From positions 276,325 to 340,324 of the IMG/VR virus record IMGVR_UViG_3300050120_000230: a DNA stretch of 64,000 bases, one strand, 5' to 3'. Both the position numbers and the translations under genes were made by a program. How positions within the stretch are numbered: the stretch's first letter is position 1; each line of letters starts with the position of its first letter. Below the pieces are notes generated by a model. It had not been told where the DNA came from. It made no database searches and saw only the letters and a program-made list of their open reading frames with translations. This stretch comes from a virus. Below are positions 1 to 64,000 of the stretch, one piece after another.

Positions 1-159
1 TGCGGCCCGCGCTTGCGGTTGTTCGGCTCGCGTCTGGAAACGAACGACGAGTTCGCCAAGCGCGTCGAACTCGAAGAGCAACGGGCGGCTGCCATTGAAG
101 CCCGTGACCGCGCCGAGTTCGAACGTCTGTCGAAGCAGTTCGGCAAGCCCGCCATCTAA
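1..159 (+). CDS. 3' end of a hypothetical protein (partial)
   Basis: The reading frame is open from the first base and stops at TAA 157-159. The visible 52 residues are charged and look helical (runs of Glu, Arg, Ala), as in the tail of a coiled-coil protein. The start lies outside the window, so no function can be assigned. The next gene starts three bases after the stop, which suggests one operon. Confidence 0.6.
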   Translation, partial: CGPRLRLFGSRLETNDEFAKRVELEEQRAAAIEARDRAEFERLSKQFGKPAI

Positions 160-162
160 CCA

Positions 163-405
163 ATGGCGGCCGACTTTCACATCAAAAAGCACCATGCCGC
201 AGAGATGGAAGAGCGTCGGCGCCAATTCCCGTACTCGTTCAGGATGAGCACGGTTGTTGGCCCGAGGAAGTTCGCGACGAAGGCCGAAGTCATGCAGTGC
301 CGCGCGTTCTTTGAAGGCCAGAAAGTTCTCGTCAATAAGAACACCGCGTACTTCGTCAGAGTGGAAGATGCTATTTTCTTCAAGATGGGGATGTGGCTGA
401 CATGA
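163..405 (+). CDS. small protein, C-terminal DAxFFKM family
   Basis: An 80-residue protein of unknown function. It ends in VEDAIFFKMGMW, which places it in the large DAxLFKMxW family scattered through this window. The N-terminal part is basic and helical, and the C-terminal half looks like alternating strands. It overlaps the next gene by an ATGA junction, so the two are probably translationally coupled. Confidence 0.75.
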   Translation: MAADFHIKKHHAAEMEERRRQFPYSFRMSTVVGPRKFATKAEVMQCRAFFEGQKVLVNKNTAYFVRVEDAIFFKMGMWLT

Positions 406-797
406 TCCGGGTCGGTGGCATTCTGCTCCAAGACGTGCTTGATCTAGGGAGCAAAGTCTTTGTCGATGGTGGGCACGATCCTGAACGGAGCGGGGAGCTT
501 GGTCTCACCGTGGGAGACGAGATTTCTGCTCTCACCATTGCGGTCGCTGGTGCGAAGTTCACCCACGATATTGTCGGTGGTCCGGCTGTTACGCGCTATG
601 TTCTCTATGGGCGTCGGTGGCGGATTTGGGTCGAACTGCACAACGGGCAATTGAGCCCGAGAGACCCTGAAAACATAGAACCCACGCTACTCCGAAAAGC
701 GCGTGGGTTCTACAGATTGAGCGATTACGATTTCCAAGGTAATCCTTGGGATTTCGAAAGAGACATGACCATCGGTCGGATGGCCGGTCTCGTTTAG
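402..797 (+). CDS. small protein, C-terminal DMTIxRM family
   Basis: A 131-residue protein of unknown function. The ATG at 402 overlaps the upstream stop; a GTG nine bases earlier is the alternative. The C-terminus FERDMTIGRMAG matches the DMTIARM signature of other small proteins here (at 26428, 26900, 48048). It is followed convergently by a minus-strand gene whose end overlaps by four bases. Confidence 0.75.
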   Translation: MIRVGGILLQDVLDLGSKVFVDGGHDPERSGELGLTVGDEISALTIAVAGAKFTHDIVGGPAVTRYVLYGRRWRIWVELHNGQLSPRDPENIEPTLLRKARGFYRLSDYDFQGNPWDFERDMTIGRMAGLV

Positions 798-1072
798 GTG
801 CGCTTGTTACGCCAGAAGTTGCCCGTGGCGGCGAGGTGATAGCTGGTCTTGCTATCCTTGCTCACGACGGTGAACCAACCATCTTTGGTAAGTTCGTCCA
901 CGGCGGCGGCGAACATCTGGTCATCGGGACCACGACCGGAAGCAGCTAGAACAGCCGTGCCATCCTTCGATGAGTTGATGAGGTCTGCAACCTGAGTGAG
1001 GATCGAGTCCTTATAGTCCTCGAACTTGGTCATCGGCGGCGGGGTAGGAGTAGGGGTGGGGTTATTCGGCAT
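794..1072 (-). CDS. hypothetical protein, Pro/Thr-rich N-terminus
   Basis: A 92-residue protein. The first 14 residues are a Pro-Thr linker-like segment, followed by a compact domain with a conserved-looking DGWFTVV segment. A GAGG ribosome-binding site precedes the ATG. It lies just downstream of the neck-protein gene on the same strand, so it is probably a late gene co-transcribed with it. No family was recognised. Confidence 0.65.
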   Translation of the reverse strand: MPNNPTPTPTPPPMTKFEDYKDSILTQVADLINSSKDGTAVLAASGRGPDDQMFAAAVDELTKDGWFTVVSKDSKTSYHLAATGNFWRNKRT

Positions 1073-1098
1073 GAAAAATCCTCAAAATATGTTAAAAA

Positions 1099-1863
1099 TC
1101 AACCGATGATGAACCCGTAGCCCTCATTTTGATCGATGAGGTTCTTCAGTTCGTCTTCGAGTTTGTCCATCTCTGCCTGAGCTTCGTTCTTGAGAGCGTC
1201 GCCGTTCAGAGTAATGCCGCCTTGGGGACCAGCCAGAGATGCGAACTTGCTGCGGGCTTGGCCGAGCAGCATCTTCGAATTGGCGATGGCCATGCTACGC
1301 AGCCACGGCTTGGCGTAGACATCGTTCAACAGAACTTCTTCCGGGCGGGCGTTGAAGCAATGCAGGCCCACTTGTTCCACGGCGCCGAAGCGGCGGTGGA
1401 AGGTGATGCGCTTGGACGAAGAGTCCCATGTGAACTGCACGTCGCGGCCGAACATGCGGCCGATCAGCGATTGATACTGCATGGCGAAGTCGTAGGTCGC
1501 CAGCAGACCCGCACCCGTCGTGCCCAATTGGGCCGGGTTCTGAATCATGTAGATGTTGTTCGTGAACGCGAGACTGAACGGGTCGATGGTCGAACCACCG
1601 GAGCTACCGTTCACGCGGCGATAGACGGAGCGCACTTCCTGCACTTCCGGGGGCAAGGTGTAGATCGCCACATCCGGCTGTACGTCGAGGAACACGAAAC
1701 TTTCTTCGATGGCGTTACCCGAACGCTGCCGATAGCGGTCAAGCGTCACGGTGATGGCGTAGTTGTATTCTTTTTCCTCAAGTTCAACCTCCATCATCGT
1801 GCCACCGAGAGCGATCTCGATTTCTTCGATGAGGCGTTGACGAGCAGTTTGTTCGGCGGCCAT
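1099..1863 (-). CDS. T4 gp13-like neck protein
   Basis: A 254-residue protein resembling the head-completion (neck) protein gp13 of T4-type phages, which helps join the filled head to the tail. The N-terminus is a helical segment followed by an acidic stretch, a FVFLDVQPDVAIYTLPPEV-type strand region, and an RxVYRR motif typical of this family. A C-terminal helix ends in GYGFIIG. It is slightly shorter than T4 gp13. A late promoter element lies exactly 27 bases before the ATG, and an AAGGA ribosome-binding site is present. The gp14-like gene is encoded divergently just to the right. The family call is from recall of conserved pattern and position. Confidence 0.65.
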   Translation of the reverse strand: MAAEQTARQRLIEEIEIALGGTMMEVELEEKEYNYAITVTLDRYRQRSGNAIEESFVFLDVQPDVAIYTLPPEVQEVRSVYRRVNGSSGGSTIDPFSLAFTNNIYMIQNPAQLGTTGAGLLATYDFAMQYQSLIGRMFGRDVQFTWDSSSKRITFHRRFGAVEQVGLHCFNARPEEVLLNDVYAKPWLRSMAIANSKMLLGQARSKFASLAGPQGGITLNGDALKNEAQAEMDKLEDELKNLIDQNEGYGFIIG

Positions 1864-1890
1864 GAGGACATCCTTAGAGGAGTTGCCCAG

Positions 1891-1898
1891 TATTTATC
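1891..1898 (-). promoter_or_regulatory. late promoter GATAAATA (minus)
   Basis: On the minus strand this reads GATAAATA, close to the T4 late-promoter consensus TATAAATA. It ends 27 bases before the ATG of the gp13-like gene, the same spacing as at the endolysin and gp15-like genes. Confidence 0.7.
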
Positions 1899-1942
1899 CG
1901 TGTGGCATACTCGTTCTTTAGGATTTAAGGACGGAGCGAGTA

Positions 1943-2116
1943 ATGGGTTGGCGAGATTTGCCAAAGCTGACCATTTTGCCCGGCCACCCGGTTCCTCGGG
2001 AACCTATTTCAGCCGATACCATCTACATGCGCGGCCAGAAAATGAGCGCAGTCCGCCTCGGACAAGAATGGGAGAATCGCAAGCTAAGTCTGGGTGTGCC
2101 CCGCCTCAATAAATAG
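1943..2116 (+). CDS. small protein (57 aa)
   Basis: A short frame beginning MGWRDLPKLTILPGHPVP and ending VPRLNK. It has an AAGGACGG ribosome-binding site eight bases upstream of the ATG and sits tightly between the two neck genes, ending just before the gp14-like start. The stop codon TAG overlaps the late-promoter element of the next gene. Function unknown; it may be a small structural or assembly protein because of its location. Confidence 0.6.
   Translation: MGWRDLPKLTILPGHPVPREPISADTIYMRGQKMSAVRLGQEWENRKLSLGVPRLNK
2108..2115 (+). promoter_or_regulatory. late promoter AATAAATA abutting the gp14-like start
   Basis: AATAAATA followed by only five bases before the ATG at 2121. In T4 the start site is about five to six bases after this element, so transcription would begin at or next to the AUG. 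Confidence 0.55.
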
Positions 2117-2120
2117 GTGC

Positions 2121-3200
2121 ATGGGTCGTCAAATCTCAATCTGGAACAGTGGTCGTAAGGGTCTCGACTACAAATACATTGATCGCATAATTTCTTCGTT
2201 CTTTGGAGCTTCCGGCACTGCGGTCTACGTTCACCGCTATTTGGGTGTCTACGATCAGACCGCCAATGGGATCGCGAACGCGGCCGTCATGGATGGCGGG
2301 ATCACCAGCATCCAAGACCCGCTGTTCCTTGAGAACCGCGACCGCAAATATGATACGACGATCATCGAACTGCGTGGCATCTACAACGTGGCCGACGTGG
2401 ACTTTGACATGCGTCAGTTCGGCTTGTTCCTTCAGAACGATACGATTTTTCTGGAAGTGCACATCAACGACATGGTCGCCATGTGCGGCCGACGTATCAT
2501 TCCCGGTGACGTTCTAGAATTGCCGCACCAGCGCGACGACACCATTCCGGGTGATGCCCCGGCTATCAACAAGTTCTACGTCGTGGAAGACGCCAATCGC
2601 GCCTCTGACGGCTATTCGTCCACATGGTTTCCCCATATCTGGCGCCTGAAGTGCACGCCGATGACGGGCGGCCAAGAGTATGCCGATATTCTGTCTCAGC
2701 AGCAGACCGATCCGTTCGGTCTCAACGACGTGGGCACGCTGAACGATCTGCTGACCACTATTGGGATCGAACAGGACATCAACAATTCTATCGTCGATGC
2801 CGCTATCGCCAACTTCAAGAACCGCAACTTTGAGACCCAGCAATTCTGGATCATGCCGGGCACCGAACTTGATGATGAATTGCCGTGGATTTTCGCTGGT
2901 GACGGCATCCCGCCGAATGGCGAAGGCAAGCCCCTTCAGTCCGGTATGAGCTTCCCGGTGAGCCCGGCCGTTGGTGACTATTTCCTTCGTATGGACTACA
3001 CCCCGTCTACCCTGTTCCGCAGGGTTGAACACGGCTGGCAAATCCAAGAAGTGAACTACCGTCAGCAGCAATGGACGGCAGCCCACCGCTTGCTATATGA
3101 TTTCATCAACAACGACAAGATTTCGGATTTCAAGGACGGCACGAGTGCCCCCGAGAAACAAGCGTTGTCCACAGCAGTCAAAGCTCGCGCGGATTTCTAA
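2121..3200 (+). CDS. T4 gp14-like neck protein
   Basis: A 359-residue protein that resembles T4-type neck protein gp14, a component of the connector between head and tail. The region around residues 95-150 (DFDMRQFGLFLQND, then GRRIIPGDVLELPHQRDD, then KFYVVEDANRAS and WRLKC) has the order of elements seen in gp14: internal strand, GD-x-ϕ-E-L-P-motif, then a FYVV strand. It is longer than T4 gp14, with a C-terminal extension containing a PGDYFLRMDYTP-like segment. The ATG at 2121 is chosen because a late promoter ends five bases before it; the frame runs further upstream but without a better start. Confidence 0.6.
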   Translation: MGRQISIWNSGRKGLDYKYIDRIISSFFGASGTAVYVHRYLGVYDQTANGIANAAVMDGGITSIQDPLFLENRDRKYDTTIIELRGIYNVADVDFDMRQFGLFLQNDTIFLEVHINDMVAMCGRRIIPGDVLELPHQRDDTIPGDAPAINKFYVVEDANRASDGYSSTWFPHIWRLKCTPMTGGQEYADILSQQQTDPFGLNDVGTLNDLLTTIGIEQDINNSIVDAAIANFKNRNFETQQFWIMPGTELDDELPWIFAGDGIPPNGEGKPLQSGMSFPVSPAVGDYFLRMDYTPSTLFRRVEHGWQIQEVNYRQQQWTAAHRLLYDFINNDKISDFKDGTSAPEKQALSTAVKARADF

Positions 3201-3201
3201 G

Positions 3202-3399
3202 ATGGATTTTTTCAGAATGGTGTGTGCCGGGGCTTGGGTCTCCGTGCTGCCTCTGGACGTTGAGGCGAATTGGCTGGGCATTCCAAACTGGTGGAATTCT
3301 CCGCACCAAATGATCCTGTCATTGTTGGTCGGTCTCGGCCTAGCGTGGGCCGTCCACGGAGACGAAAAATGGGCACTCAGCCGCACCGACCATGACTGA
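3202..3399 (+). CDS. small membrane protein (65 aa)
   Basis: Starts two bases after the gp14-like stop and overlaps the next gene (ATGACTGA junction). One hydrophobic segment near residues 38-50 (MILSLLVGLGLAWAV) is a likely transmembrane helix. Function unknown; its place in a late structural operon could suit a lysis or virion role, but nothing in the sequence shows that. Confidence 0.6.
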   Translation: MDFFRMVCAGAWVSVLPLDVEANWLGIPNWWNSPHQMILSLLVGLGLAWAVHGDEKWALSRTDHD

Positions 3400-3973
3400 T
3401 CTCGTAAGCATCCCCGGCCGAGATATCGTCGCCTTACTGCGCGCAGAGGCGAAACGGAAGCCTGCCATCGCCGAACTCATGGATGCCGCATCGGACATGA
3501 CTGATGCGGAGATCGACGCTCTAAAAGTCCCGCTCCCGTGGTATCGCAAGGCGCTGAAGAAGTGCCGGGATATGCAGATTTCGTCTGACACGACTGCACG
3601 GGTGAGCGCCATCATCGCCAACTCTGTTGTGGAAGTTAAGCTCAACAACGTCGATGGCACCATGCGACGCTATACCGGCGATACTCAGTTCATCTCCGTG
3701 GCGCGGGGCGGGGATGTCGAGATCAAATCCGGCACCCTGATTTGGTTTCCCATGGGTGGTGGCGTCTGGGTAGATACGCTGTTTTCCGCAAGCATCGACC
3801 CTCGGCTAGGTCTCTCTGAATATGTCGGAGATATTGACCGCCAAGGCTACATCAACGCACGCGCAGCGCAGAGGGCGGGTAATGCTCCGGCTGACATACA
3901 GGGAACGGTTGTTGATGGTGTGGGGCCAGCCGAATCAAGCGTGAAACCGTTGTTCACGATCCATCGCCACTAG
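3392..3973 (+). CDS. hypothetical protein in structural operon
   Basis: A 193-residue protein with a helical N-terminal third (acidic, DMTDAEIDALKVPLPW) and a strand-rich middle with several Gly-rich turns (FPMGGGVWVDTLF). Translationally coupled to the membrane protein before it. Position in the neck operon suggests a late virion or assembly protein. No family was recognised. Confidence 0.7.
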   Translation: MTDLVSIPGRDIVALLRAEAKRKPAIAELMDAASDMTDAEIDALKVPLPWYRKALKKCRDMQISSDTTARVSAIIANSVVEVKLNNVDGTMRRYTGDTQFISVARGGDVEIKSGTLIWFPMGGGVWVDTLFSASIDPRLGLSEYVGDIDRQGYINARAAQRAGNAPADIQGTVVDGVGPAESSVKPLFTIHRH

Positions 3974-3977
3974 GCGA

Positions 3978-4613
3978 TCAGAGGAACTCTTTGATGATGT
4001 AGTTCCCTGCGAACACAGGGGCCGCACCATACGTGAACGACTGGGATTTGTTCACGAACCAATTTCCCGCCGACACTCCAATCCTCGCTGAGTAGGTAAC
4101 CGCAGCGTTAGTCGCCGGGGAGTCCATAACTTCGATAGCCATGAAGCTCGGAATGTTCTGGGTTGTGGTGAGTGTCGCGGTGAATTGGTCGATGGTCTGG
4201 ATTCGAAGACCGATCAACGTCGTATTGCGAAAAATACCGCAAGTGATGTAGGCGCCGGAAGTGCTCACGTCGATCAGAAAGTTGAGACTGATTTGAACGA
4301 TGCTTGTTGCAAATGCAGGTGTGTAGGACTGCGTCATGATTTGCGTGCCTGACGCAGAGGTGATCGCCGTGTTCGAGTTGGTGATGGTCGTCGAGCCGGT
4401 CTGAGCAGCAATGCTTCCGAACACTGGCTTGATGTCGGCAGTCATCGGCAACCAAACGCCGTTGATGCACCCTTCGAAATTATTGATTGTAGTATTGTAG
4501 CGGAACGTGCCCGCGTTTGCTGTCGGACGTGTTGAAGTAGGCCCAGAGCCAACCACAATATAGGAATTGGCTATCTGTGTAATGCTGCCTTCGTTTATTG
4601 TACCTTCACGCAT
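3978..4613 (-). CDS. probable tail-fibre or surface protein
   Basis: About 211 residues, rich in Thr, Ser, Asn and Ala and poor in charge. An FRYNTTINNFEGCINGVW motif near the N-terminus is typical of repeats preceding phage tail-fibre and fibre-tip domains. The rest alternates short strands, as in trimeric receptor-binding tips. The ATG at 4613 is chosen because a minus-strand late promoter ends four bases before it. A longer frame back to 4685 is possible but would run through the promoter pair and the endolysin start. Function is inferred from composition only. Confidence 0.55.
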   Translation of the reverse strand: MREGTINEGSITQIANSYIVVGSGPTSTRPTANAGTFRYNTTINNFEGCINGVWLPMTADIKPVFGSIAAQTGSTTITNSNTAITSASGTQIMTQSYTPAFATSIVQISLNFLIDVSTSGAYITCGIFRNTTLIGLRIQTIDQFTATLTTTQNIPSFMAIEVMDSPATNAAVTYSARIGVSAGNWFVNKSQSFTYGAAPVFAGNYIIKEFL

Positions 4614-4617
4614 ACCG

Positions 4618-4624
4618 TATTTAG
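4618..4624 (-). promoter_or_regulatory. late promoter CTAAATA (minus)
   Basis: Reads CTAAATA on the minus strand, four bases before the ATG of the fibre-like gene. It faces the plus-strand CTAAATA at 4631, forming a divergent late-promoter pair. Confidence 0.6.
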
Positions 4625-4630
4625 TTCCTC

Positions 4631-4637
4631 CTAAATA
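4631..4637 (+). promoter_or_regulatory. late promoter CTAAATA
   Basis: CTAAATA on the plus strand, 27 bases upstream of the endolysin ATG, followed by a GGGGGAA ribosome-binding site. Confidence 0.7.
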
Positions 4638-4664
4638 CCCAAAACTACTTGGGGGAACTCTGGT

Positions 4665-5303
4665 ATGGACGTTCTTGGTATTCAAAATAGGTTGGTGGCA
4701 GCAGGCTTCAGTCCCGGCAAGGTCGATGGAGACATTGGCCCGAACACTTACACCGCGATCATCAATTACGCTGCGAAGAAAGATTTGGGCGCGCTATCGG
4801 TGCTGCTTGGCCGGGCCATGGCATCCGATTTCCCGAAATATGGGATCGTCACGCCTCTACGGATCGCGCACTTCATCGCGCAGGCATGTCACGAGACCGG
4901 CGGGTTCCACTACCTGAGCGAACTGGGGTCGGGCAAAGACACCAACCACGACGGGTATGACGACTACCTGCAACACTACGATTTTCGCAAAGACCTTGGC
5001 GATAGCCATGTGGGCGACGGTGACAAATATCGCGGGCGTGGGCTGTTCCAGATCACAGGCATCTTCAACTATACCGTCTATGGCACACGGATCGGCGTGA
5101 ACTTGTTGGCCAACCCGGCACAAGCCGCACAGCCCGAGATCGCAACGCTTACCGCGTGCCTCTTCTGGTCAGATCGCAAGCTGAACAACTATGCTGACGC
5201 CGACGACGTGACGACGATCACCAAGAAGATCAACGGCGGCCTGAACGGTCTAGTTGATCGTCAGACCATCACCTATCGAATGAAGGTCTTGCTCGGCGCC
5301 TAA
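4665..5303 (+). CDS. endolysin: peptidoglycan-binding domain + GH19 glycosidase
   Basis: A 212-residue lysozyme that cleaves the glycan chain of peptidoglycan for host lysis. Residues 1-40 form a PG_binding_1-type repeat (GIQNRLVAAGFSPGKVDGDIG followed by NTYTAI). Residues 65-212 match family GH19 (chitinase-like lysozyme): HETGGFHYLSE with the likely catalytic Glu77, YRGRGLFQITG at 122-132, and KKINGGLNGLVDR near the C-terminus. No signal peptide or membrane segment is seen, so export would need a holin or spanin pathway that I do not see next to it. A late promoter 27 bases upstream fits lysis timing. Confidence 0.9.
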   Translation: MDVLGIQNRLVAAGFSPGKVDGDIGPNTYTAIINYAAKKDLGALSVLLGRAMASDFPKYGIVTPLRIAHFIAQACHETGGFHYLSELGSGKDTNHDGYDDYLQHYDFRKDLGDSHVGDGDKYRGRGLFQITGIFNYTVYGTRIGVNLLANPAQAAQPEIATLTACLFWSDRKLNNYADADDVTTITKKINGGLNGLVDRQTITYRMKVLLGA

Positions 5304-5932
5304 CCGTTCAGGTGAGACATCATCGTGTCGAGCGGCAACGTCGCCGACACTTTGGTCAAATCGGTCAGCGTTTTTTGATCGTCCCGGTGAAACTCCGGGT
5401 TGTGAACGAACATCTGCTTGGCCTTGGCGTGCGTGAGACCCAGAAGGCGGGCTTCGGCCTCACTGAGCTTCGACATGGCGCTCATCCGCAGGAACTCGTT
5501 GACCGCCTGATCGTCGTGGAACAGAGACAAGGTCAGGTCTTCGACTTGCATCTTGTAGCTGACGATCCGCAGGGTTTCCGGGCGGACGCTGTCTTCCCAC
5601 GGAATGGCGTTGTCGATAACGACGCGCTTCCAGATGTCCAGAAGGTTTTCGGCTTCCTCGACACCAAACACACATGGCGAGTTGTAGCAGTCGAGGCAAT
5701 GTTGATTGACACGAACGTAGGTCCATTGGCCGTCGTGACGTTGCACCACAAACGTCAGATAGTCCTTGTCCGGGTTCGTCGCGACAGTCGCCCCGCCGTA
5801 AGAGCCGTGGCCGTTCACCGAGGATGGGGAACATGTCTGGTTCATATTCTGGTGGGCTTGGGCGCGGCTGCCTCTGGGAACACTGAAATGCTTCGGCCGG
5901 ACGGCGCGCGCCACTTTCTTTTGGGTTTTCAT
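5300..5932 (-). CDS. hypothetical protein with CxxCxxxxC motif
   Basis: About 210 residues, starting at ATG 5932 (a GTG six bases earlier is the alternative). The N-terminus is basic. A central HCLDCYNSPCVFGVEEAENL segment carries three cysteines and may bind metal, although only one such cluster is seen. The C-terminal half is helical and ends in TLPLDTMMSHLNG. Convergent with the endolysin, overlapping by four bases. No family was recognised. Confidence 0.7.
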   Translation of the reverse strand: MKTQKKVARAVRPKHFSVPRGSRAQAHQNMNQTCSPSSVNGHGSYGGATVATNPDKDYLTFVVQRHDGQWTYVRVNQHCLDCYNSPCVFGVEEAENLLDIWKRVVIDNAIPWEDSVRPETLRIVSYKMQVEDLTLSLFHDDQAVNEFLRMSAMSKLSEAEARLLGLTHAKAKQMFVHNPEFHRDDQKTLTDLTKVSATLPLDTMMSHLNG

Positions 5933-6010
5933 TCTCACAACATCTCTTCGCTATGCATTTGATGTCAATATTTTCGTGTGGGGACAAAAACAACAACGGT
6001 CCCTTCACCG

Positions 6011-6017
6011 CTAAATA
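6011..6017 (+). promoter_or_regulatory. late promoter CTAAATA
   Basis: CTAAATA located exactly 27 bases upstream of the ATG of the gp15-like gene, as for the gp13-like and endolysin genes. Confidence 0.7.
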
Positions 6018-6044
6018 AAGCACATATACTATAGGCGTTGCAAA

Positions 6045-7373
6045 ATGATTCAGGGGCTCGACTACTTCTACGACCGTCAACAGCCGCGCTTTCTTGAACA
6101 GATCGTGCGAGCATTCTCGGGCTTCCAGTATATGGCTGGCAGTCGTGCCGGTTTGCCGCCTGCATTGCAGATGGTCCCTTGCCGATTGGCTTCCACGAAC
6201 AACGTGGTCGCCAACATCATGAAAAATCAGTCGGAGAACACGCTCCTGACTGTGCCCATGATTACCGTGTGGCAGACCAACATCACCGGCAGCACCGACC
6301 GTTTGCAGAACCGAAACCACATCGACACCCGCCAGATCGTCGAACGGGCCATCGATCCGAATACCGGGCAATACACGGCCGCTCGCGGCCAGAGCTACAC
6401 CCTCGAACGCATCATGCCCCTGCCGTTCGACATGAACGTTCAGGTCGATATTTGGACTTCCAACTTGGACCAGAAATACCAGTTGGAGGAACAAATCCTC
6501 ACGATCATGTGGCCGAACTTCAACATCCAAAACAGCGACAACGCGCTCGACTGGACGGCCCTCACTGAGGTTCGGATTACGGACATCACCCACACGTCGC
6601 GCTCGATCCCAATTGGAACATCGGACGAGATCGACATCATGACGCTGCAACTCGAAGTTCCGATCTGGCTCTCGCCGCCTGCCAAGATTCGTCAGCAGAA
6701 CCTCATCGAGCAAATCGTCACCAACATCAACGACACCAGCCCGTTGCCCGGCGTCCTTTCCGATGCGGCAAACCCCGGCACACTGTTGACCCAAAACATC
6801 GTCACGCCCGGCAACCATTACATCAAGGTCGATGGTGACGAGATCACGCTGCTCGGCCCGGATGGCGAGCATGAGCCGCTTCCTTGGCAACCGCTGCTGG
6901 ACCTTTATGGTTTCCTACGACCCGCCATGAGCCAACTCTATCTGCGGAAAACTTCCGACATCGAAGGACCGTCGATTATCGGCGTCCTGCAAGCGTCGGG
7001 CGATCCTACGAAGCTACTTTGGCAGATCGACCCCGACACGCTCCCGGCGAACACCCTCGATCCCGTGGATGCCGTGATCGATCCCATGCGAACGTTCCCC
7101 GGTGACGGTCTTGCTGCTCCGGCCGAAGGGGTTCGCTACCTGCTCATCAATGAGATGGGACCGAGCGTCGCTTGGGGTCCAATCACCGCACGCTACGGCG
7201 ATATCATCGAGTTCCATTCCGGCGAATGGGTCGTGGATTTCGCATCGGTGGGGCAAGGCGTTCAGCACGTCACCAATCTGCACACCGGCCGCCAACTTCG
7301 CTGGACCGGAGATGACTGGGTTCTGGCTATCGACGGGACGTTTGGCCCCGGCTACTGGCGGCTGGCGGTTTAA
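6045..7373 (+). CDS. T4 gp15-like tail completion / sheath stabiliser protein
   Basis: A 442-residue protein. Residues 1-220 follow the pattern of T4 gp15, the terminator ring that caps the tail tube and sheath and docks to the neck. It opens with a FYDRQQPRFLEQIVRAFSGFQ helix, then PxxLASTNNVVANIM, then the FDMNVQVDIWTSNLDQKYQ segment leading to EQILTIMWPNFN, and a DITHTSRSIPIGTSDEID strand before LQLEVPIWLSPP. The last 200 residues are an extra strand-rich extension (repeated W/G turns) absent from T4 gp15. It probably decorates the tail completion ring. A late promoter lies upstream. The family call rests on recalled pattern. Confidence 0.7.
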   Translation: MIQGLDYFYDRQQPRFLEQIVRAFSGFQYMAGSRAGLPPALQMVPCRLASTNNVVANIMKNQSENTLLTVPMITVWQTNITGSTDRLQNRNHIDTRQIVERAIDPNTGQYTAARGQSYTLERIMPLPFDMNVQVDIWTSNLDQKYQLEEQILTIMWPNFNIQNSDNALDWTALTEVRITDITHTSRSIPIGTSDEIDIMTLQLEVPIWLSPPAKIRQQNLIEQIVTNINDTSPLPGVLSDAANPGTLLTQNIVTPGNHYIKVDGDEITLLGPDGEHEPLPWQPLLDLYGFLRPAMSQLYLRKTSDIEGPSIIGVLQASGDPTKLLWQIDPDTLPANTLDPVDAVIDPMRTFPGDGLAAPAEGVRYLLINEMGPSVAWGPITARYGDIIEFHSGEWVVDFASVGQGVQHVTNLHTGRQLRWTGDDWVLAIDGTFGPGYWRLAV

Positions 7374-7615
7374 GCGGCTTCCAGCACTCGCCACGTCCGG
7401 CGGGTGTAGACGGCATACCCTTGCTTGCGGGCGCGCTGCATTAGGCGATTCGCCACTTCCTGCCTGATCCACAGATCGTTGGGCTCGAACCCGGCCCGAC
7501 CCATGGCGGCGGCCACATCCATGTTGGTGAAATCACCGCGCATGGCGCCGATCCCGGCGTCGATCACTTGGCTGGAAACGATCTTGCCTTCGACTGTCAT
7601 GGGTGCGTTCAGCAT
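7370..7615 (-). CDS. hypothetical protein (81 aa)
   Basis: Start chosen at ATG 7615 because GGAGGGG lies directly before it. The protein has a Gly/Ala-rich N-terminal half and a basic, helical C-terminal half (RQEVANRLMQRARKQGYAVY) that could contact nucleic acid. It is convergent with the gp15-like gene, overlapping by four bases. No family was recognised. Confidence 0.65.
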   Translation of the reverse strand: MLNAPMTVEGKIVSSQVIDAGIGAMRGDFTNMDVAAAMGRAGFEPNDLWIRQEVANRLMQRARKQGYAVYTRRTWRVLEAA

Positions 7616-7684
7616 TTTCCCCTCCATCTGGATCAACTATAAGGGAAAATACCACCAATGTGGATTCCGTCAACAAAACTCGTC

Positions 7685-8035
7685 TCAGGAATAGACACCA
7701 ATATCCCACCGCCAGTAGTGATCGCCGAAACTACTCGGACCACCTTCGATCAGTCTGATTCTAGCGGACGCCAAAGACGACGGATGACGAACATCCGCAC
7801 TGCTCCGGCCATTGTCTTCGATGTTCCAACCCTCGATCATCAGCAAAGCAAGCAGACGACTGCGGCAATCGAGGACGGTGTCGTAATCCTCGCCTTCAAC
7901 GATGATGGCGTATTTGTTAACCGAGTAACGGTTCCCCAGCGGGTCATCATGCATGACCACATCGGCATCGCCGATGACCTCGCGGGCCTTCGACCATAAC
8001 CGTCTGCTCAGTTTTTTTCTCTGCGTCTCGGACAT
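7685..8035 (-). CDS. hypothetical protein (116 aa)
   Basis: A small mixed alpha/beta protein: basic N-terminus (MSETQRKKLSRRLW), a central strand with a YAIIVEGEDYDTVLD segment, and a C-terminal strand ending in HYWRWDIGVYS. It is transcribed divergently from the gene at 8116; the early promoter between them points to the right. Function unknown. Confidence 0.65.
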   Translation of the reverse strand: MSETQRKKLSRRLWSKAREVIGDADVVMHDDPLGNRYSVNKYAIIVEGEDYDTVLDCRSRLLALLMIEGWNIEDNGRSSADVRHPSSLASARIRLIEGGPSSFGDHYWRWDIGVYS

Positions 8036-8058
8036 GTCTATACTTTACCGCAGGGAGT

Positions 8059-8090
8059 TTGGTTGACCAAACGAATATTTCGAGTAGATT
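8059..8090 (+). promoter_or_regulatory. early-type promoter with TTGGTTGACCAA
   Basis: TTGGTTGACCAA at 8059-8070 contains the -35 TTGACC (8063-8068). After 16 bases comes a -10 TAGATT (8085-8090). The 12-mer is an inverted repeat (TTGGT-TG-ACCAA) that could double as an operator. The gene start at 8116 has a GAGGA ribosome-binding site. Confidence 0.65.
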
Positions 8091-8115
8091 GGCATCTTCA
8101 ATTTGAGGAAATCGC

Positions 8116-9198
8116 ATGGACGTTGGCACCCGCGTGAAGATCGTTGCGAAGCAATCTTCGTGGAACCGTGCGATGTCCGCCGAACCCCACGTCGGTCTGA
8201 CCGGAATCGTCTCCGAGGAATCGACCACTCCGGTGGGCAAGGTTTGCGTTGAGTTCGACGCATGGAAACTCGGCTACGAGGGCGATGAACCCATCCGATT
8301 GTTTATCGAAACGAACACTCTCGAAGCGTGGTCACTGCTTGATGAGTTCGTGCGTCGGGCCATGCTGACTCACCCGTCGATCTATCCCAATCGTGCGCGG
8401 GTTCTCACCCACTGCTATCTCACTCTCGGCAACGGTGTCGATTGGCAAGAGGATGGCACACTGTCCTTGGACAACTATGACGAGGTGATGGATTACAGCG
8501 ATCTGGACGAACGTCTGGAACGCTGGCACCCCGAGGCCATGAAGGATCGTGAGGCGGGAAAACCGCTGAAGCCCTACATGATCGACATGCTCGCGCAAGC
8601 CGAGGCGGACATCGTCAAGGAACGAGCGAAACGCGCCGAGACAGCGCGCAACATCTACGAACTCGCCAGCAAGCGTGCGACGGATTTTCGCTTCGTGTAT
8701 GACAAGGTGAAAAGCTTCACGGCCGACAACGTCGAGGAAACGCACGGCGGCCACTACGAAGAAGCAAAGAACATCGTCGGCTATATCGAAAGTGGCTACC
8801 TCACAATCGCCAACATGCCCGACCGTGTTGAACAATCGTTCTTCATGGGCGCCCTTGACTTGATCGAGGCTGTCGTCCGCAGTCAACCGGATGGCGATCC
8901 CCATGCCGTCACACTGAAGGATTTTGCGACATTGCTCACCAAGACGCACACGACCTATGACGGCGGGGCGCCGAAAGCACGAGAACCCGTGGTCGTCCCC
9001 GCATCGGATGGGCCGCCGACGATTAGCCTCCGTGAATCCGATCCGGGTGGCCATGTCTGCGTGCTGGCGAACGGAACCGAGGTGCGTCGGTTCAGCGAGT
9101 ATCAACGCGCGGCCTTGTACGCCCAACGAACCTACAATCTGTCCGACGCGGAGTTGATGGCGATCTACCACGACTACCGCGAAGACTACGACGCGTAA
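8116..9198 (+). CDS. large hypothetical early protein (360 aa)
   Basis: Begins with an SH3-like or KOW-like strand segment (VGTRVKIVAKQ, GLTGIVSEES, VCVEFDAWKLGY), as in proteins that bind nucleic acid or protein loops. The middle is helical and charged, and the C-terminal 70 residues form a separate small domain (PTISLRESDPGGHVCVLANGT). Expressed from the early-type promoter at 8059 and followed nine bases later by the next large gene. No family was recognised. Confidence 0.75.
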   Translation: MDVGTRVKIVAKQSSWNRAMSAEPHVGLTGIVSEESTTPVGKVCVEFDAWKLGYEGDEPIRLFIETNTLEAWSLLDEFVRRAMLTHPSIYPNRARVLTHCYLTLGNGVDWQEDGTLSLDNYDEVMDYSDLDERLERWHPEAMKDREAGKPLKPYMIDMLAQAEADIVKERAKRAETARNIYELASKRATDFRFVYDKVKSFTADNVEETHGGHYEEAKNIVGYIESGYLTIANMPDRVEQSFFMGALDLIEAVVRSQPDGDPHAVTLKDFATLLTKTHTTYDGGAPKAREPVVVPASDGPPTISLRESDPGGHVCVLANGTEVRRFSEYQRAALYAQRTYNLSDAELMAIYHDYREDYDA

Positions 9199-9207
9199 GG
9201 GAACACC

Positions 9208-10974
9208 ATGGCCAGCACCGATATCAAGCAAATCCTGACGGATCACTATCGCAACGCGACCGATCAGTATCCCGACGACTGGAAGCGCGTGTCGAAGAAG
9301 GTCTACAAGGCCATCAACGGCAGCAAGATCGAGGTGCGCGAGTTCAGCAGCGCCATCCTGAAGATTCAGGTCGTGACTATCGAGATCGATGGCAAGGTCG
9401 GCATCGTGGAGACCGAGGCGGCGCTGATCGCCTTCGCCGTTTCCTTGGGCGATTCTGCTGCTGACGCTGCGACCAAGGTGGCGGCGCTCGGCCTGACGTT
9501 CGGTGGTGCACCGGTGACGAAGCAGCCGCAAATCACCCAAGAAGACTTGGATACGGTTCGGGCCGAACTTAACGCTATCGCTTCCCCCGCGAAGGCGGCT
9601 CCCAAAGCCCCCGCCACACCCAAGACGCCGAACAAGAAAGCCCTGATGAAGAAGGGCACCAAGTGGCGCGTCACGCAAGACTGCGTCATCCACGGTTGGG
9701 TGGACAATCCCGCCTACTACGTCGAGATGCGACGCCTCGATGCCGCGCACATCAGCGGCCAACCGCGTGTGGATGCTCTCCAAAAAGTCGGCAAGCACAT
9801 GAAGATCGAAGTGGCCAAGCTGAAGGCTGGAACCGTGCTGACGGTTACCGGCAAGCTGGTCGCCGACTTGAACAACAGCGTGTGGTTCAATGGCGGTCAG
9901 AAGACCGAAGGCAACGGTCACGGCGTGCCGTTTTCGTTCAAGCTCGGCGACAACGAGCTTCTGAACGCCAAGGTCCACCGGCCGGTCTTCGCAGGGCATC
10001 AGCCCTACCTTCAGCCGGGCGAAGCGATCATCACGGGCGACGATGTCATCGCTGTGTTGGGTTACAAGTTCGTCGAACAATTTCTGGAACAGGAAGGCGA
10101 GGCAGCCGAGCAGTATATCTACCTGCTCCGCAACAAGACCACCGGCCTGTTCTACAAGATGATCCGACACGATATGAAGCAATACATCCACGCTCCCGAG
10201 TGGGATGCGTGGACTGACGCGCGAGAAAAGGCTTTCCCGCGACAAGTCTCGTCGCAAGCTGAATCCGCACGCTGGACTCAGTGGCATAAGGACAACAAGT
10301 TCGAGGGCAAAACCGGCCACTATGCGCTGAAGGCCGTCAAAGATGATGCCGAATATTTCGAATGGGAGGCCAAAGTCACCAAGGCCAAGCAATACGCCGA
10401 CATGGGAAAGATGAAGACTTCGATTCTCAACTTCATCGGCTATCACAATGGCTTGGAAGAACCGACTCATGAATCCGGGTCGTGGGTCGAAAACATTCGC
10501 TCCGGTGATGGAGACGAAGTGGGCTACCCGTTCCTGTCCGGCTTCGAAGCCGTCAAGATGGAAAAGTTCTCCAAGCGCGAAATCGAGATCATCGATCTTC
10601 AAAGTTGGTATGAGCGAACCATCCGTCTGCGGAGGATCACGGCCACCTACGGTTCATCGGTTCGCAGCCTCTACAACAAGCTCGACAAGGCCAGCGAGAT
10701 CGACGCGTGGCCCTATGTCGTCGTGTTCAGGAGCGGCAAGAAGGATCGCTGGGACGAAACCATCGATCTGACGCCGGAGCAGACGGCTTCCATCGACGAC
10801 ACCATCGTGCAGCTTGGTGGATCGCCGAAGAAGGTGAAACGCGCCAAGGCGTTCGGCAGTCTCGCCGTGGCTGTTGACAGTCTGTCGTTCGGCTTCGGCC
10901 TCAAGATGGGCGCGGATGACACCACGTCCGCCATCATCGAACTGAAGACCATGCAGGAGATGGTTCAGGAGTGA
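9208..10974 (+). CDS. large protein with TGLFY and DAWPY motifs (588 aa)
   Basis: Unknown function. Residues 125-150 are an Ala/Pro/Lys linker, separating an N-terminal domain from two further parts. LLRNKTTGLFYK near residue 307 and EIDAWPYVVVFRSGKKDRW near residue 500 match motifs in the three tandem genes at 14584, 15267 and 15965 (TGLFW and FDACPFIGLRSGK). So this is probably a larger member of the same family. Overlaps the following gene by four bases. Confidence 0.75.
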   Translation: MASTDIKQILTDHYRNATDQYPDDWKRVSKKVYKAINGSKIEVREFSSAILKIQVVTIEIDGKVGIVETEAALIAFAVSLGDSAADAATKVAALGLTFGGAPVTKQPQITQEDLDTVRAELNAIASPAKAAPKAPATPKTPNKKALMKKGTKWRVTQDCVIHGWVDNPAYYVEMRRLDAAHISGQPRVDALQKVGKHMKIEVAKLKAGTVLTVTGKLVADLNNSVWFNGGQKTEGNGHGVPFSFKLGDNELLNAKVHRPVFAGHQPYLQPGEAIITGDDVIAVLGYKFVEQFLEQEGEAAEQYIYLLRNKTTGLFYKMIRHDMKQYIHAPEWDAWTDAREKAFPRQVSSQAESARWTQWHKDNKFEGKTGHYALKAVKDDAEYFEWEAKVTKAKQYADMGKMKTSILNFIGYHNGLEEPTHESGSWVENIRSGDGDEVGYPFLSGFEAVKMEKFSKREIEIIDLQSWYERTIRLRRITATYGSSVRSLYNKLDKASEIDAWPYVVVFRSGKKDRWDETIDLTPEQTASIDDTIVQLGGSPKKVKRAKAFGSLAVAVDSLSFGFGLKMGADDTTSAIIELKTMQEMVQE

Positions 10975-11444
10975 TCGAACCCAATATCCATGGCGTGCCC
11001 GCGCAGACGATCATGATCGTCTGTGAGCGCATCCATGTGCTTGGCCATATCATTCGACGACACCCGACTTTACACGCGCTCGAAATCATGGGGGTTAAGT
11101 TCCTCTTTGAAGAAAATGCGATCCAGCGCGGTTACCAGAACATGCGCGAAATACATCTGCGCGGAGAAGACTGGGAAGTTTGGATGCGGAGCATTCGCTT
11201 CGTCCCAGAATACGAACCGGTCGAATGGAACGTCAAAGCCGGAGCTACCACTTCATGGCCCAAGCCGCGAAAAGCCAAAGCCCTCCCCGATGACGTTGTG
11301 CGCTGGGGCCGAGAAGCATACTATCAAATCAACGGTCTTCGTTTCGACGGCGACGAAGAGACGTTCAAGAAGAACATGGTCATAGCCAAGATGCTCGGCG
11401 ATCTCGCCGACTGGCAACATGCTCTTGACGCGTTCAAAAGTTGA
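10971..11444 (+). CDS. small protein, DMTIARM-like C-terminus
   Basis: A 157-residue protein starting with GTG at an overlap with the upstream stop. The C-terminal part (ETFKKNMVIAKMLGDLADW) is a variant of the DMTIARM ending shared by seven other small genes in the window. It is the last gene of the early-type operon starting at 8116. Confidence 0.7.
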   Translation: MIEPNIHGVPAQTIMIVCERIHVLGHIIRRHPTLHALEIMGVKFLFEENAIQRGYQNMREIHLRGEDWEVWMRSIRFVPEYEPVEWNVKAGATTSWPKPRKAKALPDDVVRWGREAYYQINGLRFDGDEETFKKNMVIAKMLGDLADWQHALDAFKS

Positions 11445-11454
11445 CTTCTGTCAT

Positions 11455-11466
11455 TTGGTTGACTAA
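11455..11466 (+). promoter_or_regulatory. TTGGTTGACTAA element (promoter or operator)
   Basis: A near-copy of the TTGGTTGACCAA inverted repeat with one changed base, just after the preceding stop. At the expected distance the -10 is poor (CTGAGT at 11481), so promoter activity is uncertain. Confidence 0.4.
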
Positions 11467-11519
11467 ATCTAAATTACTCTCTGAGTGGCCGCGCGGCGCG
11501 AAGGGAGCCTAAAGAACAC

Positions 11520-11568
11520 GGCGCCGCTGGTTCCGGCCGGGTTGGATTCCCGGTGATCCGGCGGCGTC
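11520..11568 (+). other. nested stem-loop before the ValRS gene
   Basis: An 11-bp stem (11520-11530 with 11558-11568, two G-U pairs) encloses a second 5-bp stem (CCGGG at 11537-11541 with CCCGG at 11549-11553) and a 7-base loop. There is no T-run after it. It may terminate the upstream transcript, or be an RNA element or a decayed tRNA fragment. Confidence 0.5.
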
Positions 11569-11572
11569 GTCA

Positions 11573-11579
11573 CTAAATA
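11573..11579 (+). promoter_or_regulatory. late promoter CTAAATA
   Basis: CTAAATA directly after the stem-loop and 37 bases upstream of the ValRS start. It gives ValRS a possible late transcript. Confidence 0.55.
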
Positions 11580-11616
11580 CGCACTTAATCGCCATACCGT
11601 AGGAGGATAGGCAAAT

Positions 11617-13098
11617 GTGGGACGTAAGCAGCTAACGAAGACCTTCGATCATCGCACCGAAGAGTCCTCGATCTATCAGAATTGGGAGACTAGCGGTGCG
11701 TTCGCCCCTCGCGGCGACGGTCCTGCTTATTTTCTCCCAATGCCACCGCCGAATATCACCGGCATCTTGCACATGGGGCACGCACTTTTCGCGACCCTGC
11801 AAGACATCTCGACCCGCTATCATCGCATGAAAGGGGACGCCACGTTGTGGCTGCCGGGAAGCGACCATGCGGGCCTCGCAACGCAAGACAAGCTCGATGC
11901 TCTCATGATCGAGCAAGGGCTCGACCCTAACGGTCCAGAGTTCGATGCGTTCGCGGAAACCTACAAGCTCAGCCTGCAAGGCACGATCATGAAACAGCTT
12001 CGAAGCTGTGGTGCATCGTGTGATTGGTCCCGCGAGACGTTCACGCTCGACGACCGCTACTCCAACGCCGTCCAGACGGCTTGGAAAAAGTGCAACGACG
12101 CTGGCCTGACCTACGCCAAGGAAGGTGAACTCTTCATCAACATGGAGCCATTGGCCAAGCGTCTGCTTGACCATCTCGATGCTGGTGATCTGAAGATCAT
12201 TCCGGCCGGTGGAGAAGGAACTCTGCGGAACTTCCTGACCAAGATCGAGCCATGGAACATCAGTCGTAAAATCCGCTGGGGTCACAAAATCCCCGGATGG
12301 TTCCACGACGGGCACAACATGGTCTTCGATACATGGTTCTCGTCGGCACTCTGGCCGTTCGCCACGCTTGGTTGGCCAGACGACACCGAAGACATGCAGC
12401 GATTCTACCCGGCGGCCATGATCGAAACGGCTGACGACATTCTGTTCTTCTGGTGTGCGCGGATGCTCATGATGGGCCTCCTGCTCACCGACCGTCTGCC
12501 GTTCGACACGATCTTCCTGCACGGTTTGATCCGTGACAAGCACGGAAAGAAGATGTCGAAATCGGCTGGCAACGGCATCGACCCACTCGACATCATCGAA
12601 CGTTACGGCGCCGACAGTATGCGGTTTGCCTTGGCCGAAGCTGCCACGCCCGGTCAAGACATGAGGATGTGGGACGACAAGTTCCAAGCAGGCAAAGCTC
12701 TGCGGACGAAACTGTGGAACGCCGCTCGATATTCCTTGGCCCATTACGAACGCCTAGGAAGCCCGCAGGAGCCCTTTAAGCCCTCGAAGCACTACGACGA
12801 CGTTGAGATGGAAAAGAGGCTCACAGCGGCTCACAGGGACGCTACAGAGGCATTTGAAGAGCTACGTTACCACGAGGCTGCTCATGGGATCAGAAAGTTC
12901 ATCTTCGAAGACTTGTGTGGCTGGTATATCGAGGCCACGAAGAGCCGTCTATACGACGAAGATGACCAAGATGCTCTTCAAACCCTGATGTGGGCTCTGG
13001 ATGGCACGTTGAAGATGCTTCATCCGATCATGCCGTTCATCACTGAGCGCATTCGTGAGGCATATTCGGGCACGCCGCTCATCACAGATGCGTGGTAG
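11617..13098 (+). CDS. valS: valyl-tRNA synthetase lacking the CP1 editing domain
   Basis: A class I synthetase charging tRNA-Val. Seen: PMPPPNITGILHMGHAL (HIGH motif as HMGH), GSDHAGLATQ, RKIRWGHKIPGWF, DTWFSSALWPFATLGWP and HGKKMSKSAGNGIDPLD (KMSKS). The protein ends with the anticodon-binding helices around HPIMPFITERI. It is only 493 residues against roughly 870-950 normally. The missing part lies between KEGELFINMEPLAK and the LTKIEPWNISRKIRWGH segment, where the CP1 editing insertion belongs, so proofreading of misacylated Thr-tRNA should be absent. The C-terminal coiled-coil arm is also missing. Start GTG 11617 follows AGGAGG by 10 bases; an out-of-frame ATG at 11615 would give six residues only. 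Confidence 0.9.
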   Translation: MGRKQLTKTFDHRTEESSIYQNWETSGAFAPRGDGPAYFLPMPPPNITGILHMGHALFATLQDISTRYHRMKGDATLWLPGSDHAGLATQDKLDALMIEQGLDPNGPEFDAFAETYKLSLQGTIMKQLRSCGASCDWSRETFTLDDRYSNAVQTAWKKCNDAGLTYAKEGELFINMEPLAKRLLDHLDAGDLKIIPAGGEGTLRNFLTKIEPWNISRKIRWGHKIPGWFHDGHNMVFDTWFSSALWPFATLGWPDDTEDMQRFYPAAMIETADDILFFWCARMLMMGLLLTDRLPFDTIFLHGLIRDKHGKKMSKSAGNGIDPLDIIERYGADSMRFALAEAATPGQDMRMWDDKFQAGKALRTKLWNAARYSLAHYERLGSPQEPFKPSKHYDDVEMEKRLTAAHRDATEAFEELRYHEAAHGIRKFIFEDLCGWYIEATKSRLYDEDDQDALQTLMWALDGTLKMLHPIMPFITERIREAYSGTPLITDAW

Positions 13099-13165
13099 CC
13101 GAAAACGTTGTGGCAAGGGCGGCGAATCTAGGTCAAGGTTCGCCGTCCAACCACGGGAGGCATCA

Positions 13166-13384
13166 TTGGGTAGGCCACAGGATACCGGGTTCTTCGCAAG
13201 CCGAGACGATCTCGTTCGAGCAATCTGGGACCTACATTTTGAGGGCCTGTCGCAAGGACAAATCCGCGAACGCTGTGGCGTGAGCCAGCGCGTCTACACG
13301 CAGGCCCGCGCTGAGGCAGTCGTGTCGTTCGAACCTACCCGAGAACAAATGATCCGCCTGCAAAGTGCGCTCAAGGGCGCCTAA
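13166..13384 (+). CDS. small helix-turn-helix protein
   Basis: TTG at 13166 is chosen because GGGAGG precedes it at proper distance; the frame could start at ATG 13088, inside the ValRS end. The protein has a helix-turn-helix pattern (LVRAIWDLHFEGLSQGQIRE then CGVSQRVYTQAR), typical of small DNA-binding regulators that read a sequence through the second helix. It may regulate nearby genes. No target is visible. Confidence 0.6.
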   Translation: MGRPQDTGFFASRDDLVRAIWDLHFEGLSQGQIRERCGVSQRVYTQARAEAVVSFEPTREQMIRLQSALKGA

Positions 13385-13402
13385 TGAAACGTTGTGCGCT
13401 CT

Positions 13403-13678
13403 TCAGAGCGTAAGGAACATTTTCGCGAAGACAGCATCGGCCGGGACCTTGCATCCCACGATGTATTCGTAGTTCACCGAATGCATGGTGCAGAATGTCC
13501 AATCGTTCGTCATGAATGGCGCGACTGCATCTGGAAAATCAGAAGGTTTGATTTTCGAAGAGATCGTGACCGTGCATGGGAAACCATTGTCGATCATGTA
13601 TTGGAGACGTTCATCCCAATCGGCGTGTTTCTGGTAATACTCACCAGCCCATTCGCTTAGAGGAATGCACCTACTCAA
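13403..13678 (-). CDS. small protein, degenerate DAxxxKMF family
   Basis: About 91 residues. TTG start overlaps the stop of the upstream minus-strand gene. Ends in PADAVFAKMFLTL, a variant of the DAxLFKMxW C-terminal motif. Last of four tandem minus-strand genes (14506 to 13403) that all carry versions of this ending. Confidence 0.6.
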   Translation of the reverse strand: MSRCIPLSEWAGEYYQKHADWDERLQYMIDNGFPCTVTISSKIKPSDFPDAVAPFMTNDWTFCTMHSVNYEYIVGCKVPADAVFAKMFLTL

Positions 13679-13938
13679 AACCAGAACAACTTGAACATAG
13701 TTGCATCGGTCTCACTGACCGTTTCGAATGTCGGCTTGTAGCCTATGCCAGAATACCAACTGGCATTCATGTTCTCAATGCACCAGTCCCATGTTTCATG
13801 GGCCATGAAGTAGCCGTCGTTCTGGTTGCCCTCAACGAGATGGCGAGGCAAGTCGATCTTATATACGACAGGTTTCGTCGATTGGATCAGTTCGACCCAA
13901 TTGTTCAAGCCACAGTAAGATTTACCGAGAGCAATCAT
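13675..13938 (-). CDS. small protein, DAxMFKLFW family
   Basis: 87 residues, ending ETDATMFKLFWF. The central region has a WDWCIENMNASWYSG segment, which fits the family's helix-then-strand layout before the C-terminal motif. Overlaps both neighbours by four bases, consistent with a tandem cassette. Confidence 0.75.
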   Translation of the reverse strand: MIALGKSYCGLNNWVELIQSTKPVVYKIDLPRHLVEGNQNDGYFMAHETWDWCIENMNASWYSGIGYKPTFETVSETDATMFKLFWF

Positions 13939-14252
13939 AGCCAGAACGTCTTGAAGAGCACGGCGTCGCGCTCGTTGAATAGTTGAAAATGGATATACGT
14001 CTTGGGACGGGGCTCATAGTGACAGACGTTCACCAGTCCTTCTCTATTTTCCATGAGCCAGTCATAGGCATCTTGTGCTCGCCCACTGAACATGTTCGGC
14101 CCGAAGTCATAGGACGCGCGCTTCGGTGTGGCAGCCGTTCGAAGCTTCAGGCCAAACGTCGCCACGGTCACGTTGCAGAGTTCAATGATCTCTGGCGCGG
14201 GCTCATTAGCACCATCGCCCCATCCGAAAGGAAACACCGGCCTCACATCCAC
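13935..14252 (-). CDS. small protein, DAVLFKTFW family
   Basis: 105 residues, GTG start overlapping the upstream gene. Ends FNERDAVLFKTFWL. As in other members, a helix with a Trp (AYDWLMENREGLV) is followed by a short His/Tyr strand and the motif. Third member of this minus-strand tandem cassette. Confidence 0.75.
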   Translation of the reverse strand: MDVRPVFPFGWGDGANEPAPEIIELCNVTVATFGLKLRTAATPKRASYDFGPNMFSGRAQDAYDWLMENREGLVNVCHYEPRPKTYIHFQLFNERDAVLFKTFWL

Positions 14253-14506
14253 ATCAACTTGAACTGCAAGGCATCGCGATAATTGGGAATGCCCAGATAG
14301 AAAACATCTGCATTTGAATTCGGGTAAAACAGGTCCGCAAAATTTGCCTTTGCCCAGTTGAATGCGGCTTCCGCCTTTGGCTCCCAGTTATAGACTGCCA
14401 CCGGCGCGTCGCAACATTGAATGGCTTCTCGTTGCAACGCAAATACCCAGCCCGCCGCAACTTCGACCGGCCCAGAGATTTCCAAAATCGGGTCAGAGAT
14501 TTCCAT
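14243..14506 (-). CDS. small protein, DALQFKLMW family
   Basis: 87 residues, first gene of the tandem minus-strand cassette. Ends IPNYRDALQFKLMWM. Contains the family helix (AFNWAKANFADLF). Divergent from the gene at 14584. Confidence 0.75.
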   Translation of the reverse strand: MEISDPILEISGPVEVAAGWVFALQREAIQCCDAPVAVYNWEPKAEAAFNWAKANFADLFYPNSNADVFYLGIPNYRDALQFKLMWM

Positions 14507-14549
14507 TAACGAAGCCTAACACGGTCGAGAGTGGTTCGCCAAAATTTCG

Positions 14550-14577
14550 TTGACCATTTTACCCAGCCTGCTACCAT
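14550..14577 (+). promoter_or_regulatory. early-type promoter, leaderless
   Basis: -35 TTGACC (14550-14555), 16-base spacer, -10 TACCAT (14572-14577), then six bases and the ATG at 14584. A start site seven bases after the -10 would fall on the AUG itself. Confidence 0.65.
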
Positions 14578-14583
14578 CTCAGG

Positions 14584-15267
14584 ATGGACAAGAAGTCGAT
14601 CATCATCACGGAAGAAAGGTCGGTCACTGCGGGTTCGGAATACCTCCGCAAGACCAGAGTCAGCCGCGTCAACACTTGCTGGAAGATCGTGGACACCGAA
14701 ACCGGATTGTTCTGGAACGGATACAATGCCCAGTGCAATCACGTCGTTGGTACGCGTTTCGAACGGCGTTCATCGCTCGACGATGCCGTGAAATACTGCA
14801 TCTTGCATGGTGGATTTCCGAAGACGTGGGACGTGGTCGAAGTTCGTCTCAGCGAGACTGAGATGGGGCGCCTGCGTGGCGAGGACGTGGTCATCGACTA
14901 CCAGATCGAGACCGAACTTCCGAAAATCCTGAAGCAACGATTCTCTTGCAACGAAACTGAGACAGGACACGGCGTGACCCTGTTTCGGCGGATGCGTCGC
15001 AAGGGTGAGTTCGATGCGTGTCCGTTCATTGGCCTGCGCTCTGGGAAATATACCCATAGCTGGCCTACCTTCAAATCCGCCCTGAAGGGCGTAACCGGCG
15101 ATCTCACGGGTAGATTGCAAGCCGAGACCGGTGGTTGGGTTCTGTTCGCCGACAAGGAAGCTGCGACGATGGCGAGGTTGACCGACACGCTGAAGGGCGT
15201 GGGGGAAATCAAAGAACTCAAGATCGCATTCTCGCGCGCCATCGGTCTCCCGGTGGATCGAATCTGA
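14584..15267 (+). CDS. TGLFW-family protein (227 aa)
   Basis: Unknown function. WKIVDTETGLFWNGYNAQ near residue 37 and KGEFDACPFIGLRSGKYTHSW near residue 138 are shared with the genes at 9208, 15267 and 15965. First of three tandem paralogues, coupled by overlapping stop/start codons. Transcription from the promoter at 14550 would give a leaderless mRNA. Confidence 0.75.
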   Translation: MDKKSIIITEERSVTAGSEYLRKTRVSRVNTCWKIVDTETGLFWNGYNAQCNHVVGTRFERRSSLDDAVKYCILHGGFPKTWDVVEVRLSETEMGRLRGEDVVIDYQIETELPKILKQRFSCNETETGHGVTLFRRMRRKGEFDACPFIGLRSGKYTHSWPTFKSALKGVTGDLTGRLQAETGGWVLFADKEAATMARLTDTLKGVGEIKELKIAFSRAIGLPVDRI

Positions 15268-15968
15268 TGAAGTCTGTCGCCGTAGATTTTGAAGACGGCA
15301 TGACGCCCGCGAAACCGCGCGCTTACAAGACCGTGCGGCCGGTGAACAAATCCATGTTCAAGTTGCGCGATCCCAAGACCGGTCTGTTCTGGGGCGTCTC
15401 GTCCTCCAAGACGCCGATGTTCAACAATATCGGGAAAAGTTGGAGCACGCGCAAGTCGGCTATGCGGAACTGGGCCGAATACAATTTCGAGGGTATGCTC
15501 GCCTCTGACAATCGCGCGCCGCTTGAACTCGCTGTGTTCGAAGTGACGACCGTCGAACAGAACGTCATTCCGGTCTGTGACATTTCCATGGAAAGAGTGG
15601 CCAAGGTGGAAGCGGTTCTCGGTAAGAATGCCGGGCACTATGGGATGATCGAGTTCCTGAAGAACATTGCTCGGGAAAACAAGTTCAACGCGGCCTACGT
15701 CATCGACGCAGAGGGAAACCGTGAGTTCGCCACGCCGTCTCCCGTCCCGGCCAATATCAAGTTCCGGGACAATCTACAGCGTTCTTCCGGGCTATCTACC
15801 GATCAGTCTACCTATTTGCTTCTTGCGCTCGAATCCTTTACTGATCTCGCGTTCATGAGAATGGCAATCAGTGAGAATATTGTTGCCATCTATGACATTG
15901 ATGAGATCATCGCCCGGTATGATGGTGGCGAGCGCCATGACCGGAAGAAAAGAGGAGATGCGTTTTGA
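15267..15968 (+). CDS. TGLFW-family protein (233 aa)
   Basis: Second tandem paralogue. FKLRDPKTGLFWGVSSSKT near residue 30 is the shared motif; the middle has AAYVIDAEGNREF where its neighbours have DACPFIGLRSGK. The C-terminus has FMRMAISENIVAIYDIDE, resembling the ending of the next gene (YLRMSLGEGFVTAYDLDT). ATG overlaps the upstream TGA. Confidence 0.75.
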   Translation: MKSVAVDFEDGMTPAKPRAYKTVRPVNKSMFKLRDPKTGLFWGVSSSKTPMFNNIGKSWSTRKSAMRNWAEYNFEGMLASDNRAPLELAVFEVTTVEQNVIPVCDISMERVAKVEAVLGKNAGHYGMIEFLKNIARENKFNAAYVIDAEGNREFATPSPVPANIKFRDNLQRSSGLSTDQSTYLLLALESFTDLAFMRMAISENIVAIYDIDEIIARYDGGERHDRKKRGDAF

Positions 15969-16582
15969 AAAAGAAAAAAGCCCCTGACGCGTCGAATCCT
16001 AACTCGGAACCACGCCTCTTCAAGTTCATCGACGAAGCCACGAATCTGTTCTGGACCGGCAAACTCAAGGCCGGTGGCTCGGACGCGCTGTTCGGAGAGC
16101 GCGGGATGGAGTTTCGTTCGCGCACGGCCGCCGAGGAAGCATTCTGTAACTACGAGGTGACCCGGCTCGGGATGCCCGACCTGAACTTGCCCGAAGTCAA
16201 GATGCTGGTGTTCAAAGTTGAACTGATCGAACTCGACCGGCGGTCGTTCGATCTGGCGCCTTCGGCTGTTCGTCTCACCCGCTTTGCCATGACGCATGGC
16301 AAGCAAGATCGTCTGGTCGGATTCGTTCGTGCGCTGAGTGAGCGCGGTGCGGGCGACTTCATGGACTTTCGCTACATCGTCGCCCGCAGTCCGGCAGCCA
16401 CATTCGATCTCGCCGCCTTGACGAATGCCGTGCTGTCGTCGCGCAAGAGCGGCAAGAAACTGATCGCCATTCGATCCGACGCGGACCTTCTCTATCTCCG
16501 CATGTCGCTCGGCGAGGGTTTTGTCACGGCCTACGACCTCGACACGGCCGCACAGGTGGCCAAGAAGGAAGAGCACGCGTGA
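15965..16582 (+). CDS. TGLFW-family protein (205 aa)
   Basis: Third tandem paralogue, with TTG overlapping the stop of the previous gene. LFKFIDEATNLFWTGKLKAG at residues 15-35 is the family motif. Ends in the YLRMSLGEGFVTAYDLDT segment shared with the 15267 product. Basic N-terminus. Function unknown. Confidence 0.7.
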   Translation: MKKKKAPDASNPNSEPRLFKFIDEATNLFWTGKLKAGGSDALFGERGMEFRSRTAAEEAFCNYEVTRLGMPDLNLPEVKMLVFKVELIELDRRSFDLAPSAVRLTRFAMTHGKQDRLVGFVRALSERGAGDFMDFRYIVARSPAATFDLAALTNAVLSSRKSGKKLIAIRSDADLLYLRMSLGEGFVTAYDLDTAAQVAKKEEHA

Positions 16583-16779
16583 CTGCACAACTGACCGTCG
16601 TCCCGTCAGCCACGAAGCCCATCAACTCGATGCGCGACTGGTTGGATCAGCAGACGACAGAAGCGTTGGTGTCGGTGCGCGAATCGGTGATCGGTGATGA
16701 ACGGCGGGAGATCGATTTGGAGATCACCCGCAGAGAAATCGCCAAAGAACCCGTGCGGAAGGGGCTCAATGTATATTGA
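16579..16779 (+). CDS. small charged protein (66 aa)
   Basis: GTG start overlapping the preceding stop. Mostly helical with alternating charges in the second half (RESVIGDERREIDLEITRRE). Ends by overlapping the ATPase gene. Could be a partner of that ATPase; this is position-based inference only. Confidence 0.55.
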   Translation: MTAQLTVVPSATKPINSMRDWLDQQTTEALVSVRESVIGDERREIDLEITRREIAKEPVRKGLNVY

Positions 16780-17503
16780 GTCGTTCTCGTATCGGGGTTG
16801 GCGTGGGGCTGGCTTCAAGTTCAAGTTCACCAAAGGCGTAAACGTCTTGGTGGGGATGAACGGCTGCGGCAAAACCAACTCTGCCGAACTGTTGGCGATT
16901 CTTGTGGGTCACAAAGACGCGCACAAACTGTTGCGCGAAGACGACCAACTCAAATACGCCAAGATCGTCGTCGGCGAAGACGTGGGACCGTCTGCTACGC
17001 AGCGATACGTTTTGGAACTGAAGGACGGCATCGACCTTGAGAAAATCAACGCCTTCAAGGACTGTTTACCAACACTGACCAGTTTCGTGCTTCAGCAAGA
17101 CGATCTGCGGGATGATCGGTTCGTGACGGCTAGGCGCGAGCCGGTTGAATGCCAAAAAGACATGCTGGAATGGCTCCGCGCGCACGATCTCGATCTGCGG
17201 CTCTACGTCAAGGATGGTGAGTACGCGACATTGCTGGTTAGCGAGACCGGCGCGCAACGCTATCTGATGACCGTGGGGATGCGGCGGGCGCCGAGCGCAA
17301 CGCCGATGATCGTCGAGCATCCCGAGCGCAGCCTCCACATCATGCTGCGGAGGCGGATTGCCGATTACTATCGCGAGAGCAACGATCAGCAAGTCATCTT
17401 GACGACGCATGACCCGGAAGTGCTTAGCATGGTAGACAGTGCTCGATGGGGCACATACCACGATTGTGCCATCGACATGTCGGACAAGAAAATCAGATGG
17501 TAA
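16769..17503 (+). CDS. ABC/RecF-like ATPase with altered Walker B
   Basis: A 244-residue P-loop protein. Walker A is GMNGCGKT at 29-36 after an amphipathic IESFSYRGWRG start, as in RecF/OLD-type ATPases. A short signature-like RYLMTVGMRR is followed by PMIVEHPERSLH, where the usual DE of Walker B is replaced by EH, and by ILTTHDPEVLSMVD, the switch-like region. The family's coiled-coil arm is very short or missing. With the catalytic Glu replaced by His, ATP turnover is doubtful. Could sense DNA ends or act as a decoy. Start ATG 16769 overlaps the upstream gene. Confidence 0.7.
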   Translation: MYIESFSYRGWRGAGFKFKFTKGVNVLVGMNGCGKTNSAELLAILVGHKDAHKLLREDDQLKYAKIVVGEDVGPSATQRYVLELKDGIDLEKINAFKDCLPTLTSFVLQQDDLRDDRFVTARREPVECQKDMLEWLRAHDLDLRLYVKDGEYATLLVSETGAQRYLMTVGMRRAPSATPMIVEHPERSLHIMLRRRIADYYRESNDQQVILTTHDPEVLSMVDSARWGTYHDCAIDMSDKKIRW

Positions 17504-17961
17504 CGGTCAAGGACTTGTCTAATCTTCTCGATACGCTGGTCGTCGATGACACGCGCTCGATCATTCTCGTTCCAAAGCAAACGCCGAATCACCTAGACTC
17601 AGCGCACTCCATCCCACCGGAATATTTGTGGATGATTCCGTTGTCGGCGGCTGGACACTACATCATCCACGACCACGCCAAAGAACCAGAGGGCATACAA
17701 GCATTTGAGCATTGTAGGTCACCGATCATTCAATACGATTTGTATGATGACCGTAGCTTCAGCTACCAGCGCACTCGTCTCCACGACATGGGCATGACAC
17801 AGTGGTGCGAAGAAACCCTTCGCGGCCACTACATCGTGCGTAAGAACTATGAGGCGGTTTTGCCGCCGCCGAGCGTCAAAACGATCATCGAAGTCTGGTT
17901 CGATGACCCAGTGGACGCCGTGGTTTTCAAGATGCGATGGAAGGGCAACCCATGCGAATAG
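17497..17961 (+). CDS. DAVVFKMRW-family protein (154 aa)
   Basis: ATG 17497 overlaps the ATPase stop. Larger than most family members, with an N-terminal DLSNLLDTLVVDDTRS helix and a long middle. The family unit is C-terminal: MTQWCEETLRGHYIVRK, then WFDDPVDAVVFKMRW. Coupled to the next gene. Confidence 0.7.
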   Translation: MVTVKDLSNLLDTLVVDDTRSIILVPKQTPNHLDSAHSIPPEYLWMIPLSAAGHYIIHDHAKEPEGIQAFEHCRSPIIQYDLYDDRSFSYQRTRLHDMGMTQWCEETLRGHYIVRKNYEAVLPPPSVKTIIEVWFDDPVDAVVFKMRWKGNPCE

Positions 17962-18254
17962 AGGATCGCCCGAACATCGCTCTTTCGCATCTTGACCTTC
18001 AAGATGGCAGGCACGAGGACATCAGCGATCTGCCTATCGTCGTCGTGCCGTTGAAAAACGTCTGTATTTCTGGTGGCAGCCTTGCATTGGCGCCCGAGAC
18101 TAGGCATTGGCTAATTGCCAACGTCGGCCACCAATATCGTGGCGAGCAGATTTCGTGCTGGGATTATATCCTCGCAGAGAGCGCCACCGGGCTCGCGACG
18201 TTTCGGTTCAAAGACGTAACGCACGCCACCTTGTTCAAAATGTTCTTCTCATGA
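17952..18254 (+). CDS. HATLFKMFF-family protein (100 aa)
   Basis: ATG overlaps the end of the preceding gene. C-terminal FKDVTHATLFKMFFS matches the DAxLFKM pattern with His for Asp. The middle has the family helix (ETRHWLIANVG). Directly followed, again with overlap, by the LNxLLKMF tandem array. Confidence 0.7.
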   Translation: MRIEDRPNIALSHLDLQDGRHEDISDLPIVVVPLKNVCISGGSLALAPETRHWLIANVGHQYRGEQISCWDYILAESATGLATFRFKDVTHATLFKMFFS

Positions 18255-18508
18255 GTTCCGATCTGGATCGCGTGGCCGAATTGAACACGTTGATGAAGAT
18301 GTTCGGCATCGACGGGAAAGTCATGTTTTTCCCAAAAAACTCGCTGCCCTTTCATCTCCAAGGGATTTTTCACGGCGTGCATCAGGGAACCTCACGTAAC
18401 TCGGTGGCCGAGATCGAACAGTTCGTGCAAGACCTCATCAACGAGGACAAGGCGCCGGGCTTGGGCGTGCAACTGCAAACGACCATCGCCAAGCGTGCTG
18501 CGAAATGA
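18251..18508 (+). CDS. LNxLLKMF-array protein 1 (85 aa)
   Basis: First of eight tandem small genes sharing an N-terminal helix of the form ELNTLxKMFgi and a C-terminal helix. Here: RVAELNTLMKMFGID near residue 7 and EIEQFVQDLINEDK near residue 54. Between them is a strand-rich segment. Function unknown. Overlaps neighbours by four bases each. Confidence 0.7.
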   Translation: MSSDLDRVAELNTLMKMFGIDGKVMFFPKNSLPFHLQGIFHGVHQGTSRNSVAEIEQFVQDLINEDKAPGLGVQLQTTIAKRAAK

Positions 18509-18750
18509 TCCGCGATGATTATTACCGCGATGTGTGCCCGCGCATTGGTAAGCTCAACGTGCTCCTTAAGCTCTACGATCTTGGGGAGATCACGGTTGGG
18601 ATGACGGCCGACTATCGCCAGCAATTCACTCATCGAATTGGGGCACCCGAGCACGAGAATTACACGGTGCGCTGGACGCTGGATTCCATCGAACACCACG
18701 TCAATCTGCTGATCGGCATAAAACAGCGAAGGATTGCAAGTGGCGAGTAG
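18505..18750 (+). CDS. LNxLLKMF-array protein 2 (81 aa)
   Basis: Carries GKLNVLLKLYDLGEI at residues 15-29 and the C-terminal helix SIEHHVNLLIGIKQRR. Same layout as its neighbours. Start ATG overlaps the preceding TGA. Confidence 0.7.
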   Translation: MIRDDYYRDVCPRIGKLNVLLKLYDLGEITVGMTADYRQQFTHRIGAPEHENYTVRWTLDSIEHHVNLLIGIKQRRIASGE

Positions 18751-19084
18751 CGAACTCGGCGCGGCGCTCGAACGTCTTGGTGTTGAGCCGAAAGCGCATC
18801 TCGGTGGTTATCGCACGACGCTTGAGCGGTTCGACCACATCAACACGCTCTTCAAAATGTTCGGCATAAAGGCCGAAGCCGGTATCCGCGCGCCAATGCC
18901 GTTTGACGACTATCGATATTTCAACATCATCGTCGAGATCACAACGGTGCACGACAGTGGCACGCAGATCACCCGCATGGGCTATCCCTTCAAGACGACC
19001 AATGAGCTTGCGGCCTTCGCCGACACTCTGATCCGGCGCGCTCAGGGCCTAGAACCAGAAATCGAAGAGTGGCGCCATGCGTGA
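18740..19084 (+). CDS. LNxLLKMF-array protein 3 (114 aa)
   Basis: GTG 18740 is preferred because AAGG lies about seven bases before it; the frame also offers TTG 18734. It has DHINTLFKMFGIKAE, a strand region (YRYFNIIVEITTV) and a C-terminal helix (TNELAAFADTLIRRA). Overlaps the previous gene by 11 bases. Confidence 0.65.
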   Translation: MASSELGAALERLGVEPKAHLGGYRTTLERFDHINTLFKMFGIKAEAGIRAPMPFDDYRYFNIIVEITTVHDSGTQITRMGYPFKTTNELAAFADTLIRRAQGLEPEIEEWRHA

Positions 19085-19271
19085 TGATCGCATGGACGAA
19101 TTGAACACCCTATTGAAGACGTTCGATACGGGTCTAAGCGTCGAGCCGTTTTCAGGCGGGTATCCGCCGACCAGCTATGCCCTGCTCGAAGACAAGTTGA
19201 TCGTCTTCATCGGCGCTTTTGAGGCAGTCGAGAAAATGGGGCACAGCCGAATGACAGAGCAAAACCAGTGA
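19077..19271 (+). CDS. LNxLLKMF-array protein 4 (64 aa)
   Basis: Shortest member. DELNTLLKTFDTGLSVE at residues 7-23, then a Gly/Pro turn region, then LLEDKLIVFIGAFEAVEK. It has the shared N-terminal helix, but the C-terminal helix motif is weaker, so it may be a truncated copy. Confidence 0.65.
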   Translation: MRDDRMDELNTLLKTFDTGLSVEPFSGGYPPTSYALLEDKLIVFIGAFEAVEKMGHSRMTEQNQ

Positions 19272-19567
19272 AGCGGATGTCGATCACCGAGCGGGATGCC
19301 GAGATCAAGGCGCTCAACGTTCTTTTCAAGATGTTCGACATCCACGCCGTGGCTCATTACGACGAGGGTAAACCGAACAGCAATGCCGGATGCTGGCGGC
19401 CGTATCCCTTTCGGATAGGGACCTTCGAGACGACCGAAGGGACTGGTGCTCGTGCCGGATCGTTGCGCGAAAAGATGACAACGAAATACATGTTCTATTC
19501 GCTGCAAGAACTCATCAAACAGGTCCATATCATGGTCAGCGAACATCAAACGAAAGAAGTCGCGTGA
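19268..19567 (+). CDS. LNxLLKMF-array protein 5 (99 aa)
   Basis: GTG overlaps the previous stop. KALNVLFKMFDIHAVAHYDEG at residues 14-34, a central strand region with an FRIGTFETTEG segment, and the C-terminal helix SLQELIKQVHIMVSEHQ. A full-length member. Confidence 0.7.
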   Translation: MKRMSITERDAEIKALNVLFKMFDIHAVAHYDEGKPNSNAGCWRPYPFRIGTFETTEGTGARAGSLREKMTTKYMFYSLQELIKQVHIMVSEHQTKEVA

Positions 19568-19851
19568 CCTGTCCAATTCGTTCGGCAAAAGCGAAAGAAG
19601 CGTGGGCGAGGCGGCGGCAGAGAAACGACCGCTGCGACGAGTTGAACACGCTGCTGAAGATGTTCGACCTGAACTTCGTGACCGGCTATGCCGACCGTGA
19701 GCGGCGAATGTCGAAACAGGAGTTCAACGACTATCGCTATCGGCTATATGGCATGGGTCCGGCCATTTCGATGGAATACTTCCACACGCTCGAAGACCTC
19801 ACACGGCGAGTGAACGTGCTTATCGGAGAGGTGTCCGGTGTCCGAGTTTGA
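19564..19851 (+). CDS. LNxLLKMF-array protein 6 (95 aa)
   Basis: GTG overlaps the previous stop. A basic N-terminal helix (AKEAWARRRQRND) precedes DELNTLLKMFDLNFVTGY. Then a strand region YRYRLYGMGPAISMEYFHTL, and the C-terminal helix LEDLTRRVNVLIGEV. Confidence 0.7.
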   Translation: MTCPIRSAKAKEAWARRRQRNDRCDELNTLLKMFDLNFVTGYADRERRMSKQEFNDYRYRLYGMGPAISMEYFHTLEDLTRRVNVLIGEVSGVRV

Positions 19852-20251
19852 ACACGAGCTTGCGAAGCTGCAAACAGTCTTTGATACACGAGCACACGAA
19901 CTCGAAGAGCTTGGGAAACTGCAAGTCACTTTGAAGATGGCTGGCAAGGCGGGCGATGTCGCCCATTACAAATATGGGCCGGGCTTCGTCTTCCGATGCT
20001 GGTGGCAAACAGGCAGCGGTGGCAGGGGATTCGAAGAAGACGAGTATTTCGAGGAACTAGATGAACTGAAGAAGCGCGTTCACGCTATCGCCACCGGTCA
20101 CATCGCGGCGAGGGCCGACCCGAAAACAAATTCCATCGACGAGACGGCTATTGAGCCGCTTTTTGTCTCAAGTTCACGCTGGGCGCCTTTCGCCGAACTG
20201 AACATCCAACGCGCAATGCAGAAGCACAAACGTGACAACGGAGGAATATAA
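19838..20251 (+). CDS. LNxLLKMF-array protein 7 (137 aa)
   Basis: Long N-terminal helix, then ELGKLQVTLKMAGKAGD, a divergent copy of the array motif. The middle has KYGPGFVFRCWWQTG and FEELDELKKRVHAIATGH, corresponding to the strand segment and C-terminal helix, followed by a 50-residue extension. GTG start inside the previous gene. Confidence 0.6.
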   Translation: MSEFEHELAKLQTVFDTRAHELEELGKLQVTLKMAGKAGDVAHYKYGPGFVFRCWWQTGSGGRGFEEDEYFEELDELKKRVHAIATGHIAARADPKTNSIDETAIEPLFVSSSRWAPFAELNIQRAMQKHKRDNGGI

Positions 20252-20483
20252 AATCTGGGCCGCCGTGACCCATGACCGCGTCGAGGGATTGCGCGTCTTG
20301 GTGAAGTTGTTCGGCGGCAAACTGCACTTAGGATTCCACGACGTTTGGGTCACGCCTAACGGCCCGGTGTGGCGACAGTTCTTTTCCGCTGTCGGAACAA
20401 ACCTCACTACTTTCGACACTTTCGAAGAGCTTGAGACTCACGTCAAAACGACCCTCGCTGAAAAACTTGATGTCGTTGACTAA
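20232..20483 (+). CDS. LNxLLKMF-array protein 8 (83 aa)
   Basis: Last member. VEGLRVLVKLFGGKLHLGFHD is a drifted N-terminal motif; the C-terminal helix is FEELETHVKTTLAEKLD. The stop overlaps a CTAAATA late-type element. Start GTG 20232 overlaps the previous gene by 20 bases. Confidence 0.65.
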   Translation: MTTEEYKIWAAVTHDRVEGLRVLVKLFGGKLHLGFHDVWVTPNGPVWRQFFSAVGTNLTTFDTFEELETHVKTTLAEKLDVVD

Positions 20484-20486
20484 ATA
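20480..20486 (+). promoter_or_regulatory. late promoter-like CTAAATA
   Basis: CTAAATA at the array end, upstream of the 43-aa frame at 20529 and of the tRNA cluster. May supply a late transcript for the tRNAs. Confidence 0.5.
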
Positions 20487-20528
20487 AATGTTGACGGGCC
20501 GATTCCGGTCCTTCATAAAGAACATACT

Positions 20529-20660
20529 ATGACAAACGCACGCACCATTTTCGGAACCGCCAACGCGCCCCTCGGGCGCGATTGCGGCGATATGGGCGGT
20601 CGGGGCGAACGAGAACTTCGCGCCGGGATGGTTCGTCATGGTGTTCTGACCAGCTTCTAA
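20529..20660 (+). CDS. possible small peptide (43 aa)
   Basis: ATG 42 bases after a CTAAATA element, reading MTNARTIFGTANAPLG and ending VLTSF. Composition is Gly/Arg-rich. No clear ribosome-binding site and no family, so it could be non-coding leader sequence for the tRNA cluster. Confidence 0.35.
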   Translation: MTNARTIFGTANAPLGRDCGDMGGRGERELRAGMVRHGVLTSF

Positions 20661-20692
20661 AAGCAGTCACTCCCCCAAAAATCGAAACCGTT

Positions 20693-20722
20693 CCGGCGAC
20701 CAGTGGAAATCCCACTGGCCGG
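20693..20722 (+). other. hairpin upstream of tRNA cluster
   Basis: CCAGTGG (20700-20706) pairs with CCACTGG (20712-20718), flanked by a CCGG/CCGG extension. No T-run follows. It could be a processing site or terminator just before the first tRNA. Confidence 0.45.
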
Positions 20723-20748
20723 ACGATTGTCCAACTTCAAATGACAAT

Positions 20749-20824
20749 GGAGCGGTAGCTCAGTGGTAGCAGCGCCGGTTTGTCAGGCCGAAGGTCGCGG
20801 GTTCGATCCCCGTCCGCTTCGCCA
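20749..20824 (+). tRNA. tRNA-Asp (anticodon GTC)
   Basis: Acceptor stem GGAGCGG / CCGCTTC (one G-U pair), T-loop TTCGATC, and encoded CCA. Anticodon loop TTGTCAG reads GTC (Asp). The anticodon stem has a C-A mismatch at its base; otherwise the clover-leaf is complete. Confidence 0.85.
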
Positions 20825-20849
20825 TTTCATTTGAAGCTAGGTGATTTGA

Positions 20850-20921
20850 GCGGCTGTAGCTCAGTGGTAGAGCATCTCGTTGCCAACGAGAATGTCGCGG
20901 GTTCGAATCCCGCCAGCCGCT
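20850..20921 (+). tRNA. tRNA-Gly (anticodon GCC)
   Basis: Acceptor GCGGCTG / CAGCCGC. Anticodon stem TCTCG/CGAGA with loop TTGCCAA, reading GCC (Gly, codons GGC/GGU). T-arm loop TTCGAAT. No CCA is encoded; the discriminator is T. Confidence 0.9.
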
Positions 20922-20957
20922 CAAATCACCTAGAAGGCAATCCTCCGAGACCTTTAC

Positions 20958-21031
20958 GGAGCGTTCGACTATGGGTAAGTCATCACCCTTTCAAGGTGAG
21001 GTAGCGGGTTCGAGCCCCGCACGCTCTACCA
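20958..21031 (+). tRNA. tRNA-Glu (anticodon TTC)
   Basis: Acceptor GGAGCGT / ACGCTCT with G-U at the first pair. Anticodon stem TCACC/GGTGA with loop CTTTCAA reads TTC (Glu, GAA). Discriminator A, CCA encoded. Confidence 0.85.
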
Positions 21032-21033
21032 AT

Positions 21034-21107
21034 GGACCGTTCGTCTATGGGTAGGACACCACGTTCTCAGCGTGGGGGAAGGGGTTCAAGCCCCCTACGG
21101 TCTACCA
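21034..21107 (+). tRNA. tRNA-Glu (anticodon CTC)
   Basis: Starts two bases after the previous tRNA. Acceptor GGACCGT / ACGGTCT, anticodon stem CCACG/CGTGG with loop TTCTCAG, reading CTC (Glu, GAG). Encoded CCA. Together with the previous gene it covers both Glu codons. Confidence 0.85.
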
Positions 21108-21144
21108 ATCTCAGCTTCGGTTGAGACGATCTTTGAAACTATAT

Positions 21145-21216
21145 GCGGGCGTAACTCAGCGGTAGAGTGTCAGCCTTCCAAGCTGTTCGTCGCAGGTTCG
21201 ATCCCTGTCGCCCGCT
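21145..21216 (+). tRNA. tRNA-Gly (anticodon TCC)
   Basis: Acceptor GCGGGCG / CGCCCGC. Anticodon loop CTTCCAA reads TCC (Gly, GGA). The anticodon stem TCAGC/GCTGT has one T-T mismatch at the base. No CCA encoded. Confidence 0.8.
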
Positions 21217-21225
21217 CACTTTCAT

Positions 21226-21297
21226 GCAATCTTCGTCTATCGGCTAAGACGCCTTGCTTTCCGGCAGGAAAGAGCAGTTCGATTCTGCTAGGTTGCT
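21226..21297 (+). tRNA. decayed or unusual tRNA (Glu-like)
   Basis: Acceptor GCAATCT / AGGTTGC, D-stem GTCT/AGAC, and a T-arm AGCAG/CTGCT with loop TTCGATT are intact. The D-arm is like the two Glu tRNAs. The anticodon arm is one base short: the best folding gives a 6-base loop (TTTCCG) or a mispaired stem with loop CTTTCCG (TTC). No CCA: ACC follows. It is probably a degenerate tRNA-Glu or Gly; the anticodon cannot be assigned with confidence. Confidence 0.55.
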
Positions 21298-21299
21298 AC

Positions 21300-21587
21300 C
21301 TACATCCATTTCAGCTTGAACAACGTCGCGTCATTCAATGACTCGAAGTGCAGAAGGAAAGCGAACTCAAGGCCGCCTTCCTCTTCCCGCGAGACTTGCA
21401 GCGAGAGATAGACATCTTCGAGCATCGTCTCCCGAAGCCACGTCTTGATGTCAGGATTGAAAGCGGTGATCTCGGAATCGCTCAGGCCGCCATCCACACA
21501 AAACGGCGAATCGCACGGCAACTCGACGCGGATCAGATCATTCACGATCTGCGGTGGGTGCGGATGTTTGATGAACAGTTCGGCCAT
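21300..21587 (-). CDS. DATLFKLKW-family protein (95 aa)
   Basis: Minus-strand gene right after the tRNA cluster, ending ESLNDATLFKLKWM. Middle has the family helix (DIKTWLRETMLEDVYLS). Start ATG 21587 is eight bases from the oppositely oriented late promoter at 21595. Confidence 0.75.
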   Translation of the reverse strand: MAELFIKHPHPPQIVNDLIRVELPCDSPFCVDGGLSDSEITAFNPDIKTWLRETMLEDVYLSLQVSREEEGGLEFAFLLHFESLNDATLFKLKWM

Positions 21588-21594
21588 GACGATC

Positions 21595-21601
21595 CTAAAT
21601 A
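21595..21601 (+). promoter_or_regulatory. late promoter CTAAATA
   Basis: CTAAATA followed by six bases and the ATG of the phosphatase gene, implying a leaderless mRNA. Confidence 0.6.
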
Positions 21602-21607
21602 AAGTCG

Positions 21608-22147
21608 ATGTTTACTTTCAAGATCACCGGACTGCAAGACGCTCTCGATCTTCTCGACATGGGTTGGCCGACCAAAACCGTGACCGTCATCCAACGTGGC
21701 GCCAACGTTTACCCGAGAGACGACACGCACATCGTCGTCGCGATGAGCGACGTGGGCGATCCGAAGATGAGCCCGGATGCACCTCATCCGAGGCACCTTC
21801 GTTCGATCCTTGCACACACGGCCAACCTCACCGATCAGGATATGCTTCTGGTGAACTGCTGGGCGGGCCAGAGCCGTTCTACGGCCGCCGCGCTGGCAAT
21901 CCTCATCCAACACGGTTGCACCCCACAGGAGGCTTTAGACCGCGTTGTGGATGAACGTCCAGTCGCGCTGCCGAACGTCCTGTTCGTGAAGCACATCGAC
22001 AAATATTTCGGGCTGAAAGGTGAACTGAACAAGATCGTCAAGGCGTTCATCAGGTCCGAACTCGCGAAACCTTATATCAGGAACACCACACCGTCTGCGG
22101 AAAGCGTAGACGAGATGAAACGATTGATGTCGCTGTTCGGTGATTAG
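21608..22147 (+). CDS. cysteine-dependent protein phosphatase
   Basis: A 179-residue protein with the CX5R signature NCWAGQSR (Cys84, Arg90) of dual-specificity / tyrosine phosphatases, preceded by the typical strand MLLVNC and followed by a helix STAAALAILIQHG. An N-terminal VTVIQRGANVYPRDDTHIVVAMSD region fits the fold's start; the general-acid Asp is probably in the SDVGDP segment. Substrate unknown. Late promoter six bases before the ATG suggests expression late or packaging in the particle. A 40-residue C-terminal extension is present. Confidence 0.75.
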   Translation: MFTFKITGLQDALDLLDMGWPTKTVTVIQRGANVYPRDDTHIVVAMSDVGDPKMSPDAPHPRHLRSILAHTANLTDQDMLLVNCWAGQSRSTAAALAILIQHGCTPQEALDRVVDERPVALPNVLFVKHIDKYFGLKGELNKIVKAFIRSELAKPYIRNTTPSAESVDEMKRLMSLFGD

Positions 22148-22554
22148 TCGTTGAGGGGCTTGCCCCAGCGAGCGAAGTTTTCGAACGCTGAGTGATCTTC
22201 GTAATCGGCCGCGTCTCTCGGATCGGGCATCCGAGTGTGCTGCATGTTGGCCGGAGCTTCCGCCATCAACTTTTTCATCTGATCGTCCGGCTCGCCACCT
22301 TCATAGCGGCTAACGCTGTGGCCGCCGGGATTGGCAAAATTCATCGCAAGGTGTGCGCGAGCCATGGCGTAAGAATCGAACGGGCCGAAGCAACGTGCGC
22401 TGTCGCGCCAATCCCAGCGATTGCCATAATCGTCTTCGAGAAGCGAATACCAGACACCCGGTGCGACTTCTTCGAACGAGCACTCAAGGCCAGTGCTTTC
22501 GGTGAGGTTCTCGGCGCCCTCTGTGATGAGGGTCAAAGCTTTGCGGATGTCCAT
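22144..22554 (-). CDS. small acidic protein with late-type N-terminal helix
   Basis: 136 residues. Starts MDIRKALTLITEGAENLTES, a short amphipathic helix like those of other late genes (see CTS finding). The middle has a WYSLLEDDYGNRWDW segment and ends in ENFARWGKPLND, echoing NFSRWGK in the acidic protein at 34590. Start ATG 22554 is chosen because a minus-strand CTAAATA ends four bases before it. Convergent with the phosphatase gene, overlapping by four bases. Confidence 0.7.
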   Translation of the reverse strand: MDIRKALTLITEGAENLTESTGLECSFEEVAPGVWYSLLEDDYGNRWDWRDSARCFGPFDSYAMARAHLAMNFANPGGHSVSRYEGGEPDDQMKKLMAEAPANMQHTRMPDPRDAADYEDHSAFENFARWGKPLND

Positions 22555-22558
22555 CAGG

Positions 22559-22565
22559 TATTTAG
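22559..22565 (-). promoter_or_regulatory. late promoter CTAAATA (minus)
   Basis: Minus-strand CTAAATA ending four bases before ATG 22554. It sits next to a divergent early-type promoter at 22574. Confidence 0.65.
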
Positions 22566-22573
22566 CAATTCGG

Positions 22574-22601
22574 TTGACGAAATCAACCGATCCGTTAGGT
22601 T
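22574..22601 (+). promoter_or_regulatory. early-type promoter, leaderless
   Basis: -35 TTGACG (22574-22579), 16 bases, -10 TAGGTT (22596-22601), then six bases and ATG 22608. Confidence 0.65.
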
Positions 22602-22607
22602 TGAACG

Positions 22608-22913
22608 ATGCACAAGAAGGTGGAAACTCGGATGATCCGCGTGAAACTGCTCGCCGCTTTGAAGGAGCAGCGAGATTGGAAAATCGAGAACTCAAATCGA
22701 ATTCACCGATCCGATGGTCTGTGGGTTGAGAGAATTAGTGGAGAGCATTCCACCACGTTCTCCATCGGGTCTGCCGATATCGGCGTGCCGCAAGCTTATA
22801 TCGAGGCCGATTCGGAATTGATCGCCGCCTATACCCATGTGGTTGACTTGGGCATCGGCACGGACCCGGCACGTCGTCCGATCCTTGGGTTGCTAGGAAT
22901 CGAAATCCCTTGA
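22608..22913 (+). CDS. hypothetical protein (101 aa)
   Basis: First gene of a plus-strand early unit. Basic N-terminal helix (VKLLAALKEQRDWKIENSNR), then a strand-rich part with SGEHSTTFSIGSADIGV and a C-terminal AYTHVVDLGIGTDP. No family recognised. Overlaps the next gene by four bases. Confidence 0.65.
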   Translation: MHKKVETRMIRVKLLAALKEQRDWKIENSNRIHRSDGLWVERISGEHSTTFSIGSADIGVPQAYIEADSELIAAYTHVVDLGIGTDPARRPILGLLGIEIP

Positions 22914-23338
22914 CCTCCTATCAACTGCTCAAAGAGTATAAGGGCCTAGAGCCCTTCGCTGTATTCCACCCGATCATGTGGACGAAGACTGACGACGATC
23001 TGTGCATAGGGGATCATGAACGCCGTATTCGTGAACTGTTGATGTGGCTCAATGACCGAAACGCACCATATCAAATCATCATCAAAGAAGAACTGAAACC
23101 CGTAGAAAATTTCGACGGATACAACGGCTATCAATCCTACCGGCATTATCACAACAATTACGAACTCGTCGTCGAAGACGATGACGCCGTAGTATTGATG
23201 AAACTTTTCTTCGAAGATTTCGTGCCATTCCCGATTACACCCGAACCTGTTGTGGTTGTTGAAACTTCCACTCCTATTACGGAGCCACCGCCAGAAAATT
23301 TCTTCGCCTTCTGGCTGAAGAGATTGGGATTTGGTTGA
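22910..23338 (+). CDS. DAVVLMKLFF-family protein (142 aa)
   Basis: TTG start overlapping the previous stop. Family helix HERRIRELLMWLNDRNAPYQ, then the motif VEDDDAVVLMKLFFEDF with one insertion. Uniquely followed by a 45-residue Pro/Val/Thr-rich linker ending FFAFWLKRLGFG. The stop TGA lies within the early promoter at 23335. Confidence 0.65.
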   Translation: MTSYQLLKEYKGLEPFAVFHPIMWTKTDDDLCIGDHERRIRELLMWLNDRNAPYQIIIKEELKPVENFDGYNGYQSYRHYHNNYELVVEDDDAVVLMKLFFEDFVPFPITPEPVVVVETSTPITEPPPENFFAFWLKRLGFG

Positions 23339-23362
23339 CGAAAACTGGTTCGATGATAGGTT
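23335..23362 (+). promoter_or_regulatory. early-type promoter
   Basis: -35 TTGACG (23335-23340) inside TTGGTTGACGAA, 16-base spacer, -10 TAGGTT (23357-23362). The gene start at 23389 has an AAAGGAG ribosome-binding site, so this one is not leaderless. Confidence 0.65.
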
Positions 23363-23388
23363 GTGTGTAGACTTCAAAGGAGTGGCAC

Positions 23389-23637
23389 ATGGCGCGTTAT
23401 CAGAACTCAGAAAATTGCGCGCTGACCGGTGTTAGCGGCGCGGAACTGATCCGCCGCTCCGGCGACTGCCAACCCATCGGCGAAATCTACAAGGGCCAAG
23501 ACGGCTGGAAATCCTACGCGGGCTACGAGCTTCCGGCCGAGTTCCGGGGAACGTGGGACCTGCGGGTCGATGCGATCTTCGCCATCAACGAGGCCGACCG
23601 TCTGCAAAATCGGGGGACCTACTATGGCGCGATCTGA
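23389..23637 (+). CDS. hypothetical protein (82 aa)
   Basis: Starts after AAAGGAG. Strand-rich N-terminal half, then WKSYAGYELPAEFRGTWDLR and a helical VDAIFAINEADRLQNR. No family recognised. Overlaps the next gene by 14 bases. Confidence 0.65.
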   Translation: MARYQNSENCALTGVSGAELIRRSGDCQPIGEIYKGQDGWKSYAGYELPAEFRGTWDLRVDAIFAINEADRLQNRGTYYGAI

Positions 23638-23866
23638 CCTGACCCCCGACTATGTCGATTTCGGCGACCACGTTCGCAACGCCGGACTTGGTCAGTGCCA
23701 GTACGTTTCGCGCTACGTTGGCGGGCGCCATGGCTACCCGGATTTTGGCGAGGGTCTGCGCTTCCAAGGCGATCCCATCGACTATCATTTCCTCGAAATC
23801 CACAAGGATGACGTGGACACTTTCATCGAACGCGTGAAAGAGCATCTGCATCGGCGCGGGTTCTGA
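23624..23866 (+). CDS. hypothetical protein (80 aa)
   Basis: ATG 23624. Contains [18 protein letters not shown] and a C-terminal helix ([18 protein letters not shown]). Ends eight bases before the LeuRS start. Could be a small regulator or a partner; nothing in the sequence settles this. Confidence 0.6.
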
Positions 23867-23874
23867 GAAACAAC

Positions 23875-25812
23875 ATGACCGAACCCTACGATCACGCGAC
23901 CGTCGAGCAGAAATGGCGCCAGTTCTGGGCGAAATCACGCCTGTTCGATCAGGCGCTCGCAAGCCGGACGAAGACGAAATACTACGTGCTGGAAATGTTC
24001 CCGTATCCCTCGGGTCGCATCCACATGGGGCATGTCCGCAACTACGCCATCGGCGACGTGCTGGCGCGCTACAAGCGCAGCCAAGGCTTCAACGTGCTTC
24101 ATCCCATGGGCTGGGACGGCTTCGGCCTGCCCGCTGAGAACGCGGCCATTGAAAATGGCACGCACCCTGCGGACTGGACGTTCGCCAACATCGCCGCCAT
24201 GCGTGAGCAATTGAAGCGTCTGGGCTTGTCCGTGGACTGGACGCGCGAAATCGCGACTTGTGACCCGGCGTACTACGGTGAGCAGCAAAAACTCTTCCTG
24301 CGGCTGCTGTCCGCTGGTCTCGCCTATCGCAAAGAAAGCGAAGTCAACTGGGACACCGTGGACAACACTGTGCTGGCCAACGAACAGGTCATCGACGGTA
24401 AGGGCTGGCGCTCGGGTGCACCTGTCGAGAAGCGGATGCTGACCCAGTGGTTCTTCCGAATCACCAACTACGCCGATGAACTGCTGGACGGTTTGAAGAC
24501 CCTGTCGAACTGGCCGGAGAAGGTCAAGACGATGCAGCAAAACTGGATCGGCAAGGACGAAGACGGCAACACGATGCTGCGCGACTGGGGCGTGTCTCGG
24601 CAGCGGTATTGGGGTTGCCCGATCCCGGTGATCCATTGCACCGAGTGCGGCATCGTCCCGGCCGAAACGCCGGTGATCCTGCCAAAAGATGTGGACTTCA
24701 CAATCCCCGGCAACCCGCTGGCCAACCATCCGACGTGGAAACACGTCGCGTGCCCGACGTGCGGCGAGGATGCGACGCGTGAGACCGACACCATGGACAC
24801 GTTCGTGGACTCGTCGTGGTATTTCGCCCGCTTCGTCAGCGCCGACCCCGCGAACCCGATCTGCGATGCGGGCATCGATCATTGGATGCCGGTCGATCAA
24901 TATGTCGGTGGTATCGAACACGCCATCCTGCATCTGCTGTATGCCCGGTTCTTCACCAAAGCGTTGCGCGACACGGGCTGTTGGCGAGTGGACGAACCAT
25001 TCACCGGGCTGTTCACGCAAGGCATGGTCACGCACAAGACCTATCGAACCGTGATCGGCAAGGAATGGGTCTACCCGGAAGAAGTGACCCTCAACAGCGA
25101 CGGCGTCACGGCCAAGATGACCGCCACCGGACTTCACGTCGAAATCGGCGCGGCCGAGAAGATGTCGAAGAGCAAGAAAAACGTCGTCAGTCCTGACGCG
25201 ATCTTCGACAAGTATGGCGTCGATGCCGCCCGCCTGTTCGTGCTGTCAGACAGCCCGCCGGAGCGCGATTTCGTGTGGTCCGAAGCTGGTGTCAAAGGCG
25301 CCGCAGGATTCATCCAGAAAGTCTGGAACGTCATCAACGAACCCGATGGCGTGCCGGACCAAACCAACATCATCCTGACCCACCAGACGATCAAGGACGT
25401 GACCGATTGTCTGGACAACTTCAAGTTCAACAAAGCGGTCAGTCTCCTGCATGTTTTCGTAGCCGGGATCACCGGTAAGGCCGACGTGGCGACCAAGAAA
25501 ATTCTGATCCAACTGATCTCGCCGATGACGCCACATCTGGCCGAAGAGGCATGGCACGATCTCAAGGGTTGCTACTCCATCGTGGATGAACCGTGGCCGA
25601 CGTTCAATCCCGCTCTGTTGGTGCCGCCGAACGTCACCATGCCGGTGTCGGTGAACGGCAAGCGCCGCAGCGAGATCGTTGTCCCGCTGGATCACGCCGA
25701 CGACTTGGTCATCGCCATTGCGACGGCTGATCCCGAAGTCATGCGCTTCATCGGCGATGGTGTGAAGAAAGCCATCGTCGTCAAGAACCGCATCGTAAAT
25801 CTGGTGGTGTGA
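23875..25812 (+). CDS. leuS: leucyl-tRNA synthetase lacking the CP1 editing domain
   Basis: A 645-residue class I synthetase against about 860-880 normally. Seen: [22 protein letters not shown] (HMGH), [48 protein letters not shown], the zinc-type CTEC and CPTC pairs, [13 protein letters not shown], and [14 protein letters not shown] (KMSKS). The segment [25 protein letters not shown] shows the missing part: the roughly 190-residue CP1 editing domain normally inserted between NWIG and RDWGVSRQ is deleted. So charged Ile/Val mistakes would not be corrected. The C-terminal anticodon/extension domain ([13 protein letters not shown]) is present. Ends in GTGTGATG coupling to the next gene. Confidence 0.95.
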
Positions 25813-26093
25813 TGATCTACGAACTTCGCGCCACAGGTAAGCGCATTCGTTTCTTGGATGTGTCGATTGGCAACCCATTCGCCAAGCATGGCGCGATCTG
25901 GGTTCGCACGAGCTACGACGCGGCGACCAAGGTCGCGTCCAGCGGTCACCATGCGTCCTGCTGCAACTTCGTCATCGATCCAGAGGACGAGTGGGTTGAA
26001 GTCGTTAACGTCGTGATCGATGGCGATGAAATTGGCCCGAAGCATGGACCGACGTTGAGCCCCGAACAAATCGAAACGTTCCCCGCACTATGA
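25812..26093 (+). CDS. hypothetical protein (93 aa)
   Basis: ATG 25812 overlaps the LeuRS stop, so they are coupled. Strand-rich N-terminal half (IYELRATGKRIRFLDVSIG), a CC pair (HHASCCNFVIDPED), and a C-terminal GPTLSPEQIETFPAL. No family recognised. Could be a LeuRS-linked accessory, but that is inference from position. Confidence 0.6.
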   Translation: MIYELRATGKRIRFLDVSIGNPFAKHGAIWVRTSYDAATKVASSGHHASCCNFVIDPEDEWVEVVNVVIDGDEIGPKHGPTLSPEQIETFPAL

Positions 26094-26431
26094 CGCGCGT
26101 CTGGAAGCCAGTTCCGATCCAATTCCAAGATACGCTGTTTCGGATGGATTTGATAATTCGGAATAACACTGATCCGTCGTTGGATGGCATGTTCGTATAC
26201 CATTTCGGTGAAGTGAAAGTGGTCATTCGACCGATCTATCACCATCTGCATTATATCGCCGGTCGCAGCCAATGGCATCCGCAACGGATAAGTTTTCCCG
26301 ACTGGCAAGTACGGTGGGAATGGACAGATTCGCCCACCAAACATCGATCCAGCGTGCGATATCTGGCGCGCAGCGAATCGCTCATGATTCGTGACCTGAC
26401 GATGGTCAAACTGTCGGCGGAATTCGAATGA
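26090..26431 (+). CDS. DLTMVKL-family protein (113 aa)
   Basis: A basic N-terminal strand region, then ARSESLMIRDLTMVKLSAEFE, a variant of the DMTIARM C-terminal motif. First of three adjacent genes with that ending. Overlaps both neighbours by four bases. Confidence 0.7.
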   Translation: MTRVWKPVPIQFQDTLFRMDLIIRNNTDPSLDGMFVYHFGEVKVVIRPIYHHLHYIAGRSQWHPQRISFPDWQVRWEWTDSPTKHRSSVRYLARSESLMIRDLTMVKLSAEFE

Positions 26432-26907
26432 GACGTTCTCGCCTCAAACAGGCAGCGCCGGGCCTCTACCCTGAGAACACACCGGGGTATAAAAAGCCGC
26501 CGCCGGAGCCCAAGATCATCCGTGGTGTGCCCGCTGAGTTCGCCATCAAGGTTGTGGATCACATTCTTCGTTGGGGTGATCCAACCGGCAAGACCTATGC
26601 GGCCGGGCGAGCCGACTATGGCGGTCAGGAAGAACGACACGAGCCGATCCGGTTCGCCAATCTAGGAGGCGTACTGTTCGATTGCTACATGGTGCCGAGC
26701 TTCGGAATGCACCATCGCGTCTATCTCTCTGGTCCAACGTGGTCTTGCACGCTGTTCGTCGAGCACTGGATGATGGGCGGGGCGGATTGCCATATGATCT
26801 TTGGCAAATATTTTGCAGTGGCGGACTACGAGATGAGGAACAAGCGGGGCTGGCTCATGGATATGACCATCGCCCGTATGATGGTAGCGGACTGGGCTCG
26901 TGGTTGA
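26428..26907 (+). CDS. DMTIARM-family protein (159 aa)
   Basis: Pro-rich basic N-terminus, then a strand-rich core. HRVYLSGPTWSCTLFVEHW and GKYFAVADYEMRNKRGWLMD leading into DMTIARMMVADW are shared with the next gene. Function unknown. Confidence 0.75.
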   Translation: MRRSRLKQAAPGLYPENTPGYKKPPPEPKIIRGVPAEFAIKVVDHILRWGDPTGKTYAAGRADYGGQEERHEPIRFANLGGVLFDCYMVPSFGMHHRVYLSGPTWSCTLFVEHWMMGGADCHMIFGKYFAVADYEMRNKRGWLMDMTIARMMVADWARG

Positions 26908-27301
26908 TCGCCCACGCCTTTTCACAATAGCCGGTGTGCCCGTCTCTCTTGTGTTCGATTTCGCAGTGGGCGGGTATTGTATCGGGCTGCCTATCAATCA
27001 CGAAAGAGTAGACCGCCAAAAACTTATGGTGGGGAACCCTCAGAAAACAGTTGTTACTCAGTTCAAGGTCGGGAACATGAAGTTCATCACCTTTTCCGAG
27101 TCACCATACAACGAAGATCATCGCCTTCACCTCTCTACAAGTCACTGGACTTGTGAAGTAAAAATGCGACAAGTGGCGGGAAACGGATTCGTATTCTGGG
27201 ACAAATACTACGCAGTTCACGACTATACCGTTACCGACGAACAAGGATGGTTGCGCGATATGACTATCGCACGTATGCTATCTGACGAATGGATGGAATA
27301 G
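26900..27301 (+). CDS. DMTIARM-family protein (133 aa)
   Basis: GTG start overlapping the previous stop. HRLHLSTSHWTCEV, DKYYAVHDYTVTDEQGWLRD and DMTIARMLSDEW make it a clear paralogue of the preceding gene. Likely a recent tandem duplication. Confidence 0.75.
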   Translation: MVDRPRLFTIAGVPVSLVFDFAVGGYCIGLPINHERVDRQKLMVGNPQKTVVTQFKVGNMKFITFSESPYNEDHRLHLSTSHWTCEVKMRQVAGNGFVFWDKYYAVHDYTVTDEQGWLRDMTIARMLSDEWME

Positions 27302-27303
27302 GA

Positions 27304-27897
27304 ATGGCCCTCGACCGTAACCAAGACGTGACAAACGACGACATCTTGGCGATGCTCGGTGGCGAACTGCTGCCCGCTGATATTCATGAACGCCGTGCCG
27401 CGAAGCAGCGCCAGAAAGCCATGGGCCGCCGCCAACGCGAGATCGAAGCAGAGCTTGCAAAATTCTCGACCGGCAAGCTTCTGAAAATGCGGAATCACAA
27501 TTTCTCCGGCGATGTCGTGTTTCTTGACGGTGACGAATATCGTCGGGGACGCAACGCAGACTATCGGTCTGAGGCTGCCACGCAAGCCGAATACGATGAG
27601 CAGCTTGCCCGCCGCAACGCGCTCTATGCCGTGCTATCTCGTCGTCCACACGTCCCCAACAAGATCGAGGGACACAACGCTCGCAAGCAGGCAGCGACAG
27701 AGCATCACGGACCCAAGAAGACCGGTGGCCGCCGATCAAAGTTTTCCACCGAACCGGCGAAGAAAAGTGCCCGGCGACTGGAACAGGATGAACGGAAGTT
27801 TGACCGATGGTTCGCGGCCGAATGCAAGACAAATCCGAGCATGGCGAACAGTCGCAATTTCTGGCGGCGGATGTTCAAGCTTGGCTACTATGGCTGA
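27304..27897 (+). CDS. paralogous basic protein A (197 aa)
   Basis: Starts MALDRNQDVTNDDILAML, followed by GGELLPADIHERR and a long basic helix. Near residue 125 it has HVPNKIEGHNARKQAATEHH and GPKKTGG, matching the next gene's C-terminus. The C-terminal 60 residues are extra and Lys/Arg-rich. Nucleic-acid binding is plausible from charge alone. An earlier ATG at 27289 would add five residues. Confidence 0.65.
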   Translation: MALDRNQDVTNDDILAMLGGELLPADIHERRAAKQRQKAMGRRQREIEAELAKFSTGKLLKMRNHNFSGDVVFLDGDEYRRGRNADYRSEAATQAEYDEQLARRNALYAVLSRRPHVPNKIEGHNARKQAATEHHGPKKTGGRRSKFSTEPAKKSARRLEQDERKFDRWFAAECKTNPSMANSRNFWRRMFKLGYYG

Positions 27898-28285
27898 ATA
27901 TCATCCGCTCGACAAAGAGCGTCCCACCACAGATGTGACGAACGAAGAGTTGATGCAAATCCTCTCGGGCGAAATCTTGCCTCGGGATGTTCACTGGCAG
28001 CGTTGGCAAAAAGAACGTGTCAAGAGGATGAAGGCTGCGCGCCTCGATTTCACGGGTCATCTGAAAACGTTTCATACTCGCGAACTGATGCAAATGCATC
28101 GCGACGGTAGCATTCAGGGGTGGGCCAATTTCGGCATTCTCGCCGAGGTGAGTTATAGCGAAAAAATCGAAACCATGGTGCGAGCGGAACTCGCGACTCG
28201 TGAGCACATTCCGAACAAAACCGAAGCCAAGGCACTGCGGAGGGCCGCCGCCACGAAGCATCATGGCCCTAGGAAGCGCGCATGA
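27890..28285 (+). CDS. paralogous basic protein B (131 aa)
   Basis: Begins MAEYHPLDKERPTTDVTNEE, then LMQILSGEILPRDVHWQRW, the same motif as the previous gene. Ends HIPNKTEAKALRRAAATKHH-GPRKRA. It lacks the C-terminal extension of its neighbour. Overlaps it by eight bases. Confidence 0.65.
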   Translation: MAEYHPLDKERPTTDVTNEELMQILSGEILPRDVHWQRWQKERVKRMKAARLDFTGHLKTFHTRELMQMHRDGSIQGWANFGILAEVSYSEKIETMVRAELATREHIPNKTEAKALRRAAATKHHGPRKRA

Positions 28286-28632
28286 CGGCTAGCGCAATGA
28301 ACACGGCTGCAATTTTGAAGATGGCTGCGAAAATACATCTCAACAGTCACTATCCGAAAATGTCCCAACGCTTCGCGCCAATCTATGGCGCCGCCACGAA
28401 TTATCTGGAAGACCGGCGGCCGGACATCACGGAATATTCGTCGGCGGGCTACCGTCTGTTCATCCTGAAAACGGATGGAGAAACTCCTTCCCCTCGCGCG
28501 GCCGAAGCCGTGCAATGGCTCAGCGACAACAAGATCGTCCATGAGTATGAATTCCAGCTTACGCGGAACTCGATTTGGATTAGGTTCCCTCGTGGAGAAG
28601 ACGCCGCCCTGTTCAAATTGTTTTGGATGTGA
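28282..28632 (+). CDS. DAALFKLFW-family protein (116 aa)
   Basis: ATG overlaps the preceding stop. Family layout: helix RAAEAVQWLSDNKIVHEY, a short strand, and PRGEDAALFKLFWM at the C-terminus. An extra N-terminal half precedes the domain. Confidence 0.7.
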   Translation: MTASAMNTAAILKMAAKIHLNSHYPKMSQRFAPIYGAATNYLEDRRPDITEYSSAGYRLFILKTDGETPSPRAAEAVQWLSDNKIVHEYEFQLTRNSIWIRFPRGEDAALFKLFWM

Positions 28633-28635
28633 GCC

Positions 28636-28836
28636 ATGCGCTTGAAAAACGCCCGCCGCCGCACAGCTAACGATGCGAGGATCATGTCGATCTGGGATGA
28701 CGTGACCGACGAGTTCGACGACAAGTCCACCGAGTTCTGCATCCAGATGACTGCCGACCGCGCCATAGTGGACTATGGTCGCGTTGTCGATGCACTGTCC
28801 CGCCAAGCCACCCAAAAGGAAACGACCAATGCGTGA
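28636..28836 (+). CDS. hypothetical protein (66 aa)
   Basis: Strongly basic N-terminus (RLKNARRRTANDAR), then acidic WDDVTDEFDDKSTEF, then a helix. Three bases after the previous gene and overlapping the next by eight. No family recognised. Confidence 0.6.
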   Translation: MRLKNARRRTANDARIMSIWDDVTDEFDDKSTEFCIQMTADRAIVDYGRVVDALSRQATQKETTNA

Positions 28837-29089
28837 TCGCGGCCTCGTTCATTTCAGCCACCTGACGGTGCTTGCCGACTGGGCAAAAGCGCGAGGCTGG
28901 AAAGAAGAACCGGTGAAAGACACCTACGAGGTTCTGCGACTCCGAAGCGGCAAACAGTGCGCTATTTTCCACAAGAAACACGCCGCCCAAGAACATCTGA
29001 CGGTGTGGGGCGACAGCGAAAAACTCGCGCGACAATTCATGCGCTGGCACAGAGAGCAAGAAGCTACCCCGCTGGAAGCAAACTCGTAA
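28829..29089 (+). CDS. hypothetical protein (86 aa)
   Basis: Basic with two helices (LADWAKARGWKEEPVKD and SEKLARQFMRWHREQEA) around a strand pair. ATG 28829 overlaps the preceding gene. No family recognised. Ends before the promoter at 29097. Confidence 0.6.
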   Translation: MRDRGLVHFSHLTVLADWAKARGWKEEPVKDTYEVLRLRSGKQCAIFHKKHAAQEHLTVWGDSEKLARQFMRWHREQEATPLEANS

Positions 29090-29096
29090 ACGAAAG

Positions 29097-29125
29097 TTGA
29101 CGCTGGCGCGGTGGCGGTCTATTTT
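29097..29125 (+). promoter_or_regulatory. early-type promoter, leaderless
   Basis: -35 TTGACG (29097-29102), 17-base spacer, -10 TATTTT (29120-29125), six bases, then ATG 29132. Confidence 0.6.
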
Positions 29126-29131
29126 ATACCC

Positions 29132-29335
29132 ATGAATGATCGCATCCATGGCTGGCTCGACGAGCACGAGTTGCTGAAGTTCCTTTTCGTCATGGTGCTC
29201 GCAATGGGGCTCAGCGTGTTTACATCGACATGGATGATCCAGCACGCCAAATGGGGCGTTGTCGCCTATCTTCTGGTGTGTATGTGGTTCGTCATCTCGC
29301 GCATGATCTACCTGCGTAAGGGCGGCGCCCTGTGA
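29132..29335 (+). CDS. small membrane protein, two helices (67 aa)
   Basis: Two hydrophobic segments (FLFVMVLAMGLSVFTSTW and VVAYLLVCMWFVISRMIY) separated by a short polar loop. Probably in the host inner membrane. Function unknown. The start is directly downstream of an early-type promoter. Confidence 0.7.
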   Translation: MNDRIHGWLDEHELLKFLFVMVLAMGLSVFTSTWMIQHAKWGVVAYLLVCMWFVISRMIYLRKGGAL

Positions 29336-29709
29336 CCATCACGTCCGATGAAATTCGGGCGTTGTGCGACCGGGTGAAGGCCGCCGGAACGAAGATGGGA
29401 CGCGTTTACTACGCGACACTGTCATCGGGCCTAGAGTTTCGCATCTACTGCACAGAAGAGAAAAAATCCGCTGATCGTTCCACGGTCATCGAAGGCCCGA
29501 CACAGGCGTGGTTCCTCATTGTGAAGAACTGGCAGTTCTCGTGGGTGGGTTTGAGGATCGTCTCCACCGAGCGCGAAATGATCGCGATGTTTAGTGATGA
29601 TCTGACGTTCGAAATCCGTGGCGACACCGAGCAGTTTTTGCAGGACATGGCTCTGTGCAGAATGTTCGATGATTTGTCTCCCAACAACGATGTGAGGATG
29701 GCGGCATGA
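29332..29709 (+). CDS. DMALCRM-family protein (125 aa)
   Basis: GTG overlaps the previous stop. A helical N-terminus, a strand region with WFLIVKNWQFSWVGLRIV, and the ending EQFLQDMALCRMFDDLSP, a DMTIARM variant with Cys. Confidence 0.7.
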   Translation: MTITSDEIRALCDRVKAAGTKMGRVYYATLSSGLEFRIYCTEEKKSADRSTVIEGPTQAWFLIVKNWQFSWVGLRIVSTEREMIAMFSDDLTFEIRGDTEQFLQDMALCRMFDDLSPNNDVRMAA

Positions 29710-29897
29710 AGCTCGTGGTTGGGGCGCTAACGCCTCGTGATGACGGCCGGTTCTACATCCCAATTGTGGTGATGGAACCGCGCGATCATTCGCCGATCCT
29801 CGCCCGCGTTGCGTCTGATGCGTTCGGCGGTGATGCGGATGCCGCGACTGCTTTCGCGAAACAACTCACCGACTGCTACAACGCGTTCAATGGATAA
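29706..29897 (+). CDS. hypothetical protein (63 aa)
   Basis: Starts MKLVVGALTPRDDGRFYIPI and ends in a Gly/Ala/Asp-rich helix (GGDADAATAFAKQLTDCYNA). Overlaps both neighbours. No family recognised. Confidence 0.6.
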   Translation: MKLVVGALTPRDDGRFYIPIVVMEPRDHSPILARVASDAFGGDADAATAFAKQLTDCYNAFNG

Positions 29898-30267
29898 CTT
29901 TCATCTCGATATCACCGCCAAAGGCGACCGTCTTCTCGAAGACGCGATGATGATTGCCTTCACGCGCGGAGACGGCAAGCCCACGACGGCTGAAGGTTAT
30001 TTGGTGGACCCCGAAAAGGGTCTCATCTTTTTCTGGTATACGACCCTCGACAAAGGGGTCATCAAGCTACCCTTCAAGCTCGATTCGACCGGTGCTGCGG
30101 ACTTTGCCAGACGATGGTTGGCCGAGCAGGACTACGGTAAAGAGCCGGGTCATGACGGCAGCAACTCCAAGGGTTGGCGGCTCTACAATACGAAGTGGAG
30201 CCGTGTTGATGACTATCAAGGAAGCATCATTGCTGTCCTGCCGAACTGGGCATGGCACGGCAAATAG
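29890..30267 (+). CDS. hypothetical protein (125 aa)
   Basis: ATG 29890 overlaps the previous gene by eight bases. Mixed alpha/beta with PEKGLIFFWYTTLDKGVI and a C-terminal strand region ending SIIAVLPNWAWHGK. No family recognised. Confidence 0.65.
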   Translation: MDNFHLDITAKGDRLLEDAMMIAFTRGDGKPTTAEGYLVDPEKGLIFFWYTTLDKGVIKLPFKLDSTGAADFARRWLAEQDYGKEPGHDGSNSKGWRLYNTKWSRVDDYQGSIIAVLPNWAWHGK

Positions 30268-30270
30268 TAT

Positions 30271-30302
30271 TTGGTTGACCAATTCCAAATGCCGACTATC
30301 CT
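30271..30302 (+). promoter_or_regulatory. early-type promoter with TTGGTTGACCAA
   Basis: TTGGTTGACCAA (30271-30282) supplies -35 TTGACC; after 16 bases the -10 is TATCCT (30297-30302). The gene at 30328 has a CGGAGG ribosome-binding site. Confidence 0.7.
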
Positions 30303-30327
30303 CTGACTAATGTAATCGGAGGCATCC

Positions 30328-30591
30328 ATGGACGACTCGAACTACATCGCCGAATATCCCAAGTGGACCACCGGGGCGTTCATGATCGGCATGGGCGTGC
30401 TTGGCGGCAGCTTCGTGGCGGTGATGACCGCGACCACCAGTGGCCTGCGGATCGTGGAAGCCGTTATATGCGGCATCGATCTGATCGTCGCCGTGGCGCT
30501 GCCCACCATCGTTCGCTATCGTTTCCGCAAGAAGGCTCGCGCCCAGTTCGCGGCCAACGGCGGCGATCCCTCCAAGCTGCATTTCTTCTAG
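30328..30591 (+). CDS. small membrane protein, two helices (87 aa)
   Basis: Hydrophobic segments FMIGMGVLGGSFVAVMTA and VEAVICGIDLIVAVALPTIV with a basic C-terminal tail. Probably inserts in the host membrane. Function unknown. First gene after an early-type promoter. Confidence 0.7.
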   Translation: MDDSNYIAEYPKWTTGAFMIGMGVLGGSFVAVMTATTSGLRIVEAVICGIDLIVAVALPTIVRYRFRKKARAQFAANGGDPSKLHFF

Positions 30592-30600
30592 GAGGGGTCC

Positions 30601-30942
30601 ATGAGCTACGCGATCAACTTCTTCGGCTGGAACAACACCGAGGGCCACGATAAGGTCTGGGGCTACGTGACCATTGGCGAAGGCTCGACGGCCGAGCTTT
30701 ACAATTTCTGGGGCAAGCGCGGGAAGCGTCTGGCCTTCAAGAAGTTCCCCACCGGCTACGGGTCGGCGTTTGAACTCTCCAAGCTTTCGAAGAAGAAAGC
30801 CGAGAAGGGATATCAGGAGTATTCGGTCGCCGAGATCGACAAGGTATGCGAGGGTTTCATCGATCAGTTCGAGAAGGAACTGACGTTGGCCAAACTCTTC
30901 GACAACTTCCGGGGGCGACCGGTTGAAGGTGGATATTCGTGA
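30601..30942 (+). CDS. WGR-like domain protein (113 aa)
   Basis: Contains YNFWGKRGKRLAFKKFPTG followed by AFELSKLSKKKAEKGYQEYS, which follows the WGR domain pattern (WGxxG, then a Lys-rich helix ending in KGYxE) of PARP-type and bacterial DNA-associated proteins. WGR domains bind DNA or protein partners; the target is unknown here. Starts after an AGGAGGGG ribosome-binding site. C-terminus is helical and acidic. Confidence 0.5.
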   Translation: MSYAINFFGWNNTEGHDKVWGYVTIGEGSTAELYNFWGKRGKRLAFKKFPTGYGSAFELSKLSKKKAEKGYQEYSVAEIDKVCEGFIDQFEKELTLAKLFDNFRGRPVEGGYS

Positions 30943-31112
30943 CGAGCAGGACTGTCGCGCTGAACGACAAGGAATACACCATTCGTATCAATTCTGACGG
31001 CCGACCTGTGGGGATCGTGGTCGCAGTGAAACCAAGCGCCAAGATGGGCGCCCATACTCGTCGGGTAGACGTGCGCGGCACCCTTGGGCGCGAAGTGCTG
31101 AAACTGATCTAA
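30939..31112 (+). CDS. small basic protein (57 aa)
   Basis: GTG overlaps the stop of the WGR-like gene, and its TAA overlaps the next ATG. MTSRTVALNDKEYTIRINSD at the start, then a basic strand region. The tight overlaps on both sides support coding. No family recognised. Confidence 0.55.
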   Translation: MTSRTVALNDKEYTIRINSDGRPVGIVVAVKPSAKMGAHTRRVDVRGTLGREVLKLI

Positions 31113-31555
31113 TGGGCGCGCAAGAACTCTGGAAGCTGGCCAACAATTTCGACGACTTGGGCGTGGTGACATCGAAGCCGCGTATCGGCTCCATTGGCTC
31201 GCGTTGCGAGCACCATTACGTCACGCACATTCGCGACAGTGGCGATGCGGCGGCCTATGCCGACATGACCTTCCTGACGGCGATGGATATCTTCCAGCGC
31301 ATCCAGCGATTCGAAGTTCGCGACGAACGCAATCGTCTCGCGCTCGAACTGCTCAAAGCATCATCGAAATGCGAGTGCAACGTTCTGCGTCTTTGGACGC
31401 CGAGGGGCAACCCGAACGACTCCAAGGGCACCTACGTTTTTCCGAAGACCGAACACGACGCGGCGGTGTTCGCGATCTTCTTCAATGAGACCGACCCGGC
31501 GATCTGGCGGCACGAACGTATCGGTGAACCGAGGATGTTCTTTTTCAACCAATGA
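31112..31555 (+). CDS. DAAVFAIFF-family protein (147 aa)
   Basis: The segment FPKTEHDAAVFAIFFN corresponds to the DAxLFKM motif, here with AI in place of FK. It is internal, followed by 25 residues. Upstream helix VRDERNRLALELLKAS. Function unknown. Confidence 0.65.
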   Translation: MGAQELWKLANNFDDLGVVTSKPRIGSIGSRCEHHYVTHIRDSGDAAAYADMTFLTAMDIFQRIQRFEVRDERNRLALELLKASSKCECNVLRLWTPRGNPNDSKGTYVFPKTEHDAAVFAIFFNETDPAIWRHERIGEPRMFFFNQ

Positions 31556-31833
31556 CTTTCGTGCTAAGTAGGCCGATGGATATTCGTTGTTCCCCTCGTG
31601 ACTCGACCAACCAACAGGAAGACGCCTTTCTGATTGAGGGACCGTGGGCAGAAATTGCCTACGTCCTGAAATGGATCGCGGCGAACTGTTCGACGGTATG
31701 GGAAAGCAATTTCATTCCGAATGGGAATTACGGGCCGGGAAATGTCTCCTACAACGTCAAGTTCAAGGATGAACGTGACGCTATTTTCTTCAAGATGATG
31801 TGGCATGGGCATAGTTTCTCGGAAGTTGCGTGA
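31552..31833 (+). CDS. DAIFFKMMW-family protein (93 aa)
   Basis: ATG overlaps the previous stop. KDERDAIFFKMMW near the C-terminus, with the family helix IAYVLKWIAANCSTVWES. Overlaps the next gene by 29 bases. Confidence 0.7.
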   Translation: MTFVLSRPMDIRCSPRDSTNQQEDAFLIEGPWAEIAYVLKWIAANCSTVWESNFIPNGNYGPGNVSYNVKFKDERDAIFFKMMWHGHSFSEVA

Positions 31834-32098
31834 CGCATTCCTGAAGCCGGAATGGCAGTTCGTGGAAGGCAATAAGATGCCTAGCGCGTGGGAGGATGAA
31901 CCTCCGGCGTGCGGTGGCCTATGCTACCTCGAAGATGAAGTTGCCCAATGGTGCAGGGAGAACTACACCAAGCCTCCCACAATCTGGTTCCTCGATCTGA
32001 CCGACTATGACAAGTGGGTTCAGAATTGGTTGATCGATTTTCGCTCCGAGGCCGACGCCCTGCTCTTCAAAATGCGATGGAGTGATTATCGGCGGTAA
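31805..32098 (+). CDS. DALLFKMRW-family protein (97 aa)
   Basis: Ends FRSEADALLFKMRWSDYRR. Family helix EDEVAQWCRENYTKPPTIWF. Stop lies just before the promoter at 32100. Confidence 0.7.
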   Translation: MGIVSRKLRDAFLKPEWQFVEGNKMPSAWEDEPPACGGLCYLEDEVAQWCRENYTKPPTIWFLDLTDYDKWVQNWLIDFRSEADALLFKMRWSDYRR

Positions 32099-32099
32099 T

Positions 32100-32131
32100 T
32101 TGGTTGACCAATTCAACTATCGAGATATCAT
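32100..32131 (+). promoter_or_regulatory. early-type promoter with TTGGTTGACCAA, leaderless
   Basis: TTGGTTGACCAA (32100-32111) gives -35 TTGACC; 16 bases; -10 TATCAT (32126-32131); six bases; ATG 32138. The best example of the leaderless early arrangement. Confidence 0.75.
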
Positions 32132-32137
32132 TACCGT

Positions 32138-32488
32138 ATGACATACAGCGTTCACCTGACCAAGTTCCGCGATCTCGATGGCAACAATCCGTTGCGAGGT
32201 GGCGGGCTTTTGCTGATCCGGCTTATTCGCGCCCTTGCCCCGGAGCTTTCGCTCAAAGAGTCAGGCGAGATCGTTCGAGGCCAATTTCCGCAACGGGTCA
32301 CCGTCGTCGATACCTTGGCCAAAGCTACCGAAATCGTTGAGCGCCTCTACGTTTATGGGTGCATCACGAAGGTCACCGACCTTTCTACCAGCAAAGTGGT
32401 GATGGATAGCACCGATGGGCTGCCTCGCGGTGCGGTAGCGGCACGACAAGCTGAAGCTCTTACGGAGTGGCAACTCCTGTCAACGTAG
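32138..32488 (+). CDS. L7/L12 C-terminal-domain-like protein (116 aa)
   Basis: The stretch IRLIRALAPELSLKESGEIV followed by RGQFPQRVTVVDTLAKATEI and VERLYVYGCITKV follows the layout of the ribosomal protein L7/L12 C-terminal domain (helix with LKE, short loop, helix with A..I...L, then a strand). If correct it could mimic the stalk protein that recruits translation factors. This is a pattern match only. Confidence 0.45.
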   Translation: MTYSVHLTKFRDLDGNNPLRGGGLLLIRLIRALAPELSLKESGEIVRGQFPQRVTVVDTLAKATEIVERLYVYGCITKVTDLSTSKVVMDSTDGLPRGAVAARQAEALTEWQLLST

Positions 32489-32635
32489 CGATGATAACTG
32501 TCGAGTTCCGGCGACAGGAGAGCTTCGCGTGCGATCCTCGCCGCCTCTTGCTTCGTGCTGTTCTCGCACGGCGAAGCGGCTACACCGAAGCATAACCGTA
32601 AGAACGCGGATGCGACGAGACGTTATCAGGAGCTT

Positions 32636-33325
32636 ATGGAACGGCAGGGCGAGTTCGTGGAATGGTGCAAGACCAATCTGCGCGGCCTCTATCGCATTCG
32701 CACCGATGTGCAGGCGAGCATCTACATCTGCACCACTCTGGAAATCACCAACGACATCGACGCTCTCTGTGTGAAGATGTGGTGGCAAGATGATTTCGAT
32801 GAGTCCAAAGACAACGTCATCATCGGCAAATCGCACGACGAGTGGTTGTGGGCGCCGCCGTCGCGTCTGTTCGGCGACAACGAGCCATCGTTGGCCCTCG
32901 AAATCGACAAGCAAGGCCAATGGGGCAACAGTGGCTTCGTCAAGCGGGGACCTCTCATGCATCCGAGCGGTGTCCCCTACACCTTCGCTGAAGGCGTTCA
33001 AACTGGGCTCGCGGGTGATCCCTACTTCACGCCGACCATCGAGACGAAAGATCGTCTGCTGGCGCTGGCGCCGACCGAAGAGCAACGCGAAATCTTCATC
33101 AAATACTGCTCGGACTACGTGATGGTCCATGCGTTGAGCGAGCCCATCACCGACACCATTGTGGATGACGTGATCTTCGACGCCATCGTTTCCGTCGATG
33201 ACGACAAGGCTGAAGCCTTCGAGACGATCTGGGCCAGCGCCTTCCAGCGTTTCCGGCGAGACAACCTGATGACTTCGGCCCTCAGCAAACTGGCCGTGGC
33301 TCATGTGACAAGGCCGGTGTCCTAA
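32636..33325 (+). CDS. two-part protein with internal DAxxVKMWW motif
   Basis: About 229 residues from ATG 32636 (AGGAG three bases upstream). An in-frame GTG at 32555 would add 27 residues; the domain begins at ERQGEFVEWCKTNLRG, which favours the later start. The DAxLFKM-type motif is DIDALCVKMWW, near residue 47, so the family domain is N-terminal here, followed by a 170-residue unrelated region (many Asp/Glu). The gene ends just at a late promoter. Confidence 0.55.
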   Translation: MERQGEFVEWCKTNLRGLYRIRTDVQASIYICTTLEITNDIDALCVKMWWQDDFDESKDNVIIGKSHDEWLWAPPSRLFGDNEPSLALEIDKQGQWGNSGFVKRGPLMHPSGVPYTFAEGVQTGLAGDPYFTPTIETKDRLLALAPTEEQREIFIKYCSDYVMVHALSEPITDTIVDDVIFDAIVSVDDDKAEAFETIWASAFQRFRRDNLMTSALSKLAVAHVTRPVS

Positions 33326-33328
33326 ATA
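33322..33328 (+). promoter_or_regulatory. late promoter CTAAATA
   Basis: CTAAATA, four bases, ATG 33333 of the ART-like gene. Leaderless arrangement. Confidence 0.65.
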
Positions 33329-33332
33329 TTGG

Positions 33333-33905
33333 ATGCCGACCCTGCTAGAAATGTTTGGAATTACCGAGGCCGTCCGGTCGGGGCTGCTCTATCATGGCAC
33401 CGACGCGGACAATGCCGAAGAAATCCTGACCACGGATCGTCTGACAGCTTCGACACCTCATAACGCAAAACCGCTTCGGGTCGTGAAAGGGATCAATCGC
33501 GAAGTGCCGATTGGTTTCCGCAAGCATGAGATCGAGCGATTCGACAATGTCTATGGCGTGTCAATGACTCGCGATCCGAACTTTGCTCGCCGGTGGAAAA
33601 GCGGTCAGGGCATCGTGTTCTGTTTGTCCGAAGAAAAACTTCGCCACAATTATCGAATCTTGCCGATCAACTACTATGGCGACCGCTCCGAGTCGGAAGA
33701 GTTTGTGGTCGGTCCAATTCAACCCGTCTCGCGTTATCTTGTGTCCATCGAAGTCTCTACTTCTGTGATGCAGGAAATGATCGATGACAATGAAATCTGG
33801 CCGCCGGGCGAGGGTCGATATTCGAAACTGGTGGAGCATCCGTTGCTTCGCGTGAACGGCCAGCGATGGGATTCCAGAACCGGGATCGTGTCCCGCGCGG
33901 CCTAG
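33333..33905 (+). CDS. ADP-ribosyltransferase-like protein 1
   Basis: 190 residues. N-terminal MPTLLEMFGITEA is a possible capsid-targeting helix. Then LLYHGTDADNAEEILTTDRL, VYGVSMTRDPNFARRW (ϕSxTRD), VFCLSEEKLRHNYRILPI and SESEEFVVGPIQPVSRYL. The YHGT / SxTRD / E-E pattern is that of the ADP-ribosyltransferase fold (H-type), widespread in phage effectors. The likely role is to modify host proteins early after injection, as T4 Alt does. Catalytic residues are inferred, not proven. Confidence 0.6.
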   Translation: MPTLLEMFGITEAVRSGLLYHGTDADNAEEILTTDRLTASTPHNAKPLRVVKGINREVPIGFRKHEIERFDNVYGVSMTRDPNFARRWKSGQGIVFCLSEEKLRHNYRILPINYYGDRSESEEFVVGPIQPVSRYLVSIEVSTSVMQEMIDDNEIWPPGEGRYSKLVEHPLLRVNGQRWDSRTGIVSRAA

Positions 33906-34582
33906 CTATACTGCTCAGGCTGATCGACTACGAACCATTCGGCCTGCGGCCCGCTCATATGGCTTTCGTCGGTCATTCGCATCCGCCACTTCAAAATATC
34001 TTCGAGCGCCACTCCCTGAATAGGACGGTTGATCTCCAAGACGACGCCGGTGCGTTCCGCGAAGTTCTCGGCCGTGCCGCGATTGGCAGACCATGAATGG
34101 AAGCCACGCTTGTTGCTTCGTTCCTGACGGAACGGTTGCTGGCCGCGATAGAGATGTTTTGTCACCAACGGGTGGATGCGTTTCAAGATCGCAAGGAAAC
34201 GAGCCGAGAGATCGAGATTTTCTTCTGCGTGATCGGCATTCCAAGTCCAACCTCGCAGGAAGCCGATCAGACCATCATCCGCCGCAATGAGCGCGCAAGC
34301 TGTCTCGTAGCTTACGGGCCTGTCGCTTTGACGTAGGGCTGGGAGGGCTGCGATGAGTTTGTCTATGGCTCTACCTTCTGCTCGACGAAGGACACCCCGG
34401 ACGCGCTCGCTCTCGATTTTTTTCAGGGCTCCATCCACGCCGCCACCCAAGCGGATGTAGAAAGCGACATCGTCCGGCGACAGCGGGTATTTTGCGAAAC
34501 GATCAGCATCTTGCGGCTCGATCCCGAATGCCTTGTAGGCATCGTAATCCACCGCCTCGTTGATGATCTCGAACCAACGCAC
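33902..34582 (-). CDS. ADP-ribosyltransferase-like protein 2 (R-S-QxE type)
   Basis: 226 residues from GTG 34582; the gene upstream ends eight bases earlier on the same strand. It starts MRWFEIINEAVDYDAY, another CTS-like helix. The C-terminal half has HLYRGQ (Arg146), GFHSWSANR (S163 and S165), and GPQAEWFV (Q213-x-E215), matching the R-S-(Q/E)xE pattern of arginine/asparagine-type mono-ADP-ribosyltransferases. A helical N-terminal domain precedes it. Converges on the first ART gene by four bases, so two ART-like genes sit tail to tail. Target unknown. Confidence 0.65.
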   Translation of the reverse strand: MRWFEIINEAVDYDAYKAFGIEPQDADRFAKYPLSPDDVAFYIRLGGGVDGALKKIESERVRGVLRRAEGRAIDKLIAALPALRQSDRPVSYETACALIAADDGLIGFLRGWTWNADHAEENLDLSARFLAILKRIHPLVTKHLYRGQQPFRQERSNKRGFHSWSANRGTAENFAERTGVVLEINRPIQGVALEDILKWRMRMTDESHMSGPQAEWFVVDQPEQYS

Positions 34583-34589
34583 TGGGGTC

Positions 34590-35930
34590 TTAGGATTCTT
34601 TGGTGCTCTCAAGCACGAACTGGCAGGAGCCCGAGTTCGAATCGCCTTCCTTGCCATCCCATTCCGCGAAATTGCCGCAGGCAAGCCAGAGGATGCGCTT
34701 GGCAAGTTCTTCGTCGGTGGAGTTCTTCAGTTCGTCGCGCGACCATGACCCATATCCGGCGAGGCAGTGAATGGCTTTGGCGCGATCCACAGTGAAGTTC
34801 AGCTTATCGACCCAGTAGCTAACGGCCTCATCGGCATCGCCCGGCTGGCTGCAATCGTGAATGCACTCTTCCGGCAGTTCGTCGATGTCCAGCACGTAAT
34901 CAACGTGCACACCACCGCCGCCCTCACCGTCTTCATCCAATTCGCGATGCGCGGGGAACTCTCGTTCAAAATTGGCGCGCATCTGGGCAAGCGCCTCTTC
35001 GGCCGCTGCCGTCTCTTCGTCGCTCAATTCATGATGCGGGAAACGAGCCATAGGATCGCGCCCGGCTCGAATATCGGAGATCAATTCGGCAATACCCTCT
35101 TGCGGGCCACCACCGGCTTTGTAGCCAGCGAGATGTTCTTGTTCTTCGTCGCTATAGGGCGGGGCGCCATCTTCATACACACCTTCGTCCACCATCGCGT
35201 CCGCATCCTTGTGACAGATGTAGTCGATCACGTCGCCGCCACGGGCGGTGCCGCCGTGAAGATCATAGCTCCAAGTGAAGCGCGGGTCTTCCCCTTCTCC
35301 ATCTTCATGGCGAGCCACGTCAACGACGTAGTAGGGAGCGATTTTCTCAACCCATGCATCCGCTGCGGCCTTCTCTTCGGGTTCGAGGCCAGAGTCATCA
35401 CCATTGACCAGATAACTCGCCCAATAGGCGGGGCCGACAATCCGCTCAACTTCAGGAGCAGCTTCGTCGAGTTCGGACGCCGTGCTCAGATGATCGGCAT
35501 ACATTTTGTCGAGATGATTTTCGTCTTCATCGACACCAACTTGGTGCATTTCACGGTGGTCGGGCATACGTTCGCCGTATGCTGCTTGGTTTGCTTCTTC
35601 TTCAGTGGGAGCATGACCTTGCCCCACGATGTGGCCGTTGACGGAGCGGGTCCAGAACCATTCACCCGAGCCCAGTTCGTCCTTGTCCTGATAGACGTTG
35701 ATCGAATCAGGAACATGTTCCCCGGCCCACGCCGCTTCTTCAATCGTTTCGCTGTCTTCGCCCTCAGACTCTTCGACCTCTTCTTCTTCGCTTTCGGAGA
35801 GCTTACCCCAACGCGAAAAGTTCTTGATCGGAGAACCATCGATCTCTTCGACCAACATTTGCGGGGTCGTTTCAGTGATCTTGCCGTTTGCAAGATCAAT
35901 CAGGTGTCGCATGTGGTCGGAATGGCTCAT
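34590..35930 (-). CDS. large acidic protein with CTS-like start
   Basis: 446 residues from ATG 35930, with GAG before it and a late promoter 22 bases upstream. MSHSDHMRHLIDLANGKITE at the start is like the CTS-type helices of the neighbours. A Glu-rich low-complexity segment (residues 40-70) follows FSRWGKLSES. The rest has several acidic segments and repeated W/Y motifs. Very low pI expected. Probably virion-internal or DNA-mimic-like; no enzyme family recognised. Confidence 0.65.
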   Translation of the reverse strand: MSHSDHMRHLIDLANGKITETTPQMLVEEIDGSPIKNFSRWGKLSESEEEEVEESEGEDSETIEEAAWAGEHVPDSINVYQDKDELGSGEWFWTRSVNGHIVGQGHAPTEEEANQAAYGERMPDHREMHQVGVDEDENHLDKMYADHLSTASELDEAAPEVERIVGPAYWASYLVNGDDSGLEPEEKAAADAWVEKIAPYYVVDVARHEDGEGEDPRFTWSYDLHGGTARGGDVIDYICHKDADAMVDEGVYEDGAPPYSDEEQEHLAGYKAGGGPQEGIAELISDIRAGRDPMARFPHHELSDEETAAAEEALAQMRANFEREFPAHRELDEDGEGGGGVHVDYVLDIDELPEECIHDCSQPGDADEAVSYWVDKLNFTVDRAKAIHCLAGYGSWSRDELKNSTDEELAKRILWLACGNFAEWDGKEGDSNSGSCQFVLESTKES

Positions 35931-35952
35931 GGTGGGCTCCAATATCTCTCAG

Positions 35953-35960
35953 TATTTATT
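35953..35960 (-). promoter_or_regulatory. late promoter AATAAATA (minus)
   Basis: Minus-strand AATAAATA ending 22 bases before ATG 35930. Confidence 0.65.
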
Positions 35961-36020
35961 CGATCCACACAATGTTGTGAGTAACGCGTTCTGGGTGGTC
36001 TTATGGCGCTCTGATGCCCC

Positions 36021-36028
36021 CGTAAATA
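36021..36028 (+). promoter_or_regulatory. late promoter CGTAAATA
   Basis: CGTAAATA followed by five bases and ATG 36034; leaderless arrangement with a G in place of the usual C/T. Confidence 0.5.
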
Positions 36029-36033
36029 ATTTC

Positions 36034-36330
36034 ATGGACATGAACACTACAACGGTCACGATCAACCTGCGCGATGCGGCTGAATCTGACTATATTGCTG
36101 AATATTTTGAGTGGCATTCCGATGCCATCGTCGAATACACGTTCAGCGACACTCAAATCACGGTTATCTTCAAGTGGCGTTCGCACGCCACTCGTTTCCT
36201 GCAATTCTTGATGCCGCAAGACGAGATGCCGATGCCGGACCTGAGCCACGTCGGCCCGACCCCGCCGGATGCCAAGAAAAACCCGCAGAAGAACTGGCTT
36301 GCTGTTCTGCGTGACGCCCTGCTCGGTTAA
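36034..36330 (+). CDS. hypothetical late protein (98 aa)
   Basis: Begins MDMNTTTVTINLRDAAESDY. Strand-rich centre (IVEYTFSDTQITVIFKWRSH), then a Pro-rich C-terminal tail (PMPDLSHVGPTPPDAKKNP). The internal TVIFKWRSHATRFLQFL is reminiscent of the FK-type motif but not convincing. Convergent with the minus-strand gene at 36327. Confidence 0.6.
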   Translation: MDMNTTTVTINLRDAAESDYIAEYFEWHSDAIVEYTFSDTQITVIFKWRSHATRFLQFLMPQDEMPMPDLSHVGPTPPDAKKNPQKNWLAVLRDALLG

Positions 36331-36599
36331 CCGGTCGGAAAAGCCATATAAAACAGCATCCGGTGTTTCTCGTGCCGGAATGCGAACGCTCGCGTATGGA
36401 CGTTGGATACCCAGATGTCACCAAAGCGGTAGGTGCCATCTGGGCGTTTTTCTTTGTGCCCTATGGTATCAGCGAGAAACTGTCGCATTTCCCGATACCG
36501 CTCGATGTCCAACTCATTAGGATTCATAGGATAGAGGACATGAGGTAGCATCATCTTGTGAGCTAACTCGGGTTTCGTCGTCTTCCAGAACTCAGCCAC
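36327..36599 (-). CDS. small protein, variant of the FKM-type C-terminus
   Basis: 90 residues, GTG start overlapping the upstream stop. Ends RHEKHRMLFYMAFPTG, which is a drifted version of the DAxLFKMxW ending. Its upstream helix (RYREMRQFLADTIGH) fits the family layout. Confidence 0.6.
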   Translation of the reverse strand: MAEFWKTTKPELAHKMMLPHVLYPMNPNELDIERYREMRQFLADTIGHKEKRPDGTYRFGDIWVSNVHTRAFAFRHEKHRMLFYMAFPTG

Positions 36600-36891
36600 G
36601 GAACGCCATGACGAACATCGTCATGTCTTCTTCTTTGCGGAAACAGAAGTCATCGTTTCGGATGAACCATTGATTCCCTAGGCCCGGCATCCGACCACCC
36701 GGTCCAAACGTCGCCCGGCAATATTCTTCCATTTCTTTGCGTTCATGATCTTGAAGCATGGGCGACGGATGAACGCGATGGCGGAAAATCTCGCCTGATT
36801 TTTCGGTGCTCGCATATGGTCGCCACACGCGTATCGGGCGCTCAACGACCTGAAACGCGGCCGAGTAACGTCGAGTTGGATCGTACTTCAT
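36592..36891 (-). CDS. small protein linking two families
   Basis: 99 residues. Ends FRKEEDMTMFVMAFRG: DMTMF resembles DMTIARM, while FxMAF resembles the FKMxW ending. It may link the two C-terminal families. ATG 36891 overlaps the stop of the preceding minus-strand frame. Confidence 0.6.
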   Translation of the reverse strand: MKYDPTRRYSAAFQVVERPIRVWRPYASTEKSGEIFRHRVHPSPMLQDHERKEMEEYCRATFGPGGRMPGLGNQWFIRNDDFCFRKEEDMTMFVMAFRG

Positions 36892-37034
36892 CGACTTGGC
36901 GGGCGTTTGATGATTTTCAGCAGGGCTTCCGCTTGCCGAACCTCGCTCGTGGCATTGGATGCCGCGACTCGCAGATCATTCAGATTCAGGGGATACGGGG
37001 CTTCTCGTTCACCCCAGACCTTCGAGCGCCGCAT
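36888..37034 (-). CDS. small basic protein (48 aa)
   Basis: Starts MRRSKVWGEREAPYPLNLND, inside the end of the upstream gene, and its TGA overlaps the ATG of the next gene. Ends LLKIIKRPPSR. The overlap on both sides and the lack of other frames support it, but it is short and has no family. Confidence 0.45.
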   Translation of the reverse strand: MRRSKVWGEREAPYPLNLNDLRVAASNATSEVRQAEALLKIIKRPPSR

Positions 37035-37152
37035 AATCCACATAGCCGAGTTCGAGCCGGATCACCAACGCCTTGCGGTCGCTGGTCGGCTTGTCGGAGA
37101 TCATGTTGATGTCCAGCACGACTGGCTGGAACATTTCGGCGTCTTCGGACAT
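37009..37152 (-). CDS. small acidic protein (47 aa)
   Basis: ATG 37152 preceded by GGAG. MSEDAEMFQPVVLDINMISD at the start, ending YAALEGLG. Expressed from the minus-strand early-type promoter at 37173. No family recognised. Confidence 0.55.
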   Translation of the reverse strand: MSEDAEMFQPVVLDINMISDKPTSDRKALVIRLELGYVDYAALEGLG

Positions 37153-37172
37153 GGCAGTCTCCATTCTTGACC

Positions 37173-37204
37173 ACTCTACCTGATTTAGAGTTTTGGTCAA
37201 CCAG
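37173..37204 (-). promoter_or_regulatory. early-type promoter (minus) with TTGGTCAACCAG on the plus strand
   Basis: On the minus strand: CTGGTTGACCAA with -35 TTGACC (37200-37195), 16 bases, -10 TAGAGT (37178-37173). It drives the gene at 37152. The late promoter of the neighbouring plus-strand gene lies only a few bases away. Confidence 0.6.
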
Positions 37205-37209
37205 AATAC

Positions 37210-37216
37210 CTAAATA
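37210..37216 (+). promoter_or_regulatory. late promoter CTAAATA
   Basis: CTAAATA, four bases, ATG 37221. Directly next to the divergent early-type promoter. Confidence 0.65.
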
Positions 37217-37220
37217 CCGC

Positions 37221-38753
37221 ATGGCCGATATTCGCAAATTCATGGATATGCTCTCTGAAGAGACGCTGACAGAATTGAACTGGCAGGAGAAGTCCCCGTT
37301 GGCTCCTGTTCTTGCGAAATATTCCGGCAAGTTCATCCATTTCAGCCAGATCAACAAGCTCGGGATCAATCCCCGGAAAAATCACAGCGATCCCCACGGT
37401 ATCTATTTCTATCCCATCGATTGGCTACGCACGACCAACTACGACCGAGTTCAACATGGCAATCAGTATGGCCTAGACTGGCCGTTTTATTTCGTAGCGG
37501 ATGTTGTTTGGTCACAACCGGGTATCGTTCTTTCCAAGTTGACTGAGCATGATCTAGAAGTCATCGCCAACCAAAACGGTTGGATCGGCTTCCTCGCAGA
37601 TTACAAAGAGCACGGGTCCGTGGCGCCGAAGCTCGCAGTGCCGACCGTGCGAATCAATCTGCCGTCGTATGCGACCGATGCACCGGGCAGCATTCTTTGG
37701 CACCTATGTGATGTCCTGCAACAACACGGCACGATGAAGTGGAGTCAGTTGCTCAAGGGTATCGCCTATATCTACGACGACGGCAACGCGATCATTCATT
37801 CGAACGAGCCTGCCCAACTACTCGTCCTGCAACCGAACGCTATCCGGGTCATCGACAGCGGCAAGAACGTCAACGTCAGCTACCGCAATACGGAAGATTG
37901 GGCTCATTGGAGCCACGCGATCAAGACTCTCTTCGAGACCGTCTCCAAGAAATATGACGGGAACCTCGTCTGGAAGAACAAGCGGCCGAAAGTTTCTTTC
38001 TCGGTGAATGGCAAGAACTTCAATTTGGAGTTCTATGAGAAATGGGGTATGTCGCTATATCTCCATTTCGCCTATGGCCGCGCCAAGGGTTATCGGAAGA
38101 TCGAGTCCACCGATCTCCGTAATCTCTCTGCCGACGCCCTACTGGCCAAAATCGAGAGCTACATCTCGGAAGTTGCCGAGTTTGATGATGATCTGCTGTT
38201 CCAGCCGATCATCCCAGAAGATCGCGCCCATCTCTTCGCAGAGGGTAAAATCTTCGACAATCTCGACGATGTTGTCTGGGAAACCGAGATCAACAACGAC
38301 GACGACAAGTATGCGAAAATCTCAACTGACGGGACCTTCTCGACGGAAGTCGATGGAGTTCAAGTTGGCGCGAGGGTGCATCTGAACATCTATCACGATC
38401 ACTTTACGATCAGTCTGAATATCGATGCCAATGGGCAATCGCTTTCGACCGCCACGCTCCATGAACACATCACCTATGCACCTGACTGCATCGAGCCGTT
38501 GTTCAACGAAATGGTGAAGGGCCTCGGCCATATTGAAGACATGTATGTGAAACAACCGGACGAGAATTACTATCGTCCGAAGTTCGACGACTCCGCGCAA
38601 TGGACGCAGTTCCTTGGGTTTGTGATGGCCAATTGCGGTCTGTCTTTCGGTGGACGCGTCGAACGTTTCTTTGCTAAACAAATTGAAGCATACGAACAAA
38701 GCGACAAAGATGATCTTGCTTACTATACTCGCAAGGTTATGAGAAAGATTTGA
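37221..38753 (+). CDS. large late protein with CTS-like start (510 aa)
   Basis: Starts MADIRKFMDMLSEETLTELN, a CTS-like helix. Residues 35-60 contain FIHFSQINKLGINPRKNH followed by GIYFYPIDW, a motif I associate with multi-domain phage proteins carried in the particle. Several further domains are strand-rich (GNAIIHSNEPAQLLVLQPNA and later acidic DDDDKYAKI). The exact activity is unknown. Coupled to the Acb1-like gene by an overlapping stop/start. Confidence 0.6.
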   Translation: MADIRKFMDMLSEETLTELNWQEKSPLAPVLAKYSGKFIHFSQINKLGINPRKNHSDPHGIYFYPIDWLRTTNYDRVQHGNQYGLDWPFYFVADVVWSQPGIVLSKLTEHDLEVIANQNGWIGFLADYKEHGSVAPKLAVPTVRINLPSYATDAPGSILWHLCDVLQQHGTMKWSQLLKGIAYIYDDGNAIIHSNEPAQLLVLQPNAIRVIDSGKNVNVSYRNTEDWAHWSHAIKTLFETVSKKYDGNLVWKNKRPKVSFSVNGKNFNLEFYEKWGMSLYLHFAYGRAKGYRKIESTDLRNLSADALLAKIESYISEVAEFDDDLLFQPIIPEDRAHLFAEGKIFDNLDDVVWETEINNDDDKYAKISTDGTFSTEVDGVQVGARVHLNIYHDHFTISLNIDANGQSLSTATLHEHITYAPDCIEPLFNEMVKGLGHIEDMYVKQPDENYYRPKFDDSAQWTQFLGFVMANCGLSFGGRVERFFAKQIEAYEQSDKDDLAYYTRKVMRKI

Positions 38754-40243
38754 TGAAGATCGAAGACCTATTTGAAGCGAAGAAGAAACTGAAGACCCTA
38801 TATTGCAGTCGTAAACTTCTAAATGCTAAAGACGTGATTGAGTGGGCCAAGGCTCAAGGTTTCAAGAATGTTCTTGAGCCCAAAGACATGCACGTCACCA
38901 TCGCCTACTCGAAGGAAAAGATCGACTGGTCGGACATGACCGACAGCTTCGATCACATCACGTCCCGCAAAGACGGAAAAAAAGACGACACCAAACGTGA
39001 AGTCCATGCTTTCGGCGAAGACAAGAAAGCCATCGTTCTCACTTTCGAGAACGCTGACCTCCATCGTCGCTGGGAAGAGTTCACCGAACACTTCGGTGCG
39101 TCGTGGGATTTTCCCGACTATCGTCCTCACGTCTCGATCACCTATGACGGTTTGCCTGAAGGGCTGAAACTCAGCGACATCAAGCCCTACGAGGGTGAAC
39201 TCTACTTCGGCCCCGAGACCATGGACGAAGTGAACACCGACTGGAAATCGAACGTCAAAGAGAAGAAGGTCAATGAAAGTCTCGATGGGGCAATCACTGA
39301 AGGTTACAGCCAATCTCAACTGGTCAGTATGGCTGAACCGCATGAGAACAACATCTTCGATGAGGAAGACCCACTAGGTGGCGCCGCATCGGAATGGAAG
39401 TGGCGCTACGTCAAAGACTTCCCGGTTGCGACACTAGTGAAAGCGATGGGTGGCGCCGAAGAATTCATGGGCGTCGAGATGCACGACTATCACGACGATC
39501 TGTTCGATGGCAGCAAGATCAAGGAACCGATCACTTTCGTCGAACGAGACGGAGAAATCGGTCTGTGGGACGGATGGCACCGTGTCTCGTCGTCTATTGA
39601 GACAAATCGCCCGACGCTTCCGGCTATTATCGGCACCAATCGTCAAGGCGCCCCGGTAGATGAAGATTTCCACATCCAAGACGTGGGCGATATCGATCAC
39701 TTCTACGGCGTGTTCAAGCAGAGCTATGAAGACAGCACTGGTGCGGCATGGAGCGAGGACAAACTTCTTTCACGGGCGCGCAACTGGACGTTCTATGGCG
39801 ATGAAGAAGGCTTCGTAGCCGTTCGGGTCCAAGGCTCTGGTATGAAAAAACTGGTCGCTGCGGCCGGAAACCCGCGCGGGGTCGTCAAGGGCCTGACGGA
39901 GCTTCAAGCCAGTGGAGGGCCTATCTGGGGCGCTGTATCGGCCCCTCTGGCGATGATGGCCAAGAAACGCGGCATGATCGTGCCCCACTTGATCCCCGGC
40001 GGACCATTTTTCATCAAAGTTCTCGCCAAGACCATTCCCCCGTCTGTGTTCGGCGGCCATGAACCGGTCGTCACGAAGGATGGCGGGCTTGTTTTCAGCT
40101 ACGAAGATGTTGGCGAGACGACGAAATACATCATCGGAAACAAAGCGTATTTCGCGCACATGCTGGAATTGCCTCATGTCATCGAACAACTCAAGAAAGT
40201 TCCCGGCCTTGAGCGGTTCCTCAAGATGATCGGTATTGGTTGA
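38753..40243 (+). CDS. Acb1-like 2H phosphoesterase fused to a larger protein
   Basis: 496 residues. Residues 16-145 match phage Acb1 (anti-CBASS) 2H phosphoesterases: LYCSRKLLNAKDVIEWAKAQ, MHVTIAYS (His47, Thr49), FDHITSRKDG, and RPHVSITYDG (His126, Ser128). The two HxT/S motifs are catalytic in Acb1, which hydrolyses cyclic nucleotide signals of CBASS immunity. Residues 1-15 (MKIEDLFEAKKKLKT) look like a CTS helix. Around residue 270, VERDGEIGLWDGWHRVSSSI recalls ParB/sulfiredoxin-like DGxHR motifs. The C-terminal 200 residues are unassigned. So it is a multi-domain protein, probably packaged. Confidence 0.75.
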   Translation: MKIEDLFEAKKKLKTLYCSRKLLNAKDVIEWAKAQGFKNVLEPKDMHVTIAYSKEKIDWSDMTDSFDHITSRKDGKKDDTKREVHAFGEDKKAIVLTFENADLHRRWEEFTEHFGASWDFPDYRPHVSITYDGLPEGLKLSDIKPYEGELYFGPETMDEVNTDWKSNVKEKKVNESLDGAITEGYSQSQLVSMAEPHENNIFDEEDPLGGAASEWKWRYVKDFPVATLVKAMGGAEEFMGVEMHDYHDDLFDGSKIKEPITFVERDGEIGLWDGWHRVSSSIETNRPTLPAIIGTNRQGAPVDEDFHIQDVGDIDHFYGVFKQSYEDSTGAAWSEDKLLSRARNWTFYGDEEGFVAVRVQGSGMKKLVAAAGNPRGVVKGLTELQASGGPIWGAVSAPLAMMAKKRGMIVPHLIPGGPFFIKVLAKTIPPSVFGGHEPVVTKDGGLVFSYEDVGETTKYIIGNKAYFAHMLELPHVIEQLKKVPGLERFLKMIGIG

Positions 40244-40267
40244 CCAAATAGCCTTTGCATGAGAGTC
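40236..40267 (+). promoter_or_regulatory. TTGGTTGACCAA element with weak -10
   Basis: TTGGTTGACCAA (40236-40247) with -35 TTGACC at 40240. The expected -10 region (GAGTCT, 40263-40268 area) is weak. The upstream Acb1-like gene's stop codon TGA lies inside this element. The next gene at 40285 has AAGGAGG. Confidence 0.5.
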
Positions 40268-40284
40268 TTCATTAAGGAGGACCG

Positions 40285-40581
40285 ATGTTCAAAGCGAATG
40301 AAGCATGGATGGTGGGACGAGTGCTGGACTATGCGTCCTGCCACATCGACATCGATCTGTCCGCTCACGGCTCGGACCTTAACCTTGCTCGCCTTCGCAC
40401 CATGCGAATGAAACTCGGCAATGGGACCGGCTTCGACGAGGGTGATCTTCGTCTTCTGCGCGCCCTTCTCGCCTCGGCCACGCTGCTTCCCTTTTTCCCG
40501 TTGACCCCGGAAATCGTGACGAAATACGATGCACTGGTCATCTCGGTCGCCAACACGAAACCGGCCGGGATTTTTGGTTGA
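40285..40581 (+). CDS. hypothetical protein (98 aa)
   Basis: ATG preceded by AAGGAGG. Mostly helical: LARLRTMRMKLGNGTGFDEG, then a Leu/Ala-rich segment DLRLLRALLASATLLPFFPL that could be hydrophobic core rather than membrane. The C-terminus ends in PAGIFG; the stop is in the next TTGGTTGACCAA. Confidence 0.6.
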   Translation: MFKANEAWMVGRVLDYASCHIDIDLSAHGSDLNLARLRTMRMKLGNGTGFDEGDLRLLRALLASATLLPFFPLTPEIVTKYDALVISVANTKPAGIFG

Positions 40582-40585
40582 CCAA
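40574..40585 (+). promoter_or_regulatory. TTGGTTGACCAA element at a gene junction
   Basis: Full copy of the inverted repeat. No clear -10 follows at 16-17 bases. It contains the stop of one gene and a TTG that may start the next, so its role may be operator rather than promoter. Confidence 0.4.
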
Positions 40586-41090
40586 AAGCTTCGAAGAGAC
40601 CATTGTTGAGACTATGCAATGGCACGACTGGGATCGCCCACGAGCTTTGGAAGAAGTGATGACGGCTCAGAAAAAAGATGATCGCCGGTTTGGCGGACTT
40701 GTTCCGGCGCCTGTCGAGGAAGGCTCTTCCGTCTGGCCGCCGCGCGGCCCCATTGGTTGGAGCCTGCTGACGACCCTCAAGCGCATCGAAGCGTTTTTCA
40801 CCAGAGGCGAACTTGTCTGGCTGCGAGATCACGACGAAACACAGACTTTGGCAGTCGCCCACCGGGGGCGCGATGGTGTCCTCTATTCCGCGCGCTACTG
40901 GCCGTGGTTTCGCAGTCTGCAACTGAACGATAACGGCTTCGTCATCTGCCTCGATAAAGGAAACGGCGAGTACGTCCGTAACTGGATCGCGAGCGACGAT
41001 GCCAAGATGGTCTACATGCTGATGCAGAACAGCGAGACCTATGCGAATCCGATGGACGACTATCCGCAACCAACCACTATCGCGACCTGA
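40578..41090 (+). CDS. hypothetical protein (170 aa)
   Basis: TTG at 40578 overlaps the previous TGA as in other TTGA junctions; ATG 40614 is the alternative. Contains a strand region (TLAVAHRGRDGVLYSARYWP) and a C-terminal helix, DDAKMVYMLMQN, which weakly resembles the DAxLFKM ending (WIASDDAKMVYMLM). No clear family. Confidence 0.6.
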   Translation: MTKSFEETIVETMQWHDWDRPRALEEVMTAQKKDDRRFGGLVPAPVEEGSSVWPPRGPIGWSLLTTLKRIEAFFTRGELVWLRDHDETQTLAVAHRGRDGVLYSARYWPWFRSLQLNDNGFVICLDKGNGEYVRNWIASDDAKMVYMLMQNSETYANPMDDYPQPTTIAT

Positions 41091-41121
41091 TCTCGCGTCA
41101 GACCCCACTACGGAGCTTCTC

Positions 41122-41478
41122 GTGGCCAAGTTTACCTTCGGCGGAAACGACATTGTCGGCCGCAACATCGTCATCAATGGCAATACGATCATCGTCGATG
41201 GCGTAATTGTCGAGGGCAATGCCAGCGGCAAGATCGAACTCCGTATCCTCGAAGGTGTCGTCGAGAACATTACGTCCGACCGCTCGGTCAATTGCCTGAA
41301 CGTGGCCGGGAACGTGCAGGCTGGAAGTTCCGTGAATTGCGGTGACGTGAAGGGATCGGCGAGCGGCGGAAGCTCGGTCAACTGCGGTGACATCGGTGGG
41401 GACGTGCGGGCCGGAAGTTCGGTCAACTGCGGCGACATCGCTGGATCGGTCACGGCACAAAACGTTCGGCGGGGATAA
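41122..41478 (+). CDS. Cys-repeat beta-solenoid-like protein (118 aa)
   Basis: GTG 41122 follows GGAG. After an N-terminal strand part come four near-identical ten-residue repeats: SVNCLNVAGN, SVNCGDVKGS, SVNCGDIGGD, SVNCGDIAGS, each followed by a V-x-A-G-S-like spacer. A Cys falls at the same position in every turn. The pattern resembles bactofilin-like or right-handed beta-solenoid proteins. It may form a filament or a metal- or disulfide-stabilised rod. Ends at an overlap with the next gene. Confidence 0.6.
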   Translation: MAKFTFGGNDIVGRNIVINGNTIIVDGVIVEGNASGKIELRILEGVVENITSDRSVNCLNVAGNVQAGSSVNCGDVKGSASGGSSVNCGDIGGDVRAGSSVNCGDIAGSVTAQNVRRG

Positions 41479-41975
41479 TGATGATCGATCCTCCCGATAT
41501 TGAAATCGGAGACACGGCTATCGTGTTTCTTCTCAATGACAGGGAAAAACGCGTCCATCAACTCACTGGGATGATTACTGCCAAGCGTGGACTATGCCGT
41601 GGGTTTCGAAAGTATGGCTCCAATGATGGTTCTCGCCTCGGATTGGTAATCAACGGCTGGCTCACGGCTACACTTAGAGACGATGAAGATACATTCGCCG
41701 CCGGGCGTTTTCGCAATTTTTCCGATGTGAACTTCTCAGCAAAAAACGACGTTGTTTTTCGATCTGAGCGGCGATGGGTAGGCGACCACCTTGATTGGCT
41801 CGGTGAGATACCGAAAGGTCGCTGGGGCCTTCGCAACGTGCTTGGATTCAGTCTGGCCGAAGATGGCTCCACGGTATTGGACACGACGGGGAACCCAATG
41901 ACCCATCGCAAGACCTATATTAGTTTCGAAGATGCCAATGACGCTATCCACTACAAACTGCGATGGGTCGGGTAG
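41478..41975 (+). CDS. DAIHYKLRW-family protein (165 aa)
   Basis: ATG overlaps the previous stop. The C-terminus FEDANDAIHYKLRWVG is the family motif with HYK for LFK. The N-terminal region is strand-rich with DTAIVFLLNDREKRVHQL. No promoter before it, so co-transcribed with the solenoid gene. Confidence 0.7.
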   Translation: MMIDPPDIEIGDTAIVFLLNDREKRVHQLTGMITAKRGLCRGFRKYGSNDGSRLGLVINGWLTATLRDDEDTFAAGRFRNFSDVNFSAKNDVVFRSERRWVGDHLDWLGEIPKGRWGLRNVLGFSLAEDGSTVLDTTGNPMTHRKTYISFEDANDAIHYKLRWVG

Positions 41976-41983
41976 CATTATTG

Positions 41984-42011
41984 TTGACGATCTCAAGTTC
42001 TGGGATACCTT
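41984..42011 (+). promoter_or_regulatory. early-type promoter
   Basis: -35 TTGACG (41984-41989), 16 bases, -10 TACCTT (42006-42011). The gene at 42044 has an AAGGAG ribosome-binding site. Confidence 0.65.
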
Positions 42012-42043
42012 CTAGCTAACAACGGCACAGAAGGAGTCTTGGC

Positions 42044-42640
42044 ATGGGCGTTTACAACTATCTCCTGACCTCCAAGACCATTCGCGTCAAGACGGCCACC
42101 GGCCGCGAGACGCTTCACCTCATGAAGTATCTGAGCAAGGAGTCCTCGCAACCGGCGCCCGCGTGGGAACAAGGGCTCATCTCGCGGATGGACTACATGT
42201 GGTCCTGCCGCGATCTCCCCAAGTATGTGACCAACGACGACGCTGGCGAGGGCTGGCCGGTCTACGAAGAAATCCGCCAGACCTGTTTCACCGATGATTA
42301 CCCCTCGTCCCGCATCCTCGCCGGTTTCCTTCGCAAGGGCGAAGGCCGGATGCTCACGTTCGAAAAATGGGAACGCCTGAAGGTCTGCGTCGGCACCAAG
42401 ACGGATTTCCACTACTCGGCACAATATCACGTCCAAGAAAAGCTCCGCGAAAGCGGCCTGATGAACTCGGAATGGACGAGCAGTCGGTTCCGCGACGGCG
42501 TCGGCGAATACGTTTTTGTCTACGTAAAGGACCCGACCGATCTCGTTCTGGCCAAGCTGGTGCTGGCAGGCGACTACACTTTCGCCGACGCCTACCTGCC
42601 GACCTACGATCCCCACCGCGATCCGAACCCGTATCGCTAA
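42044..42640 (+). CDS. hypothetical protein (198 aa)
   Basis: Acts alone behind its own promoter and terminator. Seen: RVKTATGRETLHLMKYLSKE, a CFTDDYPSSRILAGFLRKG segment, and VYVKDPTDLVLAKLVLAGD, which might be a drifted DAxLFKM motif. Otherwise unassigned. A single-gene unit ended by the terminator at 42663. Confidence 0.7.
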   Translation: MGVYNYLLTSKTIRVKTATGRETLHLMKYLSKESSQPAPAWEQGLISRMDYMWSCRDLPKYVTNDDAGEGWPVYEEIRQTCFTDDYPSSRILAGFLRKGEGRMLTFEKWERLKVCVGTKTDFHYSAQYHVQEKLRESGLMNSEWTSSRFRDGVGEYVFVYVKDPTDLVLAKLVLAGDYTFADAYLPTYDPHRDPNPYR

Positions 42641-42662
42641 GCGGGTGTCAACTTGACGCAGA

Positions 42663-42687
42663 GGCCCCCAGAAATGGGGGTCTTTTT
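42663..42687 (+). terminator. rho-independent terminator
   Basis: CCCCCA stem (42665-42670), GAAA loop and TGGGGG (42675-42680), extended by a G-T and a G-C pair, followed by TTTTT (42683-42687). Confidence 0.9.
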
Positions 42688-42797
42688 GCGTTCTGGGCGA
42701 TCATTGTCAAAATCTATGCCTCCAACCGAGGCAAACCCAACCCAATAAATGGGCGAAATCTCACAACGCTGTCAATTTTTCGTGCACCATATTTTCG

Positions 42798-42824
42798 TTA
42801 ACCAAACTTGCTTTCAACTACCCT
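42798..42824 (+). promoter_or_regulatory. early-type promoter of the PrkA cluster
   Basis: -35-like TTAACC (42798-42803) in a CGTTAACCAAA context, 15-base spacer, -10 TACCCT (42819-42824). Upstream of the PrkA gene at 42885, which has CGGAGG. A nearby GATAAATC is not a convincing late promoter. Confidence 0.5.
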
Positions 42825-42884
42825 GCGTGGTTAGATAAATCATTATAGCAAGCGTTATTTAAGAGTAGTGCGGAGGTTTCCCAA

Positions 42885-44825
42885 GTGCGTTCAGACCTAT
42901 TCGATATTTTCAAGGAAAACTTTACGAAGTCGAAAGTTGAGATGATGGAGTTGGAGGAATACCTCGAACTCTGCAAGACCGACAAGCTGGCCTATGCCAC
43001 CTCCGCAGAGCGCATGGTGCACGCAATTGGCGAACCCAAACGACTCGACACGGCCTCCGATGCCCGTCTCTCCCGAATCTTCCTCAACCGCACCCTGAAA
43101 GTCTACCCGGCTTTCAAAGATTTCTTCGGCATGGAAGACACCATTGAGCGGGTGGTCTCCTTCTTCCGCCACGCCGCACAGGGTCTCGAAGAGCGTAAGC
43201 AAGTGCTCTACCTGCTGGGGCCGGTCGGCGGCGGCAAGTCCTCCATGGCCGAGCGCCTGAAGGAATTGATGGAAGCATACCCCATCTACGTTCTGTGTGC
43301 GGGCGATGAGATGAGCCCGGTCTTTGAGACCCCGCTCGGCCTCTTCCCGGCCGACAAATATGCCAGCCTGATGAGCGAGCGTTACGGTGTCGAGAAGCGT
43401 TACCTCAACACGATTCTCAGCCCGTGGGCCGTGAAGCGCCTGCGTGGTTTCGACGGCGACATCTCCAAGTTCAAAGTGGCCAAGGTTTGGCCGTCACGTC
43501 TGGAACAGATTGCGATTTGCAAGACCGAGCCCGGCGACGAGAACAACCAAGACATCTCCTGCCTCGTGGGCAAGACCGACATTCGTCAGCTTGAGCACTT
43601 CTCGCAGAATGACCCGGACGCCTACTCGTTCTCCGGCGCTCTGTGCCGGGGCAACCAAGGCATGATGGAGTTCGTGGAAATGTTCAAGGCGCCGATCAAG
43701 GTGCTTCACCCGCTTCTGACGGCTACGCAAGAAGGCAACTACGTTGGCACTGAGGCGATCAGTGCGATCCCGTTCAACGGCATCGTGCTCGCGCACTCCA
43801 ACGAAGCCGAATGGCAGACCTTCAAGAACAACAAGAACAACGAAGCGTTCATCGACCGCATCTGCGTCATCAAGGTTCCCTACTGCCTGCGCGCGACAGA
43901 AGAACAATCCATCTATCAGAAGATGATTAACTCTTCTGATCTGGGCAAGGCGCCGCTGGCTCCTGAGACCCTGAAGATGCTGTCGCGGTTTTCCGTCCTC
44001 AGCCGCCTGAAGGATCACCAGAACTCGAATCTGTGGTCCAAGATGCGCGTCTATGACGGCGAGAACATGAAGGAAGTCGATCCGCGCGCCAAGTCGGTGC
44101 AAGAATATCGCGACGACGCTGGCGTTGACGAAGGCATGAACGGCATCTCGACGCGGTTCGCGTTCAAGATTTTGTCGGCCGCCTTCAATTTCGACAACGA
44201 AGAGATCGCCGGTGACCCGGTCCATCTGATGATGGTGCTGGAAAATGCGATCCGTCGCGAACAGTTCAGCAGCGACATCGAGAAGAAGTATCTCTCGTTC
44301 ATCAAGGAAACGCTGGTGCCCGAGTATGCCGACTTCATCGGCACCGAAATCCAGACGGCGTACCTCGAAGCCTACGACGATTACGGTCAGAACCTCTTCG
44401 ACCGCTATATCGACTATGCCGACCACTGGATGGAAGACATCGACTTCAAGGACCCGGACACCGGCAACTTGTTCAACCGCGAAATCCTCAACAACGAGCT
44501 TGAGAAGATGGAGAAGCCTGCCGGGATCGCTAACCCGAAAGACTTCCGTCATGAAGTCGTGAACTTCGTCCTTCGGATGCGGGCTCGCGAGGGCAACAAC
44601 GCGGTGAAGTGGACCTCTTACGAAAAGCTCAAGCGGGTGATCGAGAAGAAAATGTTCTCGTCCGTCGAAGAGCTTTTGCCGGTCATCTCGTTCGGCGCCA
44701 AGCAGGACAAGGATACCGAGAAGAAGCACAAGGATTTCGTCTCGCGCATGGAAAGCAAGGGCTACACGGCTCGGCAAACCCGTCGCATTGTCGAATGGTA
44801 TATGCGTGTCCGCAAAGCGGGTTAA
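42885..44825 (+). CDS. prkA: PrkA family serine protein kinase
   Basis: A 646-residue AAA-type P-loop kinase like PrkA/YeaG, which phosphorylates target proteins in bacterial stress responses. Walker A is GPVGGGKSS at 112-120, in the typical context LERKQVLYLLGPVGGGKSSM. Further family landmarks: GALCRGNQGMMEFVEMFKAP, LLTATQEGNYVG, ILAHSNEAEWQ, FIDRICVIKVPYCLR. The C-terminus carries the PrkA kinase-like domain (LRMRAREGNNAVKWTSYEKL). Length is normal. Followed by the MbcA-like, YeaH and SpoVR genes, the usual partners. Confidence 0.95.
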   Translation: MRSDLFDIFKENFTKSKVEMMELEEYLELCKTDKLAYATSAERMVHAIGEPKRLDTASDARLSRIFLNRTLKVYPAFKDFFGMEDTIERVVSFFRHAAQGLEERKQVLYLLGPVGGGKSSMAERLKELMEAYPIYVLCAGDEMSPVFETPLGLFPADKYASLMSERYGVEKRYLNTILSPWAVKRLRGFDGDISKFKVAKVWPSRLEQIAICKTEPGDENNQDISCLVGKTDIRQLEHFSQNDPDAYSFSGALCRGNQGMMEFVEMFKAPIKVLHPLLTATQEGNYVGTEAISAIPFNGIVLAHSNEAEWQTFKNNKNNEAFIDRICVIKVPYCLRATEEQSIYQKMINSSDLGKAPLAPETLKMLSRFSVLSRLKDHQNSNLWSKMRVYDGENMKEVDPRAKSVQEYRDDAGVDEGMNGISTRFAFKILSAAFNFDNEEIAGDPVHLMMVLENAIRREQFSSDIEKKYLSFIKETLVPEYADFIGTEIQTAYLEAYDDYGQNLFDRYIDYADHWMEDIDFKDPDTGNLFNREILNNELEKMEKPAGIANPKDFRHEVVNFVLRMRAREGNNAVKWTSYEKLKRVIEKKMFSSVEELLPVISFGAKQDKDTEKKHKDFVSRMESKGYTARQTRRIVEWYMRVRKAG

Positions 44826-45024
44826 CGGCTACGAAGCCGAGGCCGAAGAAGTGATCGCTCTCGCCGAAACATGGCTCGGGAGTAGAGAACAAGCTGAGAC
44901 ATGGTTCCGAACGGTTCCTATCTCAGCCTTCGGCTGCCGAACTGCAAAACAAATTGTGTTCATGGGCAATGGTGTCGCGGCGAAAGCCTACGTCGAGCAT
45001 CTTGCCACTGGTGGTTACGCGTAA
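44806..45024 (+). CDS. MbcA/ParS-like (DUF2384) antitoxin-type protein
   Basis: 72 residues from GTG 44806, overlapping the PrkA end by 20 bases and the YeaH start by one base. AETWLGSREQAETWFRTVPI, then CRTAKQIVFMGNGVAAKAYV-EHLATGGYA, matches the toxin-binding domain of Xre-MbcA-ParS antitoxins (A.exxFGxREKAexWLxxP.xxLGxxTPxxL). There is no HTH and no RES-type toxin gene beside it. Could bind a host toxin or PrkA/YeaH partner. Alternative start upstream (TTG 44788). Confidence 0.6.
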   Translation: MSAKRVNGYEAEAEEVIALAETWLGSREQAETWFRTVPISAFGCRTAKQIVFMGNGVAAKAYVEHLATGGYA

Positions 45025-46373
45025 TGTCTGACGGCTTCATCATCATCGACCGACGCAAGAACCCGAAGGCAAAGAGCCTCTCCAATCGGCAGAGGTTCGT
45101 TGCTCGGGCGAAGAAATCCATTCGCGATTCTGCCAAGCGGGCGCTCGTCGGGAAATCGATGAGCGACACTGGCGACACCTACATCAACGTGCCCGCCGAT
45201 GGGATTGAAGAACCGCATTTCCGGCATGATCCGAGCGTCGGCGAATATGATTACGTCCTCCCCGGCAATCAGGAATACATCGTCGGAGACATGATCGGCA
45301 AGCCGCCCAAACAAGATGGTGGCGGCAAAGGCGGTGGTAACGGCGAAGGTGATGGTGGCGAGGACGAGTTCAATTTTGCATTGTCCTACGAAGAATATCT
45401 GAACGTCATTTTTGACGATCTGGAACTACCCGATCTCATCAAGAAGACAGAACGTAATACCATTGCGTTCGTGAACCGCCGAGCGGGATATACCGCGAGC
45501 GGGATGCCATCCAATCTCAACGCCGAGCGCACGGCGGTGGCCGGGATGGCGCGGCGGATCGCCCTCAAGGCGCCGAAGATGAAGCGCATCCACGAACTTG
45601 AAGCTGAACTTGCCGATCTGATGGAGATTTCGGAGGTTCAGGTCTTCGGTGGCGAGGACAAAGTTGAAACGAACCGACGCATTTTGGAACTCGAAAACGA
45701 GATCACCTCTCTGCGAGCTAAGGCCACGGCCATCGCCTATCTCGACAACGTGGACATGCGCTACAACAATTTCGTCAAGCAGCCGAAGCCGATCACCCAA
45801 GCGGTCATGTTCTGCATGATGGACGTGTCCTATTCGATGGGTGAGCGCGAGAAAATCATCGCAAAGAAGTTCTTCATTCTGCTGCATCTGTTCCTTAAGC
45901 GCCGATATGAGAACATCGACGTGGTCTTCGTTCGTCACCACGACAAGGCGGAAGAGTGCGATGAGGACACGTTCTTCACCGGCCGCGTGAGTGGTGGCAC
46001 GGTGGTTTCGACCGGCTATGACAAAATCAAAGAAATCATCGCTTCTCGCTACAACAGCGAGGATTGGAACATCTATATGGCTCAGGCTTCGGATGGCGAT
46101 AACTTCACCAGCGACAATGATCGCGTGACAAAAATGCTGAGCGAAGACCTTCTGCCTGTCGTCCAGCATTTCACCTATATCGAAATCGAGGACGGTGAGC
46201 GTGCTCAGTTCATGTCGAACTATGGCATCCTGAACTCCAATCTCTGGCAAACCATCGAGCCATTGACCAAGCAATTCGACAACATATCTTGCGCGAAAAT
46301 TGAACATGAGCGCGATGTCATTCGCGTCTTCCGCAAGCTCTTCAACAAAGACAAAAAACGGAGCGAAGCGTGA
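45024..46373 (+). CDS. yeaH: YeaH / DUF444 family protein
   Basis: A 449-residue protein with the YeaH/YhbH pattern: IIDRRKNPKAKSLSNRQRFV, an acidic-Gly linker (GGGKGGGNGEGDGGEDEF), a YPDLIKKTERN segment (LPDLIKKTERNTIAFVNRRA), and a von Willebrand-like part with FCMMDVSYSMGEREKIIAK, FFILLHLFLKRRYENIDVVF and SGGTVVSTGYDKI. In bacteria it works with PrkA and SpoVR in stress adaptation. The MIDAS-like DVSYS is intact. Confidence 0.95.
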   Translation: MSDGFIIIDRRKNPKAKSLSNRQRFVARAKKSIRDSAKRALVGKSMSDTGDTYINVPADGIEEPHFRHDPSVGEYDYVLPGNQEYIVGDMIGKPPKQDGGGKGGGNGEGDGGEDEFNFALSYEEYLNVIFDDLELPDLIKKTERNTIAFVNRRAGYTASGMPSNLNAERTAVAGMARRIALKAPKMKRIHELEAELADLMEISEVQVFGGEDKVETNRRILELENEITSLRAKATAIAYLDNVDMRYNNFVKQPKPITQAVMFCMMDVSYSMGEREKIIAKKFFILLHLFLKRRYENIDVVFVRHHDKAEECDEDTFFTGRVSGGTVVSTGYDKIKEIIASRYNSEDWNIYMAQASDGDNFTSDNDRVTKMLSEDLLPVVQHFTYIEIEDGERAQFMSNYGILNSNLWQTIEPLTKQFDNISCAKIEHERDVIRVFRKLFNKDKKRSEA

Positions 46374-47854
46374 CCGAGCCTCTTTGGACTGATTCCGAGT
46401 GGACCTTCGACCGCATCCATCGAGCCTACGACGAGATTGAGAAAATCGGTCTCGGCGAGCTTGGCCTGAACGTTTACAAAAACCAGATCGAGATCATCTC
46501 GTCTGAGCAGATGTTGGATGCCTATACGTCCATCGGGATGCCGATCTACTACAATCACTGGTCGTTCGGCAAATCGTTCGCCCGTGAATGGGAAAACTAC
46601 AAATCCGGTAAGTCCGGCTTGGCTTACGAACTCGTCATCAACTCGAACCCTTGCATCAATTATTTGATGGAAGAGAACACGATGATGACGCAAGCGTTGG
46701 TGACTGCCCACGCAGGTTTCGGGCACAATCATTTCTTCAAGAACAACTACCTCTTCAAGACGTGGACTGATGCCGATGCCATCGTGGACTATCTGGTGTT
46801 CGCTCGCGACTACATCATGAAAGCCGAGCAGCGGGAAGGCCGTGAGGCTGTGGAAACTTTCCTCGATAGCTGCCATGCGCTCATGGACTACGGGGTCAAT
46901 CGCTACAAGCGGCCGTCCAAACTCTCTATGCAAAAAGAGAAAGACAAGCAGCGGGCGCGAGAGGAATATCTCCAAACGCAAGTCGATGAAATGTATCGGA
47001 TCATTCCGAAGAAGGCGAAGTCGATCAGAGAGTTGCGAGCCGAAGCACAACCCGAGATCAATTTCCCGGCCCAGCCCGAAGAGAACCTGCTTTATTTCTT
47101 CGAAAAAAACGCCCCAAGCTTGAAGCCTTGGCAGCGCGAACTTATCCGCATCGTCCGCAAGATGGCTCAATATTTCTACCCCCAAGGGCAGACGAAAGTG
47201 GCCAATGAGGGATTTGCCTCGTGGACTCACTACACCATCATGAATCGACTCCACGACAAGGGACTGACGACGGATGGCGCCCACATGGAGTTTCTCGCTC
47301 TGCATTCCAATGTCGTCTACCAGCCGAACTGGAACGACCGGAACTACAGCGGAATGAACCCTTACAAACTGGGTTTCGAAATCCTGCGCGATATCGAACG
47401 CATCTGCCGCAACCCGACCGAAGAAGATCGGGCATGGTTCCCCGATCTGATGAAGCAGGACCCTGTCGAAGTCATCAAGGATGCAGCGGCGAATTATCGG
47501 GACGAGAGTTTCATCCGACAATTCCTGTCGCCCAAAGTCATCCGTGATTTTGGTCTGTTCCAAGTCTATGACGACCGTGAAGAGGACCACTATCTCGTGA
47601 AGGCGATTCAAAACGAGCAGGGTTATCAGCAGGTTCGCACGGCGCTGGCCGATCAATATGAGCGGGAGATTCACGTTCCGCACATCGAAGTGGCCGCCGT
47701 CGATCCCGAAGATCGGACGCTCTATCTCGAATACAAGCCACTTCGTGGGCGTGAATTGACCAACACGAAACAAATGCTTCGACACGTTAGGCGGCTTTGG
47801 GGCTATACCGTCGTTCTCCACGACACCAGTGGTGGAGCACTCGGGAGCGAATAG
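46370..47854 (+). CDS. spoVR: SpoVR family protein
   Basis: A 494-residue SpoVR/YcgB homologue: YTSIGMPIYYNHWSFGKSFA, GLAYELVINSNPCINYLMEE, VTAHAGFGHNHFFKNN and EGFASWTHYTIMNRLHDKG are family hallmarks. The C-terminal domain has a DDREEDHYLVKAIQNE segment. In bacteria it is the third partner of PrkA and YeaH. ATG overlaps the YeaH stop by four bases. Length is normal. Confidence 0.95.
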   Translation: MTEPLWTDSEWTFDRIHRAYDEIEKIGLGELGLNVYKNQIEIISSEQMLDAYTSIGMPIYYNHWSFGKSFAREWENYKSGKSGLAYELVINSNPCINYLMEENTMMTQALVTAHAGFGHNHFFKNNYLFKTWTDADAIVDYLVFARDYIMKAEQREGREAVETFLDSCHALMDYGVNRYKRPSKLSMQKEKDKQRAREEYLQTQVDEMYRIIPKKAKSIRELRAEAQPEINFPAQPEENLLYFFEKNAPSLKPWQRELIRIVRKMAQYFYPQGQTKVANEGFASWTHYTIMNRLHDKGLTTDGAHMEFLALHSNVVYQPNWNDRNYSGMNPYKLGFEILRDIERICRNPTEEDRAWFPDLMKQDPVEVIKDAAANYRDESFIRQFLSPKVIRDFGLFQVYDDREEDHYLVKAIQNEQGYQQVRTALADQYEREIHVPHIEVAAVDPEDRTLYLEYKPLRGRELTNTKQMLRHVRRLWGYTVVLHDTSGGALGSE

Positions 47855-47856
47855 GT

Positions 47857-48051
47857 ATGGAAAAGACCCTTGGGGCGCGGCTCGAAGAGATCGGGATCAC
47901 GATGCATGAACTCGTGATGGCTTATGAGCGCAGTTTCAGGGAAGCAGAACCCGGCGATGCATTTTCTGGGAATCCTGCGAAGTGGCCAAGTGTCAGGGGT
48001 GTCACCGCCGTGACCACGTTGCTGCTCGATGCCATGGAACGAAAAACATGA
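47857..48051 (+). CDS. hypothetical protein (64 aa)
   Basis: Two bases after SpoVR, same operon. Starts MEKTLGARLEEIGITMHELV; overall helical with acidic and aromatic residues. No family recognised. Overlaps the next gene by four bases. Confidence 0.6.
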   Translation: MEKTLGARLEEIGITMHELVMAYERSFREAEPGDAFSGNPAKWPSVRGVTAVTTLLLDAMERKT

Positions 48052-48365
48052 AACTCGTCAGTCTCGCCGGTGGCCGCCTGCAAACTCTGAGAGATTCCGG
48101 CCGGGTGCTACTGGATACCAACACTCGAATCGGAGACCTCCTGAACGATGACGTTCTATTGGAACAGGTGACGGAAGATTTCACGATCCTTGGTATGCCG
48201 CATGTGTTCGTCACCGACCACAAGAATGCTGACATCGACTTGGATGCTGGCATGGAAGACCAAGGATACTGTTTCTCTCGCTGGGGCTGCGTTACGTTGT
48301 CCACATTCGCGTTTTTTGGTTTCGCCACCATGAATGACTTGACCATGGCGCGACTGCTCATGTAA
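48048..48365 (+). CDS. DLTMARL-family protein (105 aa)
   Basis: ATG overlaps the previous stop. Ends FATMNDLTMARLLM, a DMTIARM-type motif. A strand-rich middle with HVFVTDHKNADIDLD. Last gene of the PrkA operon or a trailing cassette gene. Confidence 0.7.
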   Translation: MKLVSLAGGRLQTLRDSGRVLLDTNTRIGDLLNDDVLLEQVTEDFTILGMPHVFVTDHKNADIDLDAGMEDQGYCFSRWGCVTLSTFAFFGFATMNDLTMARLLM

Positions 48366-48375
48366 TTTAATTTCG

Positions 48376-48403
48376 TTGACCGATTTTGCTTCGGTGTTAT
48401 CTT
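48376..48403 (+). promoter_or_regulatory. early-type promoter
   Basis: -35 TTGACC (48376-48381), 16 bases, -10 TATCTT (48398-48403). The downstream gene at 48436 has AAGGAG. Confidence 0.7.
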
Positions 48404-48435
48404 TCGTCTACGATAAGTTTTCGAAGGAGTTCCAC

Positions 48436-48897
48436 ATGATGCGAGCCACCAACGCCATCGAGCGCGCTTTTTACGATATCACCGTCGCTACCGGCGTCTT
48501 AGGCCGCGTGGCCAAGATCGGCCCGTCCGATCCGGTGCGGGCGCTCAAGGAAGCCAAGGAACTTCGCGCCAAGCTCACCGCCTTCGAGGCCATCTGCCGC
48601 GCCGAGATCACCGTCAATCGCACGGCCAACGTCGCCAAGCGTGCGGCCGACCGCGCCTACACGAAGAATCAGCGCGACTATCTGAAGCGCAACCCGCATG
48701 AGATCGAGCGCGCCAAGGCCCTCGGCATCTACGAAGAACCCGCCGCCAAGTTGGCCGTCGTCGAAACCGGCGTCGTCGATCCGAACTACGTGGCCGATGG
48801 CCTCGTGGCGATGGTCCAAGCCATGCAAGCGGACGAAGTCGCCGTTGTCGGCGTCAAGGGCATCCGCCGTCTGTTCCCCTTCAAGAAAGCCGCCTGA
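48436..48897 (+). CDS. hypothetical helical protein (153 aa)
   Basis: ATG 48436 after AAGGAG. Helical and Ala-rich throughout (ALKEAKELRAKLTAFEAICR, NVAKRAADRAYTKNQRDYLK) with a C-terminal strand. Basic. Could be a DNA-binding or membrane-associated protein; not recognised. Confidence 0.65.
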   Translation: MMRATNAIERAFYDITVATGVLGRVAKIGPSDPVRALKEAKELRAKLTAFEAICRAEITVNRTANVAKRAADRAYTKNQRDYLKRNPHEIERAKALGIYEEPAAKLAVVETGVVDPNYVADGLVAMVQAMQADEVAVVGVKGIRRLFPFKKAA

Positions 48898-49221
48898 ATG
48901 AAAATCGGCCGTCACTTCACCATCACGCCCGGCGCGATCCTCCTGCTGGTCGGCCTCGGTCTCGCGGGTTGTTCGCAGGCCGCCTTCCAGCACTCCGTCA
49001 ACTACGGGCAGGCGGCGCGCATTACCTGCTACAGCGGCGCGCTGCTGACCGTCGATGACTTCTCGACGGGTCGTGTCGAATCCGAAGGAAGTTCGGACGG
49101 CTGGCACTACGTGTCCGTGACAACGGGGCGTCTTTTCCATGCGTCCGGCGCCTGCTACATCGATTATGGTGTGGCCCGACCCGCCAACTTCAAGGCCGTG
49201 CTTCCGCCCGTCACCCAGTGA
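48898..49221 (+). CDS. lipoprotein (107 aa)
   Basis: N-terminal signal: basic MKIGRHFTITPG, a hydrophobic AILLLVGLGL and lipobox LAGC with Cys25. The mature part is short and Cys-containing (ITCYSGALLTVDD; GACYIDYG). Expected to be lipidated and anchored on the periplasmic side of the inner membrane or in the outer membrane. Phage lipoproteins of this sort may block reinfection by other phages or act in lysis; the actual role is not shown. Confidence 0.75.
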   Translation: MKIGRHFTITPGAILLLVGLGLAGCSQAAFQHSVNYGQAARITCYSGALLTVDDFSTGRVESEGSSDGWHYVSVTTGRLFHASGACYIDYGVARPANFKAVLPPVTQ

Positions 49222-49228
49222 GGTTTAC

Positions 49229-49456
49229 ATGAGCACCATCGAAGTAACGTATCAGGGTCAACGATACGTAATTTCGTTCGATGCTCATGGACGAGTGCAA
49301 AAGGTGAAGGTGGCTTACGTTCGAAATCACGGGACGCAGCGGATTGGCGTGCTGCGTTCCGTGTATCCGAGCAATAGTGCTCCTACTGAAGTCACCCTAG
49401 CGGTGATTCGTGAAGCGGATGAGCAATGGCAGTCCCAGAACAAGATGACCGGATAG
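49229..49456 (+). CDS. hypothetical protein (75 aa)
   Basis: ATG after GAGG. Strand-rich: TIEVTYQGQRYVISFDAHGR and VQKVKVAYVRNH. No family recognised. The next gene's ATG lies within its end. Confidence 0.6.
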   Translation: MSTIEVTYQGQRYVISFDAHGRVQKVKVAYVRNHGTQRIGVLRSVYPSNSAPTEVTLAVIREADEQWQSQNKMTG

Positions 49457-49683
49457 TCGTTGTCACGCTCACATCGTGTACCGTGTTCTGGGCAGAACTA
49501 GGCTACCGTGAAAGTGACCGGGCGCGGCATCATGCTGCGAACATTTTCGACAGCGAAATCGGCCCGTGGCTAGAGGCCAATTCAAAGCACAAGTTCAACG
49601 CCCACACTGACGGCGTCTGGTTCCTCGATCAACAGGACGCCGCCCTCTTCAAGCTGATGTTCCACGGTCGATTTGATGCTTGA
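49426..49683 (+). CDS. DAALFKLMF-family protein (85 aa)
   Basis: Overlaps the previous gene by 31 bases. Family layout: helix FDSEIGPWLEANSKHKFNAH, strand GVWF, then DQQDAALFKLMFHG. Followed by an overlapping membrane-protein gene. Confidence 0.7.
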   Translation: MAVPEQDDRIVVVTLTSCTVFWAELGYRESDRARHHAANIFDSEIGPWLEANSKHKFNAHTDGVWFLDQQDAALFKLMFHGRFDA

Positions 49684-49957
49684 GTATTTTCTCTCATTCG
49701 CCGCCCATGTGAGTAAGAGCCAATGGTCGATGTTTGGGTGGTTGGGTGTGGCTATCTTCGGGGCGCTGCGCGTATGGGCGTTGGTCAAGGCGGCCAACCG
49801 GTATCCCAAACACGGGATCATGCAGAGAAGTATGACTTACATGCCGTGGCAAATGGCCCGCGAACGAGATTTTCGCCTCTACAAAGGCATCATGGCATGG
49901 CTGATCGTTGTGTGCATTGGAGTTCTGTGCGTTTTGATTTGGATTACCAGATTATGA
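49676..49957 (+). CDS. small membrane protein, two helices (93 aa)
   Basis: Hydrophobic stretches FGWLGVAIFGALRVWALV and IMAWLIVVCIGVLCVLIWI with a charged stretch between (basic ERDFRLYK). Overlaps the previous gene by eight bases. Probably an inner-membrane protein. Function unknown. Confidence 0.65.
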   Translation: MLEYFLSFAAHVSKSQWSMFGWLGVAIFGALRVWALVKAANRYPKHGIMQRSMTYMPWQMARERDFRLYKGIMAWLIVVCIGVLCVLIWITRL

Positions 49958-49985
49958 TTGCCTAGAGTGAAATCAGTGATACCTT
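49958..49985 (+). promoter_or_regulatory. early-type promoter, weak -35
   Basis: -35-like TTGCCT (49958-49963), 16 bases, -10 TACCTT (49980-49985). The downstream small membrane gene at 50014 has GAAGGGG. Confidence 0.5.
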
Positions 49986-50013
49986 CATCGTAAGTTCAAC
50001 GAAGGGGTGTCAC

Positions 50014-50163
50014 ATGCAAGCTCAAGCTCAAACTGCTCCCATCCTGTCCTATCGTGGCAAGGTTTGGCTCGCCTCGCTGGGCCTCTGCATCGGCGTGTGG
50101 GTCGGTGTGGTCTATCTCGGCGCCAAGGTGCTGCCGCTCGTCATCCACAACATCTTCGGCTAA
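50014..50163 (+). CDS. small membrane protein (49 aa)
   Basis: Short frame with a GAAGGGG ribosome-binding site. Gln/Ala start, then one long hydrophobic helix (LASLGLCIGVWVGVVYLGA). Very likely inserted in the host membrane. Function unknown. Confidence 0.6.
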   Translation: MQAQAQTAPILSYRGKVWLASLGLCIGVWVGVVYLGAKVLPLVIHNIFG

Positions 50164-50165
50164 CG

Positions 50166-50360
50166 ATGCGGGTTCTCACCGTTAGTCTCATTGGGCTGGC
50201 GGTGGTGACCGCCGTAGCTGCGGTGCGCTTGGCGACCAGTCATCCGGTCGAACTACCGGAGCCTGTGTCAGCTTCGCCGCCGGTGACCATAGAAGACAAT
50301 CCCCCGAAACCAGCTTCGATGATCGTGCCGTCGCATTGGCCCGCACGATCCGTAGTGTAA
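50166..50360 (+). CDS. small protein with signal or TM start (64 aa)
   Basis: Starts MRVLTVSLIGLAVVTAVAAV, a hydrophobic N-terminal helix without a Cys lipobox, then a Pro-rich exported-type tail (ELPEPVSASPPVTIEDNPPK). Possibly secreted or membrane-anchored to the periplasm. Two bases after the previous gene. Confidence 0.55.
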   Translation: MRVLTVSLIGLAVVTAVAAVRLATSHPVELPEPVSASPPVTIEDNPPKPASMIVPSHWPARSVV

Positions 50361-50373
50361 AACGAGCATCCTG

Positions 50374-50748
50374 ATGGGCGAGAAAGACGACGATCTGACC
50401 ACTGGTGGATACGTCTACGGTGTTCCCTATCGTGAGATGCGTCTGCGGATGCTGCTGACGGGAACCAATGCTCCGACCGATGAGCAATGGGCCGAAGGGC
50501 TCGGGCGTGTTCTCGAACATCTGACCGAATACCCGCTCGACCAAACGATCAAGGTGCGAGCCGAACTGTCGCCCGAAACCTTCGAAGCCGTGAAGGCACT
50601 GGCCGCGTTGCGCGGTGTGGACGCCAACACCATCGTGCGACAGGCAATCCATACCGAAAAGCTGATCGCCGACAACATGAAGCCGGGCGACGAACTGCTC
50701 ATCAAGAAAGCCGATGGCACGTTCCAGAAAGTGCTCTTCGGCAAATGA
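50374..50748 (+). CDS. ribbon-helix-helix-like protein (124 aa)
   Basis: Residues 59-100 follow the RHH pattern: strand IKVRAELSPET, helix FEAVKALAALRGVD, turn, helix ANTIVRQAIHTEK. N-terminal 55 residues form another part. A regulator of nearby genes is plausible. Overlaps the CysRS ATG by four bases. Confidence 0.6.
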   Translation: MGEKDDDLTTGGYVYGVPYREMRLRMLLTGTNAPTDEQWAEGLGRVLEHLTEYPLDQTIKVRAELSPETFEAVKALAALRGVDANTIVRQAIHTEKLIADNMKPGDELLIKKADGTFQKVLFGK

Positions 50749-52103
50749 CGATCAAGCTGCATAACTCGCTTTCACGGTCCATCGAGACCTTCACCCCGGT
50801 TCTTCCGGGGCGAGCGAGGATGTATGTCTGCGGCCCCACCGTCTACGACCGGCCGCATCTGGGCAATGCCCGGCCTGCCGTCATCTTCGATGTGCTGTTC
50901 AGGCTGCTGATCGAAGAATACGGCGAAGGCGCCGATTACGTTCGCAACTACACCGACATCGACGACAAGATCATGGCGCGGGCGCTGGAACTTGACGAAG
51001 ACATTTCCGTAGTGACCGAACGAGCTATCCGCGATTATCGGAGCACCATGGGCAAACTGAATTGCCTTCTGCCCGATCTCGAACCTCGCGCCACCGATGC
51101 GATTGATCGCATCCACCACATGATCGAAACCCTGATCGCCAACGGCAACGCCTATGTGGTCGAAGGCCATGTGTTCTTTGACGTGGCCTCATGGCCCGAG
51201 CACGGCATTCTCAGCGGGCACAAGCAGGAAGACCTCGAATCTGGGGCGCGTGAAATCAAAGGCGTGAACTTGAAGCGCGCGCCGTCCGATTTCGTGCTGT
51301 GGAAACCGTCAACTGATGCACAGCCGGGTTGGACCAGTCCGTGGGGTCGTGGACGGCCGGGATGGCACATCGAGTGCTCGGCGATGATCGATGCGCTGTA
51401 TTCGAGCGAAACCATCGACATTCACGGCGGCGGTGCTGATCTGCGTTTCCCGCACCACGAGTGCGAGATCAGTCAGTTCAGTGCGTGCAACCACAAGCCG
51501 TTGGCCAACTACTGGGTCCACAATGGAATGGTGACGGTGGACGGTAAGAAGATGGCCAAGTCGGAAGGCAACTTCCTGATGGTCGGCGATGTGCTTGAAC
51601 AGCACCCCGGACAAGCCATTCGTTTTGCGCTTTTGAGCACTCACTACCGTTCGTCACTCGATTGGACGGATAAACTACTCGCTGCTGCCCGTGGGACGCT
51701 CACTGGCTGGTTTCTCGCCTTGGAGAGTATCGATGCGGCACCAGAAGCAAACATCCATTCAGCGGGCATCCTAGAGGCTCTGAAGAGCGATCTGAATACG
51801 CCGATGGCGATCACCCGCATCCATGAAAAGATGGGCGAGATCGGTCATCACGATCCCGAGGAAGTTGCGGCCGGTATTCGATACGGCGCCAAGGCGCTGG
51901 GTCTCGATCTCAGCCAGAAAGCGGGCGAAGAGTTCCTGCGTGGTGGATCGGATCGAGAAGAGATCGAAATGCTCATCGCGCAACGCATCGCGGCGCGAAC
52001 AGCGCGCGACTTCGCCGAGTCGGATCGCCTGCGGGGCATTCTGTCAGATCGTGGTCTCGTTATTGAAGATGGGGCCAGCGGAACACGTTGGAGACGTTCA
52101 TGA
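50745..52103 (+). CDS. cysS: cysteinyl-tRNA synthetase
   Basis: 452 residues, close to the usual 460. Seen: YVCGPTVYDRPHLGNARP (HLGN), RNYTDIDDKIMARA, GWHIECSAM, HGGGADLRFPHHECEISQ, and KKMAKSEGNFLMVGDVL (KMSKS variant). The zinc cysteines are present in CGPTVYD, IECSAM and HHECE. No editing domain is expected for CysRS. Catalyses Cys-tRNA formation. ATG overlaps the RHH gene; the end overlaps the next gene. Confidence 0.95.
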   Translation: MTIKLHNSLSRSIETFTPVLPGRARMYVCGPTVYDRPHLGNARPAVIFDVLFRLLIEEYGEGADYVRNYTDIDDKIMARALELDEDISVVTERAIRDYRSTMGKLNCLLPDLEPRATDAIDRIHHMIETLIANGNAYVVEGHVFFDVASWPEHGILSGHKQEDLESGAREIKGVNLKRAPSDFVLWKPSTDAQPGWTSPWGRGRPGWHIECSAMIDALYSSETIDIHGGGADLRFPHHECEISQFSACNHKPLANYWVHNGMVTVDGKKMAKSEGNFLMVGDVLEQHPGQAIRFALLSTHYRSSLDWTDKLLAAARGTLTGWFLALESIDAAPEANIHSAGILEALKSDLNTPMAITRIHEKMGEIGHHDPEEVAAGIRYGAKALGLDLSQKAGEEFLRGGSDREEIEMLIAQRIAARTARDFAESDRLRGILSDRGLVIEDGASGTRWRRS

Positions 52104-52321
52104 GTGCAGACAAAGCCGCATTGGCTGAAAAATATCCCACGCAAGTCGCCGCGTGGAAAGAGTTCTACGTGAAAGACGCATCCGACGATGCGTTCGAGGA
52201 AACCCATTTCGAGTCCATGGCGGCGGGCTTTTTCATCGCACTTGGTGTGCTCGGGGACAGCGGCACCGGAGAAGCATTCTACGATGCGTTGATGCTCGCA
52301 TACTATGCGGAGGAATTGTGA
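52100..52321 (+). CDS. hypothetical protein (73 aa)
   Basis: ATG overlaps the CysRS stop. Helical, Ala-rich and acidic (MSADKAALAEKYPTQVAAWK), with FFIALGVLGDSGTGEAFYDA. No family recognised. Confidence 0.6.
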   Translation: MSADKAALAEKYPTQVAAWKEFYVKDASDDAFEETHFESMAAGFFIALGVLGDSGTGEAFYDALMLAYYAEEL

Positions 52322-52509
52322 AAGTCTTCGTGTGGCAACGCTCAGATGGCTGGGCATGGCAAACCGAGAAGGACAAGGCGCCGTGCGGTTTCGGTTTGCT
52401 CCTGAAGGAATTGGCAACCGAAGAAGCTGAACAAGTTTGCCGGGCGAGACAGGTCAAAATCGACATCGTCTTCACGAACCCGGATGGCGAACCATCCCTG
52501 AATGCATAA
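52318..52509 (+). CDS. hypothetical protein (63 aa)
   Basis: GTG with GGAGG upstream, overlapping the previous stop. Begins MKVFVWQRSDGWAWQTEKDK, strand-turn-strand, then a helix with Cys. No family recognised. Confidence 0.55.
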   Translation: MKVFVWQRSDGWAWQTEKDKAPCGFGLLLKELATEEAEQVCRARQVKIDIVFTNPDGEPSLNA

Positions 52510-52786
52510 GCCCATCGGTCAAATCGTCTGCTTCGACTCGCGTGGGCGGCGGACGACCGAATTCACCATTGACGTGAATGAACGGTCGGACCTCGTGGCA
52601 AAGCGAGACGATAGAGGCCACCCGTATACGCTGCCGGGCTTCAGGCTGTCCGACGAGATCATTCAGTGGATACAGACCAACGTCACCAGTGAATATCGGA
52701 CGAATCATTCACCACAGGCACGGTATTTGCATCTCTGGTTTGCAAGTGAAAGAGATGCTACGCTGTTCAAGACATTCTTTGGTTAA
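52502..52786 (+). CDS. DATLFKTFF-family protein (94 aa)
   Basis: Overlaps the previous gene by eight bases. Helix SDEIIQWIQTNVTSEYRTN, then WFASERDATLFKTFFG. A degenerate TTGGTT-type sequence lies right after its end, before TrpRS. Confidence 0.7.
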   Translation: MHKPIGQIVCFDSRGRRTTEFTIDVNERSDLVAKRDDRGHPYTLPGFRLSDEIIQWIQTNVTSEYRTNHSPQARYLHLWFASERDATLFKTFFG

Positions 52787-52791
52787 GCAAA

Positions 52792-53856
52792 ATGGTTCGC
52801 GTATTTTCAGGGGTTCAGCCCACCGGTGACTTGCACCTCGGGAACTATCTCGGGGCGATCAAGCAATTTGTGAAGATGCAGGATACGGCCGAGTGCTTGT
52901 TCTGCGTCGTGGACATGCACGCCATCACGGTTAAACACGATCCCAAGCTCTTGGCCCAACATACCCGCGAGATCGCTGCGGCCTACATCGCCTGCGGCAT
53001 CGACACACGGCGGGACGGAGCCAAGGCGTTGATTTTCGCACAATCTCACGTCCCGGCTCACGCGGAGCTTGCGTGGTTGTTGAACTGCGTGGCTCGCATG
53101 GGCTGGATGGAACGCATGGTCCAGTTCAAAGACAAGGCCGGTGAAAACAAGGAACGCGCCAGCGTCGGCCTGTTCACCTATCCCATCTTGATGGCCGCCG
53201 ACATTCTCGCCTATCGAGCTACACACGTCCCCGTGGGTGACGACCAGAAACAACACCTGAACTTGGCGCGAGATATCGCCGAGAAGTTCAACCACGACTA
53301 TCCGTCCGCGCCGCAGGCGGGTGATCCTCGCGAACAGGGCGAGGGATACTTCCCTGTGCCTATCGCCGTGCATTCCGATGGATCGTCGTCCCGCATCATG
53401 TCTCTGCAAGACGGCACGAAGAAAATGTCGAAGAGCGACCCCGACCCACGCAGTCGGATCAATCTGTCCGACAGCAACGACGAGATCGCCAAGAAAATCA
53501 GGCGGGCGACGGCTTACAGCCAACCATTCCCCTGCGACATGGGCGAACTCAACGCCATCGAGCCCGAACTGAATCGCATGAGCGTTGCAAACATGCTCAA
53601 CATCTATGCCGCCGTCACCGATCAAGATCGCGGGACGGTGTTCGACCAATTTGGTGGCCAAGGTTACGGCGTCTTCAAGCCCGCGTTGGCGGAAGCGGTG
53701 ATCGCCACCGTCGAGCCTATCCGCACGGCCATAGGCAACCTGCTGGCTAACCCAGATCATATTCGGCAGGAACTTCGCAATGGCGCCGATTTCGCCAACG
53801 ACATGGCATCGAAAACCGTGGAGCAAGTCAAAGGGTTAATGGGGTTCGAACTATGA
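52792..53856 (+). CDS. trpS: tryptophanyl-tRNA synthetase
   Basis: 354 residues, normal bacterial size. RVFSGVQPTGDLHLGNYLGA (HxGN version of the HIGH motif), VVDMHAITVKHDPK, and DGTKKMSKSDPDP (KMSKS). Charges tRNA-Trp. It starts five bases after the previous gene. ATG at 52792; no clear ribosome-binding site. Followed by an overlapping unknown gene. Confidence 0.95.
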   Translation: MVRVFSGVQPTGDLHLGNYLGAIKQFVKMQDTAECLFCVVDMHAITVKHDPKLLAQHTREIAAAYIACGIDTRRDGAKALIFAQSHVPAHAELAWLLNCVARMGWMERMVQFKDKAGENKERASVGLFTYPILMAADILAYRATHVPVGDDQKQHLNLARDIAEKFNHDYPSAPQAGDPREQGEGYFPVPIAVHSDGSSSRIMSLQDGTKKMSKSDPDPRSRINLSDSNDEIAKKIRRATAYSQPFPCDMGELNAIEPELNRMSVANMLNIYAAVTDQDRGTVFDQFGGQGYGVFKPALAEAVIATVEPIRTAIGNLLANPDHIRQELRNGADFANDMASKTVEQVKGLMGFEL

Positions 53857-54419
53857 TCGGCAAGACGGTAATCGGCCACATCATCCGCGTTGGTATTCAA
53901 CCGGAGCCGGAGAACATCACGAACTACGGTGTCATGATCGAGGCGAAAGCCAAGGATGATCCGGTCGGCTTCGGGCTGCCGCGTGGCCAGAGCATGTTCT
54001 ATCGTTTCGACGACCCCCGGCTGATCGCAATCTTCCAAGCGATTTCCCGGCCCGACTTCAGAAACCATGACGATCTGCTTGGCGTCGAAGTCGAGATGAT
54101 GTTCGAAGTTCGAGATCAAGAGAAAGATCGGTTCGTCGGGCTGCGCGTCAGCGGCGGCAAGAAGACCTATCTCGAAGGTAGTGTTGGCCGGGCGAGCCGA
54201 GAGCGAAAAGAAAGTCTCACCGCAGAGGGCGACAACGGAATGCGGGGGCGGCGCTTTCATATGTGCCGTGGCGCGTCCGACATTCGTGAAGTGGTTGAAG
54301 CTCTTCCCATTGACGAACTTCGCCGGAACGAACTCACCAACATGACCAACCTCCTGCTGCGAATGGTGCTCATTGAGAACGATGGGCAGATTTCGACTCA
54401 GAAATTGCCTGCCTTCTGA
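53853..54419 (+). CDS. hypothetical protein (188 aa)
   Basis: ATG overlaps the TrpRS stop. Strand-rich N-terminal half with GVMIEAKAKDDPVG, then helices (ELRRNELTNMTNLLLRMVLI). No family recognised. Overlaps the next gene by one base. Confidence 0.65.
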   Translation: MIGKTVIGHIIRVGIQPEPENITNYGVMIEAKAKDDPVGFGLPRGQSMFYRFDDPRLIAIFQAISRPDFRNHDDLLGVEVEMMFEVRDQEKDRFVGLRVSGGKKTYLEGSVGRASRERKESLTAEGDNGMRGRRFHMCRGASDIREVVEALPIDELRRNELTNMTNLLLRMVLIENDGQISTQKLPAF

Positions 54420-54859
54420 TGGAACCGACAATTCAATATGCGCGGACTGGCGGCGACTTTGATGAGATCAAAGTCGATGGCGCCTCTGTGCATATCGAAC
54501 GGATGTCCGGCGGTCACATTTGGATGGTGATCTCTACCGAAGATCAGAGCGTCACGCTCGACTTTCAGACCAAACGGTTCAGTGACAAAGTCGGCGTGCG
54601 AGCGATGAACGACGGTTTCAAAATGCGCGGGCGGCCGAACCGGCAAGTGACCGAATACAACGAAGTGAAGCCGTTTGGCGCTTTGTTCACGGCGTTGGAT
54701 GGCGGCGTGGTGTTCGACTTCACCGATCATCCAGAGAACACGGCTCCACGCGGCGCTTGGCGGGGGCTCGGTGTTGCTCTCTTGGCTTTGAGTGCGTTGA
54801 TCTCGTTCGGCGCGCTTTGGGCGTTTTTCAATTGGCTATGGCAAGTCGCCCATCCGTGA
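54419..54859 (+). CDS. hypothetical protein with C-terminal TM helix (146 aa)
   Basis: Soluble strand-rich region with VSVHIERMSGGHIWMVIS-like segments, then a hydrophobic C-terminal helix (LGVALLALSALISFGALWAF). Probably a tail-anchored membrane protein facing the cytoplasm. Overlaps both neighbours. Confidence 0.6.
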   Translation: MEPTIQYARTGGDFDEIKVDGASVHIERMSGGHIWMVISTEDQSVTLDFQTKRFSDKVGVRAMNDGFKMRGRPNRQVTEYNEVKPFGALFTALDGGVVFDFTDHPENTAPRGAWRGLGVALLALSALISFGALWAFFNWLWQVAHP

Positions 54860-55383
54860 TTTCAATCGAACAATTCATAAATCAGCACCACGATCATACC
54901 CTCCATGCAGGTGACTTCGAGGCGGCCGGTTTCTATTCGGTGAACTACGGTAGGACGGAAACCCACATCGAGTGGAGTGAATTGCACAAGATGTGTCAAA
55001 GCATCTTCGGGCATTACGGGTTCATGTGGACTGGCTCGATTTTTTGGTTCGAAAACGAGAACAACGCCTTTCTATTCAAGTGTCTCTTCAATTGGGGACT
55101 TGGCGATCTCGCGAGAAATTTCCACTTCGCCATTCGGGTGATCGAGGAAGAATATACGAGATACAACCAAACTGAAGAGGCGGTCGTAGTCGCTCAGCGG
55201 TTGCGAAAAGACTACGGCGTTCGAATTTCAACCGACTCTCTTTATATGGGTAGGTGGATCGGGTTGCAATCTGAGCGAGATGCGATGTATGCTCGCCTGA
55301 TGTTACCGAACCATGTGTTCGTGAAGCTCCATGAGCTTCGCGCTACCAGAATGGAACTCATGAATGGCTCACGATCCGATTGA
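54838..55383 (+). CDS. protein with two DAxLFKM-type domains (181 aa)
   Basis: ATG 54838, 22 bases inside the previous gene. First half ends FENENNAFLFKCLFNWG; second half ends LQSERDAMYARLMLPN. Both follow the DAxLFKM motif, so the protein looks like an internal duplication of the family domain. No other domain seen. Confidence 0.7.
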   Translation: MASRPSVISIEQFINQHHDHTLHAGDFEAAGFYSVNYGRTETHIEWSELHKMCQSIFGHYGFMWTGSIFWFENENNAFLFKCLFNWGLGDLARNFHFAIRVIEEEYTRYNQTEEAVVVAQRLRKDYGVRISTDSLYMGRWIGLQSERDAMYARLMLPNHVFVKLHELRATRMELMNGSRSD

Positions 55384-55750
55384 CGTTCACGTTGGCTTTC
55401 GCATCCGTCTGTGCCGGAAGTCCCAAGGTATCTCTCAGGATACCCTCGCCCATCACATCGGCCTGACTTTTCAACAGGTCCAGAAATACGAGAACGGCGC
55501 CAATCGAGTGTCGTCCTCGATGTTGTGGCGAATCGCCGATTGTCTCGGTGAACCGATCTCGTATTTCTTCGAGGGGCTCGAAGGTAAGACCGGTCGGGAT
55601 GCGGCTTCGTTCGAACGCCGGGCGGCCGAAGCCGCACTGATGATGCCCGCCATGCTCAACATCACCAAGCTGGACCGAAAGCAGCGGGCAGCGATCTCCG
55701 ATCTGATTTTGTCGATGGTGCCGTCTGAAGGACTTATTGCAGCAGAGTGA
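55364..55750 (+). CDS. XRE-family transcription regulator (128 aa)
   Basis: Residues 7-70 match a Cro/C1-type helix-turn-helix: VGFRIRLCRKSQGISQDTLA, then HHIGLTFQQVQKYENGANRV, then SSSMLWRIADCLGEPISYFF. The FQQVQKYENGANR recognition helix is close to alphaproteobacterial XRE regulators. It may bind one of the phage operators, for example the inverted repeat TTGGTTGACCAA; that is inference. Overlaps the previous gene by 20 bases. C-terminal half is helical and probably for dimers. Confidence 0.85.
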   Translation: MAHDPIDVHVGFRIRLCRKSQGISQDTLAHHIGLTFQQVQKYENGANRVSSSMLWRIADCLGEPISYFFEGLEGKTGRDAASFERRAAEAALMMPAMLNITKLDRKQRAAISDLILSMVPSEGLIAAE

Positions 55751-55763
55751 TCCTTTCGGCGAA

Positions 55764-55771
55764 GATAAATA
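55764..55771 (+). promoter_or_regulatory. late promoter GATAAATA
   Basis: GATAAATA followed by 35 bases and the TTG start of the glycosyltransferase gene, which has AGGAG. Confidence 0.6.
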
Positions 55772-55806
55772 ACACCACAGTTATTTACCTTTGCAGGAGC
55801 ACTCAG

Positions 55807-56661
55807 TTGTCAAAAAAGCCGGAGAAGAAAGACCTCGTTCTCGGAGCCGTGGGCGGCTATCAGTGGAACCAGATCGATGTATGGGCCTTAAGCCTTGTCA
55901 AATCTGGGTTCACCGGAATCGGTGCCGTCATCGTCTATGATGACAACAAGGTGGTCATCGACAATCTCCGCAGCATCGGGTTCCAAGTCATCACGATGCC
56001 GCTCCGTGGATCGGTCTTCAATCAACGGTTCTATGATTTCTACGAGGTGATGGCCGGGGCGCTAGCCGATCTTCGCTATGCCGTTGTGACCGACGTGCGC
56101 GATGTCTATTTCCAGACCGACCCCACCGTGTGGATCGAAAAGAACCTCAAGAAGGGGAAGCAGTTTCTCGCGGTCTCTGAGGGCATTCAGTTCAAGAACG
56201 AGGCATGGAACGCTGGGAACGTCAACAGCGGCTACCCGACGCTCGCAGGCCGCGTATTGGACAAGACAGTCTACAACGTCGGTGTGCTCGCCGGTGAGGC
56301 TCCGGCCGTTGCCGACCTTTGCCTGTCCGTGGGCATGACAGCGAAATCGAGCGGGTTCAACGTGGCCGATCAGAGTGGCTACAACATCCTCCTCGACATG
56401 GAGCCCTACAAGCGGACAGCGCAGATCGTGAACTCCGAGGACGGGTTCGCCTGCCAAGCAGGAACTTTCGCCGATCCGACTAAGGTTGCGGGCTTCAGGC
56501 CGCATCTGCTTGAGCCGGAGCCGGTGCTCACGGATGCGGGTGTTACGACCGCCGGTGGTCTGCTCTATCCAGTCGTGCACCAATATGATCGGGTGCCGGA
56601 GTGGAATACGAAGCTGAGAGGGCTACTGAGCGCAAAACTCAGCGCGCAGGCGGCAGCATGA
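55807..56661 (+). CDS. GT-A type glycosyltransferase-like protein (284 aa)
   Basis: TTG 55807 has AGGAG seven bases upstream; a GTG at 55747 is the alternative and lies before the late promoter. Seen: DLVLGAVGGYQWNQIDVWAL, VIVYDDNKVVIDNLRSIG, and VVTDVRDVYFQTDPTVWI with a DxD-like VTDVRD motif, as in nucleotide-sugar glycosyltransferases of GT-A fold. VYNVGVLAGEAPAVADLCL and a VHQYDRVPEWN segment near the end fit the acceptor side. Probably glycosylates phage DNA, a protein or cell-surface sugar. Confidence 0.65.
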   Translation: MSKKPEKKDLVLGAVGGYQWNQIDVWALSLVKSGFTGIGAVIVYDDNKVVIDNLRSIGFQVITMPLRGSVFNQRFYDFYEVMAGALADLRYAVVTDVRDVYFQTDPTVWIEKNLKKGKQFLAVSEGIQFKNEAWNAGNVNSGYPTLAGRVLDKTVYNVGVLAGEAPAVADLCLSVGMTAKSSGFNVADQSGYNILLDMEPYKRTAQIVNSEDGFACQAGTFADPTKVAGFRPHLLEPEPVLTDAGVTTAGGLLYPVVHQYDRVPEWNTKLRGLLSAKLSAQAAA

Positions 56662-56768
56662 ACGGGCGATCAATTCTGAATGCGGCAGCACTGGCATTCC
56701 TGTGGTGGGCAGTCTGGACGGGGTGCAACTACTTCTTCCACACCGTCACCCATCTTGTGCCGACCTAG
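56658..56768 (+). CDS. tiny membrane peptide (36 aa)
   Basis: ATG overlaps the preceding stop. Hydrophobic, Trp-rich helix (NAAALAFLWWAVWTGCNYFF). Could be a small holin-like or leader peptide; that is only a guess. Confidence 0.5.
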   Translation: MNGRSILNAAALAFLWWAVWTGCNYFFHTVTHLVPT

Positions 56769-57049
56769 AACCAGAATATCTTGAAGAGCGCGGCCGATTT
56801 TGCGTTCTTGAAAATCAAGCGAACGCCGGATCGCCGGTGTTCGCATTTGGTCCCTTCAAGATTTTCCATGATCCAATCCCAGACGACTCGTTTGAGACGG
56901 TAATACGGAACGCTTGGATATTTTACGACCCGACCTTTCGATTGGATATTCACACTCGACATACCCCAGTCAAGTAGATGATGATCTGAGAGCAAGTCGA
57001 TCACCGCAACCAGTTCTGGTTCTGGCTCCGTGAATACAAGTGGAATCAT
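56765..57049 (-). CDS. AALFKIFW-family protein (94 aa)
   Basis: Minus-strand gene at the end of a tandem set. Ends NAKSAALFKIFWF. The helix YRLKRVVWDWIMENLEGTKC is the family helix. Convergent with the tiny plus-strand gene. Confidence 0.7.
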   Translation of the reverse strand: MIPLVFTEPEPELVAVIDLLSDHHLLDWGMSSVNIQSKGRVVKYPSVPYYRLKRVVWDWIMENLEGTKCEHRRSGVRLIFKNAKSAALFKIFWF

Positions 57050-57267
57050 AGCCAGAACAATTTGAACATTGCCGCGTCTTCTTTACGCTTAAACAACAAA
57101 CCAACGGTCATTTCACCACGATGATAGTCGTAGAAACCTTTGCAGTTGCCCTCCAACCAGTGCTCTACCTCCTCGGTGAGATGGACTTGGTCGCCGAATA
57201 CCGGTGCTTTCTCAACAATTTTCGGATTCCGCTTTAGGTCGAGCGAGAACATGAATGATGAGAACAT
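57046..57267 (-). CDS. DAAMFKLFW-family protein (73 aa)
   Basis: ATG 57267 overlaps the upstream stop. Ends KRKEDAAMFKLFWL; helix LTEEVEHWLEGNCKGFYDYH. A short, almost minimal version of the family domain. Confidence 0.7.
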   Translation of the reverse strand: MFSSFMFSLDLKRNPKIVEKAPVFGDQVHLTEEVEHWLEGNCKGFYDYHRGEMTVGLLFKRKEDAAMFKLFWL

Positions 57268-57632
57268 CAGAGCCAAAACATTTTGAAGAGAACAGCGTCA
57301 CGTTCTGACGCGAAGACAATTTCCATCAAGAAATTGGCGGCGGGGTGCTGGCGGGTTGTGAAACCGGAAGTATTCTCTTCCGCCCATGCCCGAGCGGCGA
57401 CGCCCAACATTGGTTTTGACTGGCTCTCGTAACTGTAGGGGCTATCCCAGTGACAAACTGGGTTACTATTGAATGCACTGAGCACCACGCTGTTTGGCGC
57501 TGCCGGAGCATCGGTCACCGGAGGGAGTTTATTGAAATCGCGGATGATTGCGCTGAGATCGCCGGGCTCGTGCTTCATCGACATGAGCACCCACACTTTA
57601 TCCCACTTGGCGCGAAGGGCTTTCCTGAGCAT
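57267..57632 (-). CDS. DAVLFKMFW-family protein (121 aa)
   Basis: Ends FASERDAVLFKMFWL. The helix is LGVAARAWAEENTSGFTTRQ. The N-terminal 50 residues are extra (basic AKWDKVWVLMSMKHEPG). Coupled at both ends by overlapping codons. Confidence 0.7.
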   Translation of the reverse strand: MLRKALRAKWDKVWVLMSMKHEPGDLSAIIRDFNKLPPVTDAPAAPNSVVLSAFNSNPVCHWDSPYSYESQSKPMLGVAARAWAEENTSGFTTRQHPAANFLMEIVFASERDAVLFKMFWL

Positions 57633-57841
57633 CAGGCGGCCAGTTGCGCTTGAGGCTTCGTCGAGAGGAAGACCATTTTCTCCACCACTTTTCGAACACG
57701 AGTCTGCTGTCCCATCCGAATCATGTAGGCTTCGGCCGCGTCCACCGCAACTTTCGGTTTGATGCCGGGCGACATGTGCTCTTCGACTGCGACCCAGACT
57801 TTACCGTAGACGTTAGCCTCTACGACGAACTTCGTGCTCAT
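57632..57841 (-). CDS. hypothetical protein (69 aa)
   Basis: ATG 57841 in a TGATG junction. Strand-rich start (KFVVEANVYGKVWVAVEEH), then a helix. Lacks the FKM ending of its neighbours. No family recognised. Confidence 0.6.
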   Translation of the reverse strand: MSTKFVVEANVYGKVWVAVEEHMSPGIKPKVAVDAAEAYMIRMGQQTRVRKVVEKMVFLSTKPQAQLAA

Positions 57842-58233
57842 CCCCACCTCATCTTGAATAACAGGGCATCGTTTTCTTCACGGAAACAGACTGCCTCGCC
57901 ACCTTTTTCGAGAAGCTCACGTTCACCTCTCTGGATGCCATAGGCAACCAGATCGCGCGGTGGAAATGTCGGATATGGTCCCCACCGATCACTCCACTCA
58001 AACGTGAACCATTTTTGGTTGGGATATTGTCCGGCCGAAAGTTGGCTTCCTTTGCCGACGTTTTCATCGAGCCACTGCAAGCGTTCCGAAGCATATTTCC
58101 TCGTTCGGAACACGTCTTCGTAGAACACTTCGTTGTAAGTGCCCGGCGTCATCATGACGAAGTGTGGGAAGATATTGTTGGCCCTGAACTCATACACGAG
58201 TTGTACGGGATCGACTTTTCTAAGCTTGTTCAA
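57838..58233 (-). CDS. DALLFKMRW-family protein (131 aa)
   Basis: Ends FREENDALLFKMRWG. Larger member with helix YASERLQWLDENVGKG early and a long strand region between it and the motif. Coupled to neighbours by overlaps. Confidence 0.7.
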   Translation of the reverse strand: MNKLRKVDPVQLVYEFRANNIFPHFVMMTPGTYNEVFYEDVFRTRKYASERLQWLDENVGKGSQLSAGQYPNQKWFTFEWSDRWGPYPTFPPRDLVAYGIQRGERELLEKGGEAVCFREENDALLFKMRWG

Positions 58234-58525
58234 GTTCCCACTCGGCGTGTGGGACGACTACGAACTCATCGCCTTCTTGCAGAACGATCAACTTCGACAT
58301 GTCGGCTTCGAAAATGGCGCCCATCGGATATTTCGCCGGGAACGAACCCTCGGCGTGGCCAACCACTTCAAAGCGACCGTCGTCGAACAGTTCCGTAGCC
58401 CGAACCCAGACACGCTGCCCGTAACGTTCTGCGTAGATCACGACGGGCAGACGGGTGGCGCGCATGAAGCCGCGAGCCACTTCCCAGTAGTGGCCTTCGC
58501 TCTTGATGTGGCGCCAGAGGATCAC
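58220..58525 (-). CDS. hypothetical protein (101 aa)
   Basis: GTG 58525 in a GTGA junction with the upstream stop; a longer frame to 58636 exists but covers the upstream gene. Strand-rich with EGHYWEVARGFMRATRLPVV and a C-terminal VLQEGDEFVVVPHAEWELEQ segment. No family recognised. Confidence 0.6.
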   Translation of the reverse strand: MILWRHIKSEGHYWEVARGFMRATRLPVVIYAERYGQRVWVRATELFDDGRFEVVGHAEGSFPAKYPMGAIFEADMSKLIVLQEGDEFVVVPHAEWELEQA

Positions 58526-58704
58526 GGCACGTCGCCCAAGCCGGGCTGGCGTGTGAAAGCCATCGACTTCGCAATCTTCAGCGCCGTCGCCTTGATGACG
58601 TGTTCCGGCGTATCTTGCTGACCTTCGGCCCGCCACCGATCAGTGACCTTGCGGACAAACTCTTCCGAAAGCGCGAGCAGAGCGGGATGGATGACTTTCG
58701 GCAT
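58522..58704 (-). CDS. hypothetical protein (60 aa)
   Basis: First gene of the minus-strand block that runs down to 56765. GGAG before the ATG. Helical: LLALSEEFVRKVTDRWRAEG followed by TPEHVIKATALKIAKSM. No family recognised. Confidence 0.6.
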   Translation of the reverse strand: MPKVIHPALLALSEEFVRKVTDRWRAEGQQDTPEHVIKATALKIAKSMAFTRQPGLGDVP

Positions 58705-58950
58705 AGGTCACTCCGAAATAAGGGAAATGAAAGTGGGGCAAGCCAGAGCTAACAACGTGCAACATGCAACGCACAAGGAACAATTCACAAAAATCCCAAC
58801 AGCCCCCAACAACGAACAACAGTCACTCAGGACTGGCGGCCTAGACCGAACAGGGGCAGCAAGGGATTGTCCCAATAAAGGGTGAGGTTCAAGCCCGCAG
58901 GCTGGAACGGTTCCATGATGGGTTGCGCTGTCTCGTCTCCCACTTTCACC
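58705..58950. other. non-coding gap with A/C-rich sequence
   Basis: About 250 bases with no convincing gene: an A/C-rich part, then a mixed part. The promoter of the minus-strand gene at 58704 must lie here, but no clear -35/-10 or TAAATA was found. Confidence 0.4.
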
Positions 58951-58985
58951 CGCGCCGAAGCGCGTAGCGGCGACGGCCGAAGCCG
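58951..58985 (-). terminator. tandem UUCG hairpins (minus)
   Basis: On the minus strand, CGCGC-TTCG-GCGCG (58964-58951) and CGGC-TTCG-GCCG (58985-58974) are two tandem stable hairpins with UUCG loops, just after the minus-strand gene 59597-59001. T4 terminators often use such loops. No T-run follows. Confidence 0.55.
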
Positions 58986-59000
58986 CGCGCCGTGTCTCAG

Positions 59001-59597
59001 TTAGATGAGCTTGAACTCATTCAGCAACGCGACGGTGGCCTCCGAGAGGGTGACCTTCTTCGTCATGTTGAGCGTGAGAAGCTCATCGGCGATGGCGACC
59101 TTCCGACGACGGATCGTCGAAAGTTGTTCTTGCAGACCGCTGGCCACATCGGACGTGAGCACGCTCACGGTGATGGCCTCTTCGCGGTGATAGCTCTCGA
59201 CCACGGCCTTCTGACGCTCCTTCAGAGCGTCGAGCTTAGCTTGCGCGACGGACGAGTCGGTGTCCACCGTGTCATCGAAGGGATTGGCCTTGCCGCCAAC
59301 GGCGGCGGTGATGAGCTTTTCGGTGGCGTCAAGCGCCGCCTTCTCGGTCAGCCGAGCAGACACGCCATTCACGGCGTTCTGAGCGCCAATGGCGCCACGG
59401 ATTTCGAACGAGGCTCCGACCAACGCCGTAACCTTCGCCGAGTTCGCGAGGAGCTTCTCTTGGGCTTCCTTCACCGCGTCGGCGACCGACGTTTCGGTAT
59501 AGATGGAAACCGACACCGACTTGGTGAGCGGAAGGGCGCGGCTGGCCTCGATCAGCGATTGCGAGAGGGCGGCGGCCTTACGGAGGGTGACTTCCAT
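59001..59597 (-). CDS. hypothetical helical protein (198 aa)
   Basis: Mostly helical, Ala/Lys/Glu/Val-rich, without Cys or Trp. Starts MEVTLRKAAALSQSLIEASR; has DAVKEAQEKLLANSAKVTAL and later LDALKERQKAVVESYHREEA, suggesting a coiled-coil or scaffold-type protein. A short upstream GAAGAAAA may serve as a ribosome-binding site. No family recognised. Confidence 0.65.
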   Translation of the reverse strand: MEVTLRKAAALSQSLIEASRALPLTKSVSVSIYTETSVADAVKEAQEKLLANSAKVTALVGASFEIRGAIGAQNAVNGVSARLTEKAALDATEKLITAAVGGKANPFDDTVDTDSSVAQAKLDALKERQKAVVESYHREEAITVSVLTSDVASGLQEQLSTIRRRKVAIADELLTLNMTKKVTLSEATVALLNEFKLI

Positions 59598-59658
59598 TTT
59601 TCTTCAACGACCGGTTGGCCGTTCCTTCTGCTGAACATTTGATTAAGACTGGACCGTA

Positions 59659-60102
59659 TCAGGAAAAATCTGGTGATCCAAATACTTTTTTCAGTCCAGA
59701 TTCCGCTTCTTCTTGGCGTGCGCGGTGTGCGCGAATGGAAGCGAAAGCCCAACCCATTGTGGTCAAAGCTAATGAGGCGCCGAAAATGGGAACGAAGTCT
59801 CCCCAAAATCTGAACGTTGCCCCACGGTAGAGCAACGTGCCTTGCAACACGGCGATGATCGCAGCCCACCACATGAAGAACCGATATTTCCGCCAGCCAT
59901 CATTTCTCGGCGCCTTGTCCGGCACCGTAAGAACCGACCACGCCATGTCTCCAAACCAGACGCCGAAGACCAGTGAACCAAACAACAAACGGCCAAGCGG
60001 CGGAAGCGGTGGTTCCCACATCACGCACCACATACCGAACGTCACCGCCGCGAAGAACGCTACACATCCAAACAGGATGGTCGTGCTGCGGAGGCGGGTC
60101 AT
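59659..60102 (-). CDS. multi-pass membrane protein (147 aa)
   Basis: Four hydrophobic segments: TILFGCVAFFAAVTFGMWCV, LLFGSLVFGVWFGDMAWSVL, FFMWWAAIIAVLQGTLLY, and FVPIFGASLALTTMGWAFAS. Basic N-terminus and C-terminal tail. Probably in the host inner membrane. Function unknown. Overlaps the Thg1 gene by four bases. Confidence 0.75.
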   Translation of the reverse strand: MTRLRSTTILFGCVAFFAAVTFGMWCVMWEPPLPPLGRLLFGSLVFGVWFGDMAWSVLTVPDKAPRNDGWRKYRFFMWWAAIIAVLQGTLLYRGATFRFWGDFVPIFGASLALTTMGWAFASIRAHRARQEEAESGLKKVFGSPDFS

Positions 60103-60851
60103 GCAACCGCCAGCAAAGGACGCATGATTGGGTCGGCCCCGCCGAAGATCACTTCGGTGCGGTTGTCCACGAGCCGGAACGGCACATGGAACGTATTCAT
60201 GACCGACCGGCTAGTCACCTCGTCCAGTTCACGACGAACGAACGTACCGAGACGGAAAGCGTCAGGATAGTCGGAGAATCGAATACCCTTGTCTTGCAGC
60301 ATCTCGATCATCGCAGCTTGATTCTGCCCGTGCATTTGCTTCGGTGAATAGTGGGCGCGCGTAGCCATGCTGACCGCGTTCTTCGTCGCATCGAGCGAGC
60401 GCCACAGGAACATGTTTGCGGCTTCGTAGGGCAACGGGAGTTGCAGAACACGGGCGTCGAAAGCCGGAAAACGATCCTCGTAGGGCTGCCAACCACGAAT
60501 GGCCCGGCCAAAGCCAGCCGTCGCCATCGCCGCGAGCACGCTGGTCATCTTGGCGATTTTGCCGTCGAAGAAAATCGAACCGGTATAGTCAGGCGCGAGC
60601 CATGCGAGGCTGATCTCGTCCGACTGGACATAGCCGATGTTGGCGTGGGTTTCCTTCACCAAATACTTGGTGGTCTCGATCATGGCGTGAGTCATGGCCG
60701 CGTCGAATGGACGGGCCATTCCCTTGGTGAACTTGGAGAAGCCGCGACCATCGATCCGAGCATAGACCGGCAGCATCGGGAGGAACTTCCGCCCGGTCTC
60801 ATGCCGCTCATATTCTTTCATCCGGTCGCCCAGATCGTCCTTCTTAGTCAT
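60099..60851 (-). CDS. tRNA-His guanylyltransferase (Thg1-like)
   Basis: 250 residues. YARIDGRGFSKFTKG (metal-binding Asp34 in the GRGF context) and GYVQSDEISL (Ser77, Asp78, Glu79) are the two hallmark Thg1 motifs; LPYEAANMFLWRSLDATKNA and SMATRAHY are the further family landmarks. Thg1 adds G to the 5' end of tRNA-His, or repairs tRNA 5' ends in Thg1-like proteins (TLPs). No tRNA-His is in this window. Overlaps both neighbours. Confidence 0.9.
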   Translation of the reverse strand: MTKKDDLGDRMKEYERHETGRKFLPMLPVYARIDGRGFSKFTKGMARPFDAAMTHAMIETTKYLVKETHANIGYVQSDEISLAWLAPDYTGSIFFDGKIAKMTSVLAAMATAGFGRAIRGWQPYEDRFPAFDARVLQLPLPYEAANMFLWRSLDATKNAVSMATRAHYSPKQMHGQNQAAMIEMLQDKGIRFSDYPDAFRLGTFVRRELDEVTSRSVMNTFHVPFRLVDNRTEVIFGGADPIMRPLLAVA

Positions 60852-61119
60852 AGAGCTTCCCTCTGAAACCCGCTGTATCGTTCAAGAATGCAAACGGTGA
60901 GATCAACAACATAAGACCCCCGCCGATGAGTTCAAACAGTGTGTGGCCCCACCATGGTTCGTGATGCATGAGCATCCAAACACCCAAGGCGAAAAACACA
61001 CCACCGAATATAGCAATGATTGAATAGAAAACCAAGAACTTCAATGTGCCATACATTTTCACTTCGGCACGTTCCCAGTCGTCATCTCGCTTTCGATTCA
61101 TCATGTATCGGTCATGCAT
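60844..61119 (-). CDS. small membrane protein, two helices (91 aa)
   Basis: Basic N-terminal region (MHDRYMMNRKRDDDWERAEV), hydrophobic FLVFYSIIAIFGGVFFALGV and TLFELIGGGLMLLISPFAFL. ATG 61119 overlaps the upstream stop; a GTG at 61128 is an alternative. Function unknown. Confidence 0.65.
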   Translation of the reverse strand: MHDRYMMNRKRDDDWERAEVKMYGTLKFLVFYSIIAIFGGVFFALGVWMLMHHEPWWGHTLFELIGGGLMLLISPFAFLNDTAGFRGKLYD

Positions 61120-61462
61120 CGATTTCACCCGACAACATGATGAAAGTCAGATCGCGAAGGAAGTTATCATAACCGTGAGCAGTGGTTGACCTGTCCTGTT
61201 GATAGGCCACCCATGTTGCCTTCCAGTCAGGTGCGAGAAGTGTATGGAAGAACTTCGCAGGTTTAGGTTCACCATCGCCTGCTTGGAAAACGGCCGCGTT
61301 GTATTCACAGATGACGATTATATCCAAATCAATACCCGCGACTCGCATACGTCGATCATCGGGTCCGCGCATTATGTTGCGGCCATATTTGGAGACATGG
61401 TTCGCCAACCGGAAAAGCTGTTCTTCCGTGCTTTCATCAAGTTTTACCGGCGATGAGTTCAA
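61112..61462 (-). CDS. DLTFIML-family protein (116 aa)
   Basis: TTG 61462 is chosen because AGGAG lies eight bases upstream; a TTG at 61486 would overlap the -10 of the promoter. Near the C-terminus, YDNFLRDLTFIMLSGEIDA is a variant of the DMTIARM motif. Function unknown. Confidence 0.6.
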   Translation of the reverse strand: MNSSPVKLDESTEEQLFRLANHVSKYGRNIMRGPDDRRMRVAGIDLDIIVICEYNAAVFQAGDGEPKPAKFFHTLLAPDWKATWVAYQQDRSTTAHGYDNFLRDLTFIMLSGEIDA

Positions 61463-61484
61463 GAGGTCTCCTATCTTCGAGACC

Positions 61485-61512
61485 AACCTAGCTCATATTT
61501 GATTTTGGTCCA
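61485..61512 (-). promoter_or_regulatory. early-type promoter (minus), weak
   Basis: Minus strand: TGGACC (61512-61507), 16 bases, TAGGTT (61490-61485), the same -10 as at 23357 and 22596. It overlaps the 3' end of the upstream gene. Confidence 0.45.
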
Positions 61513-61924
61513 CCAGATAATCGCGGCGACGATCCATATCGACGAGTTTGTCCAGCACAGCTTTATAGTCCCGCTCGTGCTCATCACCGTTGAACTTCTC
61601 GATGATGGCGCTGTGCTCGCTGGCTTGTCGGAACTTGTGGTGGATGATGTTCGTCACATAGGAGAACGGAATGTCTGCGGCGGCCAACCGTTCTTCCAAA
61701 ACCGTCTTGGCTTTTTCGTTCGCCGCGTCGAACCACATCTTCATCAACGTGTGACGATAGGGGTTGTTGAGCTTCATCATCTCCCGCAGGCCACCGAAGT
61801 AGGGCGTGAATACGTTGGTCACCGCCGTGGCCAATTTGGCATCACCGTGCCGATTCAGTTTCTCAGCTAAGATACGGCAGGCGGGAGTCCGGCCAAATGT
61901 TTGGAGATCAAGGTTTAAGCTCAT
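61493..61924 (-). CDS. hypothetical protein (143 aa)
   Basis: ATG 61924 overlaps the upstream gene; the longer frame to 62104 conflicts with it. Starts MSLNLDLQTFGRTPACRILA; helical, with EERLAAADIPFSYVTNIIHH and a C-terminal LVDMDRRRDYLVDQNQI. No family recognised. Confidence 0.6.
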   Translation of the reverse strand: MSLNLDLQTFGRTPACRILAEKLNRHGDAKLATAVTNVFTPYFGGLREMMKLNNPYRHTLMKMWFDAANEKAKTVLEERLAAADIPFSYVTNIIHHKFRQASEHSAIIEKFNGDEHERDYKAVLDKLVDMDRRRDYLVDQNQI

Positions 61925-62174
61925 ATCGTTTCCCACCATCACCAACGAACAGCCTGAACAGGGCGGCTTCTTGCTCCTGTTCAAATAGGAAGGTGATGAA
62001 CCTAAAGCCAGAGTAACTGGACGAGCCAATGGTGAACCGGTAATTGCAATCTCGCGCAACGAGATAATCGTTCCATTCTTCCAATCGAAACTCGATGTCG
62101 CCATCGGTCAAATAGAACTGGAACTTGGTCCAAGACTCGATCTCCTCTTGCGTGAGGGGTGAGACCGATTTCAT
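61908..62174 (-). CDS. AALFRLF-family protein (88 aa)
   Basis: C-terminal FLFEQEQEAALFRLFVGD is a variant of the DAxLFKM motif with Arg for Lys. Helix part: LTQEEIESWTKFQFYLTD. Coupled to the previous gene. Confidence 0.65.
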   Translation of the reverse strand: MKSVSPLTQEEIESWTKFQFYLTDGDIEFRLEEWNDYLVARDCNYRFTIGSSSYSGFRFITFLFEQEQEAALFRLFVGDGGKRYELKP

Positions 62175-62407
62175 CCGTGGAAAAAAAGCTTGAAAAGCAA
62201 GGCGTCACGCGCTTCAGAGAACGAGAACTCTAGTGCTTTCTGAGAACCCTCATTGGATATGCTCAGATTGTAATACCCGGTAGCATTGATGTCTATCCAT
62301 TCTTCGACACGCGTCATCCACTCAAAATCCCAATGATGTCCGATGATAATTCGAACTGGAAACTCAAGCTTGTGTGCTTTCAGGTTCGCATGTGCTGGCC
62401 GAACCAT
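62171..62407 (-). CDS. DALLFKLFF-family protein (78 aa)
   Basis: Ends FSEARDALLFKLFFHG. Helix FEWMTRVEEWIDINATGYYN. Overlaps both neighbours. A compact family member. Confidence 0.7.
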   Translation of the reverse strand: MVRPAHANLKAHKLEFPVRIIIGHHWDFEWMTRVEEWIDINATGYYNLSISNEGSQKALEFSFSEARDALLFKLFFHG

Positions 62408-62655
62408 TATGTCTCGATATTTTTCAATCTATTCAGCAAAAAATCGGCAAGCTCGCTGGTTTCTGTTTCGTCGAATTGCTCGAAATCATCAAGCGTCATA
62501 TTGCCAGAGCCGAACGCCGATTTGGCGCGGACCAGATTGTAGCAATACGTGCCGTCCGGTCGTTGAAGACCGAAATATTCGCCCAGCCAACCGATGAGTT
62601 CGTCGCGGTCGAACTTCATCAGTGCGAAAACGCGATCAAACTGTTCTTCGGCCAT
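62407..62655 (-). CDS. hypothetical protein (82 aa)
   Basis: ATG 62655 in a TGATG junction. Helical and acidic: MAEEQFDRVFALMKFDRDEL, then YCYNLVRAKSAFGSGNMTLD, then a C-terminal helix. No family recognised. Confidence 0.6.
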   Translation of the reverse strand: MAEEQFDRVFALMKFDRDELIGWLGEYFGLQRPDGTYCYNLVRAKSAFGSGNMTLDDFEQFDETETSELADFLLNRLKNIET

Positions 62656-62987
62656 CAGTCTGCTTTCCGCATCGGCGCCGGGGGTGGCGGGCGGACAGTC
62701 CGAACCCTGATCTGATCTCGAAGTTTGTCCGCCCACTCAAGGCCATAGGGAAGCTCACCCACATGCCACATCTCGTCCCAGAGCCACCGTGGCCGCTTGT
62801 CCCAAGGCCAGCGAGTTCCACCAAGCTTCCAGCGGACATTGGGTCCATTCATGGGATGGCCCGGCGGGCAGATACAATTGAGTCCATCATCAAGAACAGG
62901 ACGATAGCCAACACCGTAGCGTTGGCTAGTCGGAGCGCGATCCAGAATGATGAAAATGAATAAGATAATGAGAACGATTTTCATCAT
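62655..62987 (-). CDS. small protein with N-terminal TM (110 aa)
   Basis: ATG 62987 overlaps the upstream stop. MMKIVLIILFIFIILDRAPT is an N-terminal hydrophobic anchor. The rest is Trp/Pro-rich (RWKLGGTRWPWDKRPRWLWD) and basic. Probably membrane-anchored with a periplasmic Trp-rich part, but not recognised. Confidence 0.6.
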   Translation of the reverse strand: MMKIVLIILFIFIILDRAPTSQRYGVGYRPVLDDGLNCICPPGHPMNGPNVRWKLGGTRWPWDKRPRWLWDEMWHVGELPYGLEWADKLRDQIRVRTVRPPPPAPMRKAD

Positions 62988-63523
62988 TGGCCCGGCCACC
63001 TTGGGTAAATCGGAAGACTGAGAAGGCGAGACAGCAGTCCCTTCTTGGGAACCACGTCAGCGGCGCGCACGGGTGTGTCACCGGCCACGAAACGCACACT
63101 GACGCCCGCTTCGGCGAGCATCTCCTTAGTGACCGCGAACTCACTTTTGTAAGTCAAATCGTCCCAATCTGGCTCGACAGTGATGACTTCTACGATCCCA
63201 GATTGAATGATCCCGCGCGCACAATCACAACACGGATACATGGTCTGAAAGATGCGACAGCCATCCGTGGCTCGACCCTTGCGGGCAGCATTGTAGAGCG
63301 CGTTGCGCTCGCTATGCTCAGTCCAAAGATACTTCGCCGGGCGCTGATGTCGCGCCTCTACTTCGTCGTCGATCTTTCGAGGAAAACCGTTCCAGCCGTT
63401 GGACACTTCGACATTGTCCGTGTCAACAATCACGCACCCAACCTTGCGGCTGCGGTCTTTGCTGAACGTTCCTTTGTTGACGGCAGTGGACATCCACCGC
63501 TCATCCCAAGATTGACTACTCAT
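62984..63523 (-). CDS. dCMP deaminase-like zinc enzyme
   Basis: 179 residues. The zinc site motifs are present: TEHSERNAL (His and catalytic Glu) and YPCCDCARGI (two Cys). DRSRKVGCVIVDTDNVEVSN precedes them, as in deoxycytidylate deaminases (T4 gpcd type), which make dUMP from dCMP for nucleotide supply. The C-terminal 40 residues extend beyond the core. Likely active in phage nucleotide metabolism. Confidence 0.8.
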   Translation of the reverse strand: MSSQSWDERWMSTAVNKGTFSKDRSRKVGCVIVDTDNVEVSNGWNGFPRKIDDEVEARHQRPAKYLWTEHSERNALYNAARKGRATDGCRIFQTMYPCCDCARGIIQSGIVEVITVEPDWDDLTYKSEFAVTKEMLAEAGVSVRFVAGDTPVRAADVVPKKGLLSRLLSLPIYPRWPGQ

Positions 63524-63556
63524 TGAATAATTCTAACTCGCCTAACGCGCGAGGGG

Positions 63557-64000
63557 TTATTTCTTTTTGGTCATCATGGCGCTTTTGCCATACTCGTCTT
63601 CGATGACAGTCCAGACGATTTCGTCCCCGGCATTAAACCCGGCCTTTTCCAATAGGCCGGGCGGGAAGACGATCAGAAACGATTCCGGGTCGTCGGGATC
63701 AGGTTCGATAGTCGCTTCACCGACGTATGGTGGGGTCTCGGGTGGTTCCACGGCGCGCATGGATACGATGGTTGCAATGGAGACGACTTCTTCGCCATCG
63801 GACTGCGTGGCCATTGTTTCGATCTCGACGACCACGTTCTTGCCTTCGAGCGAGATGATTTCACTTTGAGTCATGTTGAACGACGGAGCGGGGGCGATAG
63901 AGAGCCGTTGTCCCGCCGGGTTGGTCAGAACGCTACCGTCGTCTCCGTTGGAATAGACGCCGAACAGTTGCACACGTTCACGTTCCTCTTCGATCCACGC
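63557..64000 (-). CDS. AbrB-like domain protein (5' part outside window)
   Basis: The frame is open to the end of the window, so the true start may be beyond it (GTG 63973 is possible). The C-terminal part has IVFPPGLLEKAGFNAGDEIVWTVIED, matching the SpoVT/AbrB swapped-hairpin pattern. The middle has a Pro/Glu-rich linker. Could bind DNA or be an antitoxin-like regulator. Confidence 0.55.
   Translation of the reverse strand, partial: AWIEEERERVQLFGVYSNGDDGSVLTNPAGQRLSIAPAPSFNMTQSEIISLEGKNVVVEIETMATQSDGEEVVSIATIVSMRAVEPPETPPYVGEATIEPDPDDPESFLIVFPPGLLEKAGFNAGDEIVWTVIEDEYGKSAMMTKKK

Follow-up and report, generated by a model that had tools for sequence, protein, structure and literature searches.

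The 415,409-bp genome of IMG/VR virus record IMGVR_UViG_3300050120_000230 encodes an undescribed family of small phage proteins that has one predicted fold and is strongly expanded. We started from a window of 64,000 nt (bases 276,325-340,324 of the record), in which a first-pass annotation had grouped 24 genes for tiny proteins by a common C-terminal motif, [DE]-x-DAxLFKMxW.

A profile defines a genome-wide family

A profile HMM was seeded with 17 cores from the window and iterated over all six-frame ORFs of the whole genome; 72 members passed E<=1e-3 and 78 passed E<=0.01. With the iterated profiles, no reversed ORF scored below E 1 and no shuffled ORF below E 0.1; on this genome no shuffled ORF did better than E 1.7. 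Members were 70-185 aa long, with a median of about 105. The family proposed in the first-pass annotation was real, but its size had been underestimated and its members were spread across the genome beyond the window. Every ORF in that earlier list was present and translated; 19 of the 24 genes matched the profile (E<0.01), two were borderline (163 and 54757, the latter with its start at 54838 in the first-pass annotation) and three had no profile support (13403, E 25; 22910, E 1.9; 31112, E 21). The members and borderline members in the window were:

163..405, plus strand: borderline member, tail EDAIFFKMGMW (HMM E 0.037, against 0.0013 for its ortholog, G008_47936_48262)
13675..13938, minus strand: family member, cassette 1 (HMM E 2.7e-12)
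13935..14252, minus strand: family member, cassette 1, 4-base overlap with 13675..13938 (HMM E 1.3e-11)
14243..14506, minus strand: family member, cassette 1 (HMM E 3.5e-7)
17446..17961, plus strand: family member, start 17497 in the first-pass annotation (HMM E 1.5e-12)
17937..18254, plus strand: family member, start 17952 in the first-pass annotation (HMM E 1.8e-11)
21300..21587, minus strand: family member adjoining a tRNA cluster (HMM E 1.9e-9)
28282..28632, plus strand: family member (HMM E 6.5e-10; G008 ortholog, 45% identity)
31552..31833, plus strand: family member (HMM E 9.2e-14; G008 ortholog, 55%)
31805..32098, plus strand: family member, AlphaFold model 2 (HMM E 7.1e-15; G008 ortholog, 73%)
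32555..33325, plus strand: divergent member, long extension at the C-terminus, start 32636 in the first-pass annotation (HMM E 0.0026)
41478..41975, plus strand: family member, N-terminal part long and variable (HMM E 1.3e-12; G008 ortholog, 41%)
49426..49683, plus strand: family member (HMM E 1.7e-9)
52502..52786, plus strand: family member flanked by two aminoacyl-tRNA synthetase genes (HMM E 7.8e-14)
54757..55383, plus strand: borderline member, start 54838 in the first-pass annotation (HMM E 0.083)
56765..57049, minus strand: family member, cassette 2 (HMM E 1.7e-8)
57046..57276, minus strand: family member, cassette 2, AlphaFold model 1, pLDDT 83 (HMM E 6.6e-14)
57267..57632, minus strand: family member, cassette 2 (HMM E 5.8e-12)
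57838..58233, minus strand: family member, cassette 2, long loop insertion (HMM E 5.3e-8)
61908..62174, minus strand: divergent member, cassette 3 (HMM E 6.2e-5)
62171..62407, minus strand: family member, cassette 3 (HMM E 3.9e-11)

The conserved module and its predicted fold

Although members do share a tail, it proved to be the end of a conserved C-terminal module of about 45-50 residues rather than an isolated tag. The first helix of the module carries [ED][IV]xxW[CL]xxN (also given as ExxxWCxxN); it is followed by a variable loop, about 10-50 residues long and including one strand, by a strand ending in F, and by a second helix, xxxxDAxLFK[LM]x[WF] (FxxxxDAxLFKLxW with the preceding F). 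The motif was looser than first written: across 302 cores, W occurred in 98%, the first F in 87%, the second F in 95%, K/R in 93% and a final W/F/Y in 99%, and the only common cysteine position held C in 48%. The last W usually lies within a few residues of the chain end, and the part N-terminal to the module varies among members. The conserved residues may be just the hydrophobic core and thus uninformative on function.

AlphaFold predicted a helix-strand-strand-helix core for both divergent members that were modelled, 57046-57276 (model 1; pLDDT 83, pTM 0.68) and 31805-32098 (model 2; pLDDT about 85-93 in the core and below 60 in the N-terminal part), although the two models are not fully independent since their alignments share most other sequences. 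The first-pass annotation had named the lack of a common predicted fold and of homologues in other phages as grounds for abandoning the family; both were found, the homologues by running the profile over whole phage records.

Searches of the PDB with the models gave no significant fold match (E>=0.75 and >=1.3), and a PDB sequence search returned nothing significant (E>=0.42). The list for model 2 consisted mostly of ferredoxin-like folds (RRM, ACT, PII-like, acylphosphatase), all at E>1, and the resemblance of the modelled module to a ferredoxin-like half is a hint only. Similar viral structure models were uncharacterised phage proteins only, including proteins of Agrobacterium phage Atu_ph07 and Rhizobium phage RHph_TM30. 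Pfam, PHROGs and NCBIfam gave no match above their cut-offs, only scattered matches near E 0.002-0.05, and no member matched a known anti-defence family in Pfam or PHROGs. The median pI was about 6, with only 25-44% of members above 8. We rejected the idea that the proteins are DNA mimics, as pI was widely spread with a median near 6.

Members lie in tandem, probably coupled arrays

The tandem cassettes on both strands described in the first-pass annotation were borne out, and far longer arrays were present in a 561-kb relative, G009, where 46 consecutive members lie head to tail on one strand with intact reading frames (370,109-382,863). Of the 165 tandem junctions examined in this genome, 98 overlap as ATGA and a further 24 by a single base. 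Found at 23 junctions is the 12-base word AAATGGCTATGA, whose reading is K-W-L-stop and which includes the next ATG. Judged from these overlaps, the arrays are probably translated as coupled polycistrons. A shared promoter was not apparent, with no sigma-70-like excess in the window from 44 to 64 kb (6 found, 9.9 expected). The sole words enriched upstream of members were largely the F-K-M codons of the preceding member and therefore reflect tandem overlap rather than a regulatory signal.

Copy number is volatile within one phage clade

Copies were counted by running the profile over whole records and by full iterated censuses of G009, our phage and the cultured Sinorhizobium phage Phosso; a degenerate DNA motif for DAxLFK[ML]xW was used to locate related loci. 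The censuses gave 245 members in G009 (266 at E<=0.01) and 45 in Phosso (50 at E<=0.01). Counts from the profile trained on our phage alone, including those below 45, are lower bounds: 59 in G029, 56 in G027, 51 in G035, 50 in G041, 15 in G010, 3 in Pseudomonas phage PA5oct, 2-5 in Atu_ph07, 2 in G001 and one to four on small contigs. No match was found in T4, phiKZ, phage G, P-SSM2, XacN1, CcrColossus, SCTP-2, Tunturi_5 or three 635-kb metagenomic phages. The larger carriers with a detectable tail sheath all belonged to the Atu_ph07/Phosso clade, so that copy number spans 2 to about 245 inside a single tail-sheath clade.

A few copies were located on alphaproteobacterial mobile elements. Plasmid pMNOD04 of Methylobacterium nodulans carries a trio, and among the Microvirga copies two are fused to an Xre-type helix-turn-helix (HTH) domain and one adjoins an integrase. 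Bacterial chromosomes rarely carry members: one did among 249 sampled genomes of Microvirga's order, and it was the genome used as the centre. HTH fusion was rejected as a general feature, as five further bacterial-family matches covered the HTH only and did not include the module.

Few copies can be followed between phages. At >=50 bits, our phage had three orthologs in G009 and one in Phosso, despite tail sheath identities of 55% and 42-44%, respectively. One adjacent pair of members was kept across the clade, at 371,165-371,968 in our genome, at 192,818-193,572 in G009 and in locus L325 of G010; Phosso retains one partner (175,678-176,022) and Atu_ph07 has both, about 1 kb apart. This pair is likely to be the ancestral copy. 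Beyond it and one further G009 pair, there were almost no recognisable orthologs outside G008, the nearest relative of our phage and our source of orthologs. One array compared with G008 had kept its gene order, with gains, losses and duplications.

Fast divergence under purifying selection

The first-pass annotation had read the divergent sequences with a constant C-terminus as rapid evolution, and the comparison with G008 agreed in part. Median identity was 42% for 12 family ortholog pairs (the ortholog filter had dropped two pairs, at 67% and 73% identity, whose inclusion would lift this median only slightly), whereas 34 other small genes had a median of 64% and 28 large genes one of 71%. 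Family orthologs therefore diverge faster than either class (p=0.0013 against other small genes, p=0.0018 against large genes). The tail was the most conserved part, with the last 15 residues 71% identical and the body 53% in the codon-level set of G008 ortholog pairs. The rapid evolution is nevertheless constrained: pN was below pS in all 12 pairs (pN 0.11-0.42, pS 0.51-0.86), and the pairwise averages over these pairs gave no sign of positive selection. Low identity combined with pN<pS indicates that the genes are real, kept and fast-evolving; the family is evolving fast under purifying selection. Copies within one genome are likewise far apart. Pairwise identity among the 266 candidate copies of G009 was at most 50% (median 33%), indicating that they are kept as different genes.

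A proposed common scaffold for different host targets

The best explanation, which we hold tentatively at a little below an even chance, is that the members share one scaffold and use their variable parts to bind host targets that differ from copy to copy and may belong to defence systems. The module of about 45-50 aa (helix, two strands, helix) would serve as the stable part, and the variable N-terminal segment together with the inter-strand loop would form binding surfaces that differ between copies. Each copy would bind its own host molecule, whether a defence component, an enzyme or a regulator, and this binding would adjust or disarm the host. New copies would arise by tandem duplication, be made jointly from coupled operons, diverge quickly and be lost as host targets change. 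This reading draws on the volatile copy number, the kept diversity, the fast but constrained divergence, the coupled arrays and the locations of homologues. The last of these come from PA5oct and Atu_ph07, whose homologues map to metabolism or RNA-repair regions or close to them, away from the main virion clusters; those of PA5oct (gp237, gp210 and gp209) are in or near a nucleotide-metabolism region and also carry no virion mass-spectrometry note, though this last point is weak. A role outside the virion is inferred, as are the host targets and an action against the host or its defences.

Our phage also has a gene for an Acb1-domain protein (window 38750-40243), which suggests that it counters CBASS-type signalling, and we counted this anti-defence gene on the side of the scaffold. 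Counted on the other side were the lack of a match to a known anti-defence family, the absence of positive selection in pairwise dN/dS, the copies on bacterial mobile elements, where an anti-host role is less obvious, and the expectation that dispensable regulators would also turn over rapidly. A more ambitious form of the scaffold reading, which we consider possible but clearly less probable, is a repertoire resembling immune receptors or effectors, in which one scaffold passing through tandem birth-and-death would yield dozens to hundreds of coupled variants, each for another host molecule and all co-produced on infection.

Regulation by nucleic-acid binding is an unlikely but serious alternative. 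The module would then be a small domain of RRM-like or ferredoxin-like type, and its many copies would control transcription or translation of phage or host genes, on the model of T4 RegA or of the zinc-ribbon expansion of phage G. The prevalence of ferredoxin-like folds in the PDB list for model 2 fits this idea, though all were at E>1, as does the near-invariant basic residue (K/R 93%). Two Microvirga genomes place the module after an Xre-type HTH (HTH_3 above cut-off), but this fusion was seen only in Microvirga, there is no significant fold match and no conserved RNP-like motif, and the median pI of about 6 also counts against the idea.

That the proteins are virion components or injected internal proteins, with the C-terminal module tagging the variable part as cargo for packaging in the manner of T4 internal proteins, we regard as improbable. 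Constant and variable halves do have the look of a targeting tag, and large capsids have room for many proteins, with 131 reported in Atu_ph07 virions (PMC6102473). However, the predicted module folds as a compact domain, unlike a cleavable tag, and the Atu_ph07 homologue gp258 lies outside the three large virion-protein clusters. None of the three PA5oct homologues carries an ESI-MS/MS virion note, which 25 of the 66 genes across the same 40-kb stretch do carry; this argument is weak, since the probability of three un-noted genes by chance is about 23% and small proteins readily escape detection.

Still less probable, and in our view quite unlikely, is that the proteins are sponges whose fold binds small signalling molecules such as cyclic nucleotides, with different copies neutralising different defence signals. 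Ligand-binding PII-like and ACT folds are among the insignificant fold matches and the Acb1-domain gene points to signalling of this kind, but the conserved positions are mostly hydrophobic, with no conserved polar pocket residues beyond the one K/R, and the variable parts are too different for a single ligand class. Amplification that is neutral or selfish and brings little function, which the tandem arrays and high turnover might suggest, is just as unlikely and largely excluded by pN<pS in 12 of 12 ortholog pairs, by the absence of near-identical copies in the G009 census and by frames that stay intact along runs of as many as 46 genes in genomes of limited gene space.

Most jumbo-phage genes have no known function. 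Here about 72 genes in one phage and about 245 in another encode a single undescribed domain, so the function of one member would explain a large share of this dark matter. If members bind different host factors, as the scaffold reading proposes, the arrays would amount to a ready-made phage inhibitor library. The question is testable, since both low-copy (Atu_ph07, PA5oct) and high-copy (Phosso) phages are in culture.

Comparison with known systems

Anti-CRISPR and other anti-defence proteins are small, fast-evolving and encoded by clustered accessory genes, and their families are mostly unrelated to each other in fold. In our family, one predicted fold is instead repeated dozens to hundreds of times. 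The T4 internal proteins IPI-IPIII likewise combine a constant with a variable part, but in them it is a short N-terminal capsid-targeting sequence that stays constant, whereas in the family it is a folded C-terminal domain. T4 RegA is the product of a single-copy gene. It is an RRM-fold translational repressor (PMC7824862) and, like the members described here, a small phage protein, with which they may share a ferredoxin/RRM-like architecture. The RRM fold has four strands and two helices, and the family shows a weak ferredoxin-like resemblance only (fold matches at E>1), with no sequence match to RegA and no family match in the T4 genome. Small host-manipulating phage proteins (PMC11323111) fall in the same size class and have a presumed host-directed role; a word search of that review found no expanded paralogous family.

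A search for paralogy terms in the papers describing Atu_ph07 and Sinorhizobium jumbo phage AP-J-162 turned up no such family, and we found no published report of it in the open-licence literature, though it may be described elsewhere. The nearest precedent is the zinc ribbon of Bacillus phage G, another small jumbo-phage domain with a lineage-specific expansion, whose approximately 35 copies were called unprecedented in a survey of 224 jumbo phages (PMC7824862). The domain is a different one: the family lacks a metal-binding cysteine quartet, having one common C (48%), and phage G has no family match. Set against this published benchmark, the 72 copies in our phage and about 245 in G009 are an expansion several times as large, and its scale appears to be new.

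Family modules on bacterial replicons

At two Microvirga chromosomal loci, the family module was fused to a helix-turn-helix domain, and a Methylobacterium nodulans plasmid of 37.5 kb, pMNOD04, carried members in tandem:

L294 5542-6006, Microvirga chromosome: Xre-type helix-turn-helix domain fused to the module
L300 1180-1659, Microvirga chromosome: Xre-type helix-turn-helix domain fused to the module
L328 5159-6126, plasmid pMNOD04: three tandem family members

An integrase gene lies about 3.4 kb from the L294 fusion. The first member of the plasmid trio (L328 5159-5368) has no gene annotation.

Other genes in the phage window

Two adjacent ORFs (18722-19564, + strand) share an NxLFKMFxI motif near the N-terminus, a different motif whose likeness to the family tail is superficial. 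These ORFs and a third at 18505-18750 possibly form a second small paralogous family. The window also encodes:

20749-21297: tRNA cluster, five tRNAs and one doubtful call
38750-40243, +: Acb1 (anti-CBASS) domain protein, 497 aa (Pfam E 2.8e-37)
42885-47854, +: three neighbouring genes, for a serine protein kinase (PrkA), a YeaH-like DUF444 protein and SpoVR
50487-53856, +: a cysteinyl-type and a Trp/Tyr-type aminoacyl-tRNA synthetase, both class I

The Acb1 domain forms the N-terminal start of its protein and is followed by about 330 residues without assigned function. A family member is sandwiched between the two synthetase genes. With PrkA, DUF444 and SpoVR genes side by side, this jumbo phage carries the bacterial yeaG-yeaH-ycgB set, and other huge phages encode relatives of its PrkA kinase, about 60-74% identical.

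Follow-up and report, generated by a model that had tools for sequence, protein, structure and literature searches.

The eight small genes at positions 18251-20483 of the window (the whole stretch of viral DNA that was analysed, 64 kb in length and covering positions 276325-340324 of a 415,409-base virus record) are paralogs that derive from one ancestral gene via repeated duplication, a conclusion that is well supported. The family they form is real, undescribed in the libraries searched and ordinary in kind, namely an old accessory paralog family. The best explanation, held tentatively at a probability of about 0.42, is a tandem, operon-like set of accessory proteins, soluble and small (64-137 aa), which would serve in host takeover or counter-defence and descend from one duplicated alpha-beta-beta-beta-alpha ancestor. 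Confidence in the functional part of this explanation is below one half.

Layout and kinship of the array genes

All eight genes (g1-g8, Table 1) are open reading frames on the plus strand that fill the array without gaps, each overlapping the next by 4-20 nt. The overlap is a 4-nt ATGA or GTGA at g1-g2, g4-g5 and g5-g6, and 11, 8, 14 or 20 nt at the remaining junctions. The stop codon of the gene upstream of the array is also overlapped by g1, and the whole has the layout of small genes in an overlapping, co-directional operon. A promoter scan gave scores no better than those of shuffles (within about 1.4 sd). Further upstream, a stand-alone AAA ATPase gene (AAA_15/AAA_21) is conserved beside the array in this phage and in the related phage described below. 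Six tRNAs follow the main array, g8 being the final gene ahead of them. The copies vary in charge and size, and half are acidic or neutral. The shortest is g4, in which the C-terminal helix is poorly matched, and the most divergent is g7, which carries a C-terminal extension. The neighbouring ATPase itself shows partial matches to the defence-system ATPases MADS3, AriA and GajA.

Table 1. Coordinates of the array genes and of other features. Positions are those of the window unless a prefix is given; E is the leave-one-out profile value.
Feature	Position	Strand	Description	N-terminal motif	E	Ortholog in G001
g1	18251-18508	+	85 aa	LNTLMKMFGI	3.5e-5	none
g2	18505-18750	+	81 aa	LNVLLKLYDL	7.7e-5	none
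g3	18740-19084	+	114 aa, GTG start	INTLFKMFGI	5.9e-9	L023:9850-10110(-)
g4	19077-19271	+	64 aa	LNTLLKTFDT	1.6e-4	L023:9594-9857(-)
g5	19268-19567	+	99 aa, GTG start	LNVLFKMFDI	3.5e-8	L023:9308-9601(-), 60% identical
g6	19564-19851	+	95 aa, GTG start	LNTLLKMFDL	9.7e-11	L023:9051-9311(-)
g7	19838-20251	+	137 aa, GTG start	LQVTLKMAGK	0.76	L023:8723-9058(-), 44% identical
g8	20232-20483	+	83 aa, GTG start	LRVLVKLFGG	1.7e-4	L023:8472-8741(-), 37% identical
Ninth copy	G000:359410-359655	-	outside the window			
Ninth-copy locus	L044:6862-7652 (~G000:358862-359652)	-				
AAA ATPase gene	16694-17503					
Stretch absent from G001	17824-18904	.	end of 17446 gene, whole 17937 gene, g1, g2, start of g3			
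FKM/W member	13675-13938	-	profile match			
FKM/W member	14243-14506	-	profile match			
FKM/W member	17446-17961		profile match			
FKM/W member	17937-18254		profile match			
FKM/W member	21300-21587	-	profile match			
FKM/W member	28282-28632		profile match			
FKM/W member	31552-32098		profile match			
FKM/W member	56765-58233	-	profile match			
FKM/W member	62171-62407	-	profile match			
FKM/W members	L012:190-2299	-	profile matches			
RNA-like element	20514-20748		between g8 and tRNA-Asp			
ORF inside element	20529-20660		43 codons			
Synthetase-like protein	11617-13098		class I			
Synthetase-like protein	23875-25812		class I			
Three tandem genes	14584-16582		starts 14584, 15135, 15965			
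PrkA/YeaG-like gene set	42885-47854					

A six-frame scan of the window finds the pattern [LIF][NKRQT].L[LMFTVI]K[MLTAI][FYA] seven times, each time within the array; g7 (LQVTLKMA) falls outside even this loose form. In shuffle tests 19 of 28 gene pairs score at p<0.01, with g7 the weakest partner. Because a profile built from the array genes themselves is circular, each gene was removed together with its ortholog, the profile was rebuilt, and 1,258 six-frame segments of the window were searched. Every left-out gene outranks all 1,250 non-member segments, seven of the eight at E<2e-4 and g7 at E 0.76, while the best non-member stands at E of at least 0.12. The initial annotation had described eight adjacent, overlapping genes with an N-terminal LNxLLKMF-type motif, and the ORF map, motif scan and profiles agree. 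Its proposal of repeated duplication of one ancestral gene is likewise upheld by the leave-one-out profiles and the shuffle tests.

The predicted structures are consistent with this. The AlphaFold model of g6, made with 15 family sequences, consists of a helix, three strands and a helix (pLDDT 79.5, pTM 0.69). The g7 model was aligned with its own ortholog only, because the rest of the family could otherwise impose its shape, and has the order H-E-E-E-H-H with an extra C-terminal helix (pLDDT 69.6, pTM 0.62). The shared order of elements in these two modelled copies matches the helix, strand-rich centre and C-terminal helix that had been proposed, and for these two copies speaks against different folds. 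For g7 the predicted fold is moderate evidence of family membership, which is weak by sequence and is moderately supported by position, ortholog and predicted fold taken together.

Chance or composition, by which unrelated small ORFs would owe their motif to codon bias, has a negligible probability as an explanation of the array. Only g7, without significance by sequence, speaks in its favour. The E values of the other seven, obtained against segments of the same DNA, the shuffle tests and the matching predicted fold of g7 all speak against it, and for seven of eight genes it is already refuted. Codon composition as the sole source of the motif, a possibility raised at the outset, is accordingly excluded for those seven, but for g7 not by sequence alone.

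Profile searches of Pfam, PHROGs, NCBIfam and PADLOC, at curated or otherwise reasonable thresholds, assigned the array proteins to no known family. The best family match is that of the g3 ortholog to phrog_14664 (E 0.0021), a family of no assigned function. A single PDB sequence match, to one esterase chain (E 0.025 over 57 residues), was taken as chance, and a fold search of PDB and BFVD returned nothing below E 0.001.

Orthologs, age of the copies and selection on the middle

The nearest relatives found are three IMG/VR contigs (G001, G002 and G003). The ValRS-like synthetase is 80% identical in G001, a contig of 59 kb, and about 70% identical in G002 and G003. The tail sheath is 42% identical to that of Sinorhizobium phage Phosso and 40% to that of Agrobacterium phage Atu_ph07, both giant phages of Rhizobiales, and the PrkA-like kinase is ~60% identical to those of 630-640 kb megaphages. 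In the window the PrkA/YeaG-like serine kinase is followed by a SpoVR-like gene and then another large gene, a set resembling the bacterial PrkA-YeaH-SpoVR set. The window also encodes two class I aminoacyl-tRNA synthetase-like proteins (Pfam tRNA-synt_1, Anticodon_1), and three tandem genes appear to be another paralogous set. The second and third of these (15135 and 15965) cross-match; G001 and G003 contain counterparts of the set, and G002 contains some of them.

In G001 the neighbourhood consists of the AAA ATPase gene, the array and the same six tRNAs in the same order. Its array has six members, which are one-to-one counterparts of g3-g8 in order; the copy-number comparison with a related phage that the initial annotation had proposed thus gives eight in the window against six in G001. 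Each shared copy matches its ortholog in the other phage better than it matches any neighbouring copy. The duplications are therefore older than the divergence of the two lineages, and the copies are old and stable. In the tree the ortholog pairs of g4, g7 and g8 are strongly supported, and the deep order of duplication is without support. The copy best conserved between the phages is g5.

The difference in copy number is best explained by a 1.08 kb deletion on the G001 side, which truncated both flanking genes. There the homology to the 17446 product ends at residue 126, and that to g3 restarts at residue 56, ~6 nt on. No counterpart of the 17937 gene, g1 or g2 is present at this junction or in the other G001 stretches examined. 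The G001 homolog of 17446 is without the C-terminal FKM.W end, and the g3 ortholog is without the N-terminal LNxLxKMF helix. Since both flanking genes are truncated relative to their own families, loss in G001, which is one assembled contig, is more likely than gain in the window phage. Loss of part of the array is apparently tolerated in G001.

Across the six ortholog pairs the N-terminal motif is 68% identical, the middle 44% and the C-terminal helix 37%; the middle alone reaches 66% in g5 and 56% in g7. Whole-gene dN/dS, where computable, is 0.16-0.39 (rough Nei-Gojobori estimates, with dS near saturation), and the middle of g4 gives 0.71 over only 21 codons. On these rough estimates the array genes are under purifying selection. 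The middle neither evolves faster than the frame nor reaches a dN/dS of 1; each copy keeps its own middle, which is not hypervariable, and the differences in the middle from copy to copy go back to an ancient divergence of the copies. An array that is still expanding and diversifying, with a middle selected to vary as in an arms race, is therefore very improbable. It could draw on the middles, which hardly align from copy to copy, and on the unequal copy number of the two phages. However, orthologs retain their order and identity, the middle is better kept between phages than the C-terminal helix, dN/dS lies well below 1 and the copy-number difference looks like loss, so that at this evolutionary distance such a reading is largely refuted. 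Selection for a variable middle, as claimed in the initial annotation, failed, divergence between old paralogs having been taken for current diversification.

Spread of the family and neighbouring elements

Beyond the window, the 415 kb genome holds a ninth copy, which was absent from the first profile yet matched at 1.8e-4. Its locus is just upstream of tRNA-Cys and tRNA-Ala, on the same strand. A truncated 'tenth copy' beside it (L011:1190-1435, minus strand) is unsupported at E 38. Both loci of the array family are upstream of tRNA genes, which, with two cases only, may be chance.

This position is the reason for considering a family of small dsRBD-like domains acting on tRNA or other RNA, a reading that is quite improbable. 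The order of secondary-structure elements is that of the dsRBD, the main array precedes six tRNAs as the ninth copy precedes two, and a few dsRBDs occur among the non-significant fold matches. However, those matches have E above 1 and TM of about 0.3-0.4, so that the array proteins, unlike true dsRBDs, fail both the fold test and the sequence test (no dsRBD Pfam match). The acidic or neutral character of half of the copies also counts against RNA binding, as does the possibility that two loci lie near tRNAs by chance.

No confident member of the array family was found in G002, G003, the five LR7xxxxx megaphages, Phosso, Atu_ph07, SCTP-2 or PA5oct, and the family is therefore narrow in the collections searched. 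With g1, g6, the g5 pair or the g7 pair as query, viral_contigs yielded no contig but G001, and genome_contigs gave no match to the g5 pair; among the relatives found, G001 alone carries the array. Four further matches were rejected as members: Pseudomonas phage HRDY3 (E 0.6, antisense inside an annotated gene), LR756503 (E 0.03, too weak), LR756504 (weak, in a frame with stops) and SCTP-2 (weak, 13 residues).

A second, very large family comprises small proteins whose C-terminus reads 'F....DA.LFK(M/L).W'. At a profile cut-off of E<=0.1 the 415 kb genome yields 73 matches, the 59 kb contig G001 and G003 yield 14 each, Phosso yields 48 and the five LR7xxxxx megaphages yield none. None of 21 members has a PHROG match at E 0.01. 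Two of its genes lie directly upstream of g1, and the members in G001 include an overlapping tandem array of eight. Like the array, this FKM/W family consists of small paralogous genes, partly in overlapping tandem arrays, with a short K-containing hydrophobic motif, although this motif is at the C-terminus and that of the array genes at the N-terminus. Kinship between the two is not supported by profile comparison (six shared columns, 11% probability).

The element between g8 and tRNA-Asp is 96% identical to G001 over 235 nt, while the neighbouring genes are only 37-60% identical in protein. It has a folding energy z-score of -3.9 and contains a short ORF. No Rfam family covers it; in viral_contigs it was found in G001 only, and the phage collection holds no real match. 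It may be a structured RNA or serve the tRNA cluster as a leader. The 73-copy FKM/W family and this conserved RNA-like element may merit more attention than the array.

Possible function of the array

The array's job is probably interference with the host cell, and we infer that its products are accessory host-interaction proteins with one role per copy. One alpha-beta-beta-beta-alpha protein would have been copied in tandem by old, repeated duplication. All copies would retain the scaffold, consisting of the N-terminal helix with its conserved N/R and K and the C-terminal helix, and the three-strand part of each would have settled on its own partner. The set may thus act like an accessory host-takeover or counter-defence module whose small proteins each bind a different host factor, and the gene overlaps would couple their production. 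The accessory reading is favoured by the lack of members in the other large phage records searched and by the dispensability of part of the array in G001. Differences in charge and size among copies fit different partners but prove none. Against the functional reading, no family, fold or partner match in the libraries searched points to a function.

Nearly all copies carry an N or R at motif position 2 and, one helical turn further on, a K at position 6. No other polar positions recur, and these two may reflect a common contact or merely a requirement of the fold. A common contact would suit an unlikely alternative, in which all copies use the shared N-terminal helix to dock on a single component of phage or host, with the sheets as modulators; the proteins would then be subunits or adaptors of one complex, possibly structural. 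The N-terminal motif is indeed the best conserved part both between copies and between orthologs, but fold constraints alone give the same pattern. No known complex is in evidence, and the array is distant from any obvious virion gene block as well as partly dispensable in G001.

An analogy for host takeover through separate targets is Bacillus phage SPO1, whose 26-gene takeover module consists largely of small early genes directed at separate targets in the host (PMC6873191). Like such modules, the array groups small genes of mostly unknown function into operons within a large phage. Several SPO1 gene products act on separate host processes (PMC6873191). In contrast to the SPO1 module, the array is made up of genes that are paralogs of one another. 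Membership in a takeover module is defined by timing and targets. It is unlikely that the array is a modular binding toolkit in the full sense, a tandem-copied, phage-specific alpha-beta3-alpha scaffold with each sheet re-specialised to a different host target, supplying a whole takeover or counter-defence set.

What looks by eye like an arms-race expansion proves, on comparison with the related genome, to be a set of long-established genes, each conserved in its own right. Should the copies bind different host factors, a single scaffold would give a compact route to several host targets; if not, the array simply adds another to the unnamed accessory families of giant phages.
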